Shown: positions 1 through 64,000 of the stretch, piece by piece
How the letters are laid out: every line of letters starts with the position of its first letter
Numbering within the stretch: position 1 is the first letter of the stretch
NCBI GenBank assembly: GCA_032622095.1
Contig: CP136061.1
Location: 13,717,287-13,781,286, forward strand
From: Siphonodentalium dalli
Lineage: Eukaryota > Mollusca > Scaphopoda > Gadilida > Siphonodentaliidae
DNA: 64,000 nucleotides
Direction: 5' to 3'
Position numbers and translations under genes: made by a program
Notes under the pieces: generated by a model
Seen by the model: only the letters and a program-made list of their open reading frames with translations
What the model was told of the DNA's origin: nothing
Databases searched by the model: none

Positions 1-556
1 TTCGAGTCTATAAAGGACACACTCATATATATGACACTTCCCGTAGGTAGCAAGTTTGAGCTCAATCGGCATTCCCTGGAATTTCCCGTTGATTGGCAGA
101 TTCCAGTAGCTTTATAACGGTATATCTGGGGAGAAATCTGATGCTATATTCGTGATTATCTGGAATGATTTCGGTATATACCGAAGCTATAACAATGATG
201 TTGTAAGAGCTCCAATAAATCTCCCCGCATAGGCAAGCACTCAATGTTCCCGTATAACTCTGCAGATGCCAATAACGTTGAATGGGAAACAGACGCTCTT
301 TATAGAGATGCGTCAAAAACAAACGCTCATTAAATAATCACTTGATTAACCCACGCAGTGCCTTTGCGGTGATTTGAGATTGGAGAACGGGTGCTCTGAG
401 CTTCTCTAAACCGCGACCACGGTCGTGTCGGTGTGATTTGACACTTACAAAGGGAGTTTGAGCTCAATCTTTACACGCGTTTTGGATTCTATGAAGTACC
501 CACACACATATATACATATATACATATATATATACGAAGTCTCAAAATATATAGTA
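1..556 (-). mobile_element. Family A Helitron-like unit, partial (cut by window edge)
   Basis: This is the 5'-terminal half (plus-strand right half) of an A unit. It contains AAGTTTGAGCTCAATCGG motifs and TATA microsatellites, and ends at TATATAGTA just before the next CTAG. It matches the right half of the 1068-bp unit at 6903-7970 nearly base for base, apart from the TA-repeat length. No coding potential is recognised. Confidence 0.6.
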
Positions 557-1559
557 CTAGCAGGTTAGCCCGCCACTGGCGGCATTCGTCCCATGGCTTT
601 GTTTCAGAAACATGACATTTTTGTAATTATTTTGTTTTTATTTATTTTTGTTTTTTATTTTTGAATATGAATTTAATGTTTTTTAAATTTAATATATTTT
701 GTTTCTGAATTTTTTTTTTATTGTTAATTTTTTTTAATTTTAAATTGTTTTAATTAAATTGTAAATTGTTTTATTTAATTTTTTTGTTTCTGGCGGAAAA
801 ATTTACCCGTAGAAATCCCCCCCTTCCTAGGAACGACAGACAACGCATTCTTTGTTTCGCGAAATCTCTCTACGATAACATTGCATTGAATTTAAAACAA
901 ACATTTCCCGTCGGAAAATCTGTCTTCGGGTCGTTGTTGTTGGCATCACGGCTCCCCGAAAACTCTCACATTGCCGAAAACGTGTATTTAGTAATATCGT
1001 TGTTGTTGATATTTACGGGGGGCTATTTTCTTATTTAGCAAGTTTGAGCTCAATCGGTTAGAGTCTATACAGGACACACTCATATATATGACACTTCCCG
1101 TAGGTAGCAAGTTTGAGCTCAATCGGCATTCCCTGGAATTTCCCGTAGATTGGCAGATTCCAGTAGCTTTATAACGGTATATCTGGGGAGAAATCTGATG
1201 CTATATTCGTGATTATCTGGGATGATTTCGGTATATACCAAAGGTATATACTGTAAAAACAGAGCGCGCCATCCGTGCTTGCAGGGAATAAATTTCGAGC
1301 GATAACGTTTGCGTTCCCGTATAACTCTGCAGATGCGAATAACGTTGAATGGGAAACAGACGCTCTTTATAGAGATGCGTCAAAAACAAACGCTCATTAA
1401 ATAATCACTTGATTAACCCCCGCCGTGCCTTTGCGGTGATTTGAGATTGGAGAACGGGTGCTCTGAGCTTTTCTAAACCGCGACTACGGCGGTGTCGGTG
1501 GGATTTTACACTTACATACGAAATTTGATCTCAATCTGTACACGCGTTTTGGATTCTAT

Positions 1560-1597
<38 letters not shown>

Positions 1598-1619
1598 CGA
1601 AGTCTCAAAATATATAGTA
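557..1619 (-). mobile_element. Family A Helitron-like unit (1063 bp), empty-site paralogue of the LINE insertion
   Basis: The unit starts CTAGCAGGTTAGCCCGCC with hairpin CCGCC-act-GGCGG. An AT-rich block rich in T runs (about 600-780) follows, then a body with repeated AAGTTTGAGCTCAATCGG, a (CA)n run and the TATATAGTA end. It has the same diagnostic variants as the unit split by the LINE (CGCGAAATC, ACATTTCCCGTCGG) and so shows that site uninterrupted around 885-900. The junction with the next unit is AGTA|CTAG, so the TC expected at the minus-strand 5' end is missing here. Confidence 0.65.
1565..1592. repeat. (CA)n microsatellite inside unit 5' end
   Basis: Pure AC repeat just inside the unit terminus. 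A comparable run sits at the same place in the A units ending near 3970, 15890 and 17107, so the microsatellite belongs to the element. Confidence 0.9.
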
Positions 1620-2781
1620 CTAGCAGGTTAGCCCGCCACCGGCGGCTTGTCCGAAACATGACATTTTTTAAATATTTTTTTTTAATTTTTAGCTCCACGC
1701 GTTTCAATAAGAAAAATTTGTACCCGGTAGCTCCACCCGTTTCCGAGATCTGGTCTGCGCATGCGCGAAGCTGGCGTCGCACGGGCTCGGCGACCCGATC
1801 AAATTTGTACCCGGCCCAAGATACATTCACATAGCAAATTTCAAGTCGATAGCTCCACCCGTTTACGAGATCTCGTCTGCGCATGCGCTGCACGGGCGTC
1901 GCATGGGCTCGGCGACCCGATAAAATTTGTACCCGGTGCAAGATACATTCACATAGCAAATTTCAGGTCGATAGCTCCACCCGTTTCCGAGATCTGCCTT
2001 TCTGCATAATATTTCGAGCGATAACATTGCATTGAAATGTCAGACTCCCATCGTGAACCTCAACACGAAGTAAACACGTGTTTCGAGCGATAACATTGCA
2101 TTGAAATGACTCCCATCGTGAACCTCAAGACGACGTAAAACACGTGTTGCGTTCTAGGAAATGCACTCAATGCAGATGCTAATAACGTTGACTTCGTATA
2201 TATATATATAATGACGTTATTAACCCCGGCCGTGCCGTTTGAGCTGATTTTTATGACTGGGAGTGGAGTACGGGTGCTCGGAGCTTCTGGAAAACGCGTG
2301 GACGACATCGTACGTGATATTTTACCTTTAGATAGGAAGTTTGAGCTCAATCTGTCCAGCCGTTCCCGTCATAATGTACTATTTCGAGCGATAACAATTG
2401 TCAGACTCCCATCGTGAACCTCAACACGAAGTAAACACGTGTTTCGAGCGATAACATTGCATTGAAGTCAGACTCCCATCGTAGACCCACAAGCCGACGT
2501 AAACACGTGTTTGTTCCGGTATAACTTTGGAGACTCTGACTTCATATATATATATAATGACGTTATTAACCCCGGCCGTGCCGTTTGAGCTGATTTCGAT
2601 GACTGGGAGTGGATAAAGGGTGCTCAGAGCTTCTCGAAAACACGATTACGGCGGTGTCGGTGGGATTTTACACTTACATACGAAATTTGATCTCAATCTG
2701 TACACGCGTTTTGGATTCTATGAAGTACACACATATATACACACACACACATATACGAAGTCTCAAAATATATAGTATAGA
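1620..2781 (-). mobile_element. Chimeric unit: A head, B-type 122-bp repeats, A tail
   Basis: The A head is the CCACCGGCGG hairpin variant. About two copies of the 122-bp B core (motif TTTCAAGTCGATAGCTCCAC, NRF1-like TGCGCATGCGC) follow at about 1731-2000. The rest is A-type tail with two near-copies of a segment beginning TTTCGAGCGATAACATTGC. The end is AGTATAGA|CTAG, which retains the GA (minus-strand TC). Confidence 0.55.
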
Positions 2782-3936
2782 CTAGCAGGTTAGCCCGCCA
2801 CTGGCGGCATTCGTCCCATGGCTTTGGTCGATCCATTAATTTTAGTTTTTCAATGTAACCCCGTACAGGACCGGGCTACTCAAAAACCAAATTTCAAGTC
2901 GATAGCTCCACCCGTTTCCGAGATCTGGTCTGCGCATGCGCGAATCTGGCGTCGCACGGGCTCGGCGACCCGATAAAATTTGTACCCGGTGCAAGATACA
3001 TTCACATACCAAATTTCAAGTCGATAGCTCCACCCGTTTCCGATATCTCGTCTGCGCATGCGCTGCACGGGCGTCGCACGGGCTCGCCAATACGACAGCG
3101 ACGACCACCTGGTCAAACTACACTCACGTACCAAGTTTCGCCCCGATCGGTCGAGGTGTTGGTATCTGATGCAAAAGACGAAATTGTGAGTGTTGGTCAA
3201 TAGTCCCCGCCGTGAACCTCATCGTCGCAAAGAGCGGACAGTCAATTAACCCCGTTGTGAACCTCAATCATCAACGCGACGTATGTGTTGCGTTCTAAAA
3301 ATAGGAAAGCACTTTCTCTCTGCATAATTCTGCAGATGCTAATAACGTTGCTCCCCGTAGGTAGCAATATCGTTGTTGTTGATATTTACGGCTTGGTGGC
3401 TATTTTCTTATTTAGCAAGTTTGAGCTCAATCGGTTAGAGTCTATAAAGGACACACTCATATATATGACACTTCCCGTAGGTAGCAAGTTTGAGCTCAAT
3501 CGGCATTCCCTGGAATTTCCCGTAGATTGGCAGATTCCAGTAGCTTTATAACGGTATATCTGGGGAGAAATCTGATGCTATATTCGTGATTATGTGGGAT
3601 GATTTCGGTATATACCAAAGGTATATACTGTAAAAACAAAGCGCGCCATCCGTGCTCGCAGGGAATAAATTTCGAGCGATAACGTTTGCGTTCCCGTATA
3701 ACTCTGCAGATGCGAATAACGTTGAATGGGAAACAGACGCTCTTTATAGTGATGCGTCAAAAACAAACACTCATTAAATAATCACTTGATTAACCCCCGC
3801 CGTGCCTTTGCGGTGATTTGAGATTGGAGAACGGGTGCTCTGAGCTTTTCTAAACCGCGACCACGGTCGTGTCGGTGGGATTTGACACTTACATAGGAAG
3901 TTTGATCTCAATCTGTACACGCGTTTTGGATTCTAT

Positions 3937-3974
<38 letters not shown>

Positions 3975-4008
3975 CGAAGTCTCAAAATATATAGTATAGA
4001 TAGATAGA
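2782..4008 (-). mobile_element. Chimeric A/B unit (1227 bp), duplicated at 15921-17147
   Basis: A head, then a remnant of a B head (ACCGGGCTACTCAAAAACC at about 2870), then two 122-bp B repeats and an A tail with (CA)n. The length equals that of 15921-17147 and the two differ at only scattered bases by eye, so they are recent paralogues. Confidence 0.6.
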
Positions 4009-4717
4009 CTAGCAGGTTAGCCCGCCACTGGCGGCATTCGTCCCATGGCTTTGTTCGAAAAAGCAATTGCAACAGGTTCCGAGACACTTTTGCTGCATTT
4101 TCAGCAAATTTCGTCAATAGTCAGAAACATGACAATTTTAATAGAATTGACAATTTTGAAGGTCAAGGTCAGGTGTGGGTCACGATTTGACCCGTCCAAA
4201 ACACTCCCTGGAGAAAAGTACCCGACAAAAGAACCGGTCGAAATACATCCGGTTTTACCCGATTTGACCTTGAATTGACCATTTTGGAGGTCAAGGTCAC
4301 GTCGGGGTCACGATTTGACCCGTCCAAAACATTTCGTGGACAAGAGTAACCCTAGGTATCAAATTTCGTCGAAATATGTCCGTTTTACCTGATTTGACCT
4401 TGAATTGACCTTTTTTGAAGGTCAGGTCTGGTAATGATTTGACCCGTCCAAAAGACTGCCTGTCCAAAAGTAACTCTAGGTATCAAATTTCGTCGAAATC
4501 CGTCCGTTTTACCCGATTTGACCTTGAATTGACATCTTTGAAGGTCAAGGTCAGATCGGGGTAACGATTTGACCCGTCCAAAAGACCGCCCGTCCAAAAG
4601 TAACACTAGGTATCAAATACCCCCACATACCAAGTTTCATCGAAATCGGCTCGACCGTTTTCGACTCCATCGCGAACAGACAGACACACACACAGATCTC
4701 CCAAAATATATAATAGA
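4009..4717 (-). mobile_element. Chimeric unit: A head joined to C body
   Basis: It starts with the A hairpin and the segment TTTGTTCGAAAAAGCAATTG, then switches to C-type sequence with repeated TTGACCTTGAATTGACC and TCAAGGTCA. The subterminal motif is AAGTTTCATCGAAATCGG, followed by a CAGACACACA microsatellite and the end AATAGA|CTAG. Confidence 0.6.
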
Positions 4718-5329
4718 CTAGAAGGTGACCCGACTTCGTCCGGGCTTTGAACTTGAATTGTCCATTTTGAAGGTCAAGGTCAAATGGGGTCACGATTTGA
4801 CCAGTCCAAAACACTGCCCGGACAAAAGTACCCGACAAACGGACCCGTCGAAATCCTTCCGGATTTACCCGATTTGACCTTGAATTGATCATTTTGAAGG
4901 TAAGGGTCAAGTCGGGGTCACGACTCGACCCGTCCAAAACACTCAGTGGACAAAAGTAACCCCACTTATCAAATTTCGTCAAAATCCCATCAAAATTGGC
5001 GATTTGACTTTGAATTGACCCGATTTCCCGGTCAAGGTCACGTCGCACGGGCAAATGGATATGCTTATGAGACTCCCCATATGAAAGTAGCCCCACATAC
5101 CAAGTTTCATCGAAATCCCGTGATATTCGGACGTTTGACCTTGAAATGACCAGATTTCAAGGTCAAGATCTCGTCGCACGGACAAATTAATAAGCCCATG
5201 CCACCCCCGGCCGAAAATACCCCCACATACCAAGTTTCATCGAAATCGACTGGGCCGTTTTCGAGTTCATCGCGAACACACAGACACACAGATACACAGA
5301 CAGATCTTCCAAAATATATAATAGATAGA
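4718..5329 (-). mobile_element. Family C Helitron-like unit
   Basis: The head CTAGAAGGTGACCCGACTT forms hairpin CCCGAC-ttc-GTC(c)GGG. The body has about 131-bp imperfect repeats around GGTCAAGGTCACGTCGCACG. The tail is a (CAGACA)n run and AAAATATATAATAGA. Confidence 0.65.
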
Positions 5330-5647
5330 TTAGCCGATGAGCCCGACGTTGTCCGGGCTATTCAAAAACCAAATTTCAAGTCGATAGCTCTACCCAGCCC
5401 GACGTTGTCCGGGCTATTCAAAAAACAAATTTCAAGTCGATAGCTCCACCCGTTTCCGAGATCTGGTCTGCGCATGCGCGAAGCTGGCGTCGCACGGGCT
5501 CGGCAATACGACAACGTCCACCGCCTGGTCAAACTACACTCACCTACCAAGTTTCGTCCCGATCGGTCGAGAATCGTAGATTTGTATAAATGACAGACAA
5601 ACATACATACAGACAGACAAACAGAGGTCTTCAAAATATATATGAGA
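5330..5647 (-). mobile_element. Family B Helitron-like unit with TTAG start
   Basis: The B head has its terminal CTAG changed to TTAG. It carries two B hairpins 56 bp apart (one in the head, one near 5397), part of a 122-bp repeat, a (CAGA)n-type tail and the end CAAAATATATATGAGA, followed by T as expected for a GA|T junction. Confidence 0.65.
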
Positions 5648-5665
5648 TATATATATATATATATA
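5648..5665. repeat. (TA)n between two units
   Basis: A short TA run separates the GA end of one unit from the A|CTAG start of the next. It is the kind of A/T target into which the units appear to have inserted. Confidence 0.8.
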
Positions 5666-6289
5666 CTAGCAGGTGGACCCGACTTCGTCAGGGCTGTTTC
5701 CCCTCTGCTTTTCGGCGAATTGCGCGATTTGACCTTGAGTTGTCCATTTTGAGGGTCAAGGTGAGGTGGGGTCACGATTTGACCCGTCCAAAACACTGCC
5801 CGGACAAAAGTACCCGACAAAAGTACCCGTCGATATCCAACCGATTTTACCCGATTTGAACTCGAATTGATTATCACGACTCGACCCGTCCAAAACACTC
5901 AATGGACAAAAGTAACCCTACGTATCAAATTTCGTCGAAATGCCATCAAAATTCGCAATTTTGACCTTGAATTGCCCGATTTCATGGTGAAGGTTACGTC
6001 GCACGGGCAAACGAAAAGACTTACGACACTCCCCATACGAAAGTATCCATAGACACCAATTTTCATCGAAATCCCGTGATACTCGGGCGTTCGACCTTGA
6101 AATGACCCGATTTCAAGGTCAAGGTCACGTCGAACGGGCAAGTTAACAGGCATATACCACTCCACGGCCGAAAGTACCCCACATACCAAGTTTCATCGAA
6201 ATCGGCTCGGCCGTTTTCGAGTCTATCGCGAACACACAGACAGACAGACACACACACAGACATACAGATTTCCCAAAATATATAATAGA
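5666..6289 (-). mobile_element. Family C Helitron-like unit (GTCAGGGC hairpin variant)
   Basis: The head CTAGCAGGTGGACCCGACTT has a hairpin whose bulged base is A instead of C while the paired bases are unchanged. The body is C type and the end AATAGA abuts the next CTAG directly. Confidence 0.65.
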
Positions 6290-6902
6290 CTAGCCGATGA
6301 GCCCGACGTTGTCCGGGCTATTCAAAAACCAAATTTCAAGTCGATAGCTCTACCCGTTTCCGAGATCTGGTCTGCGCATGCGCGAAGCTGGCGTCGCACG
6401 GGCTCGGCGACCCGATAGAATTCGTATCCGGGGCAAGATACATTCACATACCAAATTTCAAGTCGATAGCTCCACCCGTTTCCGATATCTGGTCTGCGCA
6501 TGCGCGAAGCTGGCGTCGCGCGGGCTCGGCGACCCGATAAAATTCGTATCCGGGGCAAGATACATACACATACCAAATTTCAAGTCGATAGCTCCACCCG
6601 TTTCTATATATTAGATGTTCCCGTATATCTCTCTGCAGATGCTAATAACGTTGAATGGTAAACAAACGCTCTTTATAGCGATGCGTCAAAAACAAACGCT
6701 CATTAAATTATGACTTGATTAACCACCGCAGTGCCGTTTTTTGTGATTGGGAGTGGAGAATGAGTGGTCAAAGCTTGTCCAAAACGCGACAACTACGGTG
6801 TCCGTCGGATTTTACCCTTAGATAGGAAGTTTGAACTCAATCGAGCCAGCCGTTTTCGATTCTATAAAGTACACATATACGGAAGTCTCAAAATATATAA
6901 TA
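6290..6902 (-). mobile_element. Chimeric unit: B head and repeats, A tail
   Basis: B head and two 122-bp repeats (about 6330-6600). An A-type tail follows (GATGTTCCCGTATATC onward, then AGTTTGAACTCAATCG). The end TATAATA|CTAG lacks GA. Confidence 0.55.
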
Positions 6903-7970
6903 CTAGCAGGTTAGCCCGCCACTGGCGGCATTCGTCCCATGGCTTTGTTTCAGAAATATGACATTTTTGTAATTATTTTGTTTTTATTTATTTTTGTTTT
7001 TTATTTTTGAATATGAATTTAATGTTTTTTAAATTTAATATATTTTGTTTCTGAATTGTTTTTTTATTGTTAATTTTTTTTTATTTTAAATTGTTTTAAT
7101 TAAATTGTAAATTGTTTTAATTAATTTTTTTGTTTCTGGCGGAAAATTTTACCCGTAGAAATCCCCCCTTCCTAGGAACGACAGACAACGCATTCTTTGT
7201 TTCGTGAAATCTCTCTACGATAACATTGCATTGAATTTAAAACAAACGCTTCCCGTCGGGAAATCTGTCTTCGGGTCGTTGTTGTTGGCATCACGGCTCC
7301 CCGAAAACTCTCACATTGCCGAAAACGTGTATTTAGTAATATCGTTGTTGTTGATATTTACGGCTTGGGGGCTATTTTCTTATTTAGCAAGTTTGAGCTC
7401 AATCGGTTCGAGTCTATAAAGGACACACTCATATATATGACACTTCCCGTAGGTAGCAAGTTTGAGCTCAATCGGCATTCCCTGGAATTTCCCGTTGATT
7501 GGCAGATTCCAGTAGCTTTATAACGGTATATCTGGGGAGAAATCTGATGCTATATTCGTGATTATCTGGAATGATTTCGGTATATACCGAAGCTATAACA
7601 ATGATGTTGTAAGAGCTCCAATAAATCTCCCCGCATAGGCAAGCACTCAATGTTCCCGTATAACTCTGCAGATGCCAATAACGTTGAATGGGAAACAGAC
7701 GCTCTTTATAGAGATGCGTCAAAAACAAACGCTCATTAAATAATCACTTGATTAACCCACGCCGTGCCTTTGCGGTGATTTGAGATTGGAGAACGGGTGC
7801 TCTGAGCTTCTCTAAACCGCGACCACGGTCGTGTCGGTGGGATTTGACACTTACATAGGGAGTTTGAGCTCAATCTTTACACGCGTTTTGGATTCTATGA
7901 AGTACCCACACACATATATACATATATACATATATACATATATATATACGAAGTCTCAAAATATATAGTA
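6903..7970 (-). mobile_element. Family A unit, first of two tandem 1068-bp copies
   Basis: CTAG to CTAG spacing is exactly 1068 bp here and in the next copy, and the two are close to identical by eye. T-rich AT block at about 6960-7130, then the repeated AAGTTTGAGCTCAATCGG segment and TATACATA microsatellite. Confidence 0.7.
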
Positions 7971-9038
7971 CTAGCAGGTTAGCCCGCCACTGGCGGCATT
8001 CGTCCCATGGCTTTGTTTCAGAAACATGACATTTTTGTAATTATTTTGTTTTTATTTATTTTTGTTTTTTATTTTTGAATATGAATTTAATGTTTTTTAA
8101 ATTTAATATATTTTGTTTCTGAATTGTTTTTTTATTGTTAATTTTTTTTTATTTTAAATTGTTTTAATTAAATTGTAAATTGTTTTAATTATTTTTTTTG
8201 TTTCTGGCGGAAAATTTTACCCGTAGAAATCCCCCCTTCCTAGGAACGACAGACAACGCATTCTTTGTTTCGTGAAATCTCTCTACGATAACATTGCATT
8301 GAATTTAAAACAAACGCTTCCCGTCGGGAAATCTGTCTTCGGGTCGTTGTTGTTGGCATCACGGCTCCCCGAAAACTCTCACATTGCCGAAAACGTGTAT
8401 TTAGTAATATCGTTGTTGTTGATATTTACGGCTTGGGGGCTATTTTCTTATTTAGCAAGTTTGAGCTCAATCGGTTCGAGTCTATAAAGGACACACTCAT
8501 ATATATGACACTTCCCGTAGGTAGCAAGTTTGAGCTCAATCGGCATTCCCTGGAATTTCCCGTTGATTGGCAGATTCCAGTAGCTTTATAACGGTATATC
8601 TGGGGAGAAATCTGATGCTATATTCGTGATTATCTGGAATGATTTCGGTATATACCGAAGCTATAACAATGATGTTGTAAGAGCTCCAATAAATCTCCCC
8701 GCATAGGCAAGCACTCAATGTTCCCGTATAACTCTGCAGATGCCAATAACGTTGAATGGGAAACAGACGCTCTTTATAGAGATGCGTCAAAAACAAACGC
8801 TCATTAAATAATCACTTGATTAACCCACGCCGTGCCTTTGCGGTGATTTGAGATTGGAGAACGGGTGCTCTGAGCTTCTCTAAACCGCGACCACGGTCGT
8901 GTCGGTGGGATTTGACACTTACATAGGGAGTTTGAGCTCAATCTTTACACGCGTTTTGGATTCTATGAAGTACCCACACACATATATACATATATACATA
9001 TATACATATATATATACGAAGTCTCAAAATATATAGTA
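7971..9038 (-). mobile_element. Family A unit, second tandem 1068-bp copy
   Basis: Direct tandem duplicate of 6903-7970 with the same length and the same small reading frames at 1068-bp offset. These frames are not genes: they lie in shared non-coding element sequence. Confidence 0.7.
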
Positions 9039-9357
9039 CTAGCAGGTTAGCCCGCCACTGGCGGCATTCGTCCCATGGCTTTGTTTCAGAAACATGACAT
9101 TTTTGTAATTATTTTGTTTTTATTTATTTTTGTTTTTTATTTTTGAATATGAATTTAATGTTTTTTAAATTTAATATATTTTGTTTCTGAATTGTTTTTT
9201 TATTGTTAATTTTTTTTAATTTTAAATTGTTTTAATTAAATTGTAAATTGTTTTATTTAATTTTTTTGTTTCTGGCGGAAAAATTTACCCGTAGAAATCC
9301 CCCCTTCCTAGGAACGACAGACAACGCATTCTTTGTTTCGCGAAATCTCTCTACGAT

Positions 9358-9370
9358 AACATTGCATTGA
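9358..9370. repeat. LINE target-site duplication, left copy
   Basis: AACATTGCATTGA here is repeated at 15178-15190 on the far side of the LINE. The first two A bases are ambiguous because the right copy follows a poly(A) tail. Confidence 0.9.
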
Positions 9371-10996
9371 GGAATCCTGTCCATGTACAAAATCTATTGA
9401 TTGTCAGCCGATTATTTTTGCTGATTTGAATTATTGTCGTTATATTGCCTAATCATGTACATATTGTTAATTTTCATACATATGCCGAAACCACAAACAC
9501 GATAACTTACCGTATATACAATGTACGATAATGGAGTCATACTCCACATATGTCCCCCATCATATATATCACAGCCAACGTCCCTAGGTGTCGAGTAAAC
9601 ACTTTTGCAAACAGTTCCAACGTAAACAATAATCCTCTTTTAAACACTGAAAACTCCCTACCAGATTGTGAGTCGTATGATGATAATCATAAATGTCCCT
9701 TGAAAATGTTGATCTACATGTATATATGCACTCCTAGAAATGAGAGAAACCTCATGTATCCAGAATAGTAAATTCTGTGATTTACACGCTTACTCCAATG
9801 CTACAACAAAGTGGACTGAATATGTAGGTTAATCATGCTGTGACTCTTCTTGAGTATGAACTTGTCACACGAATTTTACCACACTGTAGATTGGGCAACA
9901 ATTAAACTATCAAAATGACCGAATTGAATCATCCGCCGAGTTACATGTTCACTAGTCACGTGGTAACATTGGAATGTAATATATTGATTTTTCTGTATCG
10001 ATCGCAGCTATACCAGCCCCTTGCCCCATCTTATCAGTACCCAGTGTTTAATGGGATGTTAGAGAGATTGTCCTCTTCATACATGTAGCTATTCGTGTAA
10101 TATTTAATTCAATGGAGCACAAGCATAGATTTATTTTTTGTTACATGGAATTGAATCTTCTCTCATTGTCCATATATGTGTAGCTTCAAGTTCCAGATTG
10201 GTGAGATTGAGTTATAGGTGTAGAGATCGGTTATACACGTATATTGCATTTTATATCTATTCCTGTTACTTTAAATTAAAATTGGAATCGTCAGTGAATC
10301 GTACCGATCTCTCGTATGTAGATTTCTACCCATTTTCTCTATTTTCAATTTAGGTGTAAGATGAGTTATACTCATAACGTGTCTCATTCCGTAAGAGGTT
10401 GAGATAACAGCTATCTTTTGTTATATAAAATGGTAATATTAAGCCACTCACTCGGACCTGAACATATATAAATCAATATATACTATATAGAATGGTTGAG
10501 ACCTGAAACATATATAAATCAATACTATATATATAATGGGTAGTAACCCCTCCCCCACACAATGCCTTTTGTTAATCTTACAAATACGACTATGTTTTCC
10601 AAAATATCTGTCTGCCACATCTGGTCTGACTGGGGCCTGACTACCTAACGACCTATATTTATCCACATATATAAATTATTTCGATCAGAATATGGAGAAT
10701 GTAGGCCGATGGGTGATCAGACCCCCGCCAGACTATGTCACATCTAGGGCGGTCACACAAGGCCTTAACATGTTAATCCAATACCGGTTTGTATTGCTCA
10801 TTGTTATTTTTGTGTGCGTGTGTGTGTGCGTTTGTGGAACGAAAGCTTTTTCTTTTTGTCAAGAATGTATAATTATCACTAAATTCAATGGAATCAATAA
10901 TTTTTGCTTGTTTTACAGGGACCTTAATATTCTTAACTATACTTACTATTGCTTTACTTCTTTTCGTTTCGGTTGTCTGCGTACTGCTGTCGTTAA
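9371..10996 (+). other. LINE 5' region, no recognisable ORF1
   Basis: This 1.6-kb stretch lies between the insertion point and the ORF2 start. Only short reading frames occur: 72, 71 and 104 aa at about 9550, 10138 and 10692. None has coiled-coil, RRM or zinc-knuckle signatures that I recognise. It contains two near-copies of CATATATAAATCAATA (about 10463 and 10510), a (GT)n run near 10811-10830, and TTGCTTGTTTTACAGGG near 10905, which resembles a 3' splice site. Confidence 0.7.
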
Positions 10997-13900
10997 ATGT
11001 CTATAAAAATAGTATCTGCTAATTGCCGAGGGCTTAATCAAAAAGAAAAGCGCCGCGATGTGTTCAACTTCTTGCGAAATTCTAATGCCTCGCTATATTG
11101 TCTCCAAGATACACACTTTACGAACGACATGGAAAAATACATTGAATCTGAATGGGGTTTCAAAATTGAAGCATCTTCTTACAAGTCCCAATCGCGCGGA
11201 GTAGCAATTCTTTTCAAAAATAACTTTGACTATCATATACACAATGTATTAAAGGACGACAACGGAAACTTTATTATACTAGACATGACGATTGAACAAA
11301 TGAGAATAACTCTTGCAAATATCTACGGACCAAACGAAGATAATCCAGATTTCTATGTTCGACTCAAAAATAAAATCCTTGATATTGGCAACACGCAAGT
11401 TATAATTTGTGGGGACTGGAATTTGGCTCGCGACCAGAACATGGATACTTATAATTATAAACATATAAATAATCCAAAAGCATTAAAAGCAGTGGAATCA
11501 CTTGTCGACAGACTCGAACTTGTAGATGCATGGAGGCTTAATAATGAAAATGAGAAGCGATACACTTGGAGGAGGAAATCTCCAATTAAAATGGCAAGAC
11601 TTGATTATTTCCTGATATCAAATGACCTAATTAGTATTACAGGAGCGGGCCCAGATATATTACCAGGTTATAGATCAGATCACTCTATTATTACTCTATC
11701 TTTATCGCTGAATAATATCAATAGAGGCCAGGGTTTCTGGAAATTCAATACTTCTCTCTTACACGAAGAAAAATATATGGATTTGGTTAAATCTATCATA
11801 GAATCAAACAAATGTAGATACAAATATATCCGACGCGTTGAAGCGGATTACACCTCAAGCAGATGCGAAATTGGCAAAAAACTTCTTCTTGACGCAATTC
11901 TACTCGATATCAGAGGTCAAACAATGGCGTATTCAGCTAAACGCAAACGTGAGCGAAAAGAAAAAGAAGGCTCATTATTAAAAATTAAAAATGAACTCGA
12001 AATGTCCATTGACAAATGTTCAGTTGATTTAAATAAGAAGGCCAATATAATGGAAAAAATTCAAAACATTGACACTGAACTCCATGAAATGAGAAAAGAA
12101 GCTACCCAAGGGGCAATGTTGAGATCGAAAGCAAAGTGGATTGAGCATGGAGAAAAACCAACAAAATACTTCCTGAATTTAGAAAAACGAAACTATATAT
12201 CAAAAACCCTGGCACTCTTGGAGGATTCAAACGGAAAAAAGTTAACAAACCAAAATGAAATTTTAAATGAAACACGAAAATTCTACCAAACCTTGTACTC
12301 GTCAAAAAAAACAATAGACTTTGATTACAAATCAATATTGGATCAAGGTGAATATTCAAGACTATCGCCCGAGGCAGCCCAAAGTATAGAAGGCCCCATA
12401 ACTCTAGGTGAACTAACGATGGCACTAAAAAAATCAAAAAACGAAAAATCTTCCGGCTTAGATGGCTATCCTTATGAGTTCTGGAAATTTTTCTGGTCTG
12501 ACCTGGGTCAACTCCTGTGTGAATCGCTGAATGAATCCCTCGTTGATGGTGAGCTTTCCATTACACAAAAACAAGGCCTGATAACAATTATCCCAAAAAA
12601 AGACAAGGAACGACATCTTCTCAAAAACTGGAGGCCGATCACCTTACTGAATGTCTCATACAAACTAGCATCGTCATGTATAGCAGAGCGACTTAAACGC
12701 GTTCTACCTCACATAATTAGCGAAGACCAAAGCGGATTTCTCAAAGGCCGATACATAGGCGATAACACTAGATTGGTTTATGATATTATATTCAGAAGTA
12801 AATTGCAAAACAAACCGGGTCTTTTACTTTTAGTAGATTTTGAAAAAGCATTTGATTCCGTATCATGGAAATTCATCATGAAATGTTTAGATATGTTCAA
12901 TTTTGGTGAATCACTAAAGAGATGGATTACAATTTTTTGCAACAATATTAATTCCTCAATTCTGATAAATGGCCACATCTCGAGGAGCTTCAGTCTTTCT
13001 CGAGGCTGTCGACAAGGTGACCCCGTCTCACCGTATATTTTTTTGATATGCGCAGAAATTTTATCTCTCTTGGTGAAGCAAAATGGAAATATGGCAGGAA
13101 TAACCATCGGCAATCAGGAATACAAAATAACACAGTACGCAGACGACACGACATTCATCTTAGATGGTAGTGAAAATAGTTTACGAGAAGCTTATACAAT
13201 ACTAGACTTCTTTGCAGACATATCTGGCTTACGGATCAACCCTAGCAAATGTCAGGCGTCGTGGATAGGATCACATACATATCGGAAAGATTGTATTTGT
13301 CCCGATCTAAATCTAAACTTTTCTCCTACCTTCGATTTATTGGGTATTCAGTTCAATACAGACCTAGGCAAGATGAGTCACAACTATGATAAAAAATTAG
13401 TGGACATAAACCGTATGATCGAAACATGGAAACATAGACTATTAACACCAATCGGAAGAATAACAGTGATCAAATCTCTTATACTACCTAAACTTACGCA
13501 CCTATTCATAGCACTACCAGATCCTGGAAACGCATTTAATAAACAGCTCGAATCACTTCTTTACAAATTTGTTTGGAACTCGAATAGGGACAGAATAAAA
13601 AGAAAGCTCATTTGCCAAGACTATCAAAATGGCGGCTTGAAAATGGTAGATATCAGAAACTTTATAATGTCAATGAAAATAACTTGGGTTAGACGTCTTA
13701 TGTCAATGAACTCGAAATGGATCCCTTTAACTGATCTCCCTGTTGCCAATGACTCACTATTTCTTTTTTATGACAGCATGTACTTGCGAAACTATTCCAA
13801 AAATATATTAAATCCATTCTGGCGTGATGTACTCACAGCATGGAGCTATTTCAGTGAGAAGAATGAGTCAAACGGAAATATATGTACATGGGTCTTATGG

Positions 13901-14794
13901 AAAAATCCAAACATAAAGCTGCACGACAAAATTATCAACTTCGCTACATGGAGAAGACATGGCATATTTTTTATCAATGACTTGATACATACAAATGGTA
14001 AATTCCACACACCCGAAAGTCTTTATGCTTCTTTTAATGTATCCACTGACTACATCACCTTGAACGCAATTTGCAGACAAATTAATTCATTAGCCAAAAA
14101 ATATAAGAAAACTTTAACTCGTTGTACTAATCCCATACAACCCAGCAATATGGTTCCACTTTTGCGAAATTCAAAGGGTGGGCAAGACTTCTATAAAATT
14201 TTGAATGCTATGAAATTTTCCCCTAAACCCCAAAGCAAATGGACAATTGAAATTGGGGTGCCAGAAATGGACTGGACAATTTTCAACCGCCTACCTTTCT
14301 CCACGACGCCTGATACAAAGCTTCAGTGGTTACAGTTCAGGATTAATTCTAGGATATTATCAACAAATAGATTTCTTAAAATAATAAAAGTAAGATCTGA
14401 TGACCAGTGCAATCGATGCAGAATTAATAATGAGAACATCTCACATATATTCTGGGACTGCGCATGCGTACAACAATTCCTAGGTGAGCTTAACGATTGG
14501 TCAACCAAAAATAACCTTAATCTCAAATATTCGAAAAAGATAATTATTCTTGGTTCTCCATCAACAGCAGGAAATTATACCACCAATTTGTTTTGGCTGC
14601 TTGTCAAACAATACATATATCGAACTAAATTCAATCCAGACATGCTATCCGTCAAATCTTTTATAACAACCCTCAAATACAGGTATAGATGTGACAAATT
14701 CAATGCTCGTTGTAATATGAAAATTGCAGAATTTGAGAAAAACTGGTTTCAGATAGAAAGCGCTATAAATAAAAATGAAGCAAAGATTGCTTGA
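10997..14794 (+). CDS. LINE ORF2: APE endonuclease and reverse transcriptase
   Basis: This 1265-aa protein should nick target DNA and reverse-transcribe its own RNA at the nick. The N-terminal APE-type endonuclease spans about 1-235. It shows SANCRG (N9), LQDTHF (D38, where human L1 has E), NIYGPN (Y110), GDWN (D140, N142), RLDYF (D203) and SDH (D228, H229). The reverse transcriptase spans about 470-790, with SSGLDG, LLVDFEKAFD (D614), CRQGDPVSPYIF and YADD (Y714-D717), so all three catalytic aspartates are present. A C-terminal C-x2-C-x8-H-x4-C knuckle (C1138, C1141, H1150, C1155) is typical of L1/Tx1-type ORF2. No internal stop or frameshift is present. The start ATG gives MSIKIVSANCRG, the usual beginning of the endonuclease domain; an unrelated 104-aa frame ends 10 nt inside it. 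The protein could be functional, although the element lacks an obvious ORF1 partner. Confidence 0.96.
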   Translation: MSIKIVSANCRGLNQKEKRRDVFNFLRNSNASLYCLQDTHFTNDMEKYIESEWGFKIEASSYKSQSRGVAILFKNNFDYHIHNVLKDDNGNFIILDMTIEQMRITLANIYGPNEDNPDFYVRLKNKILDIGNTQVIICGDWNLARDQNMDTYNYKHINNPKALKAVESLVDRLELVDAWRLNNENEKRYTWRRKSPIKMARLDYFLISNDLISITGAGPDILPGYRSDHSIITLSLSLNNINRGQGFWKFNTSLLHEEKYMDLVKSIIESNKCRYKYIRRVEADYTSSRCEIGKKLLLDAILLDIRGQTMAYSAKRKRERKEKEGSLLKIKNELEMSIDKCSVDLNKKANIMEKIQNIDTELHEMRKEATQGAMLRSKAKWIEHGEKPTKYFLNLEKRNYISKTLALLEDSNGKKLTNQNEILNETRKFYQTLYSSKKTIDFDYKSILDQGEYSRLSPEAAQSIEGPITLGELTMALKKSKNEKSSGLDGYPYEFWKFFWSDLGQLLCESLNESLVDGELSITQKQGLITIIPKKDKERHLLKNWRPITLLNVSYKLASSCIAERLKRVLPHIISEDQSGFLKGRYIGDNTRLVYDIIFRSKLQNKPGLLLLVDFEKAFDSVSWKFIMKCLDMFNFGESLKRWITIFCNNINSSILINGHISRSFSLSRGCRQGDPVSPYIFLICAEILSLLVKQNGNMAGITIGNQEYKITQYADDTTFILDGSENSLREAYTILDFFADISGLRINPSKCQASWIGSHTYRKDCICPDLNLNFSPTFDLLGIQFNTDLGKMSHNYDKKLVDINRMIETWKHRLLTPIGRITVIKSLILPKLTHLFIALPDPGNAFNKQLESLLYKFVWNSNRDRIKRKLICQDYQNGGLKMVDIRNFIMSMKITWVRRLMSMNSKWIPLTDLPVANDSLFLFYDSMYLRNYSKNILNPFWRDVLTAWSYFSEKNESNGNICTWVLWKNPNIKLHDKIINFATWRRHGIFFINDLIHTNGKFHTPESLYASFNVSTDYITLNAICRQINSLAKKYKKTLTRCTNPIQPSNMVPLLRNSKGGQDFYKILNAMKFSPKPQSKWTIEIGVPEMDWTIFNRLPFSTTPDTKLQWLQFRINSRILSTNRFLKIIKVRSDDQCNRCRINNENISHIFWDCACVQQFLGELNDWSTKNNLNLKYSKKIIILGSPSTAGNYTTNLFWLLVKQYIYRTKFNPDMLSVKSFITTLKYRYRCDKFNARCNMKIAEFEKNWFQIESAINKNEAKIA

Positions 14795-15143
14795 TATATA
14801 CTCATCAGACTCGCGGTTTTTCCTTTAAGAATTATGTTTCCGTTCTACCTCTTACTCTCTTCAATTATAATTATAGAAATTATAGTCACCCTTCAGTGAG
14901 TGTCGTGCTAAACCGAAACAAAAATAAAAATAACATGTTTTAACGTGAATTAAAACTCCAACTCATTGCCCGATCGCCTGTTTAGAGCCACAGAATGCCC
15001 GTTGATGTAAGTAAGAGTGCAAGCGTGAGCGAGTGAATGAGTGTATGCCTGAATGTATGTATCAGATGAATATTATATATCTATATTTTGTATTTTGTAC
15101 AACCATTCATTATGTATGTTAATCATCTGACTGATTCAATAAC

Positions 15144-15148
<5 letters not shown>
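14795..15148 (+). other. LINE 3' untranslated region
   Basis: Non-coding sequence between the ORF2 stop and the A tail. No canonical AATAAA lies next to the tail; AATAAC occurs just upstream of it. Confidence 0.85.

Positions 15149-15179
<31 letters not shown>
15149..15179 (+). other. LINE poly(A) tail
   Basis: Uninterrupted run of about 31 A directly before the right target-site duplication. It marks the 3' end of the reverse-transcribed RNA. Confidence 0.95.
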
Positions 15180-15180
<1 letters not shown>

Positions 15181-15190
15181 ATTGCATTGA
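15178..15190. repeat. LINE target-site duplication, right copy
   Basis: Second copy of AACATTGCATTGA. The sequence after it (ATTTAAAACAAACATTTCCC) continues the interrupted A unit. Confidence 0.9.
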
Positions 15191-15865
15191 ATTTAAAACA
15201 AACATTTCCCGTCGGAAAATCTGTCTTCGGGTCGTTGTTGTTGGCATCACGGCTCCCCGAAAACTCTCACATTGCCGAAAACGTGTATTTAGTAATATCG
15301 TTGTTGTTGATATTTACGGGGGGCTATTTTCTTATTTAGCAAGTTTGAGCTCAATCAGTTAGAGTCTATACAGGACACACTCATATATATGACACTTCCC
15401 GTAGGTAGCAAGTTTGAGCTCAATCGACATTTCCTGGAATTTCCCGTAGATTGGCAGATTCCAGTAGCTTTATAACGGTATATCTGGGGAGAAATCTGAT
15501 GCTATATTCGTGATTATCTGGGATGATTTCGGTATATACCAAAGGTATATACTGTAAAAACAGAGCGCGCCATCCGTGCTTGCAGGGAATAAATTTCGAG
15601 CGATAACGTTTGCGTTCCCGTATAACTCTGCAGATGCGAATAACGTTGAATGGGAAACAGACGCTCTTTATAGAGATGCGTCAAAAACAAACGCTCATTA
15701 AATAATCACTTGATTAACCCCCGCCGTGCCTTTTCGGTGATTTGAGATTGGAGAACGGGTGCTCTGAGCTTCTCTAAACCGCGACTACGGCGGTGTCGGT
15801 TGGATTTTACACTTACATACGAAATTTGATCTCAATCTGTACACGCGTTTTGGATTCTATGAAGT

Positions 15866-15898
<33 letters not shown>

Positions 15899-15920
15899 CG
15901 AAGTCTCAAAATATATAGTA

Positions 15921-17147
15921 CTAGCAGGTTAGCCCGCCACTGGCGGCATTCGTCCCATGGCTTTGGTCGATCCATTAATTTTAGTTTTTCAATGTAACCC
16001 CGTACAGGACCGGGCTACTCAAAAACCAAATTTCAAGTCGATAGCTCCACCCGTTTCCGAGATCTGGTCTGCGCATGCGCGAATCTGGCGTCGCACGGGC
16101 TCGGCGACCCGATAAAATTTGTACCCGGCGCAAGATACATTCACATACCAAATTTCAAGTCGATAGCTCCACCCGTTTCCGATATCTCGTCTGCGCATGC
16201 GCTGCACGGGTGTCGCACGGGCTCGCCAATACGACAGCGACGACCACCTGGTCAAACTACACTCACGTACCAAGTTTCGCCCCGATCGGTAGAGGTGTTG
16301 GTATCTGATGCAAAAGACGAAATTGTGAGTGTTGGTCAATAGTCCCCGCCGTGAACCTCATCGTCGCAAAGAGCGGACAGTCAAATAACCCCGTTGTGAA
16401 CCTCAATCATCAACGCGACGTAAACATGTGTTGCGTTCTAAAAATAGGAAAGCACTTTCTCTCTGCATAATTCTGCAGATGCTAATAACGTTGCTCCCCG
16501 TAGGTAGCAATATCGTTGTTGTTGATATTTACGGCTTGGGGGCTATTTTCTTATTTAGCAAGTTTGAGCTCAATCGGTTAGAGTCTATAAAGGACACACT
16601 CATATATATGACACTTCCCGTAGGTAGCAAGTTTGAGCTCAATCGGCATTCCCTGGAATTTCCCGTAGATTGGCAGATTCCAGTAGCTTTATAACGGTAT
16701 ATCTGGGGAGAAATCTAATGCTATATTCGTGATTATGTGGGATGATTTCGGTATATACCAAAGGTATATACTGTAAAAACAAAGCGCGCCATCCGTGCTC
16801 GCAGGGAATAAATTTCGAGCGATAACGTTTGCGTTCCCGTATAACTCTGCAGATGCGAATAACGTTGAATGGGAAACAGACGCTCTTTATAGTGATGCGT
16901 CAAAAACAAACGCTCATTAAATAATCACTTGATTAACCCCCGCCGTGCCTTTGCGGTGATTTGAGATTGGAGAACGGGTGCTCTGAGCTTTTCTAAACCG
17001 CGACCACGGTCGTGTCGGTTTGATTTGACACTTACATAGGAAGTTTGATCTCAATCTGTACACGCGTTTTGGATTCTATGAAGTACACACACACACACAC
17101 ACACACATATATACGAAGTCTCAAAATATATAGTATAGATAGATAGA
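15921..17147 (-). mobile_element. Chimeric A/B unit (1227 bp), paralogue of 2782-4008
   Basis: Same order and length as 2782-4008: A head, B-head remnant, two 122-bp repeats, A tail with (CA)n and a TAGATAGATAGA end. Together with the preceding A unit it shows that a block of at least two units was duplicated before the LINE arrived. Confidence 0.65.
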
Positions 17148-17898
17148 CTAGCAGGTTAGCCCGCCACTGGCGGCATTCGTCCCATGGCTTTGTTCGAAAA
17201 AGCAATTGCAACAGGTTCCGAGTCACTTGTGCTGCATTTTCAGCAAATTTCGGCAATAGTCAGAAACATGACAATTTTAATTGAATTTTTTGTTTTTCAA
17301 AGAGTTAATTATTTTGTTTTTCAATGAGTTAATTGTGCCTTTTTAATTTTTTAATTGAATTTTTTGTTTTTAAATTTTACCCGATTTTATTTTGGTTTTT
17401 CAAGGAGTTAATTGTGCCTTTTTAATTTTGTTTTTCAATTTTACCTGATTTTGTTTTGTTTTTCAATGAACCCGTCCATGACACTTCCCGTATTTAGCAA
17501 GTTTGAGCTCAATCGGTTCGAGTCTATAAAGGACACACACACATATATATGACACTTCCCGTAGGTAGCAAGTTTGAGCTCAATCGGCATTCCCTGGAAT
17601 TTCCCAGTAAATATTTAGCAAGTTTGAGCTCAATCGGTTCGAGTCTATAAAGGACACACTCATATATATGACACTTCCCGTAGGTAGCAAGTTTGAGCTC
17701 AATCGGCATTCCCTGGAATTTCCCAGTCACCAACGCGGCGTAATTTTGGTACATATATAGAGACCGATTGTCCATCGGCTGTCATGTGTAGTAAATATGT
17801 CTTATAAGTCGACATTGCCGTGGGGATGCCCGTTCCTACACGCGTTTTCGATTCTATGAAGTACCCACATATACACACACACACACATATATATATAT

Positions 17899-18769
17899 CC
17901 CATTAGTTTTCATCCCGACCACACGAAAAAAGCCATTATCTACAGTCAAGGCATTCGTTACCAACGCATCAATTCTCAGGAAAAAGTAAGAGACGAACAG
18001 TTCAGTGAACTACGCTCACAATATATATTCTCGAATTTGGGATACGACAGACGTTCGATTAATAAACAATTGGGAAAAGCGAAATGTTTGGACAGGGAGA
18101 TGCTCCTTCAATATCGGGACAAAACATCATCAGATCGAGTTCCCCTCGTGGTAAACTACCACCCACAGCTAGAAAAATTACGCACAATCACTACATCCTC
18201 TGAATGGCATTATTACGAGCGACCTTCATCTCAGGAACGTGTTTAACGAAAGACCGGTTGTCGCCATGAGACAACCACCCAACTTGAAGCGGAAATTAGT
18301 AACAAGTAAGCTACCATCTTCTGGTGGACAGTCACCCAATGGTACATTTCCATGTAACAGGCCGAGATGTGGGATGTGTGTGTTAATTAACAAGGCCGAT
18401 GTTCTTATGCGCAATGGGCGCGTGTTCCGGGATGTGGGCCAGTTCTCATGTGTCTCAAGTGGTGTTGTGTATATCATTACGTGCGCAAATTGTCCAGAAA
18501 TGCATTACATTGGTGAAACAGGGCAACCTCTCTGCAAACGAGTGACGGGGCACAGGCAGAACATCAACAACAGGGACTTGAACCTACCCATAGCAGAACA
18601 TTTCTGTCAACCACACCACACACCCGATGACATCCGCATCAAAGTATTAAGAGGTGGACTTTCGGACATGAAAGAGAGACGTGTGGCCGAATTACAACAT
18701 ATAGAACTGTTTGGAAGTTTTTATCGTGGCATTAATAAGGACCGTGGTTTCATGGCGAGTTGGTCATAA
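17899..18769 (+). pseudogene. Penelope-like polyprotein C-terminal fragment with frameshift (GIY-YIG endonuclease)
   Basis: The first segment (17899-18246, first frame) carries SFHPDHTKKAIIYSQGIRY and RVPLVVNYHP, typical of the region after the reverse-transcriptase fingers and palm in Penelope-like elements. The reading then continues in the second frame from about 18216-18221 (DLHLRNVFNERPVVAMRQPP) to the stop at 18769, so one indel lies near 18215-18221. The second segment holds a Cys cluster (CNRPRCGMC) and the GIY-YIG nuclease: VVYIITC, then YIGETG, then an Arg and the HRQNI helix, with PIAEHF and ERRVAELQ following. The catalytic reverse-transcriptase motifs are missing, so the copy cannot be autonomous. 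Confidence 0.88.
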
Positions 18770-19055
18770 TTTACAATTTCTCCTTGGTCCAACTCTCATT
18801 ATCTAAAATATGCTTATACATTGCATGGACTGCTTCTAAGCTGCATGAGTTCCCATATACTCAAGCATTGACTTTTCTTCACAACGCTACACATGTAGCT
18901 TCTATGTTTGGCGCGTCTTTCACCTGTAAGTTTCCCGCCATTTTTCATTTGGCGCCAAATTTTGTCAGGTAACGTTCGTTAACGTCATAGTTACGCGATA
19001 AACAAGTTTGTCTGTATATCAATGTGTATTTTCAAATGATTGTTCATTCATGTAC

Positions 19056-19079
19056 CCGACGAAGGCTGTATAGCCGAAA
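19056..19079 (+). ncRNA. Hammerhead-like core in Penelope-like 3' tail (degenerate)
   Basis: CCGACGA (19056-19062), a short GGC/GCC stem (64-66 with 73-75) and GAAA (76-79) reproduce the order CUGANGA-stem II-GAAA of hammerhead ribozymes, which are known in Penelope-like elements. The second core base is C where U is expected, so this copy is probably inactive. ATGT upstream and ACAT downstream could form stem I. It could also be chance similarity. Confidence 0.3.
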
Positions 19080-19141
19080 GCTAGTACGACATTAAAGATT
19101 TGATGGGTCTTTAATTGATGTTATCATATTGATAAGAACTT

Positions 19142-19143
<2 letters not shown>

Positions 19144-19207
<64 letters not shown>
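19144..19207. repeat. (TA)n microsatellite after the Penelope-like element
   Basis: About 32 TA repeats between the 3' end of the Penelope-like insertion and the resumed A unit. Confidence 0.95.
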
Positions 19208-19208
<1 letters not shown>

Positions 19209-19235
19209 GGGAGTCTCAAATTATATAGTAGATTT

Positions 19236-20731
19236 CAATTTTACCCGATTTTTTTTTGTTTTTCAATGAACCCGTCCATGACACTTCCCGTATTTAGCAA
19301 GTTTGAGCTCAATCGGTTCGAGTCTATAAAGGACACACACATATATATGACAGTTCCCGTAGGTAGCAAGTTTGAGCTCAATCGGCATTCCCTGGAATTT
19401 CCCAGTAAATATTTAGCAAGTTTGAGCTCAATCGGTTCGAGTCTATAAAGGACACACTCATATATATGACACTTCCCGTAGGTATCAAGTTTGAGCTCAA
19501 TCGGCATTCCCTGGAATTTCCCAGTCACCAACGCGGCGTAATTTTGGTACATATATAGAGACCAATTGTCCATCGGCTGTCATGTGTAGTAAAGATGTCT
19601 TATAAGCCGAAATTGCCGTGGGGATGCCCGTTCCTACACGCGTTTTCGATTCTATGAAGTACCCACATATATACACACACATAGTCTCAAATTATGTTTT
19701 TTATTCTAATTGACACGGGCTCGCTATAACTCCGACATTGGAAGGGTCATGTTAACTTCCGCCTGGACCCACGTGGCGTGACGTAATTCACAACCACGTG
19801 TATTTACCTCGCGACCGCGACACACACAGTGGCCCGATAATGGGCACACGTTCCCTGGCATTTCCCAGAAGATATTCATGGGGAGGTCAAGTGACCAATT
19901 TTGAAATTTGCTGGTCGCATTCGTCTGTATGTCTGAGGAATTCTCGGCTAGATATTGTTACCAACATGACATATTTAAATTAATCCCACCGTGTACCCCA
20001 TCACCAACGTCAACGCGACATGTGCTGCGTTCTAAAAATAGGTCGATTTCAGTGGATTCGTACAGATGACGAAATATGAGTGCGACAGATAATATTGTTT
20101 GATCGAAAGCATTTGAATTAATACGTCGCAGATTCCAGTAGCTTTATAACGGTATATCTGGGGAGAAATCTGATGCTATATTCGTGATTATCTGGGATGA
20201 TTTCGGTATATACCAAAGGTATATACTGTAAAAACAAAGCGCGCCATCCGTGCTCGCAGGGAATAAATTTCGAGCGATAACGTTTGCGTAAATACGAAAT
20301 TGTGAGTGTTGGTTTGTAACCGGGATTTGTGAGAAGCATTATGCCTATAACTACCCCCCCCTAAGCCCTGACCTAAGTGTCATACATACTATAACAATGA
20401 TGTTGTAAGAGCTCCAATAAATCTCCCCGCATAGGCAAGCACCCAATGTTCCCGTATAACTCTGCAGATGCCAATAACGTTGAATGGGAAACAGACGCTC
20501 TTTATAGAGATGCGTCAAAAACAAACGCTCATTAAATAATCACTTGATTAACCCACGCCGTGCCTTTGCGGTGATTTGAGATTGGAGAACGGGTGCTCTG
20601 AGCTTCTCTAAACCGCGACCACGGTCGTGTCGGTGGGATTTGACACTTACATAGGAAGTTTGAGCTCAATCTTTACACGCGTTTTGGATTCTATGAAGTA
20701 CATATATACGGAAGTCTCAAAATATATAGTA
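19236..20731 (-). mobile_element. Family A unit lacking its CTAG-hairpin head, duplicated at about 31255-32788
   Basis: Begins at GATTTCAATTTTACCCG with no CTAG or hairpin. It contains two AAGTTTGAGCTCAATCGG segments, an extra block around 19690-20340 (CACGTGGCGTGACGTAATTC, CGCGACCGCGACACACAC) and an A tail ending AGTA|CTAG. The same series occurs about 12,017 bp to the right, beyond the Helitron. Confidence 0.55.
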
Positions 20732-21447
20732 CTAGCAGGTTAGCCCGCCACCGGCGGCTTGTCCGAAACATGACATTTTTTTTTCATTTTTAGCTCCACG
20801 CGTTTCAATAAGAAAAATTTGTACCCGGTAGCTCCACCCGTTTCCGAGATCTGGTCTGCGCATGCGCGAAGCTGGCGTCGCACGGGCTCGGCGACCCGAT
20901 AAAAGTTGTACCCGGCGCAAGATACATTCACATAGCAAATTTCAAGTCGATAGCTCCACCCGTTTCCGAGATCTCGTCTGCGCATGCGCTGCACGGGCGT
21001 CGCACGGGCTCGGCGACCCGATAAAATTTGTACCCGGCGCAAGATACATTCACATAGCAAATTTCAAGTCGATAGCTCCACCCGTTTCCGAGATCTCGTC
21101 TGCGCATGCGCTGCACGGGCGTCGCACGGGCTCGCCAATACGACAACGACCACCGCCTGGTCAAACTACACACACGTACCAAGTTTCGTCCCGATCGGTC
21201 GAGAATCGTAGATTTGTATGAAGTACAACACACACACAAACATAAATATATGAGAGAGATATGTAAATTAGATAGATTGTATCAAAATATATAGGAGAGA
21301 TATGTAAATGATCTACACACCATTACTGGTGTTTGTCAAAGTTTAGTGGGGTATATCAATACTCATTCACGATCATATCATTGAGGTCCGGAGGGTGTGG
21401 GCTATCTCTCGAATACACGGAGTTCTCAAAATATATAGGATAGAAGA
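20732..21447 (-). mobile_element. Unit with A head (CCACCGG variant), 122-bp repeats and a distinct tail
   Basis: A-type hairpin, a T-rich spacer, then three 122-bp B-type repeats (20820-21150). It has a special tail of about 210 bp from GAAGTACAACACACACAC to GGAGTTCTCAAAATATATAG. This tail recurs in the next unit and at about 38433 and 40247. Confidence 0.6.
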
Positions 21448-22258
21448 CTAGCAGGTTAGCCCGCCACCGGCGGCTTGTCCGAAACATGACATTTTTATAT
21501 ATATTTTTTTAATTTTTTAGCTCCACGCGTTTCAATAAGAAAAAAATTGTACCCGGTAGCTCCACCAGTTTCCGAGATCTGGTCTGCGCATGGAAATTTG
21601 TACCCGGCGCAAGATACATTCACATGCCAAATTTCAAGTCGATAGCTCCACCCGTTTCCGAGATCTCGTCTGCGCATGCGCTGCACGGGCGTCGCACGGG
21701 CTCGGCGACCCGATAAAATTTGTACCCGGCGCAAGATACATTCACATAGCAAATTTCAAGTCGATAGCTCCACCCTTTTCCGAGATCTCGTCTGCGCATG
21801 CGCTGCACGGGCGTCGCACGGGCTCGGCGACCCGATAAAATTTGTACCCGGCGCAAGATACATTCACATAGCAAATTTCAAGTAGATAGCTCCACCCGTT
21901 TCCGAGATCTCGTCTGCGCATGCGCTGCACGGGCGTCGCACGGGCTCGCCAACACGACAACGACCACCGCCTGGTCAAACTACACATACGTACCAAGTTT
22001 CGTCCCGATCGGTCGAGAATCGTAGATTTGTATGAAGTACAACACACACACAAACATAAATATATAAGAGAGATATGTAAATTAGATAGATTGTATCAAA
22101 ATATATAGGAGAGATATGTAAATGATCTACACACCATTACTGGTGTTTGTCAAAGTTTAGTGGGGTATATCAATACTCATTCACGATCATATCATTGAGG
22201 TCCGGAGGGTGTGGGCTATCTCTCGAATACAAGGAGTTCTCAAAATATATAGAAGAGA
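21448..22258 (-). mobile_element. Unit with A head, 122-bp repeats and the 210-bp tail (second copy)
   Basis: Near-duplicate of the previous unit with one more 122-bp repeat. It ends AGAAGAGA directly against CTAG at 22259. Confidence 0.6.
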
Positions 22259-22308
22259 CTAGCCGATGTGCCCGACGTTGTCCGGGCTATTTCTCAAAAT
22301 ATAAGAGA
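22259..22308 (-). mobile_element. Possible 50-bp mini unit (termini only), or the 3' end of the Helitron
   Basis: CTAGCCGATGTG and the B hairpin (GCCCGACGTTGTCCGGGC, 22270-22287) are followed only 8 bases later by TCTCAAAATATAAGAGA and then T, so a 3' and a 5' terminus lie within 50 bp. It is either a unit reduced to its ends or the 3' terminus of the adjacent autonomous Helitron with a chance match. Confidence 0.4.
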
Positions 22309-22455
22309 TCAGATATGATCTAGGTCATTTTCGACACCATTATACAGGGTTCTCATCGTTGCCACCAAACGTAAACCTATAGTTCAGATATGATCTAGGT
22401 CATTTTCGACACCATTATACAGGGTTCTCATCGTTGCCACCAAACGTAAACCTAT
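22309..22455. repeat. 72-bp direct duplication
   Basis: TCAGATATGATCTAGGTC through GTAAACCTAT occurs at 22309-22380 and again at 22384-22455 with no difference that I can see, separated by AGT. Function unknown. Confidence 0.9.
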
Positions 22456-22558
22456 GTCATATTTGACGGGTGATTTGCAATCGTCCGTAATAATAGTTCA
22501 TAAGTGTGATCCCCTCTGCTTCGGTTCGGGCCCCTGTGTTAGTTGGTAGAGAGTTTAG

Positions 22559-22609
22559 CTAGTTAAAATCACAACAAAGGCCTGAATGTTGTTCGGGCTT
22601 GGGACCGAC
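22559..22609 (-). other. Alternative Helitron 3' end: hairpin then CTAG
   Basis: Read on the minus strand, GCCCGAA-caaca-TTCAGGC forms a 7-bp stem with one G-T pair, followed 17 nt later by CTAG. The base before CTAG on the plus strand is G, not the expected A, so it ranks below the end at 22259. Confidence 0.3.
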
Positions 22610-22620
22610 AGTGGCAGCAT

Positions 22621-23870
22621 TAGATCAATAAATTAAATAAATAGTATATACAAAATGTACATCAATATACATGTTCTCCGGCCCGGCGACCGATCACCGA
22701 AGAACATTTCCTGAGATCAATAAATTAAATAAACTATATACACAAGATCATGAAGTAACATCAAATGTCACGAAGAATAGGTTAGTTGGCATACCCAGCA
22801 CTCTGATCAGATCAATAAATTAAATAAATATTATGTACAAAATGTTCATCGGTCTGGCGACCAATCACCGAAGAACTTCACATGGGATAAATGAATTAAA
22901 TGAATAAATAATATGCACGCAATGGCAATATTATACATGTTCATCGGCCTGGCGACCAATCACCGAAGAACTTCACATGAGACCAATAAATGAATGGATA
23001 AGTAGTATGTACACAATGGACATATACATGTTCTCCGGCCCGGCGACCGATCACCGAAAAACATTTCCAGAGATCAATAAGTTAAATAAACTATATACAC
23101 AAGATCATGGAGTAACATCAAATGTCACGAAGAATAGGTTAGTTGGCATGCCCAGCACTCTGATCAGATCAATAAATTAAATAAATATTATGTACAAAAT
23201 GTTCATCGGTCTGGCGACCAATCACCGAAGAACTTCACATGGGATAAATGAATTGAATGAATAAATAATATGCACGCAATGGAATATTATACATGTTCAT
23301 CGGCCTGGCGACCAATCACCGAAGAACTTCACATGAGACCAATAAATAATGAATAAGTAGTATGTACACAATGGACATATACATGTTTTCCGGCCCGGCG
23401 ACCGATCACCGAAGAACATTTCCTGAGATCAATAAGTTAAATAAACTATATACACAAGATCATGGAGTAACATCAAATGTCACGAAGAATAGGTTAGTTG
23501 GCATGCCCAGCACTCTGATCAGATCAATAAATTAAATAAATATTATGTACAAAATGTTCATCGGTCTGGCGACCAATCACCGAAGAACTTCACATGGGAT
23601 AAATGAATTGAATGAATAAATAATATGCACGCAATGGCAATATTATACATGTTCATCGGCCTGGCGACCAATCACCGAAGAACTTCACATGAGACCAATA
23701 AATGAATGAATAAGTAGTATGTACACAATGGACATATACATGTTCTCCGGCCCGGCGACCGATCACCGAAGAACATTTCCTGAGATCAATAAATTAAATG
23801 AACTACATACACAATATCATGGAGTAACATCAAATGTCACGAAGAGAGGTTAGTTGGCATGCCCAGCACT
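22621..23870 (-). repeat. 356-bp tandem array with ten imperfect palindromes
   Basis: Period 355-357 bp, measured from the ATGTTCTCCGGCCCGG motif at 22671, 23028, 23383 and 23740, so about 3.5 copies. Each copy holds three palindromes of the form GTTC-N-YCGG...CCGA-A-GAAC around GGCGACC (sites near 22672, 22844, 22941, 23030, 23202, 23296, 23385, 23557, 23653, 23742). The array ends just before the Helitron stop codon, so it is the 3' flank of that gene. The rest is ATCAATAAATTAAATAAA-type AT-rich sequence. Confidence 0.85.
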
Positions 23871-23874
23871 CTGA

Positions 23875-26800
23875 TCACATACCAATCTCTGATAACCCGA
23901 GGGCCTCCCTGTACACGACATTGATTGTTGCATTGTCAGGTGCATTGATGTGTAAGTTACCTGGCCAACCAACTCGTGACATGGCAACATAAAGTTGACC
24001 GTGAGAGAAACATGGTTCCTCCAGTTGCAACCCGGCTACTTTAAGTGTTTGGCCTTGTGACTTATTAATTGTCATAGCAAAACTTAGCTTAACCGGGAAC
24101 TGCAGCCTTCGGAACTCAATTGGGCTGTCTGTAGGTATCAAGGGAATTCTAGGGATGAACACATATTCACCCTTGCCGCACCCGGTCAAAATCTCGGCCT
24201 CAATAAGATGAGGCATTATTTTCCTGATAAGGAGCCTGGTGCCATTGCAGAGTTTCGGGGGTTCCATATTCCTCAACAACATGATCGGAACACCCTCTTT
24301 CATGGAAAGCTCGTGCGGTGGCATACCAGTGGGACTCAAAGAATTGAGAAATTCGGTAGGATAGTTGACCACGTCACTTGGATCTGGGATTGAATCTATA
24401 GAGTTGGATGCACGGATCTCTCCAGGCACCATTGGTAGCATCTTACGATTGATTGCGTCAACGGTGTCATTCTTAGGAGCGAGAATTGCTCTCTCACATA
24501 GCCAGGTGGAATCACACATGTTGCTGACCAGATCACCGAAAACTGCCCCAATCAATGCATCACAACTTCCGACACAACAACAGTCGGTGCATTCAGATAA
24601 ATTTATGCTACCATGAAGTTCGCCATTTCCAATGTGAAGCAAATCACTTGCAAATGAGGTGGCCATCTCGTCGTTATATGAATGGGCTCTCATGTTGGTT
24701 GTCAGGTGCAGAGAGCGAACACTCCGCCAAAGATAAGACGACCTGAGAGATGCGCGGACCATGTCAGCCCTCGTTCCCCGAGGGATAACAGGGAGCGTTT
24801 GTCTGAAGTCTCCGGACAGGAGCAAGGTTACACCGCCCATGATCGCATTACACTCACGAATGTCCTGCAATGTCCTGTCCAGAGCTTCGAAAGCATGTTT
24901 GTGAGACATGGTGCACTCATCCCAAACAATCATTACACAACTGCGGAGTAGACGCGCAAGCCCTGTACCTTTTGCTATATTGCACGTCGCCAGGTCATTC
25001 ACTGTTAAGTTCAACGGGAGTTTGAATGCCGAGTGAGCAGTCCTACCACCCGGGAGCAATGTCGCAGCGATCCCAGATGACGCAACTGCAATGACAATTT
25101 CCCCCTGAATCCGAATCCTGGCAAGAATTAAGTTTATCAGAAACGTTTTACCAGTACCACCTGGCGCATCTAAGAAAAATATACCACCGGCACCGTTCAC
25201 AGAACCCATAATTGTGTCAAAAACATGCCGCTGTTCTGGCAATAGTTTCGCTTCACTTGAAGCGATGACATCAGCAAGGATATCTCTATCATATGTCGTC
25301 TCTCTAAGTATTTCTCTTGGTAGTTGAACAGTTTCAATCCTGGTAGTTCGGGGAAGTCCGAAAGTGTGTAATTCAAGGCCTCCGTGGGCTAGAATCTTGT
25401 CTTCAATAGCCACGAGAGCTTGATTGAAGATATCTTCATTGAAGGCGACATCAACATCTGGGTTGAGCCTCTGCTGTCTCCAGCGGAAGTCTTCAGACAT
25501 ATCCTCTCTGAATTGCATCCAGAGACCATTGGGATCTGAGACTCCACACATCTGCAACAGAACAGCAAAGAGGCTACGCATACACCTCGGCGTTCTTGAA
25601 ACAGAAGCCTCGGACAGAGTTGCTTCCCATTGTCTGTCGTCTTCAATAAGGCCTCCTTGGAGAGCAGACTGGCGGAAAGTCGTGCATACCTCACCATCAA
25701 TGGTTGTCAGACTTTCAAAAGATTCAGGACCCCGAACTTCCAAGAGGAGCACCCTCAAATAAAAACATTCATGCTGAGATGGGTGTACCGTGTACAGTCT
25801 GCCGAGGGCCGTGTCCTTGAAGACACCAACCTGTCCATCAACTGGTGAACCCCGCTTCCGCCTGGACCATCTGTTGTTCGCCCATGTGTAGTATGCGGGC
25901 ATTTCAAGGTAGAGAAGACTCCGAGCAAACTCATCATTTTGACAGGTCGTGAAAAAAGATGTTAAACTCGTTACCTTTGGTGGAGCAGCAGCTACTTGCT
26001 GGGCATTATTCTCAGTGAAATACACCCTCTGACCATTTTCGAGATGGACAGCGAGGCGAACTACTGTAGGATGACGGTCATGAATAGGAAAATCAAATAT
26101 TCTCCAGAACGCCTCGCTTGTGCTAAGATATCTGCCCATTTGAAACTGGCTGACCTCATCATTCGAGTCTCGTAATGCGAACATGGCAGCATCTGAACCC
26201 TTATTTATATACTTGCACACATATTTAATGGACTTGACAGAGCTGCAAAATTCAACATTAATATGTGCATCGAATAACTTCGTCAGAAGAGGACAATAAG
26301 GGACAATCCACCTGTTGTCGATTTCGAAGTCTCCACCAGTTCTCATTCTTATTTTAGCAGTGAAACCGCCATCTTCTGGTGAACGCCTCCTGTAGAGAGG
26401 GTAACCTTCATTAGATGTCTGGGTCTCTGCTAAAAACTGTCTCGGATATCGCTTCGAGCACTTGCCATCTTTCATGCAAGGCGAGTTGGGATTGATCCGC
26501 CCGCATGGTCCGTGGACCATATGCGTCTTTACAAAATCATATAGTGTTTGGTCTTGCTCGGGATCAGGCAATTCAGCCGAGATGATGGTATCTATCTGGT
26601 CTGCATGAATCTTATCCTGTAACCATATGAGGATGTGTGAGTGGGGGAGGCCCCTCTTCTGCCACTCAATGGTGTACATGTCACATAATGATTGCCCGAA
26701 GATATGACATTTCTTCACCAGAAACATGAGTTTCTGAAGTTTCAGGCGGAAAACACGGGCAACCACATCATGTCTGTCCCTTGGTGCCTGGCCCTCGAAC

Positions 26801-28716
26801 AACTCTCTCTTGACATCCTCCCATTTGGGATTACATGTAAACGTGACAAAGAGATCTGGGCGACCAAAATTCTTCACATACGTCAAGGCGTCCTGGGTCT
26901 TCTCTTGCATATATCGTGGACTTCCCGTGAATGATGACGGAAGTATACAAAGTTGACCATGGCCTTCTGTCTGATCGTTATTGATGCTGTCTCGGAGATG
27001 AATGTAGGAATCTGCTCGTAATTCACGCTGGTGTGAACGAATGTAAAACAGTCTCTCAGATTCAACCTTAGCATACATGTCGACAGCAAACTGATTGAAC
27101 AGATTCCTACTCCGATGTAAGTGGTTGAAAGAATTGCTCCTTACCATGAAATAGTAAGCATAGAAATCATTGCACGAGACATTCTTTCGACCGACAGCAT
27201 GTTGGATCCCCAAGCGATATCCATCTTCACCACGCACACACAGTAGAGGGTACTGTAGAGTGTCATATGACCTGTGTGTCTCGCAAATCCTCCTGATTGT
27301 GTTATCACGGGACTTAATTACTATGTCTCGCGCTCCATGTTCTTGCCCGGTCATGAACACTGCAAGTTCATTGCAAGCTGGGGCATTGAACATGCCACGA
27401 TGTGCATCTGAAGGCTTTTTATCAGCATTGATGACAACATCGAGATTCGGACCGGGATTAGACTCAATGGCATACCTGAAGCTAGTAATGTAAGAGTTGT
27501 GCTCGTGCAACATGTCTTGGATTGCGGTGATCAGATGAGGTTTAAGGTTATCGGATGCTCGAAGGTTTGCCTGGTCATGGTGGTCATCGATGAAGTAGAC
27601 TTGCAAAAATCGGGGTTGTTGTTCGGCTGTAGGTAGGAGCGAGCCAATTCTGTGATAGATCTGGCCCTGAACCTTGAATGTTGGCATAAAACCACCTTCG
27701 GTTATTACATTGGCTCCAAACGATGTCATTTGGAAAGCCGAATTATATCGGCGGATGTTGTGGAGGAAATGTTCCGAGTCTGGTGAATCGCCACTAAGTA
27801 GGCCTCTCAGTGGCTGTGGTTGGTCTGGACGAATCGGAAGGGAGACCTTCCCACGAGAACAGCAGAAACCTAAGGGTTCGGTGGGCCACCTCAAAGCAGA
27901 GCAGTGCTCACAAACAACCATCATTTGGCCAACTCGGAGAGAGTCGTGAGATGTATACTCGATGGATGGATTGTAATTCATGGCTGCTTTTCCCCAACTA
28001 ATAACGTTGAGACGTTGCTGTTCTTCTGTGGCATTTGCAGTAGCGACTCGGTCGTTTCGTCGACGCAATTCCGTTTGTGCAACCGTTTCCGACGCCCTGG
28101 AAAGGGCCGTCGACTGGCGAACGGCATCCAGCCGCAACTGGCTCTGTTCGTCAGTTTCTGACGCCCTGGAAAGGGCCGTCGACTGGCGAACGGCATCCAG
28201 CCGCAACTGGCGCTGTTCGTGAGTTTCTGACGCCCTGGAAAGGGCCGTCGACTGGCGAACGGCATCCAGCCGCAACTGGCTCTGTTCGTCAGTTTCTGAC
28301 GCCCTGGAAAGGGCCGTCGACTGGCGAACGGCATCCAGCCGCAACTGGCTCTGTTCGTCAGTTTCTGACGCCCTGGAAAGGGCCGTCGACTGACGATCGG
28401 CATCCAGCCGCAACTGGCTCTGTTCGTCAGTTTCTGACGCCCTGGAAAGGGCCGTCGACTGGCGATCGGCATCCAGCCGCAATTGGCTCTGTTCGTCAGT
28501 TTCTGACGCCCTGGAAAGGGCCGTCGACTGGCGATCGGCATCCAGCCGCAATTGGCTCTGTTCATGAGTTTCTGACGCCCTGGAAAGGGCCGTCGACTGG
28601 CGATCGGCATCCAGCCGCAACTGGCGCTGTTCGTCAGTTTCGTTATCACGACAAATCTGTTTCGCACGTGTATTGTTACTCGTGCGGCCTATGAGCTTCC
28701 GCTTTTTCGGGGGCAT
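23875..28716 (-). CDS. Helitron transposase: Rep (HUH) nuclease and Pif1-family helicase
   Basis: This 1613-aa protein cuts, rejoins and unwinds the element during rolling-circle-type transposition. The N-terminus has a basic nuclear-localisation-like MPPKKRK, then eight 23-residue repeats (about 33-216). A Cys-rich segment follows (CEHC near 268, CC near 283). In the Rep domain GLPHSHILIW supplies the HUH histidines H692 and H694, and KYVCKY supplies the paired tyrosines Y832 and Y836. The SF1 helicase has Walker A PGGTGKT (K1190), Walker B WDE (D1266, E1267), GDFRQTLPVI near 1300, TINKSQGQTL near 1550 and LYVAMSRV near 1580. The frame is uninterrupted and intronless; length and domain order match complete animal Helitrons without the extra endonuclease of Helentrons. 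The ATG has A at -3. The protein looks complete and could serve the surrounding non-autonomous units. Confidence 0.95.
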   Translation of the reverse strand: MPPKKRKLIGRTSNNTRAKQICRDNETDEQRQLRLDADRQSTALSRASETHEQSQLRLDADRQSTALSRASETDEQSQLRLDADRQSTALSRASETDEQSQLRLDADRQSTALSRASETDEQSQLRLDAVRQSTALSRASETDEQSQLRLDAVRQSTALSRASETHEQRQLRLDAVRQSTALSRASETDEQSQLRLDAVRQSTALSRASETVAQTELRRRNDRVATANATEEQQRLNVISWGKAAMNYNPSIEYTSHDSLRVGQMMVVCEHCSALRWPTEPLGFCCSRGKVSLPIRPDQPQPLRGLLSGDSPDSEHFLHNIRRYNSAFQMTSFGANVITEGGFMPTFKVQGQIYHRIGSLLPTAEQQPRFLQVYFIDDHHDQANLRASDNLKPHLITAIQDMLHEHNSYITSFRYAIESNPGPNLDVVINADKKPSDAHRGMFNAPACNELAVFMTGQEHGARDIVIKSRDNTIRRICETHRSYDTLQYPLLCVRGEDGYRLGIQHAVGRKNVSCNDFYAYYFMVRSNSFNHLHRSRNLFNQFAVDMYAKVESERLFYIRSHQRELRADSYIHLRDSINNDQTEGHGQLCILPSSFTGSPRYMQEKTQDALTYVKNFGRPDLFVTFTCNPKWEDVKRELFEGQAPRDRHDVVARVFRLKLQKLMFLVKKCHIFGQSLCDMYTIEWQKRGLPHSHILIWLQDKIHADQIDTIISAELPDPEQDQTLYDFVKTHMVHGPCGRINPNSPCMKDGKCSKRYPRQFLAETQTSNEGYPLYRRRSPEDGGFTAKIRMRTGGDFEIDNRWIVPYCPLLTKLFDAHINVEFCSSVKSIKYVCKYINKGSDAAMFALRDSNDEVSQFQMGRYLSTSEAFWRIFDFPIHDRHPTVVRLAVHLENGQRVYFTENNAQQVAAAPPKVTSLTSFFTTCQNDEFARSLLYLEMPAYYTWANNRWSRRKRGSPVDGQVGVFKDTALGRLYTVHPSQHECFYLRVLLLEVRGPESFESLTTIDGEVCTTFRQSALQGGLIEDDRQWEATLSEASVSRTPRCMRSLFAVLLQMCGVSDPNGLWMQFREDMSEDFRWRQQRLNPDVDVAFNEDIFNQALVAIEDKILAHGGLELHTFGLPRTTRIETVQLPREILRETTYDRDILADVIASSEAKLLPEQRHVFDTIMGSVNGAGGIFFLDAPGGTGKTFLINLILARIRIQGEIVIAVASSGIAATLLPGGRTAHSAFKLPLNLTVNDLATCNIAKGTGLARLLRSCVMIVWDECTMSHKHAFEALDRTLQDIRECNAIMGGVTLLLSGDFRQTLPVIPRGTRADMVRASLRSSYLWRSVRSLHLTTNMRAHSYNDEMATSFASDLLHIGNGELHGSINLSECTDCCCVGSCDALIGAVFGDLVSNMCDSTWLCERAILAPKNDTVDAINRKMLPMVPGEIRASNSIDSIPDPSDVVNYPTEFLNSLSPTGMPPHELSMKEGVPIMLLRNMEPPKLCNGTRLLIRKIMPHLIEAEILTGCGKGEYVFIPRIPLIPTDSPIEFRRLQFPVKLSFAMTINKSQGQTLKVAGLQLEEPCFSHGQLYVAMSRVGWPGNLHINAPDNATINVVYREALGLSEIGM
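28070..28650 (-). repeat. 69-bp tandem repeat encoding eight 23-aa repeats in the transposase
   Basis: Unit LRLDADRQSTALSRASETD plus EQSQ, eight copies with D/V, D/H and S/R variants and a ninth diverged copy (LRRRNDRVATANATEEQQ). The period is a multiple of three, so other frames stay open too; those open frames are by-products. The charged heptad-like sequence suggests a helical rod. I assign no function. Confidence 0.92.
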
Positions 28717-29138
28717 TTTCTATGTATTATCGAGTCCCTTGCGCTAATAGTGGCCCTCAGAAGGGCCGTTCAAATTATATGAACTTCGAGGGAACCGAGA
28801 TAATACAAAAAACTTCTGAAAAGTTCAAAATTTCTGAAGATAAATTTGCGTGGGACATTGCCCGACATCACTTACAATGATGGGCATTTAAAGTGAAGTT
28901 TCGATTCTCTCATGGTGGAATCTCGTCAGGGGCGACCAATCTCGTCAGGGGCGACCAGCAGTTCACACCCGAATAGGGGAAGATATGCTTATGATTAATA
29001 CATTTTGGCAGCGAAAAAAGCCGAAAATGACCTTATTCAAGCCATAAAATGACACAAACTGGATGAATGTTGAGGAAATGTGCTGTGGTAGTTGGAAGAA
29101 TTGTCCTTTTTCTGATAACATGAAGTATAAAGTCTTGT

Positions 29139-29182
29139 CTTTTCTTGCATGTATCGAGGGCTGCCGGTGAATGATGACGGCA
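29139..29182 (-). pseudogene. Fragment of Helitron Rep coding sequence (copy 1)
   Basis: On the minus strand this reads PSSFTGSPRYMQEKT, matching the intact transposase segment encoded near 26890-26940. Two shorter versions follow at 29781-29823 and 30530-30562. They are remnants of a related Helitron gene embedded in the 5' region. Confidence 0.75.
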
Positions 29183-29289
29183 CAATTTCGTTATTATTGA
29201 CCAGATTTTAGTGGATGAATGTTAGTGGGAAGAATTGTCCTTGTTCTGATAACATAAAGTCTTAGGGGAAGATATGCTTCTGATTAATA

Positions 29290-29681
29290 CATTTCAAGTC
29301 GATAGCTCCACCCTTTTCCGAGATGTGGAACTACAATGGTAATCAAGAAATCAGAAAAGATATTCCACGAAGCTCTGATATTCTAATAGAAATGCATTTT
29401 CACAGTTCAAGCCAGAATAGGGGAAGATATGCTTCTGATTAATTAATGGATGAACAAATGCACCCTTTTCCGAGATGTGGAACTCCAATAGTAATCAAGA
29501 AATCAGAAAAGATATTCCACGAAGCTCTGATTCAAGGAGAGTGCATCCCAATAATGTCAACAAATGCACAAAACGTTAGTTCGTGGCGTTTGGTAGACAT
29601 ACAATTCCTGGATAACATATAAAGAGCGTTATCTGTGAACGGATTCCTGATATGGAAATAATAAAGAGCGTCTATATCATG
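29290..29681. repeat. 392-bp direct repeat, copy 1
   Basis: Runs from CATTTCAAGTCGATAGCTCC to GAGCGTCTATATCATG. The copy at 30102-30494 is offset by about 812 bp with few differences. Each copy itself contains two half-copies of the TTTTCCGAGATGTGGAAC segment. Confidence 0.85.
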
Positions 29682-29780
29682 TTTGATATTCTAATAGAAA
29701 TGCATTTTCACAGTTCACGCCAGAATAGGGGAAGATATGCTTCTGATTAATTAATGGATGAATGTTGATGATTACATAAA

Positions 29781-29823
29781 GTCTTGTGTCTTTTCGTGCA
29801 TGTATTGTGAATGATGACGGCAC
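29781..29823 (-). pseudogene. Fragment of Helitron Rep coding sequence (copy 2)
   Basis: GTCTTTTCGTGCATGTATTG then GAATGATGACGG is a shortened version of copy 1, with the middle of the motif deleted. Confidence 0.6.
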
Positions 29824-30101
29824 AATTTCGCTGCACATCGCCGAGTTTGTAGTTTGAAATTGAGATGTTTTTTTTTAATTCCTCCTTAATATTCTTGCAG
29901 CCATTACACTTTACTGGCATGCAATTTAATAAATTAATTATGTCACTTGTATTTCTTTTTTGCAATATACATGAGAGGTATATAGTTTCAATTTTGGCAT
30001 TTGGTACTACTTTTCACCATTTTACACAACATATCAGAAAAGATATTCCACGAAGCTCTGATATTCTAATAGAAAAACATTTCACAGTTCACAGTTTACG
30101 C

Positions 30102-30494
30102 CATTTCAAGTCGATAGCTCCACCCTTTTCCGAGATGTGGAACTGCAATGGTAATCAAGAAATCAGAAAAGATATTCCACGAAGCTCTGATATTCTAATA
30201 GAAATGCATTTTCACAGTTCACGCCAGAATAGGGGAAGATATGCTTCTGATTAATTAATGGATGAACAAATGCACCCTTTTCCGAGATGTGGAACTCCAA
30301 TAGTAATCAAGAAATCAGAAAAGATATTCCACGAAGCTCTGATTCAAGGAGAGTGCATCCCAACAATGTCAACAAATGAACAAAAACGTTAGTTCGTGGC
30401 GTTCGGTAGGCATAAAACTTCTGACTAACATATTAAGAGCGTTATCTGTGAACGGATTCCTGATATGGAAATAATAAAGAGCGTCTATATCATG
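30102..30494. repeat. 392-bp direct repeat, copy 2
   Basis: Second copy of 29290-29681. A Rep fragment follows directly and then the B-type repeats. Confidence 0.85.
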
Positions 30495-30529
30495 CACAAA
30501 TGTTGATGAAATGTTCTGATAACATAAAG

Positions 30530-30562
30530 TCTTGTGTCTTTTCGTGCATGTATCGAGGGCTG
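30530..30562 (-). pseudogene. Fragment of Helitron Rep coding sequence (copy 3), fused to B repeats
   Basis: On the minus strand it reads SPRYMHEKTQD, equivalent to SPRYMQEKTQD of the intact protein. At 30562 it joins directly to GCGAAGCTGGCGTCGCACGG of the 122-bp B repeat. Confidence 0.7.
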
Positions 30563-30933
30563 TGCGAAGCTGGCGTCGCACGGGTACATTCACATACAAA
30601 ATTTCCGAGATCTGGTGTGCAATTTCCGAGATCTGGTCTGCGCATGCAGTCGCACGGGCGAAGCTGGCGTCGCACGGGCTCGGCGACCCGATAAAATTCG
30701 TATCCGGGGCAAGATACATTCACATAGCAAATTTCAAGTCGATAGCTCCACCCGTTTCCGATATCTCGTCTGCGCATGCGCGAAGCGGGCGCCGCACGGG
30801 CTCGCCAATACGACAACGTTCACCGCCTGGTCAAACTACACACACGTACCAAGTTTCGTCCCGATCGGTAAATGACAGACAGACAGACAGACAAACAAAC
30901 AAACAAACAGAGGTCTTCAAAATATATATGAGA
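30563..30933 (-). repeat. B-type terminal region at the Helitron 5' end
   Basis: Rearranged 122-bp repeats, then ACCAAGTTTCGTCCCGATCG, (CAGA)n/(CAAA)n and TCTTCAAAATATATATGAGA. The same series closes nearly every B unit in 34-64 kb, linking those units to this element. Confidence 0.75.
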
Positions 30934-30944
30934 TAGAAGATAGA

Positions 30945-32810
30945 CTAGCAGGTTAGCCCGCCACTGGCGGCATTCGTCCCATGGCTTTGTTTCAGAAACA
31001 CGACATTTTTGTAATTATTTTGTTTTTATTTATTTTTGTTTTTTTTATTTTTTAATATGAATTTAATGTTTTTTAAATTTAATATATTTTGTTTCTGAAT
31101 TTTTTATTGTTAATTTTTTTTAATTTTAAATTGTTTTAATTAAATTTTAACCTGCTAGTTTTAATAATTTTTTTGGTTTCTGGCGGAAAAATTTACCCGT
31201 AGAAATCCCCCCTTCCTAGGAACGACAGACAACGCATTCTTTGTTTCAATTTCAATTTTACCCGATTTTTTTTTGTTTTTCAATGAACCCGTCCATGACA
31301 CTTCCCGTATTTAGCAAGTTTGAGCTCAATCGGTTCGAGTCTATAAAGGACACACACATATATATGACAGTTCCCGTAGGTAGCAAGTTTGAGCTCAATC
31401 GGCATTCCCTGGAATTTCCCAGTAAATATTTAGCAAGTTTGAGCTCAATCGGTTCGAGTCTATAAAGGACACACTCATATATATGACACTTCCCGTAGGT
31501 ATCAAGTTTGAGCTCAATCGGCATTCCCTGGAATATCCCAGTCACCAACGCGGCGTAATTTTGGTACATATATAGAGACCAATTGTCCATCGGCTGTCAT
31601 GTGTAGTAAAGATGTCTTATAAGCCGAAATTGCCGTGGGGATGCCCGTTCCTACACGCGTTTTCGATTCTATGAAGTACCCACATATATACACACACATA
31701 GTCTCAAATTATGTTTTTTATTCTAATTGACACGGGCTCGCTATAACTCCGACATTGGAATGGTCATGTTAACTTCCGCCTGGACCCACGTGGCGTGACG
31801 TAATTCACAACCACGTGTATTTACCTCGCGACCGCGACACACACAATGGCCCGATAATGGGCACACGTTCCCTGGCATTTCCCAGAAGATATTCATGGGG
31901 AGGTCAAGTGACCAATTTTGAAATTTGCTGGTCGCATTCGTCTGTATGTCTGAGGAATTCTCGGCTAGATATTGTTACCAACATGACATATTTAAATTAA
32001 TCCCACCGTGTACCCCATCACCAACGTCAACGCGACATGTGCTGCGTTCTAAAAATAGGTCGATTGCAGTGGATTCGTACAGATGACGAAATATGAGTGC
32101 GACAGATAATATTGTTTGATCGAAAGCATTTGAATTAATACGTCGCAGATTCCAGTAGCTTTATAACGGTATATCTGGGGAGAAATCTGATGCTATATTC
32201 GTGATTATCTGGGATGATTTCGGTATATACCAAAGGTATACGGGAACATTGGGTGCTTGCCTATGCGGGGAGATTTATACCAAAGGTATATACTGTAAAA
32301 ACAAAGCGCGCCATCCGTGCTCGCAGGGAATAAATTTCGAGCGATAACGTTTGCGTAAATACGAAATTGTGAGTGTTGGTTTGTAACCGGGATTTGTGAG
32401 AAGCATTATGCCTATAACTACCCCCCCCCTAAGCCCTGACCTAAGTGTCATACATACTATAACAATGATGTTGTAAGAGCTCCAATAAATCTCCCCGCAT
32501 AGGCAAGCACCCAATGTTCCCGTATAACTCTGCAGATGCCAATAACGTTGAATGGGAAACAGACGCTCTTTATAGAGATGCGTCAAAAACAAACGCTCAT
32601 TAAATAATCACTTGATTAACCCACGCCGTGCCTTTGCGGTGATTTGAGATTGGAGAACGGGTGCTCTGAGCTTCTCTAAACCGCGACCACGGTCGTGTCG
32701 GTGGGATTTGACACTTACATAGGAAGTTTGAGCTCAATCTTTACACGCGTTTTGGATTCTATGAAGTACATATATACGGAAGTCTCAAAATATATAGTAT
32801 AGAAGATAGA
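30945..32810 (-). mobile_element. Family A composite unit, paralogue of 19236-20731 with a normal head
   Basis: A head and T-rich block (30945-31250), then the series seen at 19238-20725. It carries a 42-bp inverted templated insertion at 32237-32278 and ends AGAAGATAGA|CTAG. The word CCTGCTAG near 31150, the reverse complement of the A start, interrupts its T-rich block. Confidence 0.6.
32237..32278 (-). repeat. 42-bp inverted copy of downstream sequence
   Basis: TATACGGGAACATTGGGTGC through GGGGAGATTTAT is the exact reverse complement of 32485-32526. It is flanked by a duplicated TACCAAAGGTATA (32228-32240 and 32278-32290). The paralogue at 20205-20240 lacks the insertion and has only one flank copy. 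Confidence 0.9.
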
Positions 32811-34023
32811 CTAGCAGGTTAGCCCGCCACTGGCGGCATTCGTCCCATGGCTTTGTTTCAGAAACACGACATTTTTGTAATTATTTTGTTTTTATTTATT
32901 TTTGTTTTTTATTTTTTAATATGAATTTAATGTTTTTTAAATTTAATATATTTTGTTTCTGAATTTTTTATTGTTAATTTTTTTTAATTTTAAATTGTTT
33001 TAATTAAATTTTAACCTGCTAGTTTTAATTAATTTTTTGGTTTCTGGCGGAAAAATTTACCCGTAGAAATCCCCCCTTCCTAGGAACGACAGACAACGCA
33101 TTCTTTGTTTCGTGAAATCTCTATACGATAACATTGCATTGAATTGAAATTAAATTTTAAATTGTTTTAATTATTTTTTTTGTTTCTGGCGGAAAAATTT
33201 AACCGTAGAAATCCCCCCTTCCTAGGAACGACAGACAACGCATTCTTTGTTTCGTGAAATCTCTCTACGATAACATTGCATTGAATTTAAAACAAACGCT
33301 TCCCGTCGGGAAATCTGTCTGCATAATATTTCGAGTCTGCCGTACCCGTCGTAATGTCGTGAAATCTCTCTGCATAATAGATAACATTGCATTGAATCTG
33401 TTGTTGGCATTCAGGGCTTCGGGTCGTTGTTGTTGGCATCACGGCTCCCCGAAAACTCTCACATTGCCGAAAACGTGTATTTAGTAATATCGTTGTTGTT
33501 GATATTTACGGCTTGGGGGCTATTTTCTCGCCAACAATGTCGTTGTCGTTCACGGTTTGGGGCAGTGTGTATAGCTGCGTGAGTTAGCAGGAATCGAGGG
33601 GTGTAAGTTTAGAGCTTGTTTATATGAATGTTTCGGAAATAGACTAAGATTTTCAGCCGTAACAAAAAATGTATACATCAGAAAATATAAATTCTATATT
33701 TTGCGAGGTATTAGCAAGTTTTGGCTCAACGGGTTTAGCACTTTGAAGTGAATTTGGATATAAAAATATACAGATATAAAAAAAATGTAGAGTTACTCCT
33801 CTTGGATCGCGAGCGAATATCAATTAACCCCGAAGTGCCGATTGCGTTGAATTTGATGATTGGGAGTGGATAAAGGGTGCTCTGAGCTTCTCGAAAAAGC
33901 GACAACTACGGTGTTCGTGGTTTTTTACTCTTAGATGGGAAGTTTGAACTCAATCGAGCCAGTCGTTTTCGATTCTATAAAGTATATATATACGGAAGTC
34001 TCAAAATATATAGTATATATAGA
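32811..34023 (-). mobile_element. Family A unit with internal duplication
   Basis: A head and T-rich block. The segment GGCGGAAAAATTTAnCCGTA to GATAACATTGCATTGAATT is present twice (about 33047-33145 and 33189-33288). More unique sequence lies at about 33530-33800 and an A tail follows. The end is AGTATATATAGA|CTAG. Confidence 0.6.
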
Positions 34024-34593
34024 CTAGCCAATGAGCCCGACGTTGTCCGGGCTATTCAAAAACCAAATTTCAAGTCGATAGTTCTACCCAGCCCGACGTT
34101 GTCCGGGCTATTCAAAAACCAAATTTCAAGTCGATAGCTCTACCCGTTTCCGAGATTTGGTCTGCGCATGCGCGAAGCTTGCGTCGCACGGGCTGGGAGA
34201 CCCGCTAAAATTCGTATCCGGGGCAAGATACATTCACATACCAAATTTCAAGTCGATAGATCCACCCGTTTCCGAGATCTCGTCTGCGCATGCGCGAAGC
34301 TGACGTCACACGGGCTCGGCGACCCGATAAAATTCGTATCCGAGGCAAGATACATTCATATAGCAAATTTCAAGTCGATAGCTCCATCCGTTTCCGATAT
34401 CTCGTCTGCGCATGCGCTGCACGGGCGCCGCATGGGCTCGCCAATACGACAACGACGACCGCCTGGTCAAACTACACACACGAACCAATTTTCGTCCCGA
34501 TCGGTCGAGAATCGTAGATTTGTATATATGACATACATACAGACAGACATACAGACAGACATACATACAGAGGTCTTCAAAATATATAATAGA
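34024..34593 (-). mobile_element. Family B unit
   Basis: Head variant CTAGCCAATGAGCCCGACG, a second hairpin near 34091, three 122-bp repeats, a CAGACATA microsatellite and the end AATAGA|CTAG. Confidence 0.68.
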
Positions 34594-34978
34594 CTAGCCG
34601 ATGAGCCCGACGTTGTCCGGGCTATTCACGTACCAAATTTCAAGTCGATAGCTCTACCCGTTTCCGTGATCTGGTCTGCGCATGCACGAAGCTGGCGTCG
34701 CACGGGCTGGGCGACCCGCTAAAATTCGTATCCGGGGCAAGATACATTCACGTACCAAATTTCAAGTCGATAGCTCCACCCGTTTCCGAGATCTGGTCTG
34801 CGCATGCGCGAAGCTGGCGTCGCACGGGCTCGGCAATACGACAACGTCCACCGCCTGGTCAAACTACACTCACGTACCAAGTTTCGTCCCGATCGGTCGA
34901 GAATCGTAGATTTGTATAAATGACAGACAAACATACATACAGACAGACAAACAGAGGTCTTCAAAAATATATATGAGA
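34594..34978 (-). mobile_element. Family B unit with clear outer 5' boundary
   Basis: One hairpin and two 122-bp repeats. It ends CAAAAATATATATGAGA followed by TATATAAGG, where non-array sequence begins. This is one of the clearest unit-to-unrelated-DNA boundaries in the window, and it shows GA|T. Confidence 0.72.
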
Positions 34979-35594
34979 TATATAAGGCTGCTTTCAGCAT
35001 TAGGCAGACATGACCATATTACCATCATTTCTCTAGTTTTGTTCTAAATGTGACCACCAAGCTGTGATCAATTGGAATTTGTGATTCCTCAAGTAATATG
35101 AAATATGCAAATTCTCAGGTCTGCCTAATTCTAAGAGGACCATTGACCATCATTAGGCAGACTGTGACATTATGCAGACCAAATCCGGTCTGCCTATTTT
35201 TTGCATGTCAGTCACAACTAGTTATCTTGTGCTTTAATTGTTAACACCTCTCCTTGTTCAACCGATTTAGGTTGTCTTTTGTCTATAAAAGGATGGGATT
35301 GAAAAAAAAAAAATTGTTAAAGGCATTTCAGCCCAGTTAGTTTTGAGACATGTATATTCTGTCGATATATAATTTCATCATTGTGTGGTCGAAACATCCA
35401 CAGCGGTCTTGAAAAAATAAACTTTTATGGTTTTTGCATTTTTATGTATAGGATGCAGCAGAAAAGAAGATAACAGGTCAAATGTCATTAAAACATCGAA
35501 AAATCTGGTGTATCCATCGAAATTGAGTACAAATTTCGGGATTGAAAAAAGACCGCACAATGATATATGTATATATATATATATATATATATTA
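34979..35594. other. Non-array island with TAGGCAGAC inverted repeats
   Basis: About 600 bp unlike the surrounding units, with no ORF worth calling. ATTAGGCAGAC occurs at 34999-35009 and 35152-35162, and its complement at 35119-35129 (GTCTGCCTAAT) and 35188-35196 (GTCTGCCTA). The pair 35119-35129/35152-35162 is a perfect 11-bp inverted repeat with a 22-nt loop. It ends in (TA)n before A|CTAG. Confidence 0.75.
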
Positions 35595-36114
35595 CTAGCA
35601 GGGTGATCCGACTTCGTCCGGGCTGTTTCCCCTCTGCTTTTCGGCGAATTGCGCGATTTGATCTTGAATTGACCATTTTGAAGGTCAAGGTCAGGTGTGG
35701 GTCACGATTTGACCCGTCCCAAACACTCCCTGGAGAAAAGTACCCGACAAAAGAACCCGTCGAAATACATCCGGTATACCCGATTTGACCTTGAATTGAC
35801 CATTTTGGAGGTCAAGGTCACGTCGGGGTCACGATTTGATCCGTCCAAAACATTTCGTGGACAAGAGTAACCCTAGGTATCAAATTTCGTCGAAATCTGT
35901 CCGTTTTACCTGATTTGACCTTGAATTGACCTTTTTTGAAGGTCAAGGTCAGGTCGGGTAACGATTTGACCCGTCCAAAAGACTGCCTGTTCAAAAGTAA
36001 CTCTAGGTATCAAATACCTCCGCATACCAAGTTTCATCGAAATCGGCTCGGCCGTTTTCGACTCCATCGCGAACAGACAGACACACACACAGATCTCCCA
36101 AAATATATAATAGA
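35595..36114 (-). mobile_element. Family C unit
   Basis: Head CTAGCAGGGTGATCCGACTT and a C hairpin. The body is closely related to 4140-4700. The end AATAGA is followed by (TA)7 to 36128. Its outer boundary to the island on the left is A|CTAG. Confidence 0.7.
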
Positions 36115-36128
36115 TATATATATATATA

Positions 36129-36735
36129 CTAGCAGGTGGACCCGACTTCGTCAGGGCTGTTTCCCCTCTGCTTTTCGGCGAATTGCGCGATTTGACCTTG
36201 AATTGTCCATTTTGAGGGTCAAGGTGAGGTGGGGTCACGATTTGACCCGTCCAAAACACTGCCCGGACAAAAGTACCCGTCGAAATCCATCCGGTTTTAC
36301 CCGATTTGAACTCGAATTGATGATCACGACTCGACCCGTCCAAAACACTCAATGGAAAAAGTAACCCTACGTATCAAATTTCGTCGAAATGCCATCAAAA
36401 TTCGCAATTTTGACCTTGAATTGCCCGATTTCATGGTGAAGGTTACGTCGCACGGGCAAACGAAAAGATATACGACACTCCCCATACGAAAGTATCCATA
36501 GACACCAATTTTCATCGAAATCCCGTGATACTCGGGCGTTTGACATTGAAATGACCCGATTTCAAGGTCAAGGTCACGTCGCACGGGCAAATTAACAGGC
36601 ACATACCACTCCACGGCCGAAAGTACCCCCACATACAAAGTTTCATCGAAATCGGCTCGGCCGTTTTCGAGTCTATCGCGAACACACAGACAGACACACA
36701 CACAGACACACAGATTTCCCAAAATATACAATAGA
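36129..36735 (-). mobile_element. Family C unit, paralogue of 5666-6289
   Basis: Same hairpin variant (GTCAGGGC) and body as 5666-6289. It ends AATAGA|CTAG. Confidence 0.66.
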
Positions 36736-37248
36736 CTAGCCCATGAGCCCGATAGAATTCGTATCCGGAGGAAGATACATTCACATACCAAATTTCAAGT
36801 CGATAGGTCGACCCGTTTCTACATATTAGATGTTCCCGTATATCTCTCTGCAGATGCTAATAACGTTGAATGGTAAATAAACGCTCTTTATAGCGATGCG
36901 TCAAAAACAAACGCTCATTAAATTATGACTTGACTAACCACCGCAGTGCCGTTTTTTTGTGATTGGGAGTGGAGAATGAGTGGTCAAAGCTTGTCCAAAA
37001 CGCGACAACTACGGTGTCCGTGGGATTTTACCCTTAGATAGGAAGTTTGAACTCAATCGAGCCAGTCGTTTTCGATTCTATAAAGTACACATATACGGAA
37101 GTCTCAATACCACTCCACTCCACGGCCGAAAGTATCCCCATATACCAAGTTTCATCGAAATCGGCTCGGCCGTTTTCGAGTCTATCGCGAACACACAGAC
37201 ACACAGACACACACACAGACACACAGATTTCCCAAAATATACAATAGA
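36736..37248 (-). mobile_element. Chimeric unit without a hairpin in its head
   Basis: CTAGCCCATGAGCCCGATAG runs straight into AATTCGTATCCGG of the 122-bp repeat, so the second half of the hairpin is lost. A middle part of A-tail type and a C-type tail follow. The end is AATAGA|TTAG. Confidence 0.55.
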
Positions 37249-37753
37249 TTAGCCCATGAGCCCGATAGAATTCGTATCCGGAGGAAGATACATTCACATA
37301 CCAAATTTCAAATCGATAGCTCCACCCGTTTCCGAGATCTGGTCTGCGCATGCGCGAAGCTGGCGTCGCGCGGGCTCGGCGACCCGATTAAATTCGTATC
37401 CGGGGCAAGATACATTCACATACCAAATTTCAAGTCGATAGGTCGACCCGTTTCTACATATTAGATGTTCCCGTATATCTCTCTGCAGATACTAATAACG
37501 TTGAATGGTAAATAAACGCTCTTTATAGCGATGCGTCAAAAACAAACGCTCATTAAATTATGACTTGACTAACAACCGCAGTGCCGTTTTTTTGTGTTTG
37601 GGAGTGGAGAATGAGTGGTCAAAGCTTGTCCAAAACGCGACAACTACGGTGTCCGTGGGATTTTACCCTTAGATAGGAAGTTTGAACTCAATCGAGCCAG
37701 CCGTTTTCGATTCTATAAAGTACACATATACGGAAGTCTCAAAATATATAATA
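37249..37753 (-). mobile_element. Second hairpin-less unit (TTAG start), B/A chimera
   Basis: Same hairpin-deleted head as the previous unit, one and a half 122-bp repeats, then an A tail closely matching 6600-6902. The two hairpin-less units are probably one deletion event followed by duplication. Confidence 0.55.
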
Positions 37754-38653
37754 CTAGCAGGTTAGCCCGCCACCGGCGGCTTGTCCGAAACATGACATTT
37801 ATATATATATTTTTTTAATTTGTACCCGGTAGCTCCACCAGTTTCCGAGATCTGGTCTGCGCATGAAAATTTGTACCCGGCCCACGATACATTCACATGC
37901 CAAATTTCAAGTCGATAGCTCCACCCGTTTCCGAGATCTCGTCTGCGCATGCGCTGCACGGGCGTCGCACGGGCTCGGCGACCCGATAAAATTTGTACCC
38001 GGCGCAAGATACATTCACATAGCAAATTTCAAGTCGATAGCTCCACCCGTTTCCGAGATCTCGTCTGCGCATGCGCTGCACGGGCGTCGCACGGGCTCGG
38101 CGACCCGATAACATTTGTACCCGGCGCAAGATACACTCACATAGCAAATTTCAAGTCGATAGCTCCACCCGTTTCCGAGATCTCGTCTGCGCATGCGCTG
38201 CACGGGCGTCGCACGGGCTCGGCGACCCGATAAAATTTGTACCCGGCGCAAGATACATTCACATAGCAAATTTCAAGTCGATAGCTCCACCCGTTTCCGA
38301 GATCTCGTCTTCGCATGCGCTGCACGGGCGTCGCACGGGCTCGCAAATACGACAACGACCACCGCCTGGTCAAACTACACACACGTACCAAGTTTCGTCA
38401 CGATCGGTCGAGAATCGTAGATTTGTATGAAGTACAACACACACACAAACATAAATATATAAGAGAGATATGTAAATTAGATAGATTGTATCAAAATATA
38501 TAGGAGAGATGTGTAAATGATCTACACACCATTACTGGTGTTTGTCAAAGTTTAGTGGGGTATATCAATACTCATTCACGATCATATCATTGAGGTCCGG
38601 AGGGTGTGGGCTATCTCTCGAATACAAGGAGTTCTCAAAATATATAGAAGAGA
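37754..38653 (-). mobile_element. A-headed unit with four 122-bp repeats and the 210-bp tail
   Basis: CCACCGG hairpin, TA-rich spacer, repeats starting at 37901, 38023, 38145 and 38267 (exact 122-bp spacing), then the tail shared with 21230-21447. Confidence 0.65.
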
Positions 38654-39743
38654 CTAGCAGGTTAGCCCGCCACTGGCGGCATTCGTCCCATGGCTTTGTT
38701 TCAGAAACATGACATTTTTGAATATGAATTTAATGTTTTTTTAATTTAATATATTTTGTTTCTGAATTGTTTTTTTATTGTTAATTATTTTTTATTTTAA
38801 ATTGCTTTAATTAAATTGTAAATTGTTTTAATTATTTTTTTTGTTTCTGGCGGACAAATTTACCCGTAGAAATCCCCACTGGCGGCATTCGTCTAATGGC
38901 TTTGTTTCAGAAACATGACATTTTTTTAATTTAACCAAATTTCAAGTCGATAGCTCCACCCGTTTCCGAGATCTGGTCTGCGCATGCGCGAAGCTTGCGT
39001 CGCACGGGCTCGGCGACCCGATAAAATTCGTACCCGGGGCAAGATACATTCACATACCAAATTTCAAGTCGATAGCTCCACCGGTTTTCGAGATCTCGTC
39101 TGCGCATGCGCGAAGCTGGCGTCGCACGGACTCGGCGACCCGATAAAATTTGTATCCGGGGCAAGATACATTCACAATTTCACATAGCATTTTCAAGTCG
39201 ATAGCTCCACCCGTTTGCGAGATAACGCATTCTTTGTTTTTCAATGAGTTAATTCATGGTACCCGTCCTCCCCGTCCTAAACTTCAGAGCGGACAGTCAA
39301 TTAATCCCGTCGTGAAATCCCTCTGCATAATATTTCGAGCTCTTAGATCAATTCTGCCTTTTTAGTTGCATTTCGTCCGCATCCGTATTTCGGACGCATG
39401 GGGTCAGTCGTTTAGCCACGTCCATTGGAATCCGCATCGGACGCATGGGGTATCGTTTAGCCACGTCCATTGCAATAAAGAGCGTTAATTGTTAAAACCT
39501 CCGTATAAGGTATAGATAAAGAGCGTTATTGCCTTAACCTCCCGCCGTGCCTTTGCGGTGATTTGGGAGTGGATAAAGGGTGCTCAGAGCTTCTCGAAAA
39601 CACGATTACGGCGGTGTCGGTGGGATTTTACACTTACATACGAAATTTGATCTCAATCTGTACACGCGTTTTGGATTCTATGAAGTACACACACACACAC
39701 ACACACATACACACATATATACGAAGTCTCAAAATATATAGTA
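38654..39743 (-). mobile_element. Composite A unit
   Basis: A head, a shortened T-rich block, a second partial A head (ACTGGCGGCATTCGTCTAAT near 38878), two 122-bp repeats, and a short duplication (GGACGCATGGGGT and TCGTTTAGCCACGTCCATTG, near 39394 and 39438). The tail is A type with (CA)n. Confidence 0.55.
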
Positions 39744-40465
39744 CTAGCAGGTTAGCCCGCCACCGGCGGCTTGTCCGAAACATGACATTTTTTTATATAT
39801 TTTTTTAATTTTTAGCTCCACGCGTTTCAATAAGAATTTGTTTTACCCGGTAGCTCCACCCGTTTCCGAGATCTGGTCTGCGCATGCGCGAAGCTGGCGT
39901 CGCACGGGCTCGGCGACCCGATAAAATTTGTACCCGGCGCAAGATACATTCACATAGCAAATTTCAAGTCGATAGCTCCACCCGTTTCCGAGATCTCGTC
40001 TGCGCATGCGCTGCACGGGCGTCGCACGGGCTCGGCGACCCGATAAAATTTGTACCCGGCGCAAGATACATTCACATAGCAAATTTCAAGTCGATAGCTC
40101 CACCGATTCCGAGATCTCGTCTGCGCATGCGCTGCACGGGCGTCGCACGGGCTCGCCAATACGACAACGACCACCGCCTGGTCAAACTACACACACGTAC
40201 CAAGATTCGTCCCGATCAGTCGAGAATCGTAGATTTGTATGAAGTACAACACACACACAAACATAAATATATAAGAGAGATATGTAAATTAGATAGATTG
40301 TATCAAAATATATAGGAGATATATGTAAATGATCTACACACCATTACTGGTGTTTGTCAAAGTTTAGTGGGGTATATCAATACTCATTCACGATCATATC
40401 ATTGAGGTCCGGAGGGTGTGGGCTATCTCTCGAATACACGGAGTTCTCAAAATATATAGGATAGA
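39744..40465 (-). mobile_element. A-headed unit with 122-bp repeats and the 210-bp tail
   Basis: Paralogue of 20732-21447. It ends AGGATAGA|CTAG. Confidence 0.62.
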
Positions 40466-41930
40466 CTAGCAGGTTAGCCCGCCACTGGCGGCATTCGTCC
40501 CATGGCTTTGTTCGAAAAAGCAATTGCAACAGGTTCCGAGACACTTGTGCTGCATTTGCAATCGTCAGAAACATGACAATTTTAAATTTTTCAATTAATT
40601 TTTAAAATTAATTTATGACAATTTTTCAATTTGTTAATTAATTTTTTAATTTAAATTTTTTGTTTTTCAATGAGTTAATTGTGCCTTTTTAATTTTATAA
40701 TTTAATTTTTTGTTTTTCAATTTTACCCGATTTGACCTTGAATTGATCATTTTCAAGGTCAAGGTCAGGTCGGGGTCACAATTTAACCCGTCCATGACAC
40801 TTCCCGTAGATACCAAGTTTTTAACCCGTCCATGACACTTTCCGTAGACACCAAGTTTGAGCTCAATCGGTCCGAGTCTATAAATAACACACACATATAT
40901 ATCACTTGTGGGTACCCGTTTCAATGTGAAGAGCTTGTGCGAATTTTGTATACATTTTGGGTTCAAAGTGACTTAGTCGGACAGGTGCGTAACATACTGT
41001 GCCATCAGAAGTAGGCCAGCCATGCGGCCAATTCTATTTTAAAGAGCGCGGATTTGGGATAACTGCATTGTGTGAGAACGCAACATGATTCGCGTACATC
41101 TATATGCATTTCAGTTGGTTGCTTTCCCGAGTAATGGTACCTTTTTCTGTGCATATAAATAGCACCAAAGTGAACATAAACTTTCTCACCAGCAAAATGA
41201 TAAATAGCAAGATGTGTTGGAACGGAAGTATCAGCAAGATGTGTTGGAACGGTAGTGTACCATATACACAAACATGGCATGTCGAGCTTGTAAAATATAT
41301 ATTATTTTGAGTATACGGATATGAAAGCACGTATTTGACCATTTAATATGTTATTGGAAGTCTTCACCATCGTTATTCACACACAAACATAATTAAATAT
41401 GCTACATATAACGATCATCCATTTCGCAATAGCGAAATAGCGTATGATGACATTAAACTCTCTTTGCTCGCTTGCCTATATCGCGATTCCCCCAACAGTT
41501 GACGGTGTTTTATATTAACTAATAGAATGTCATGATATGGTAGGATTCTGGGAATGATATACACATGGCAGCTTATACATACACATTCCATATACAATTC
41601 GCTTAATTTTGGTGTGATTCATATTCTTGAATACACGCAGGTGGTGAATTATTTGGCGCTTTAAGGCATATTTGTGCTATAAAAATATACATATACAGAT
41701 GTAGAGTTACTCTTCTTGGATTAACCCCTTCCGTGTTTACGGATCAATAAAATGATTGGGAGTGGAGAAATAGTGCTCTGAGCGTCTCCAAAATGCTACG
41801 CGGACGACCCCCGTGGATTTTTACCCTTATATACGAAGTTTGAGCTCGATCGGACCAGTCGTTTTGGATTCTATGAAGTACACACACACACACACATATA
41901 CGAAGTCTCAAAATATATAGTATAGATAGA
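40466..41930 (-). mobile_element. Composite A unit with about 700 bp of otherwise unseen sequence
   Basis: A head with the GTTCGAAAAAGCAATTG segment, a T-rich block, a short C-type piece, and a subterminal-like AAGTTTGAGCTCAATCGG. Sequence from about 40900 to 41700 is not repeated elsewhere in the window and includes a 27-bp tandem duplication (41206 and 41233). An A tail follows. No gene is recognised in the unseen part. Confidence 0.55.
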
Positions 41931-42212
41931 CTAGCCGATGAGCCCGACGTTGTCCGGGCTATTCAAAAACGAAATTTCAAGTCGATAGCTCCATCCGTTT
42001 TCGAGATCTGGTCTGCGCATGCGCGAAGCTGGCGTCGCACGGGCTCGGCGACCCGAATAAATTCCTATCCGGGGCAAGATACATTCAAATACCAACCCAC
42101 GTACCAAGTTTCGTCCCGATCGGTCGAGAATCGTAGATTTGTATTAATGACAAACAAACAGACAGACAAACATACAGACCGACAGAGGTCTTCAAAATAT
42201 ATATGAGATAGA
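41931..42212 (-). mobile_element. Short family B unit (282 bp)
   Basis: One hairpin and one truncated 122-bp repeat (deleted between CCAACCC and ACGTACCAAG). The end GAGATAGA abuts CTAG. Confidence 0.65.
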
Positions 42213-42773
42213 CTAGCCGATGAGACGGCGTTGTCCGGGCTATTCAAAAACCAAATTTCAAGTCGATAGCTCTACCCAGCCCGACGTTGTCCGTGCTATT
42301 CAAAAACCAAATTTCAAGTCGATAGCTCTTCCCGTTTCCGAGATCTGGTCTGCACATGCGCGAAGCTGGCGTCGCACGGGCTCAGCGATCCGATAAAATT
42401 CGTATCCGGGGCAAGATACATTCACATACCAAATTTCAAGTCGATAGCTCCACCCGTTTCCGAGATCTCGTCTGCGCATGCGGGAAGCTGGCGTCGCACG
42501 GGCTCGGCGACCCGATAAAATTCGTATCCGGGGCAAGATACATTCACATAGCAAATTTCAAGTCGATAGCTCCACCCATTTCCGATATATCGTCTGCGCA
42601 TGCGCGAAGCGGGCGCCGCACGGGCTCGCCAATACGACAACGACGACCACCTGGTCAAACTACACACACGTACCAAGTTTCGTCCCGATCGGTCGAGAAT
42701 CATAGATTTGTATTAATGACAAACAAACATACATACAGACAGACAAACAGAGGTCTTCAAAATATATATGAGA
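42213..42773 (-). mobile_element. Family B unit next to the recurrent spacer
   Basis: The head hairpin has lost bases (GATGAGACGGCGTTGTCCGG); a second intact-looking one follows near 42280. 122-bp repeats start at 42308, 42430 and 42552. It ends ATATATGAGA|T. Confidence 0.66.
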
Positions 42774-43155
42774 TATCATCTTTCCATAAAAATTCAAGTA
42801 AAAATTTAAAAATATACGAAATAGTTGCCAGGAAGGTGATCGTATGAGGTTTTATGAACTTACTGATTCTAGACCAGTGTTATCGCGAGGTTATACCATA
42901 GCCTGTCAAAATTTCATCACAATGTTGTAAGTTTTACAAAAATTATTAAATTTTCTCATTTTTCACAATTAGTTTTCAAATTTTAATCTTAGATCACGTT
43001 CAGACACCGTTATTTATAACTCCCTTCATCACTCTCTATACTGTTTCAGTTTATCCTTCTCAACCCAACTTGACATCCAGCATTCTAAGTGTAAACTACA
43101 TAATTCGTTTTTCTGCAAAATTTATATTTTAGAGGGTGGGGTTTACACTCATATC
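42774..43155. repeat. 382-bp recurrent spacer, copy 1
   Basis: TATCATCTTTCCATAAAAATT to GTGGGGTTTACACTCATATC, AT-rich with no ORF. Near-identical copies lie at 48054, 50211, 55197 and 60078, always between a B unit and a C unit that has no head. It may be old flanking DNA carried along by tandem duplication. Confidence 0.85.
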
Positions 43156-43823
43156 ACACTGCCCGGACAAAAGTACCCGACAAACGTGCCCGTCGAAATC
43201 CATCCGGTTTTACCCGATTTGACCTTGAATTGATCATTTGAAGGTCAAGGTCAGATCGGGGTCACGATTTGACCCGTCCAAAACACTCAGTGGACAAAAG
43301 TAACCCTATGTATAAGATTTTGTCGAAATTCCATGAAAATTGGCGATTTGACCTTGAATTGACCAGATTTAAAGGTCAAGGTCACGTCGCACGGGTAAAT
43401 GAATATGCTTATGAGACTCCCCATACGAAAGTACTCCCACATACCAAGTTTCATCGAATTCCCGTGATATTCGGGCGTTTGACCTTGAAATGACCCGATT
43501 TCAAGGTCAGTGTCACGTCGCACGGGCAAATTAATAAGTTTATACCACTCCCCGGCCGAAGGAACCCCCACATACCAAGTTTCATCGAAATCTCGTGATA
43601 TTCGGGCGTTTGACCTTAACATTACCCGATTTCAAGATTAAGGTCACGTCGCACGGACAAATTAATATGCATATGCCACCCCTCGGTCGAAAGTACCCCC
43701 ACATACCATGTTTCATCGAAATCGGCAGGGCCGTTTTCGAGTTCATCGCGAACACACAGACACCCCCCCCCACACACACACACACACATACACACAGACA
43801 GATCTTCCAAAATATATAATAGA
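43156..43823 (-). mobile_element. Headless family C unit
   Basis: C body begins at ACTGCCCGGACAAAAGTACC without CTAG or hairpin. 131-bp repeats (ATACCAAGTTTCATCG at 43441, 43572, 43703), a C-run/CA microsatellite and the end AATAGA follow. Confidence 0.65.
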
Positions 43824-44390
43824 CTAGCCGATGAGCCCGACGTTGTCCGGGCTATTCAAAAACCAAATTTCAAGTCGATAGCTCTACCCAGCCCGACGTT
43901 GTCCGGGCTATTCAAAAACCAAATTTCAAGTCGATAGCTTTACCCGTTTCCGAGACCTGGTCTGCGCATGTGCGAAGCTGGCGTCAAAAGGGCTCGGTGA
44001 CCCGATAAAATTCGTTTACGGGGGAAGATACATTCACATACCAAATTTCAAGTCGATAGCTCCAGCCGTTTCAGAGATCTCGTCTGCGCATGCGCGAAGC
44101 TGGCGTCGCACGGGCTCGGCGACCCGATAAAATTCGTATCCGGGGCAAGATACATTCACATAAATTTCAAGTCGATAGCTCCATCCGTTTCCGAGATCTC
44201 GTCTGCGCATGCGCTGCACGGGCGCCGCATGGGCTCGCCAATACGACAACGACGACCGCCTGGTCAAACTACACACATGTACCAAGTTTCGTCCCGATCG
44301 GTCGAGAATCGTAGATTTGTATAAATGACATACATACAGACAGACATACAGACAGACATACAGACAGAGGTCTTCAAAATATATAATAGA
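43824..44390 (-). mobile_element. Family B unit (higher-order block start)
   Basis: Two hairpins at 43835 and 43891. The repeat variant ACCTGGTCTGCGCATGTGCG marks this block type, which recurs at 46603, 49106, 51264, 56250, 61130 and 62745. Confidence 0.68.
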
Positions 44391-44785
44391 CTAGCCGATG
44401 AGCCCGACGTTGTCCGGGCTGTCCAAAAACCAAATTTCAAGTCGATAGCTCTACCCGTTTCCGAGATCTGGTCTGCGCATGTGCGAAGCTGGCGTCGCAC
44501 GGGCTCGGCGACCCGATATAATTCGTATCCGGGGCAAGATAAATTCACATAGCAAATTTCAAGTCGATAGCTCCACCCGTTTCCGAGATCTCGTCTGCGC
44601 ATGCGCTGCACGGGCGCCGCACGGCTCGACAATACGACAACGACGACCACCTGGTCAAACTACACACATGTACCAAGTTTCGTCCCGATCGGTCGAGAAT
44701 CGTAGATTTGTATAAATGACATACATACATACATACAGACAGACATACATACAGACAGAGGTCTTTCAAAAATATATATGAGAGA
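44391..44785 (-). mobile_element. Family B unit with GAGA|T end
   Basis: One hairpin and two 122-bp repeats, ending AATATATATGAGAGA, then TAAATATTTA, then A|CTAG of the next unit. Duplicated at 61578-61970. Confidence 0.68.
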
Positions 44786-44795
44786 TAAATATTTA

Positions 44796-45417
44796 CTAGA
44801 AGGTGACCCGACTTCGTCCGGGCTTTGACCTTGAATTGTCCATTTTGAAGGTCAAGGTCAAGTGGGGTCACGATTTGACCAGTCCAAAAACACTGCCCGG
44901 ACAAAAGTACCCGACAAACGTGCCCGTCGAAATCCAACCGGTTTTACCCGATTTGACCTTGAATTGATCATTTTGAAGGTCAATGTCTGGTCGGGGTCAC
45001 GATTGGACCCGTCCAAAACAATCAGTGGACAAAACTAACCCCACGTATCAAATTTCGTCGAAATCCCATCAAAATTGGCGATTTGACCTTGAAGTTACCC
45101 GATTTCAAGGTCAATGTCACGTCGCACGGGCAAATGAATATGCTTATGAGACTCGCCATAAGAAAGTACCCCCACATACCAAGTTTCATCGAAATCCCGT
45201 GATATTCGGGCGTTTGACCTTGAAATGACCCGATTTCAAGGTCAAGGTCACGTCGCACGGACAAATTAATATGCCTATGTTCGTCACCGGCCGAAAATAC
45301 CCCCACATACCAAGTTTCATTGAAATCGGGTGGGCCGTTTTTGAGTTCATCGCGAACACACAGACAGACACACAGACAGACACACAGACACACAGATCTT
45401 CCAAAATATATAATAGA
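44796..45417 (-). mobile_element. Family C unit
   Basis: Head CTAGAAGGTGACCCGACTT. About 131-bp repeats, (CAGACA)n and the end AATAGA|CTAG. Paralogues at 52361 and 57339 have almost the same length (620-622 bp). Confidence 0.7.
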
Positions 45418-46162
45418 CTAGCCGATGAGCCCGACGTTGTCCGGGCTATTCAAAAACCAAATTTCAAGTCGATAGCTCTACCCAGCCCGACGATTTCAAG
45501 TCGATAGCTCTACCCGTTTCCGTGATCTGGTCTGCGCATGCGCGAAGCTGGTGTCGCACGGGCTCGGCGACCCGATGAGCCCGACGTTGTCCGGGTTATT
45601 CAAAAACCAAATTTCAAGTCGATAGCTCTACCCGTTTCCGAGATCTGGTCTGCGCATGCGCGAAGCTGGCGTCGCACGGGTTCGGCGACCCGATAAAATT
45701 CGTATCCGGGGCAAGATAAATTCACAAACCAAATTTCAAGTCGATAGCTCTACCCGTTTCCGAGATCTCGTCTGCGCATGCGCGAAGCGGGCGCCGCACG
45801 GGCTCGCCAATACGACAATGTCCACCGCCTGGTCAAACTACACACACGCACCAAGTTTCATCCCGATCGGTCTAGAATCGTAGATTTGTATTAATGACAA
45901 ACATACAGACAAACAGACAGACAAACATACAAAAACCAAATTTCAAGTCGATAGCTCCACCCGTTTCCGAGATCTGGTCTGCGCATGCGCGAAGCTGGCA
46001 TCGCACGGGCTCGCCAATACGACAATGTCCACCGCCTGGTCAAACTACACACACGTACCAAGTTTCGTCCCGATCGGTCGAGAATCGTAAATTTGTATAA
46101 ATGACAAACAAACATACATACAGACAGACAGACAAACAGAGGTCTTCAAAATATATAATAGA
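45418..46162 (-). mobile_element. Family B unit with internal second head
   Basis: A second B head without CTAG is fused inside at about 45570 through CCGAT shared by the repeat (GACCCGAT) and the head (GCCGATGAG). A later internal junction joins a CAGACAAACATA microsatellite to a new repeat at about 45930. Confidence 0.6.
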
Positions 46163-46602
46163 CTAGCCGATGAGCCGTTGTCCGGGCTATCCAAAATCCA
46201 AATTTCAAGTCGATAGCTCTACCCATCCCGACGTTGTCAGGGCTATTCAAAAACCAAATTTCAAGTCGATAGCTCAAGCTCAAGGTCAGTGTCACGTCGC
46301 ACGGGCAAATTAATAAGTTTATACCACTCCCCGGCCGAAGGAACCCCCACATACCAAGTTTCATCGAAATGTCGTGATATTCGGGCGTTTGACCTTAACA
46401 TTACCCGATTTCAAGATTAAGGTCACGTCGCACGGACAAATTAATATGCATATGCCACCCCTCGGTCGAAAGTACCCCCACATACCATGTTTCATCGAAA
46501 TCGGCAGGGCCGTTTTCGAGTTCATCGCGAACACACAGACACCCCCCCACACACACACACACACACATACACACAGACAGATCTTCCAAAATATATAATA
46601 GA
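46163..46602 (-). mobile_element. Chimeric unit: B head, C tail
   Basis: The head hairpin is shortened (GAGCCGTTGTCCGGGC) and a second is variant (CCCGACGTTGTCAGGG). It switches to a C tail near 46276 (CAAGGTCAGTGTCACGTCG). Confidence 0.6.
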
Positions 46603-47170
46603 CTAGCCGATGAGCCCGACGTTGTCCGGGCTATTCAAAAACCAAATTTCAAGTCGATAGCTCTACCCAGCCCGACGTTGTCCGGGCTATTCAAAAACCA
46701 AATTTCAAGTCGATAGCTTTACCCGTTTCCGAGACCTGGTCTGCGCATGTGCGAAGCTGGCGTCAAAAGGGCTCGGTGACCCGATAAAATTCGTATACGG
46801 GGGAAGATACATTCACATACCAAATTTCAAGTCGATAGCTTCAGCCGTTTCAGAGATCTCGTCTGCGCATGCGCGAAGCTGGCGTCGCACGGGCTCGGCG
46901 ACCCGATAAAATTCGTATCCGGGGCAAGATACATTCACATAGCAAATTTCAAGTCGATAGCTCCACCCGTTTCCGAGATCTCGTCTGCGCATGCGCGAAG
47001 CGGGCGCCGCACGGGCTCGCCAATACGACAATGTCCACCGCCTGGTCAAACTACACACACGCACCAAGTTTCATCCCGATCGGTCTAGAATCGTAGATTT
47101 GTATTAATGACAAACATACAGACAAACAGACAGACAAACATACAGACAGAGGTCTTCAAAATATATATGT

Positions 47171-47172
<2 letters not shown>
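46603..47172 (-). mobile_element. Family B unit
   Basis: Two hairpins and three 122-bp repeats. The end is altered (ATATATATGTC) where the TA tract begins. Confidence 0.65.

Positions 47173-47226
<54 letters not shown>
47173..47226. repeat. (TA)n between units
   Basis: About 27 TA repeats between adjoining B units. Confidence 0.9.
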
Positions 47227-47227
<1 letters not shown>

Positions 47228-47491
47228 TAGCCGATGAGCCCGACGTTGTGCGGGCTATTCAAAACCAAATTTCAAGTCGATAGCTCCACCCGTTTCCGAG
47301 ATCTGGTCTGCGCATGCGCGAAGCTGGCGTCGCACGGGCTCGCCAATACGACAATGTCCACCGCCTGGTCAAACTACACACACGTACCAAGTTTCGTCCC
47401 GATCGGTCGAGAATCGTAAATTTGTATAAATGACAAACAAACATACATACAGACAGACAGACAAACAGAGGTCTTCAAAATATATAATAGA
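47227..47491 (-). mobile_element. Short family B unit (265 bp)
   Basis: Hairpin variant GCCCGACGTTGTGCGGGC and a single repeat. Copies at 53562, 54369 and 59306 are also about 260 bp and also follow a (TA)n tract. Confidence 0.68.
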
Positions 47492-48053
47492 CTAGCCGAT
47501 GAGCCTGACGTTGTCCGGGCTATCCAAAATCCAAATTTCAAGTCGATAGCTCTACCCATCCCGACGTTGTCAGGGCTATTCAAAAACCAAATTTCAAGTC
47601 GATAGCTCTACCCGTTTCCGAGATCTGGTCTGCGCATGCGCGAAGCTGGCGTCGCACGGTTTCGGCGACCCGATAGAATTCGTATCCGGGGGAAGATACA
47701 TTCACATAGCAAATTTCAAGTCGATAGCTCTGCCCGTTTCCGAGATCTCGTCTGCGAATGCGCGAAGCTGGCGTCGCACGGGCTCGGCGACCCGATAAAA
47801 TTCGTATCCGGGGCAAGATACATTCACATAGCAAATTTCAAGTCGATAGCTCCACCCGTTTCCGAGATCTCGTCTGCGCATGCGCGAAGCGGGCGCCGCA
47901 CGGGCTCGCCAATACGACAACGACGACCACCTGGTCAAACTACACACACGTACCAAGTTTCGTGCCGATCGGTCGAGAATCGTAGATTTGTATTAATGAC
48001 AAACATACATACATACAGACAGACAAACAGAGGTCTTCAAAATATATATGAGA
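47492..48053 (-). mobile_element. Family B unit
   Basis: First hairpin GCCTGACGTTGTCCGGGC (G-T pair), second CCCGACGTTGTCAGGG (bulge A). Three repeats. Ends GAGA|T before spacer copy 2. Confidence 0.67.
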
Positions 48054-48435
48054 TATAATCTTTCCATAAAAATTCAAGTAAAAATTGAAAAATATACGAA
48101 ATAGTTGCCAGGAAGGTGATCGTATGAGGTTTTATGAACTTACTGATTCTAGACCAGTGTTATCGCGAGGTTATACCATAGCCTGTCAAAATTTCATCAC
48201 AATGTTGTAAGTTTTACAAAAAATATTAAATTTTCTCATTTTTCACAATTAGTTTTCAAATTTTAATCTTAGATCACGTTCAGACACCGTTATTTATAAC
48301 TCCCTTCATCACTCTCTATACTGTTTCATTTTATCCTTCTCAACCCAACTTGACATCCAGCATTCTAAGTGTAAACTACATAATTCGTTTTTCTGCAAAA
48401 TTTATATTTTAGAGGGTGGGGTTTACACTCATATC
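48054..48435. repeat. 382-bp recurrent spacer, copy 2
   Basis: Near-identical to 42774-43155, with only isolated base differences seen by eye. Confidence 0.85.
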
Positions 48436-49105
48436 ACACTGCCCGGACACAAGTACCCGACAAACGTGCCCGTCGAAATCCATCCGGTTTTACCCGATTT
48501 GACCTTGAATTGATCATTTTGAAGGTCAAGGTCAGATCGGGGTCACGATTTGACCCGTCCAAAACACTCAGTGGACAAAAGTAACCCTATGTATAAGATT
48601 TTGTCGAAATCCCATCAAAATTGGCGATTTGACCTTGAATTGACCAGATTTAAAGGTCAACGTCACGTCGCACGGGCAAATGAATCTGCTTATGAGACTC
48701 CCCATACGAAAGTACTCCCACATACCAAGTTTCATCGAAATCCCGTGATATTCGGGCGTTTGACCTTGAAATGACACGATTTCAAGGTCAGTGTCACGTC
48801 GCACGGGCAAATTAATAAGTTTATACCACTCCCCGGCCGAAGGTACCCCCACATACCAAGTTTCATCGAAATCTCGTGATATTCAGGCGTTTGACCTTAA
48901 CATTACCCGATTTCAAGATTAAGGTCACGTCGCACGGACAAATTAATATGCATATGCCACCCCTCGGTCGAAAGTACCCCCACATACCAAGTTTCATCGA
49001 AATCGGCAGGGCCGTTTTCGAGTTCATCGCGAACACACAGACACACACCCCCCCGACACACACACACACATACACACAGACAGATCTTCCAAAATATATA
49101 ATAGA
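48436..49105 (-). mobile_element. Headless family C unit
   Basis: Same arrangement as 43156-43823. Ends AATAGA|CTAG. Confidence 0.65.
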
Positions 49106-49675
49106 CTAGTCGATGAGCCCGACGTTGTCCGGGCTATTCAAAAACCAAATTTCAAGTCGATAGCTCTACCCAGCCCGACGTTGTCCGGGCTATTCAAAAA
49201 CCAAATTTCAAGTCGATAGCTTTACCCGTTTCCGAGACCTGGTCTGCGCATGTGCGAAGCTGGCGTCGAAAGGGCTCGGTGACCCGATAAAATTCGTATA
49301 CGGGGGAAGATACATTCACATACCAAATTTCAAGTCGATAGCTCCAGCCGTTTCCGAGATCTCGTCTGCGCATGCGCGAAGCTGGCGTCGCATGGGCTCG
49401 GCGACCCGATAAAATTCGTATCCGGGGCAAGATACATTCACATAGCAAATTTCAAGTCGATAGCTCCATCCGTTTCCGAGATCTCGTCTGCGCATGCGCT
49501 GCACGGGCGCCGCATGGGCTCGCCAATACGACAACGACGACCGCCTGGTCAAACTACACACACGTACCAAGTTTCGTCCCGATCGGTCGAGAATCGTAGA
49601 TTTGTATAAATGACATACATACAGACAGACATACAGACAGACATACAGACAGAGGTCTTCAAAATATATAATAGA
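49106..49675 (-). mobile_element. Family B unit, CTAGTCGATG variant
   Basis: Block-start B unit. It and its left neighbours are nearly identical to the stretch 2158 bp to the right (51264-51833). Confidence 0.68.
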
Positions 49676-50210
49676 CTAGCCGATGAGCCCGACGTTGTCC
49701 GGGCTATCCAAAAACCAAATTTCAAGTCGATAGCTCTACCCAGCCCGACGATTTCAAGTCGATAGCTCTACCCGTTTCCGAGATACTGGTCTGCGCATGC
49801 GCGAAGCTGGTGTCGCACAGGCTCGGCGACCCGATGAGCCCGACGTTGTCCGGGTTATTCAAAAACCAAATTTCAAGTCGATAGCTCTGCCCGTTTCCGA
49901 GATCTCGTCTGCGAATGCGCGAAGCTGGCGTCGCACGGGCTCGGCGACCCGATAAAATTCGTATCCGGGGCAAGATACATTCACATAGCAAATTTCAAGT
50001 CGATAGCTCCACCCGTTTCCGAGATCTCGTCTGCGCATGCGCGAAGCGGGCGCCGCACGGGCTCGCCAATACGACAACGACGACCACCTGGTCAAACTAC
50101 ACACACGTACCAAGTTTCGTGCCGATCGGTCGAGAATCGTAGATTTGTATTAATGACAAACATACATACATACAGACAGACAAACAGAGGTCTTCAAAAT
50201 ATATATGAGA
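49676..50210 (-). mobile_element. Family B unit with internal second head
   Basis: CCGAT-mediated internal head near 49832, then repeats and GAGA|T before spacer copy 3. Confidence 0.63.
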
Positions 50211-50592
50211 TATAATCTTTCCATAAAAATTCAAGTAAAAATTGAAAAATATACGAAATAGTTGCCAGGAAGGTGATCGTATGAGGTTTTATGAACTTAC
50301 TGATTCTAGACCAGTGTTATCGCGAGGTTATACCATAGCCTGTCAAAATTTCATCACAATGTTGTAAGTTTTACAAAAATTATTAAATTTTCTCATTTTT
50401 CACAATTAGTTTTCAAATTTTAATCTTAGATCACGTTCAGACACCGTTATTTATAACTCCCTTCATCACTCTCTATACTGTTTCATTTTATCCTTCTCAA
50501 CCCAACTTGACATCCAGCATTCTAAGTGTAAACTACATAATTCGTTTTTCTGCAAAATTTATATTTTAGAGGGTGGGGTTTACACTCATATC
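50211..50592. repeat. 382-bp recurrent spacer, copy 3
   Basis: Near-identical to the other four copies. Confidence 0.85.
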
Positions 50593-51263
50593 ACACTGCC
50601 CGGACACAAGTACCCGACAAACGTGCCCGTCGAAATCCATCCGGTTTTACCCGATTTGACCTTGAATTAATCATTTTGAAGGTCAAGGTCAGATCGGGGT
50701 CACGATTTGACCCGTCCAAAACACTCAGTGGACAAAAGTAACCCTATGTATAAGATTTTGTCGAAATCCCATCAAAATTGGCGATTTGACCTTGAATTGA
50801 CCAGATTTAAAGGTCAACATCACGTCGCACGGGCAAATGAATATGCTTATGAGACTCCCCATACGAAAGTACTCCCACATACCAAGTTTCATCGAAATCC
50901 CGTGATATTCGGGCGTTTGACCTTGAAATGACACGATTTCAAGGTCAGTGTCACGTCGCACGGGCAAATTAATAAGTTTATACCACTCCCCGGCCGAAGG
51001 TACCCCCACATACCAAGTTTCATCGAAATCTCGTGATATTCAGGCGTTTGACCTTAACATTACCCGATTTCAAGATTAAGGTCACGTCGCACGGACAAAT
51101 TAATATGCATATGTCACCCCTCGGTCGAAAGTACCCCCACATACCATGTTTCATCGAAATCGGCAGGGCCGTTTTCGAGTTCATCGCGAACACACAGACA
51201 CACCCCCCCCCCCCGACACACACACACATACACACAGACAGATCTTCCAAAATATATAATAGA
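50593..51263 (-). mobile_element. Headless family C unit
   Basis: C body with 131-bp repeats. Its microsatellite contains a run of about ten C (near 51204-51214). Confidence 0.65.
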
Positions 51264-51833
51264 CTAGTCGATGAGCCCGACGTTGTCCGGGCTATTCAAA
51301 AACCAAATTTCAAGTCGATAGCTCTACCCAGCCCGACGTTGTCCGGGCTATTCAAAAACCAAATTTCAAGTCGATAGCTTTACCCGTTTCCGAGACCTGG
51401 TCTGCGCATGTGCGAAGCTGGCGTCGAAAGGGCTCGGTGACCCGATAAAATTCGTATACGGGGGAAGATACATTCACATACCAAATTTCAAGTCGATAGC
51501 TCCAGCCGTTTCCGAGATCTCGTCTGCGCATGCGCGAAGCTGGCGTCGCATGGGCTCGGCGACCCGATAAAATTCGTATCCGGGGCAAGATACATTCACA
51601 TAGCAAATTTCAAGTCGATAGCTCCATCCGTTTCCGAGATCTCGTCTGCGCATGCGCTGCACGGGCGCCGCATGGGCTCGCCAATACGACAACGACGACC
51701 GCCTGGTCAAACTACACACACGTACCAAGTTTCGTCCCGATCGGTCGAGAATCGTAGATTTGTATAAATGACATACATACAGACAGACATACAGACAGAC
51801 ATACAGACAGAGGTCTTCAAAATATATAATAGA
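51264..51833 (-). mobile_element. Family B unit, first of the 5-kb block set
   Basis: CTAGTCGATG variant. Corresponding units start 4986 bp later (56250) and a further 4880 bp later (61130). Confidence 0.68.
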
Positions 51834-52350
51834 CTAGCCGATGAGCCCGACGTTGTCCGGGCTATCCAAAAACCAAATTTCAAGTCGATAGCTCTACCCG
51901 TTTCCGAGATCTGGTCTGCGCATGTGCGAAGCTGGCGTCGCACGGGCTCGGCGAACCGATAAAATTCGTATTCGGGGGAAGATACATTCACATAGCAAAT
52001 TTCAAGTCGATAGCTCCACCCGTTTCCGAGATCTCGTCTGCGCATGCACGAAGCTAGCGTCGCACGGGCTCGGCGACCCGATATAATTCGTATCCGGGGC
52101 AAGATAAATTCACATAGTAAATTTCAAGTCGATAGCTCCACCCGTTTCCGAGATCTCGTCTGCGCATGCGCGAATCGGGCGCCGCACGGCTCGACAATAC
52201 GACACCGACGACCACCTGGTCAAACTACACACATGTACCAAGTTTCGTCCCGATCGGTCGAGAATCGTAGATTTGTATAAATGACATACATACATACATA
52301 CAGACAGACATACATACAGACAGAGGTCTTTCAAAAATATATATGAGAGA
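51834..52350 (-). mobile_element. Family B unit
   Basis: One hairpin and three repeats, ending GAGAGA, then TAAATATTTA and A|CTAG. Paralogue at 56812. Confidence 0.67.
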
Positions 52351-52360
52351 TAAATATTTA

Positions 52361-52980
52361 CTAGAAGGTGACCCGACTTCGTCCGGGCTTTGACCTTGAA
52401 TTGTCCATTTTGAAGGTCAAGGTCAAGTGGGGTCACGATTTGACCAGTCCAAAAACACTGCCCGGACAAAAGTACCCGACAAACGTGCCCGTCGAAATCC
52501 AACCGGTTTTACCCGATTTGACCTTGAATTGATCATTTTGAAGGTCAATGTCTGGTCGGGGTCACGATTGGACCCGTCCAAAACAATCAGTGGACAAAAC
52601 TAACCCCACGTATCAAATTTCGTCGAAATCCCATCAAAATTGGCGATTTGACCTTGAAGTTACCCGATTTCAAGGTCAATGTCACGTCGCACGGGCAAAT
52701 GAATGCTTATGAGACTCGCCATAAGAAAGTACCCCCACATACTAAGTTTCATCGAAATCCCGTGATATTCGGGCGTTTGACCTTGAAATGACCCGATTTC
52801 AAGGTCAAGGTCACGTCGAACGGACAAATTAATATGCCTATGTTCGTCACCGGCCGAAAATACCCCCACATACCAAGTTTCATTGAAATCGGGTGGGCCG
52901 TTTTTGAGTTCATCGCGAACACACAGACAGACACACAGACAGACACACAGACACACAGATCTTCCAAAATATATAATAGA
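52361..52980 (-). mobile_element. Family C unit
   Basis: Paralogue of 44796-45417 with a 2-bp deletion (AATGAATGCTTATG near 52700). Confidence 0.7.
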
Positions 52981-53519
52981 CTAGCCGATGAGCCCGACGT
53001 TGTCCGGGCTATTCAAAAACCAAATTTCAAGTCGATAGCTCTACCCAGCCCGACGATTTCAAGTCGATAGCTCTACCCGTTTCCGAGATCTGGTCTGCGC
53101 ATGCGCGAAGCTGGCGTCGCACGGGCTCGGCGACCCGATGAGCCCGACGTTGTCCGGGTTATTCAAAAACCAAATTTCAAGTCGATAACTCCCCCCGTTT
53201 CCGAGATCTCGTCGGCGCATGCGCGAAGCTGGCGTCGCACGGGCTCGGCGACCCGATACAATTCGTATCCGGGGCAAGATACATTCACATAGCAAAATTT
53301 CAAGTCGATAGCTCCACCCGTTTCCGAGATCTCGTCTGCGCATGCGCGAAGCGGGCGCCGCACGGGCTCGCCAATACGACAACGTCCACCGCCTGGTCAA
53401 ACTACACACACGCACCAAGTTTCATCCCGATCGGTCGAGATTCGTAGATTTGTATTAATGACAAACATACAGACAAACAGACAGACAAACATACAGACAG
53501 AGGTCTTCAAAATATATAT

Positions 53520-53523
<4 letters not shown>
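52981..53523 (-). mobile_element. Family B unit with internal second head
   Basis: CCGAT-mediated internal head near 53133. Ends GAGA|T, followed by (TA)n. Confidence 0.65.

Positions 53524-53561
<38 letters not shown>
53524..53561. repeat. (TA)n between units
   Basis: About 19 TA repeats between the GA end and the next A|CTAG. Confidence 0.9.
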
Positions 53562-53562
<1 letters not shown>

Positions 53563-53819
53563 TAGCCGATGAGCCCGACGTTGTGCGGGCTATTCAAAAA
53601 CCAAATTTCAAGTCGATAGCTCCACCCGTTTCCGAGATCTGGTCTGCGCATGCGCGAAGCTGGCGTCGCACGGGCTCGCCAATACGACAATGTCCACCGC
53701 CTGGTCAAACTACACACACGTACCAAGTTTCGTCCCGATCGGTCGAGAATCGTAAATTTGTATAAATGACAAACAAACATACATACTGACAAACAGAGGT
53801 CTTCAAAATATATAATAGA
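53562..53819 (-). mobile_element. Short family B unit (258 bp)
   Basis: GTGCGGGC hairpin variant and a single repeat. Direct AATAGA|CTAG junction on the right. Confidence 0.68.
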
Positions 53820-54328
53820 CTAGCCGATGAGCCTGACGTTGTCCGGGCTATTCAAAAACCAAATTTCAAGTCGATAGCTCTACCCGTTTCCGAGATCTGG
53901 TCTGCGCATGCGCGAAGCTGGCGTCGCACGGGCTCGGCGACCCGATAAAATTCGTATCCGGGGGAAGATACATTCACATAGCAAATTTCAAGTCGATAGC
54001 TCCGCCCGTTTCCGAGATCTCGTCTGCGAATGCGCGAAGCTGGCGTCGCACGGGCTCGGCGACCCGATAAATTTCGTATCCGGGGCAAGATACATTCACA
54101 TAGCAAATTTCAAGTCGATAGCTCCACCCGTTTCCGAGATCTCGTCTGCGCATGCGCGAATCGGGCGCCGCACGGGCTCGCCAATACGACAATGTCCACC
54201 GCCTGGTCAAACTACACACACGCACCAAGTTTCATCCCGATCGGTCGAGAATCGTAGATTTGTATTAATGACAAACATACAGACAAACAGACAAACAAAC
54301 ATACAGACAGAGGTCTTCAAAATATATA

Positions 54329-54329
<1 letters not shown>
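53820..54329 (-). mobile_element. Family B unit
   Basis: GCCTGACG hairpin and three repeats. The end has merged into the TA tract (ATATATATTAATATA), losing GAGA. Confidence 0.63.

Positions 54330-54368
<39 letters not shown>
54330..54368. repeat. (TA)n between units
   Basis: About 19 TA repeats. Confidence 0.9.
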
Positions 54369-54369
<1 letters not shown>

Positions 54370-54634
54370 TAGCCGATGAGCCCGACGTTGTGCGGGCTAT
54401 TCAAAAACCAAATTTCAAGTCGATAGCTCCACCCGTTTCCGAGATCTGGTCTGCGCATGCGCGAAGCTGGCGTGGCACGGGCTCGCCAATACGACAATGT
54501 CCACCGCCTGGTCAAACTACACACACGTACCAAGTTTCGTCCCGATCGGTCGAGAATCGTAAATTTGTATAAATGACAAACAAACATACATACAGACAGA
54601 CAGACAAACAGAGGTCTTCAAAATATATAATAGA
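54369..54634 (-). mobile_element. Short family B unit (266 bp)
   Basis: Duplicate of 53562-53819 with a slightly longer CAGA microsatellite. Confidence 0.68.
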
Positions 54635-55196
54635 CTAGCCGATGAGCCTGACGTTGTCCGGGCTATCCAAAATCCAAATTTCAAGTCGATAGCTCTACCC
54701 ATCCCGACGTTGTCAGGGCTATTCAAAAACCAAATTTCAAGTCGATAGCTCTACCCGTTTCCGAGATCTGGTCTGCGCATGCGCGAAGCTGGCGTCGCAC
54801 GGGCTCGGCGACCCGATAAAATTCGTATCCGGGGGAAGATACATTCACATAGCAAATTTCAAGTCGATAGCTCCGCCCGTTTCCGAGATCTCGTCTGCGA
54901 ATGCGCGAAGCTGGTGTCGCACGGGCTCGGCGACCCGATAAAATTCGTATCCGGGGCAAGATACATTCACATAGCAAATTTCAAGTCGATAGCTCCACCC
55001 GTTTCCGAGATCTCGTCTGCGCATGCGCGAAGCGGGCGCCACACGGGCTCGCCAATACGACAACGACGACCACCTGGTCAAACTACACACACGTACCAAG
55101 TTTCGTGCCGATCGGTCGAGAATCGTAGATTTGTATTAATGACAAACATACATACATACAGACAGACAAACAGAGGTCTTCAAAATATATATGAGA
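54635..55196 (-). mobile_element. Family B unit
   Basis: Paralogue of 47492-48053 with the same two variant hairpins. Ends GAGA|T before spacer copy 4. Confidence 0.67.
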
Positions 55197-55580
55197 TATA
55201 ATCTTTCCATAAAAATTCAAGTAAAAATTGAAAAATATACGAAATAGTTGCCAGGAAGGTGATCGTATGAGGTTTTATGAACTTACTGATTCTAGACCAG
55301 TGTTATCGCGAGGTTATACCATAGCCTGTCAAAATTTCATCACAATGTTGTAAGTTTTACAAAAATTATTAAATTTTCTCATTTTTCACAATTAGTTTTC
55401 AAATTTTAATCTTAGATCACGTTCAGACACCGTTATTTATAACTCCCTTCATCACTCTCTATACTGTTTCATTTTATCCTTCTCAACCCAACTTGACATC
55501 CAGCATTCTAAGTGTAAACTACATAATTCGTTTTTTTCTGCAAAATTTATATTTTAGAGGGTGGGGTTTACACTCATATC
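55197..55580. repeat. 382-bp recurrent spacer, copy 4
   Basis: Near-identical to the others, with extra T in the T run near 55531. Confidence 0.85.
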
Positions 55581-56249
55581 ACACTGCCCGGACACAAGTA
55601 CCCGACAAACGTGCCCGTCGAAATCCATCCGGTTTTACCCGATTTGACCTTGAATTGATCATTTTGAAGGTCATGGTCAGATCGGGGTCACGATTTGACC
55701 CGTCCAAAACACTCAGTGGACAAAAGTAACCCTATGTATAAGATTTTGTCGAAATCCCATCAAAATTGGCGATTTGACCTTGAATTGACCAGTTTTAAAG
55801 GTCAAGGTCACGTCGCACGGGCAAATGAATATGCTTATGAGACTCCCCATACGAAAGTACTCCCACATACCAAGTTTCATCGAAATCCCGTGATATTCGG
55901 GCGTTTGACCTTGAAATGACCCGATTTCAAAGTCAGTGTCACGTCGCACGGGCAATTAATAAGTTTATACCACTCCCCGGCCGAAGGTACCCCCACATAC
56001 CAAGTTTCATCGAAATCTCGTGATATTCGGGCGTTTGACCTTAACATTACCCGATTTCAAGATTAAGGTCACGTCGCACGGACAAATTAATATGCATATG
56101 CCACCCCTCGGTCGAAAGTACCCCCACATACCAAGTTTCATCGAAATCGGCAGGGCCGTTTTCGAGTTCATCGCGAACACACAGACACACCCCCCCCCGA
56201 CACACACACACACATACACACAGACAGATCTTCCAAAATATATAATAGA
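55581..56249 (-). mobile_element. Headless family C unit
   Basis: C body and CA/C-run microsatellite. Ends AATAGA against a CTAA start. Confidence 0.65.
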
Positions 56250-56811
56250 CTAATCGATGAGCCCGACGTTGTCCGGGCTATTCAAAAACCAAATTTCAAG
56301 TCGATAGCTCTACCCAGCCCGCCGTTGTCCGGGCTATTCAAAAACCAAATGTCAAGTCGATAGCTTTACCCGTTTCCGAGACCTGGTCTGCGCATGTGCG
56401 AAGCTGGCGTCGAAAGGGCTCGGCGACCCAATAAAATTTGTATACGGGGCAAGAAACATTCACATACCAAATGTCAAGTCGATAGCTCCACCCGTGTCCG
56501 AGATCTGGTCTGCGCATGCGCGAAGCTTGCGTCGCACGGGCTCGGCGACCCGATAAAATTCGTATCCGGGTCAAGATACATTCACATAGCAAATTTCAAG
56601 TCGATAGCTCCACCCGTTTCCGAGATCTTGTCTGCGCATGCGCTGCACGGGCGTCGCACGGGCTCGCCAATACGACAACGACGACCGCCTGGTCAAACTA
56701 CACACATGTACCAAGTTTCGTCCCGATCGGTCGAGAATCGTAGATTTGTATTAATGACAGACAGACAGACAGACAGACAAACAAACAGAGGTCTTCAAAA
56801 TATATTATAGA
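56250..56811 (-). mobile_element. Family B unit with CTAA start
   Basis: The head reads CTAATCGATGAGCCCGACG. Second block of the 5-kb set. Second hairpin GCCCGCCGTTGTCCGGGC is variant. Confidence 0.65.
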
Positions 56812-57326
56812 CTAGCCGATGAGCCCGACGTTGTCCGGGCTATCCAAAAACCAAATTTCAAGTCGATAGCTCTACCCGTTTCCGAGATCTGGTCTGCGCA
56901 TGTGCGAAGCTGGCGTCGCACGGGTTCGGCGAACCGATAAAATTCGTATTCGGGGGAAGATACATTCACATAGCAAATTTCAAGTCGATAGCTCCACCCG
57001 TTTCCGAGATCTCGTCTGCGCATGCACGAAGCTAGCGTCGCACGGGCTCGGCGACCCGATATAATTCGTATCCGGGGCAAGATAAATTCACATAGCAAAT
57101 TTCAAGTCGATAGCTCCACCCGTTTCCGAGATCTCGTCTGCGCATGCGCGAAGCGGGCGCCGCACGGCTCGACAATACGACAACGACGACCACCTGGTCA
57201 AACTACATACATGTACCAAGTTTCGTCCCGATCGGTCGAGAATCGTAGATTTGTATAAATGACATACATACATACATATAGACAGACATACATACAGACA
57301 GAGGTCTTTCAAAAATATATATGAGA
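56812..57326 (-). mobile_element. Family B unit
   Basis: Paralogue of 51834-52350. Ends ATATATGAGA, then GTTATATATATA and CTAG. Confidence 0.65.
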
Positions 57327-57338
57327 GTTATATATATA

Positions 57339-57960
57339 CTAGAAGGTGACCCGACTTCGTCCGGGCTTTGACCTTGAATTGTCCATTTTGAAGTTCAAGG
57401 TCAAGTGGGGTCACGATTTGACTAGTCCAAAAACACTGCCCGGACAAAAGTACCCGACAAACGTGCCCGTCGAAATTCAACCGGTTTTACCCGATTTGAC
57501 CTTGAATTGATCATTTTGAAGGTCAATGTCTGGTCGGGGTCACGATTGGACCCGTCTAAAACAATCAGTGGACAAAACTAACCCCACGTATCAAATTTCG
57601 TCGAAATCCCATCAAATTTGGCGATTTGAACTTGAAGTTACCCGATTTCAAGGTCAATGTCACGTCGCACGGGCAAATGAATATGCTTATGAGACTCGCC
57701 ATAAGAAAGTACCCCCACATACCAAGTTTCATCGAAATCCCGTGATATTCGGGCGTTTGACCTTGAAATGACCCGATTTCAAGGTCAAGGTCACGTCGCA
57801 CGGACAAATTAATATGCATATGTTCGTCCCCGGCCGAAAATACCCCCACATACCAAGTTTCAGTGAAATCGGGTGGGCCGTTTTTGAGTTCATCGCGAAC
57901 ACACAGACAGACACACAGACAGACACACAGACACACAGATCTTCCAAAATATATAATAGA
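57339..57960 (-). mobile_element. Family C unit
   Basis: Paralogue of 44796-45417. Direct AATAGA|CTAG junction. Confidence 0.7.
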
Positions 57961-58410
57961 CTAGCCGATGAGCCCGACGTTGTCCGGGCTATTCAAAAAC
58001 CAAATTTCAAGTCGATAGCTCTACCCGTTTCCGAGATCTGGTCTGCGCATGCGCGAAGCTGGCGTCGCACGGACTCGGCGACCCGATAAAATTCGTATCC
58101 GGGGAAAGATACATTCACATAGCAAATTTCAAGTCGATAGCTCCACCCGTTTCCGAGATCTCGTCTGCGCATGCGCGAAGCTGGTGTCACACGGGCTCGG
58201 CGACCCGATAAAATTCGTATCCGGGGCAAGATACATTCACATAGCAAATTTCAAGTCGATAGCTCCACCTGTTTCCGAGATCTCGTCTGCGCATGCGCGA
58301 AGCGGGCGCCGCACGGGCTCGCCAATACGACAACGTTCACCGCCTGGTCAAACTACACACACGTACCAAGTTTCGTCCCGATCGGTCGAGAATCGTAGAT
58401 TTGTATTAAT

Positions 58411-58446
<36 letters not shown>

Positions 58447-58478
58447 TACAGACAGAGGTCTTCAAAATATATATGAGA
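57961..58478 (-). mobile_element. Family B unit with perfect GAGA|CTAG junction
   Basis: One hairpin, three repeats and a long (CAGA)n. It ends CAAAATATATATGAGA immediately followed by CTAG, so the two termini touch with no intervening base. Confidence 0.72.
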
Positions 58479-59259
58479 CTAGCCGATGAGCCCGACGTTG
58501 TCCGGGCTATTCAAAAACCAAATTTCAAGTCGATAGCTCTACCCAGCCCGACGATTTCAAGTCGATAGCTCTACCCGTTTCCGAGATCTGGTCTGCGCAT
58601 GCGCGAAGCTGGCGTCGCAAGGGCTCTGCGACCCGATGAGCCCGACGTTGTCCGGGTTATTCAAAAACCAAATTTCAAGTCGATAGCTCTACCCATTTCC
58701 GAGATCTGGTCTGCGCATGCGCGAAGCTGGCGTCGCACGGGCTCGGCGACCCGATAAAATTCGTATCCGGGGCAAGATACATTCACATACCAAATTTCAA
58801 GTCGATAGCTCTACCCGTTTCCGAGATCTCGTCTGCGCATGCGCGAAGCTGGCATCGCACGGGCTCGGCGACCCGATAAAATTCGTATCCGGGAAAGATA
58901 CATTCACATACCAAATTCCAAGTCGATAGCTCCACCCGTTTCCGAGATCTCGTCGGCGCATGCGCGAAGCTGGCGTCGCACGGGCTCGGCGACCCGATAC
59001 AATTCGTATCCGGGGCAAGATACATTCACATAGCAAATTTCAAGTCGATAGCTCCACCCGTTTCCGAGATCTCGTCTGCGCATGCGCGAAGCGGGCGCCG
59101 CACGGGATCGCCAATACGACAACGTCCACCGCCTGGTCAAACTACACACACGCACCAAGTTTCATCCCGATCGGTCGAGAATCGTAGATTTGTATTAATG
59201 ACAAACATACAGACAAACAGACAGACAAACATACAGACAGAGGTCTTCAAAATATATAT

Positions 59260-59263
<4 letters not shown>
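58479..59263 (-). mobile_element. Family B unit with internal second head
   Basis: CCGAT-mediated internal head near 58636 and four further repeats. Ends GAGA|T plus (TA)n. Confidence 0.65.

Positions 59264-59305
<42 letters not shown>
59264..59305. repeat. (TA)n between units
   Basis: About 21 TA repeats. Confidence 0.9.
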
Positions 59306-59306
<1 letters not shown>

Positions 59307-59571
59307 TAGCCGATGAGCCCGACGTTGTGCGGGCTATTCAAAAACCAAATTTCAAGTCGATAGCTCCACCCGTTTCCGAGATCTGGTCTGCGCATGCGCG
59401 AAGCTGGCGTCGCACGGGCTCGCCAATACGACAATGTCCACCGCCTGGTCAAACTACACACACGTACCAAGTTTCGTCCCGATCGGTCGAGAATCGTAAA
59501 TTTGTATAAATGACAAACAAACATACATACAGACAGACAGACAAACAGAGGTCTTCAAACTATATAATAGA
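59306..59571 (-). mobile_element. Short family B unit (266 bp)
   Basis: GTGCGGGC hairpin variant; same as 54369-54634. Confidence 0.68.
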
Positions 59572-60077
59572 CTAGCCGATGAGCCTGACGTTGTCCGGGC
59601 TATTCAAAAACCAAATTTCAAGTCGATAGCTCAACCCGTTTCCGAGATCTGGTCTGCGCATGCGCGAAGCTGGCGTCGCACGGGCTCGGCGACCCGATAA
59701 AATTCGTATCCGGGGGAAGATACATTCACATAGCAAATTTCAAGTCGATAGCTCCGCCTGTTTCCGAGATCTCGTCTGCGAATGCGCGAAGCTGGCGTCA
59801 CACGGGCTCGGCGACCCGATAAAATTCGTATCCGGGGCAAGATACATTCACATAGCAAATTTCAAGTCGATAGCTCCACCCGTTTCCGAGATCTCGTCTG
59901 CGCATGCGCGAAGCGGGCGCCGCACGGGCTCGCCAATACGACAACGACGACCACCTGGTCAAACTACACACACGTACCAAGTTTCGTGCCGATCGGTCGA
60001 GAATCGTAGATTTGTATTAATGACAAACATACATACATACAGACAGACAAACAGAGGTCTTCAAAATATATATGAGA
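59572..60077 (-). mobile_element. Family B unit
   Basis: GCCTGACG hairpin and three repeats. GAGA|T before spacer copy 5. Confidence 0.67.
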
Positions 60078-60459
60078 TATAATCTTTCCATAAAAATTCA
60101 AGTAAAAATTGAAAAATATACGAAATAGTTGCCAGGAAGGTGATCGTTTGAGGTTTTATGAACTTATTGATTCTAGACCAGTGTTATCGCGAGGTTATAC
60201 CATAGCCTGTCAAAATTTCATCACAATGTTGTAAGTTTTACAAAAATTATTAAATTTTCTCATTTTTCACAATTAGTTTTCAAATTTTAATCTTAGATCA
60301 CGTTCAGACACCGTTATTTATAACTCCCTTCATCACTCTCTATACTGTTTCAGTTTATCCTTCTCAACCCAACTTGACATCCAGCATTCTAAGTGTAAAC
60401 TACATAATTCGTTTTTCTGCAAAATTTATATTTTAGAGGGTGGGGTTTACACTCATATC
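60078..60459. repeat. 382-bp recurrent spacer, copy 5
   Basis: Near-identical to the other copies. Confidence 0.85.
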
Positions 60460-61129
60460 ACACTGCCCGGACAAAAGTACCCGACAAACGTGCCCGTCGA
60501 AATCCATCCGGTTTTACCAGATTTGACCTTGCATTGATCATTTTGAAGGTCAAGGTCAGATCGGGGTCACGATTTGACCCGTCCAAAACACTCAGTGGAC
60601 AAAAGTAACCCTATGTATAAGATTTTGTCGAAATCCCATCAAAATTGGCGATTTGACCTTGAATTGACCAGATTTAAAGGTCAAGGTCACGTCGCACGGG
60701 CAAATGAATACGCTTATGAGACTCCCCATACGAAAGTACTCCCACATACCAAGTTTCATCGAAATCCCGTGATATTCGGGCGTTTGACATTGAAATGACC
60801 CGATTTCAAGGTCAGTGTCACGTCGCACGGGCAAATTAATAAGTTTATCCCACTCCCCGGCCGAAGGTACCCCCACATACCAAGTTTCATCGAAATCTCG
60901 TGATATTCGGGCGTTTGACCTTAACATTACCCGATTTCAAGATTAAGGTCACGTCGCACGGACAAATTAATATGCATATGCCACCCCTCGGTCGAAAGTA
61001 CCCCCACATACAAAGTTTCATCGAAATCGGCAGGGCCGTTTTCGAGTTCATCGCGAACACACAGACACACCCCCCCCCGACACACACACACACATACACA
61101 CAGACAGATCTTCCAAAATATATAATAGA
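60460..61129 (-). mobile_element. Headless family C unit
   Basis: C body with 131-bp repeats and CA/C-run microsatellite. AATAGA|CTAG. Confidence 0.65.
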
Positions 61130-61577
61130 CTAGTCGATGAGCCCGACGTTGTCCGGGCTATTCAAAAACCAAATTTCAAGTCGATAGCTCTACCCAGCCC
61201 GACGTTGTCCGGGCTATTCAAAAACCAAATTTCAAGTCGATAGCTTTACCCGTTTCCGAGACCTGGTCTGCGCATGTGCGAAGCTGGCGTCGAAAGGGCT
61301 CGGTGACCCGATAACATTCGTATACGGGGGAAGATACATTCACATAGCAAATTTCAAGTCGATAGCTCCATCCGTTTCCGAGATCTCGTCTGCGCATGCG
61401 CTGCACGGGCGCCGCATGGGCTCGCCAATACGACAACGACGACCGCCTGGTCAAACTACACACACGTACCAAGTTTCGTCCCGATCGGTCGAGAATCGTA
61501 GATTTGTATAAATGACATACATACAGACAGACATACAGACAGACATACAGACAGAGGTCTTCAAAATATATAATAGA
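61130..61577 (-). mobile_element. Family B unit, 122 bp shorter than its paralogues
   Basis: Third block of the 5-kb set. It is 448 bp against 570 bp in 51264-51833, so exactly one 122-bp repeat has been lost. Confidence 0.68.
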
Positions 61578-61970
61578 CTAGCCGATGAGCCCGACGTTGT
61601 CCGGGCTATCCAAAAACCAAATTTCAAGTCGATAGCTCTACCCGTTTCCGAGATCTGGTCTGCGCATGTGCGAAGCTGGCGTCGCACGGGCTCGGCGAAC
61701 CGATAAAATTCGTATCCGGGGCAAGATAAATTCACATAGCAAATTTCAAGTCGATAGCTCCACCCGTTTCCGAGATCTCGTCTGCGCATGCGCGAAGCGG
61801 GCGCCGCACGGCTCGACAATACGACAACGACGACCACCTGGTCAAACTACACACATGTACCAAGTTTCGTCCCGATCGGTCGAGAATCGTAGATTTGTAT
61901 AAATGACATACATACATACATACATACAGACATACATACAGACAGAGGTCTTTCAAAAATATATATGAGA
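61578..61970 (-). mobile_element. Family B unit
   Basis: Paralogue of 44391-44785. Ends ATATATGAGA, then GTTATATATATA and CTAG. Confidence 0.66.
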
Positions 61971-61982
61971 GTTATATATATA

Positions 61983-62744
61983 CTAGAAGGTGACCCGACT
62001 TCGTCCGGGCTTTGACCTTGAATTGTCCATTTTGAAGGTCAAGGTCAAGTGGGGTCACGATTTGACTAGTCCAAAAACACTGCCAGGACAAAAGTACCCG
62101 ACAAACGTGCCCATCGAAATCCAACCGGTTTTACCCGATTTGACCTTGAATTGATCATTTTGAAGGTCAATGTCTGGTCGGGGTCACGATTGGACCCGTC
62201 CAAAACAATCAGTGGACAAAACTAACCCCACGTATCAAATTTCGTCGAAATCCCATCAAAATTGGCGATTTGACCTTGAATTGACCAGATTTAAAGGTCA
62301 AGGTCACGTCGCACGGGTAAATGAATATGCTTATGAGACTCCCCATACGAAAGTACTCCCACATACCAAGTTTCATCGAAATCCCGTGATATTCGGGCGT
62401 TTGACCTTGAAATGACCCGATTTCAAGGTCAGTGTCACGTCGCACGGGCTAATTAATAAGTTTATACCACTCCCCGGCCGAAGGTACCCCCACATACCAA
62501 GTTTCATCGAAATCTCGTGATATTCGGGCGTTTGGCCTTAACATTACCCGATTTCAAGATTAAGGTCACGTCGCACGGACAAATTAATATGCATATGCCA
62601 CCCCTCGGTCGAAAGTACCCCCACATACCAAGTTTCATCGAAATCGGCAGGGCCGTTTTCGAGTTCATCGCGAACACACAGACACACACCCCCCCGACAC
62701 ACACACACATACACACAGACAGATCTTCCAAAATATATAATAGA
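61983..62744 (-). mobile_element. Family C unit with one extra 131-bp repeat
   Basis: C head, then a body that switches near 62280 to the version otherwise found in headless C units. This is a C/C recombinant. Confidence 0.65.
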
Positions 62745-63322
62745 CTAGTCGATGAGCCCGACGTTGTCTGGGCTATTCAAAAACCAAATTTCAAGTCGAT
62801 AGCTCTACCCAGCCAGACGTTGTCCGGGCTATTCAAAAACCAAATTTCAAGTCGATAGCTTTACCCGTTTCCGAGACCTGGTCTGCGCATGTGCGAAGCT
62901 GGCGTCGAAAGGGCTCGGTGACCCGATAAAATTCGTATACGGGGGAAGATACATTCACATACCAAATTTCAAGTCGATAGCTCCATCAAAATTGGCGATT
63001 TGACCTTGAAGTTACCCGATTTCAAGGTCAATGTCACGTCGCACGGGCAAATGAATATGCTTATGAGACTCGCCATAAGAAAGTACCCCCACATACCAAG
63101 TTTCATCGAAATCCCGTGATATTCGGGCGTTTGACCTTGACATGACCCGATTTCAAGGTCAAGATCACGTCGCACGGACAAATTAATATGCCTATGTTCG
63201 TCCCCGGCCGAAAATACCACAACATACCAAGTTTCATTGAAATCGGGTGGGCCGTTTTTGAGTTCATCGCGAACACACAGACAGACACACAGACACACAG
63301 ATCTTCCAAAATATATAATAGA
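62745..63322 (-). mobile_element. Chimeric unit: B head, C tail
   Basis: CTAGTCGATG head and one repeat, then a switch to C body inside CTCCATCAAAATTGGC near 62985. Ends AATAGA|CTAG. Confidence 0.62.
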
Positions 63323-64000
63323 CTAGCCGATGAGCCCGACGTATTCCGGGCTATTCAAAAACCAAATTTCAAGTCGATAGCTCTACCCAGCCCGACGATT
63401 TCAAGTCGATAGCTCCACCCGTTTCCGAGATCTGGTCTGCGCATGCGCGAAGCTGGCGTCGCACGGGTTCGGCGACCCGATGAGCCCGACGTTGTCCGGG
63501 TTATTCAAAAACCAAATTTCAAGTCGATAGCTCTACCCGTTTCCGAGATCTGGTCTGCGCATGCGCGAAGCTGGCGTCGCACGGGCTCGGCGACCCGATA
63601 AAATTCGTATCCGGGGCAAGATACATTCACATACCAAATTTCAAGTCGATAGCTCTACCCGTTTCCGAGATCTCGTCTGCGCATGCGCGAAGCTGGCATC
63701 GCACGGGCTCGGCGACCCGATACAATTCGTATCCGGGAAAGATACATTCACATACCAAATTCCAAGTCGATAGCTCCACCCGTTTCCGAGATCTCGTCTG
63801 CGCATGCGCGAAGCTGGCATCGCACGGGCTCGGCGACCCGATACAATTCGTATCCGGGGCAAGATACATTCACATAGCAAATTTCAAGTCGATAGCTCCG
63901 CCCGTTTCCGAGATCTCGTCTGCGCATGCGCGAAGCGGGCGCCGCACGGGCTGGCCAATACGACAACGTCCACCGCCTGGTCAAACTACACACACGCACA
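63323..64000 (-). mobile_element. Family B unit with internal second head, cut by window edge
   Basis: First hairpin disrupted (GCCCGACGTATTCCGGGC), CCGAT-mediated internal head near 63477, and four 122-bp repeats up to the end of the window. Confidence 0.65.

Follow-up and report, generated by a model that had tools for sequence, protein, structure and literature searches.

Head-to-tail Helitrons have been described in Myotis bats (cited in PMC2267711) and in plants, where truncated copies form arrays (Xiong et al. 2016, cited in PMC12628747), and both accounts explain them as rolling-circle tandems, many having more than one 5' end but only one 3' end. A published pair of different elements joined as CTAG|TC was attributed, in one of the models considered by its authors, to insertion at the A|T made up of a host A and the resident's T. 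As far as these accounts go, tandem arrays have been argued from single pairs and truncated arrays. The bat transposase Helraiser is reported to cleave only the plus strand of a joined-end oligonucleotide (PMC5876387) and to favour AT most where the target adjoins the 3' end (PMC4778049), while Helentron and HINE elements are described as inserting at TT or T-rich sites (PMC4067079, PMC7492417).

Here we analyzed a stretch of 64,000 nt (the window) from the 2.2-billion-base genome of the scaphopod Siphonodentalium dalli. The Helitrons of its chain are read on the minus strand; the 3' end of an element is called its head and the 5' end its tail. In our judgment, with a probability of roughly 0.7, the chain found there was built up chiefly by new copies inserting again and again, in one direction, at a resident's 5' end.

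The chain and its elements

The preliminary description of a same-orientation, head-to-tail Helitron chain was confirmed. Strict head patterns, scanned on the plus strand only, identified 57 3' ends, and a looser scan of both strands yielded 62 on the plus strand and none on the minus strand. A 27-nt junction-head pattern (up to 3 mismatches) gave 23 matches, all on the plus strand, with 0.00 expected by shuffling. Classified by the preceding sequence, 29 of the 57 heads were joined directly to an intact tail, 9 followed a shortened tail, 7 a tail plus a TAGA-type remnant, 11 a (TA)n or short spacer, and 1 fell outside these classes. The direct junction GA|CTAG previously reported at 58478/58479 was exact. 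The chain exceeds the window, with same-direction matches across C1:13714967-13786343 and none on the opposite strand of that interval among the matches listed. The earlier statement that units make up the whole window was correct as to the chain but not as to its content, which includes a LINE, a Penelope-like fragment and spacers. Long multi-unit blocks in the right half (0.9 to 3.6 kb) were mutual duplicates at 95 to 98% identity by self-BLAST, so that the 57 heads outnumber the insertion events. The main features are collected in Table 1.

Table 1. Coordinates of representative features in the window
Position	Strand	Feature	Remark
557..1619	-	A unit interrupted 4 nt into its 5' end (TCTA|TACT...) by the following insertion	
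1620..2781	-	A unit retaining its entire 5' end, joined directly to the next (offset 0)	
2782..4008	-	A unit, tail with two extra TAGA (last 8 nt)	Matches two cut tails leftward (556, 1619)
6903..9038	-	Two 1,068-nt A units, 99.8% identical; a third starts at 9039	Cut-tail junctions
17140..17147	+	Two extra TAGA behind an A tail, ahead of the head at 17148	
22259..30933	-	Autonomous Helitron, 8,675 nt, 5' TCTCATATATATTTTGAAGACC ... hairpin, CTAG 3'	Link in the chain
23875..28719	-	1,614-codon open frame: Rep (Helitron_like_N) and PIF1 helicase	STPR repeats near the N-terminus
30934..30944	+	11-nt remnant TAGAAGATAGA	Follows the 5' end of the autonomous element and precedes the next head
41913..62987		Zone on the right in which multi-unit blocks recur through segmental duplication of parts of the chain	Self-BLAST
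57339..57960	-	Example C unit; 5' end TCTATTATATATTTTGG joined directly to a B 3' end	
57961..58478	-	Example B unit, 518 nt, short and gene-less, 5' TCTCATATATATTTTGAAGACC	Direct joins on both sides
58479..58512	-	Family B 3' terminus (hairpin plus CTAG) at the previously reported direct junction	DNA fold -6.4 kcal/mol, z -2.4

The open frame of the autonomous link matched Helraiser (7lcc_A) with an E value of 2.4e-271 over residues 157-1587, with its HSH and YxxxY motifs aligned to those of Helraiser, and it carries the HUH nuclease, tyrosines and PIF1 helicase of a RepHel protein. Judging from this protein family, the elements probably transpose by the rolling-circle mode. The autonomous element is oriented in the chain as had been predicted. 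Family B units are approximately 83 to 87% identical to it over the first 310 to 350 nt and 97% identical over the last 33 nt. Both the autonomous element and isolated copies show canonical Helitron ends (TCTCATATATAT... and ...CTAG).

Compared with shuffled sequences, the GC hairpin earlier ascribed to the units was conspicuous in family B (matched in stability by 4 of 200 shuffles) and less so in the autonomous element (11 of 200); for families A, C and D, with 47, 84 and 74 of 200, respectively, it did not clearly exceed the shuffles. GC inverted repeats are visible in the letters of the A, C and D 3' ends. A strict stem search found a hairpin at 23 heads, all of family B, and at none of the 108 CTAG occurrences on the minus strand.

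Target sites were studied in isolated copies and chain ends from closely read loci within 28 Mb of the start of contig 1, almost all of them picked by an exact B head. An A preceded CTAG in 30 of 31 left flanks, and a T followed the tail in 31 of 31 right flanks. Curation removed six left flanks (L014, a paralog of L011; L019-4269, L021-4459, L027-2168, L034-308 and L037, chain-internal or misparsed), added one from L051 and removed four right flanks (L019-4265, L027-2033 and L036 twice), leaving 26 left flanks, all with A, and 27 right flanks. Loci L001-L008 were omitted here and from the comparison of B pairs below, their places being covered by the longer L009-L014. An empty paralog of one B insertion aligned at 60 of 63 nt without a gap or target duplication, and a second aligned at 60 of 67 nt with a 2-nt gap within a TA stretch. 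A C+B pair occupies one site of a repeat whose similar copies, judged by eye, are uninterrupted. The targets were asymmetric, with the longer AT tract on the CTAG side. The chain elements are therefore canonical Helitrons in minus-strand reading, running from TC to CTAG and placed between A and T with no duplication of the target, as the preliminary description had held; ends, flanks and empty site all bear this out, the boundaries of isolated copies and chain ends fall at A|CTAG and T, contrary to what would have refuted that description, and the target is A|T rather than the TT or T-rich sites of Helentrons and HINEs.

Orientation and register of the junctions

The counted junctions were overwhelmingly same-direction. 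For B/C-type ends, exact same-direction junctions numbered 18,345 genome-wide (listed places from contig 1 only) versus 2 opposite sites, a ratio that overstates the bias because the opposite pattern is stricter (26 fixed bases versus 18, and two intact tails required), because inverted neighbours are less stable and because opposite junctions were counted for B/C-type ends alone. These and the following genome-wide junction counts include segmental duplicates and are not event counts. B/C-type newcomers in opposite orientation at the offset-4 site of family A (4 nt inside the resident) gave 0 junctions. Contig 1 was sampled at its first 100 exact B heads: neighbours agreed in direction in 28 of 28 cases below 2 kb and in 7 of 7 between 2 and 10 kb, whereas beyond 50 kb 28 were the same and 28 different. 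Opposite-direction neighbours 1 to 3 kb apart do occur (L020 and L026). The shared orientation is thus real and extends outside the window.

Register was counted at offsets 0 and 5 for family B and at offsets 0 and 4 for family A. Family B gave 8,468 junctions at offset 0 and 0 at offset 5, and family A gave 2,472 at offset 0 and 2,117 at offset 4. Many family A newcomers insert 4 nt inside the resident and leave TAGA; an A tail was followed by TAGA in 985 cases and by TAG[CGT], the three other fourth bases taken together, in 28. The possibility that family A has a second 5' end, at offset 4, was rejected, since only 18 A copies end there before host DNA (three of the four next bases counted), which identifies offset 4 as a landing site. 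The caveat that many A units end in AGTA|CTAG and lack the TC finds its explanation here: the next insertion split off the terminal 4 nt.

Offset-4 A insertions are accompanied by the TAGA remnant on the growing side. Remnants were mapped against the cut tails among the matches listed (100, to 125.3 Mb), below which limit 44 of the 100 listed remnants fell. Among these matches, 26 of the 44 had, no more than 5 kb upstream and on their own strand, an exact cut tail (random mean, 0.084), 0 of 44 had one downstream only, 0 of 44 had one on the opposite strand, and 18 of 44 had no exact cut tail within 5 kb; in 2 of the 26, also among the matches listed, the nearest cut tail lay on the other side. 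Book-keeping of remnants in the window was only partly clean. At 17147 there are two TAGA versus four preceding cut tails, a mismatch that holds unless the 1,068-nt duplicates are counted as one. The remnants at 21447, 30944 and 32810 contain pieces (AGA/TAGAAGA) for which whole TAGA units give no account. The insertion order of chains can be read in part from the junction remnants.

Growth of the chains

Insertion in a fixed direction at a resident Helitron's end, absent from the options of the preliminary description, fits these observations best. The resident's 5' terminal sequence would be the landing site of a nick-directed step: probably bound by transposase and nicked on one strand, as in normal initiation, it would receive the newcomer so that TC of the newcomer stays linked to the host A and its CTAG is linked to the resident's T. 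Cleavage of one strand would impose a single orientation, and the 14 to 18 nt from the landing point to a conserved TTTTG would set the insertion positions. Segmental duplication and the occasional insertion of a multimer lengthen the chains.

The preliminary description had favored read-through concatemers or tandem duplication. Formation of multimers by circle replication or by read-through of the 3' terminator, inserted in one step, would produce perfect CTAG|TC junctions such as occur here, and head-to-tail joined ends are reported to arise in Helraiser cells (PMC4778049). At L052, A units of 1,125 nt follow one another with perfect junctions; the pair that was compared is 100% identical, and this one perfect multimer has the adjacent near-identical units expected of a concatemer. 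Directly joined B pairs behaved otherwise. Of 17 such pairs, 16 were compared after removal of L034 (a unit overlapping itself), and 14 were less alike than the 95th percentile set by B pairs drawn from different loci; the two at or above it were 99.6% (L024) and 96.5% alike. Moreover, many joined pairs bring different families together at exact ends, and offset-4 junctions with TAGA remnants are not expected from end-joined multimers. We therefore consider concatemers unlikely as the main cause.

Pairs of C or D with B at nine places share no composite, and junctions of this kind have different partners at seven separate loci. The pairs compared led to rejection of a mobile C+B composite: the two window pairs are 98.6% alike in their C parts but 85% in their B parts. 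The C parts of these two pairs sit in duplicated blocks.

That a few founding insertions were multiplied into arrays by tandem or segmental duplication is slightly less likely still, although duplication itself is real. It accounts for the large duplicates of the right half, for a 2,405-bp block repeated together with its spacer at L010 and for the 1,068-nt A repeats at 6903-9039, a single-unit repeat by self-BLAST that probably arose by duplication in place and not as a circle multimer, given its cut-tail junctions. It leaves the origin of the first junctions and of the remnants unexplained, and it is at odds with the 18,345 exact junctions, with the varied partners of the C/D-to-B junctions and with joined units several per cent apart; that adjacent units are mostly non-sisters is shown in part by the B pairs.

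A plain host-target preference, in which AT-rich 5' ends would be good A|T targets and target asymmetry would set orientation, is the least probable explanation: the element 5' end has an AT tract like that on the CTAG side of the targets, and offset 4 of family A scores best or near best (6.3 in total), but the small model (26 left and 27 right flanks) gives family B 10.3 at offset 5 and 1.0 at offset 0, contrary to the counts, so that simple target mimicry (AT tract, same register) was dropped as the whole cause.

Returning to insertion at the resident's end, the chances seem even that the 5' terminus is a strand-locked landing pad that accepts any family sharing the terminus and whose insertion point depends on how far it lies from an internal motif, not on host-target rules; chains would then grow one way, remnants would record insertion order, and Helitron activity in the genome could be read as ordered stacks. 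If the pad is the resident's 5' initiation site, donor cleavage would be linked to target choice, scattered transposons would have a simple route to satellite-like arrays, and clear predictions would follow for the existing Helraiser assay.

Comparison with known systems

Helraiser/Helibat1 shares with the present elements a RepHel protein that aligns over 1,431 residues, TC...CTAG ends and an A|T target with the reported AT preference beside the 3' end (PMC4778049); here, by contrast, long one-way chains are built from short copies lacking genes and contain landing remnants, and the Rep frame contains STPR repeats. Lepidopteran Hel-2, by its described features, is similar in its 5'-TC, 3'-CTAG, hairpin, A/T flanks and internal tandem repeats, while chains are not mentioned in the accessible part of its description (PMC4344730). 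The Myotis and plant arrays are likewise head to tail, but the units here are of mixed families and have both ends. The published pair has the same CTAG|TC junction between different elements, yet it is one pair, compared with approximately 18,000 exact junctions, a strand lock, a second register (offset 4) and an order read from remnants here. Thousands of junctions, their register, the orientation control and the terminal scraps help to separate stepwise insertion from concatemers in one genome. Head-to-tail Helitrons were already known; what this locus adds to them is the strand lock, the register and the readable order.

Helitron units and other elements in the window

The genome searched comprised 2.23 Gb in 9 contigs, with the window at G000:C1:13717287-13781286. 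Strict patterns located 57 Helitron-type 3' ends on the plus strand of the window, and a looser scan of both strands found 62 on the plus strand and none on the minus strand. Units were classed by head sequence (the CTAG-bearing 3' end) into families A CTAGCAGGTTAGCCCGCC, B CTAGCCGATGAGCCCGACG, C CTAGAAGGTGACCCGAC and D CTAGCAGGTGGACCCGAC. Their tails, which are the 5' ends on the minus strand, close on the plus strand with CAAAATATAT...GA, and read on the minus strand as TCTCATATATATTTTG in B, TCTATTATATATTTTG in C and TCTATACTATATATTTTG in A. By our own classing, 29 of the 57 heads stood at direct junctions, 9 on cut tails (A tails split 4 nt inside the 5' end), 7 on tails that carried a TAGA-type remnant, 11 behind a (TA)n stretch or a short spacer, and 1 in another context. 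One subtype of B, whose 5' end is C-like (TCTATTATATATTTTGAAGACC), recurs across 34024-61577, chiefly in the window's right half, and is possibly a chimera of two families copied by duplication. Two different units share a duplicated 992-bp segment (19232-20223 and 31249-32240; 99.6% identity).

Features located in the window
Feature	Position	Strand
Autonomous element, 8,675 nt, from B-like head to B-type 5' end	22259-30933	- (frame)
LINE open frame, 1,265 codons; endonuclease, reverse transcriptase and zf-RVT domains	10997-14794	+
31-A run accompanying the LINE frame	15149-15179	
198-aa frame, in another A unit than the LINE	18173-18769	+

The LINE lies inside an A unit with its head at 9039, bringing that unit to ∼6.9 kb. 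No Pfam domain was matched in the 198-aa frame, which presumably resembles the GIY-YIG end of a Penelope-like element.

The autonomous element carries a minus-strand RepHel (Helitron transposase) frame of 1,614 codons with Helitron_like_N and PIF1 domains, which matched Helraiser, the Helitron of Myotis bats (7lcc_A), at an E value of 2.4e-271 and aligned with it at the HSH and YxxxY motifs. The short B units match both ends of this element (its first ∼310 to 350 nt and the final 33 nt) and so resemble derivatives of it that arose by internal deletion. A protein search of the genome with RepHel gave at least 41 matches, fragments of single copies being counted apart, a lower bound since scoring covered 29 of the 1,734 first-look candidates. 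Among the matches listed, several were long and open; many were more than 90% identical, and a second set was ∼61 to 70% identical. Near the N-terminus of the frame, 69-bp repeats (8.1 copies, 28085-28641) coincide with Pfam STPR repeats, possibly an additional DNA-binding part of the protein. Downstream of the frame, the element contains a 357-bp tandem repeat (3.4 copies, 22665-23877).

Orientation of neighbors and insertion sites

Exact 34-nt B heads numbered 13,859 genome-wide, almost evenly divided between the two strands (7,017 versus 6,842). Among the first 100 on contig 1, neighbors less than 2 kb apart always pointed the same way (28 of 28), as did those 2 to 10 kb apart (7 of 7), while at 10 to 50 kb 5 agreed and 3 differed, and beyond 50 kb the numbers were equal (28 and 28). 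Direct same-direction junctions at B/C-type tails numbered 18,345 genome-wide against opposite, tail-to-tail junctions at two places, loci L049 and L050, the sole matches of that pattern; the bias is large, but this ratio is its upper estimate, because the opposite pattern fixes 26 bases versus 18, the opposite counts cover B/C-type newcomers, and loss of inverted neighbors may inflate the same-direction excess. At the A offset-4 site (4 nt inside the resident's 5' end), B/C-type newcomers were never joined in the opposite direction anywhere in the genome. Non-touching opposite neighbors 1 to 3 kb apart were present at two loci (L020 and L026), and two others (L011 and L014) held an opposite B-like piece without CTAG ∼0.65 kb away. 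The L049 junction is a perfect palindrome, and its left unit is short.

At isolated copies or chain ends, 30 of 31 flanks had A immediately before CTAG (all 26 on the left once curated), and T followed the tail in 31 of 31, as in all 27 right flanks kept. The CTAG side carried an AT-rich tract (81 to 93% A+T at positions -12 to -5), and on the tail side clear AT-richness was limited to the first three positions. The L017 insertion has an uninterrupted paralog that matched the joined flanks gap-free at 60 of 63 positions; for a second paralog the match was 60 of 67, a 2-nt gap falling in a TA stretch. At L051/L035, a C+B pair lies inside one repeat, of which uninterrupted copies were seen by eye in L026 and, more diverged, in L022. 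Thus, neither the L017 paralogs nor these repeat copies gave any sign of target duplication, and one site can hold a pair of units.

Concatemers, duplication and probable stepwise insertion

The preliminary description had attributed the uniform orientation to read-through concatemers or tandem duplication. Of 17 joined B pairs compared, one was an artefact; with 1,524 pairs from different loci as reference, 14 of the remaining 16 fell below the 95th percentile (0.963), one lay just over it (0.965) and one far over it (0.996), several of the joined pairs of the window being mutual duplicates. No common composite emerged among pairs joining a C or D unit to a B unit, which were compared at 9 places (7 loci plus 2 within the window). 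L025 and L035 were 94.6% alike in their C parts and 79% in their B parts, and in the two window C-to-B pairs, whose C parts lie within duplicated blocks, the values were 98.6% and 85%. Many duplicated multi-unit blocks occupy the right half of the window. Multimers occur too, since at L052 a cut A tail is followed by a series of perfectly joined 1,125-nt A units, and the two compared were 100% identical. For most junctions, the best account is one-way insertion at the resident's 5' end, one step at a time and involving mixed families.

B ends showed 8,468 junctions at offset 0 and none at offset 5 genome-wide, with a small target model, built on isolated sites, favoring offset 5 (10.3 versus 1.0). 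A ends showed 2,472 junctions at offset 0 and 2,117 at offset 4. Alternative ends were rejected as an account of the short A tails, because A copies with host DNA directly after an offset-4 end numbered 18 (three of four possible next bases counted); the short tails are struck targets.

The TCTA split off at offset 4 should reappear as TAGA past the newcomer's tail. A tails were followed by TAGA in 985 cases and by TAG plus C, G or T in 28. Among the matches listed on contig 1 to 125.3 Mb, for 26 of 44 remnants an exact cut tail lay on the same strand in the 5 kb upstream (random placement: mean, 0.084; maximum, 2), for none did one lie solely downstream or on the opposite strand, and 18 had none in that range; in 2 of the 26 cases, a downstream cut tail was the nearest. 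In the window, cut tails at 556 and 1619 are followed by two extra TAGA at 4008, and those at 37753 and 39743 by a single TAGA at each of 41930 and 42212. Elsewhere the match is less clean: the four cut tails at 6902, 7970, 9038 and 15920, which include duplicates, come before two TAGA at 17147, and the remnants at 21447, 30944 and 32810 include non-TAGA pieces.

Landing point and comparison with known Helitrons

Counted from the letters, used landing points lie 16 nt from the G of TTTTG in B and C and 18 and 14 nt from it in A, the unused B offset 5 lying at 11 nt. From these four numbers we infer that landing positions may be tied to the distance from TTTTG. The landing point would be the transposase's own initiation site, which fits the finding that Helraiser cleaves joined ends strand-specifically in vitro (PMC5876387); alone, this leaves the two registers of A unexplained.

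Our literature search, in which subscription journals were scarcely covered, recognized no prior report of a genome-wide strand lock or of remnants, which is weak evidence of absence. One directly joined Helitron pair is described in maize, insertion between a host A and the resident's T being one model offered (PMC2267711). In Fusarium, one Helitron lies 2 bp from the 5' end of another, in a paper that also cites tandem Helitrons in Myotis, Drosophila, rice and maize (PMC5148889). A study of Pleurotus states that Helitrons frequently insert into AT-rich regions already holding other Helitrons (PMC4289320), and truncated Helitrons form arrays in plants (PMC12628747). Helraiser targets show the same AT asymmetry as the insertions described here (PMC4778049).
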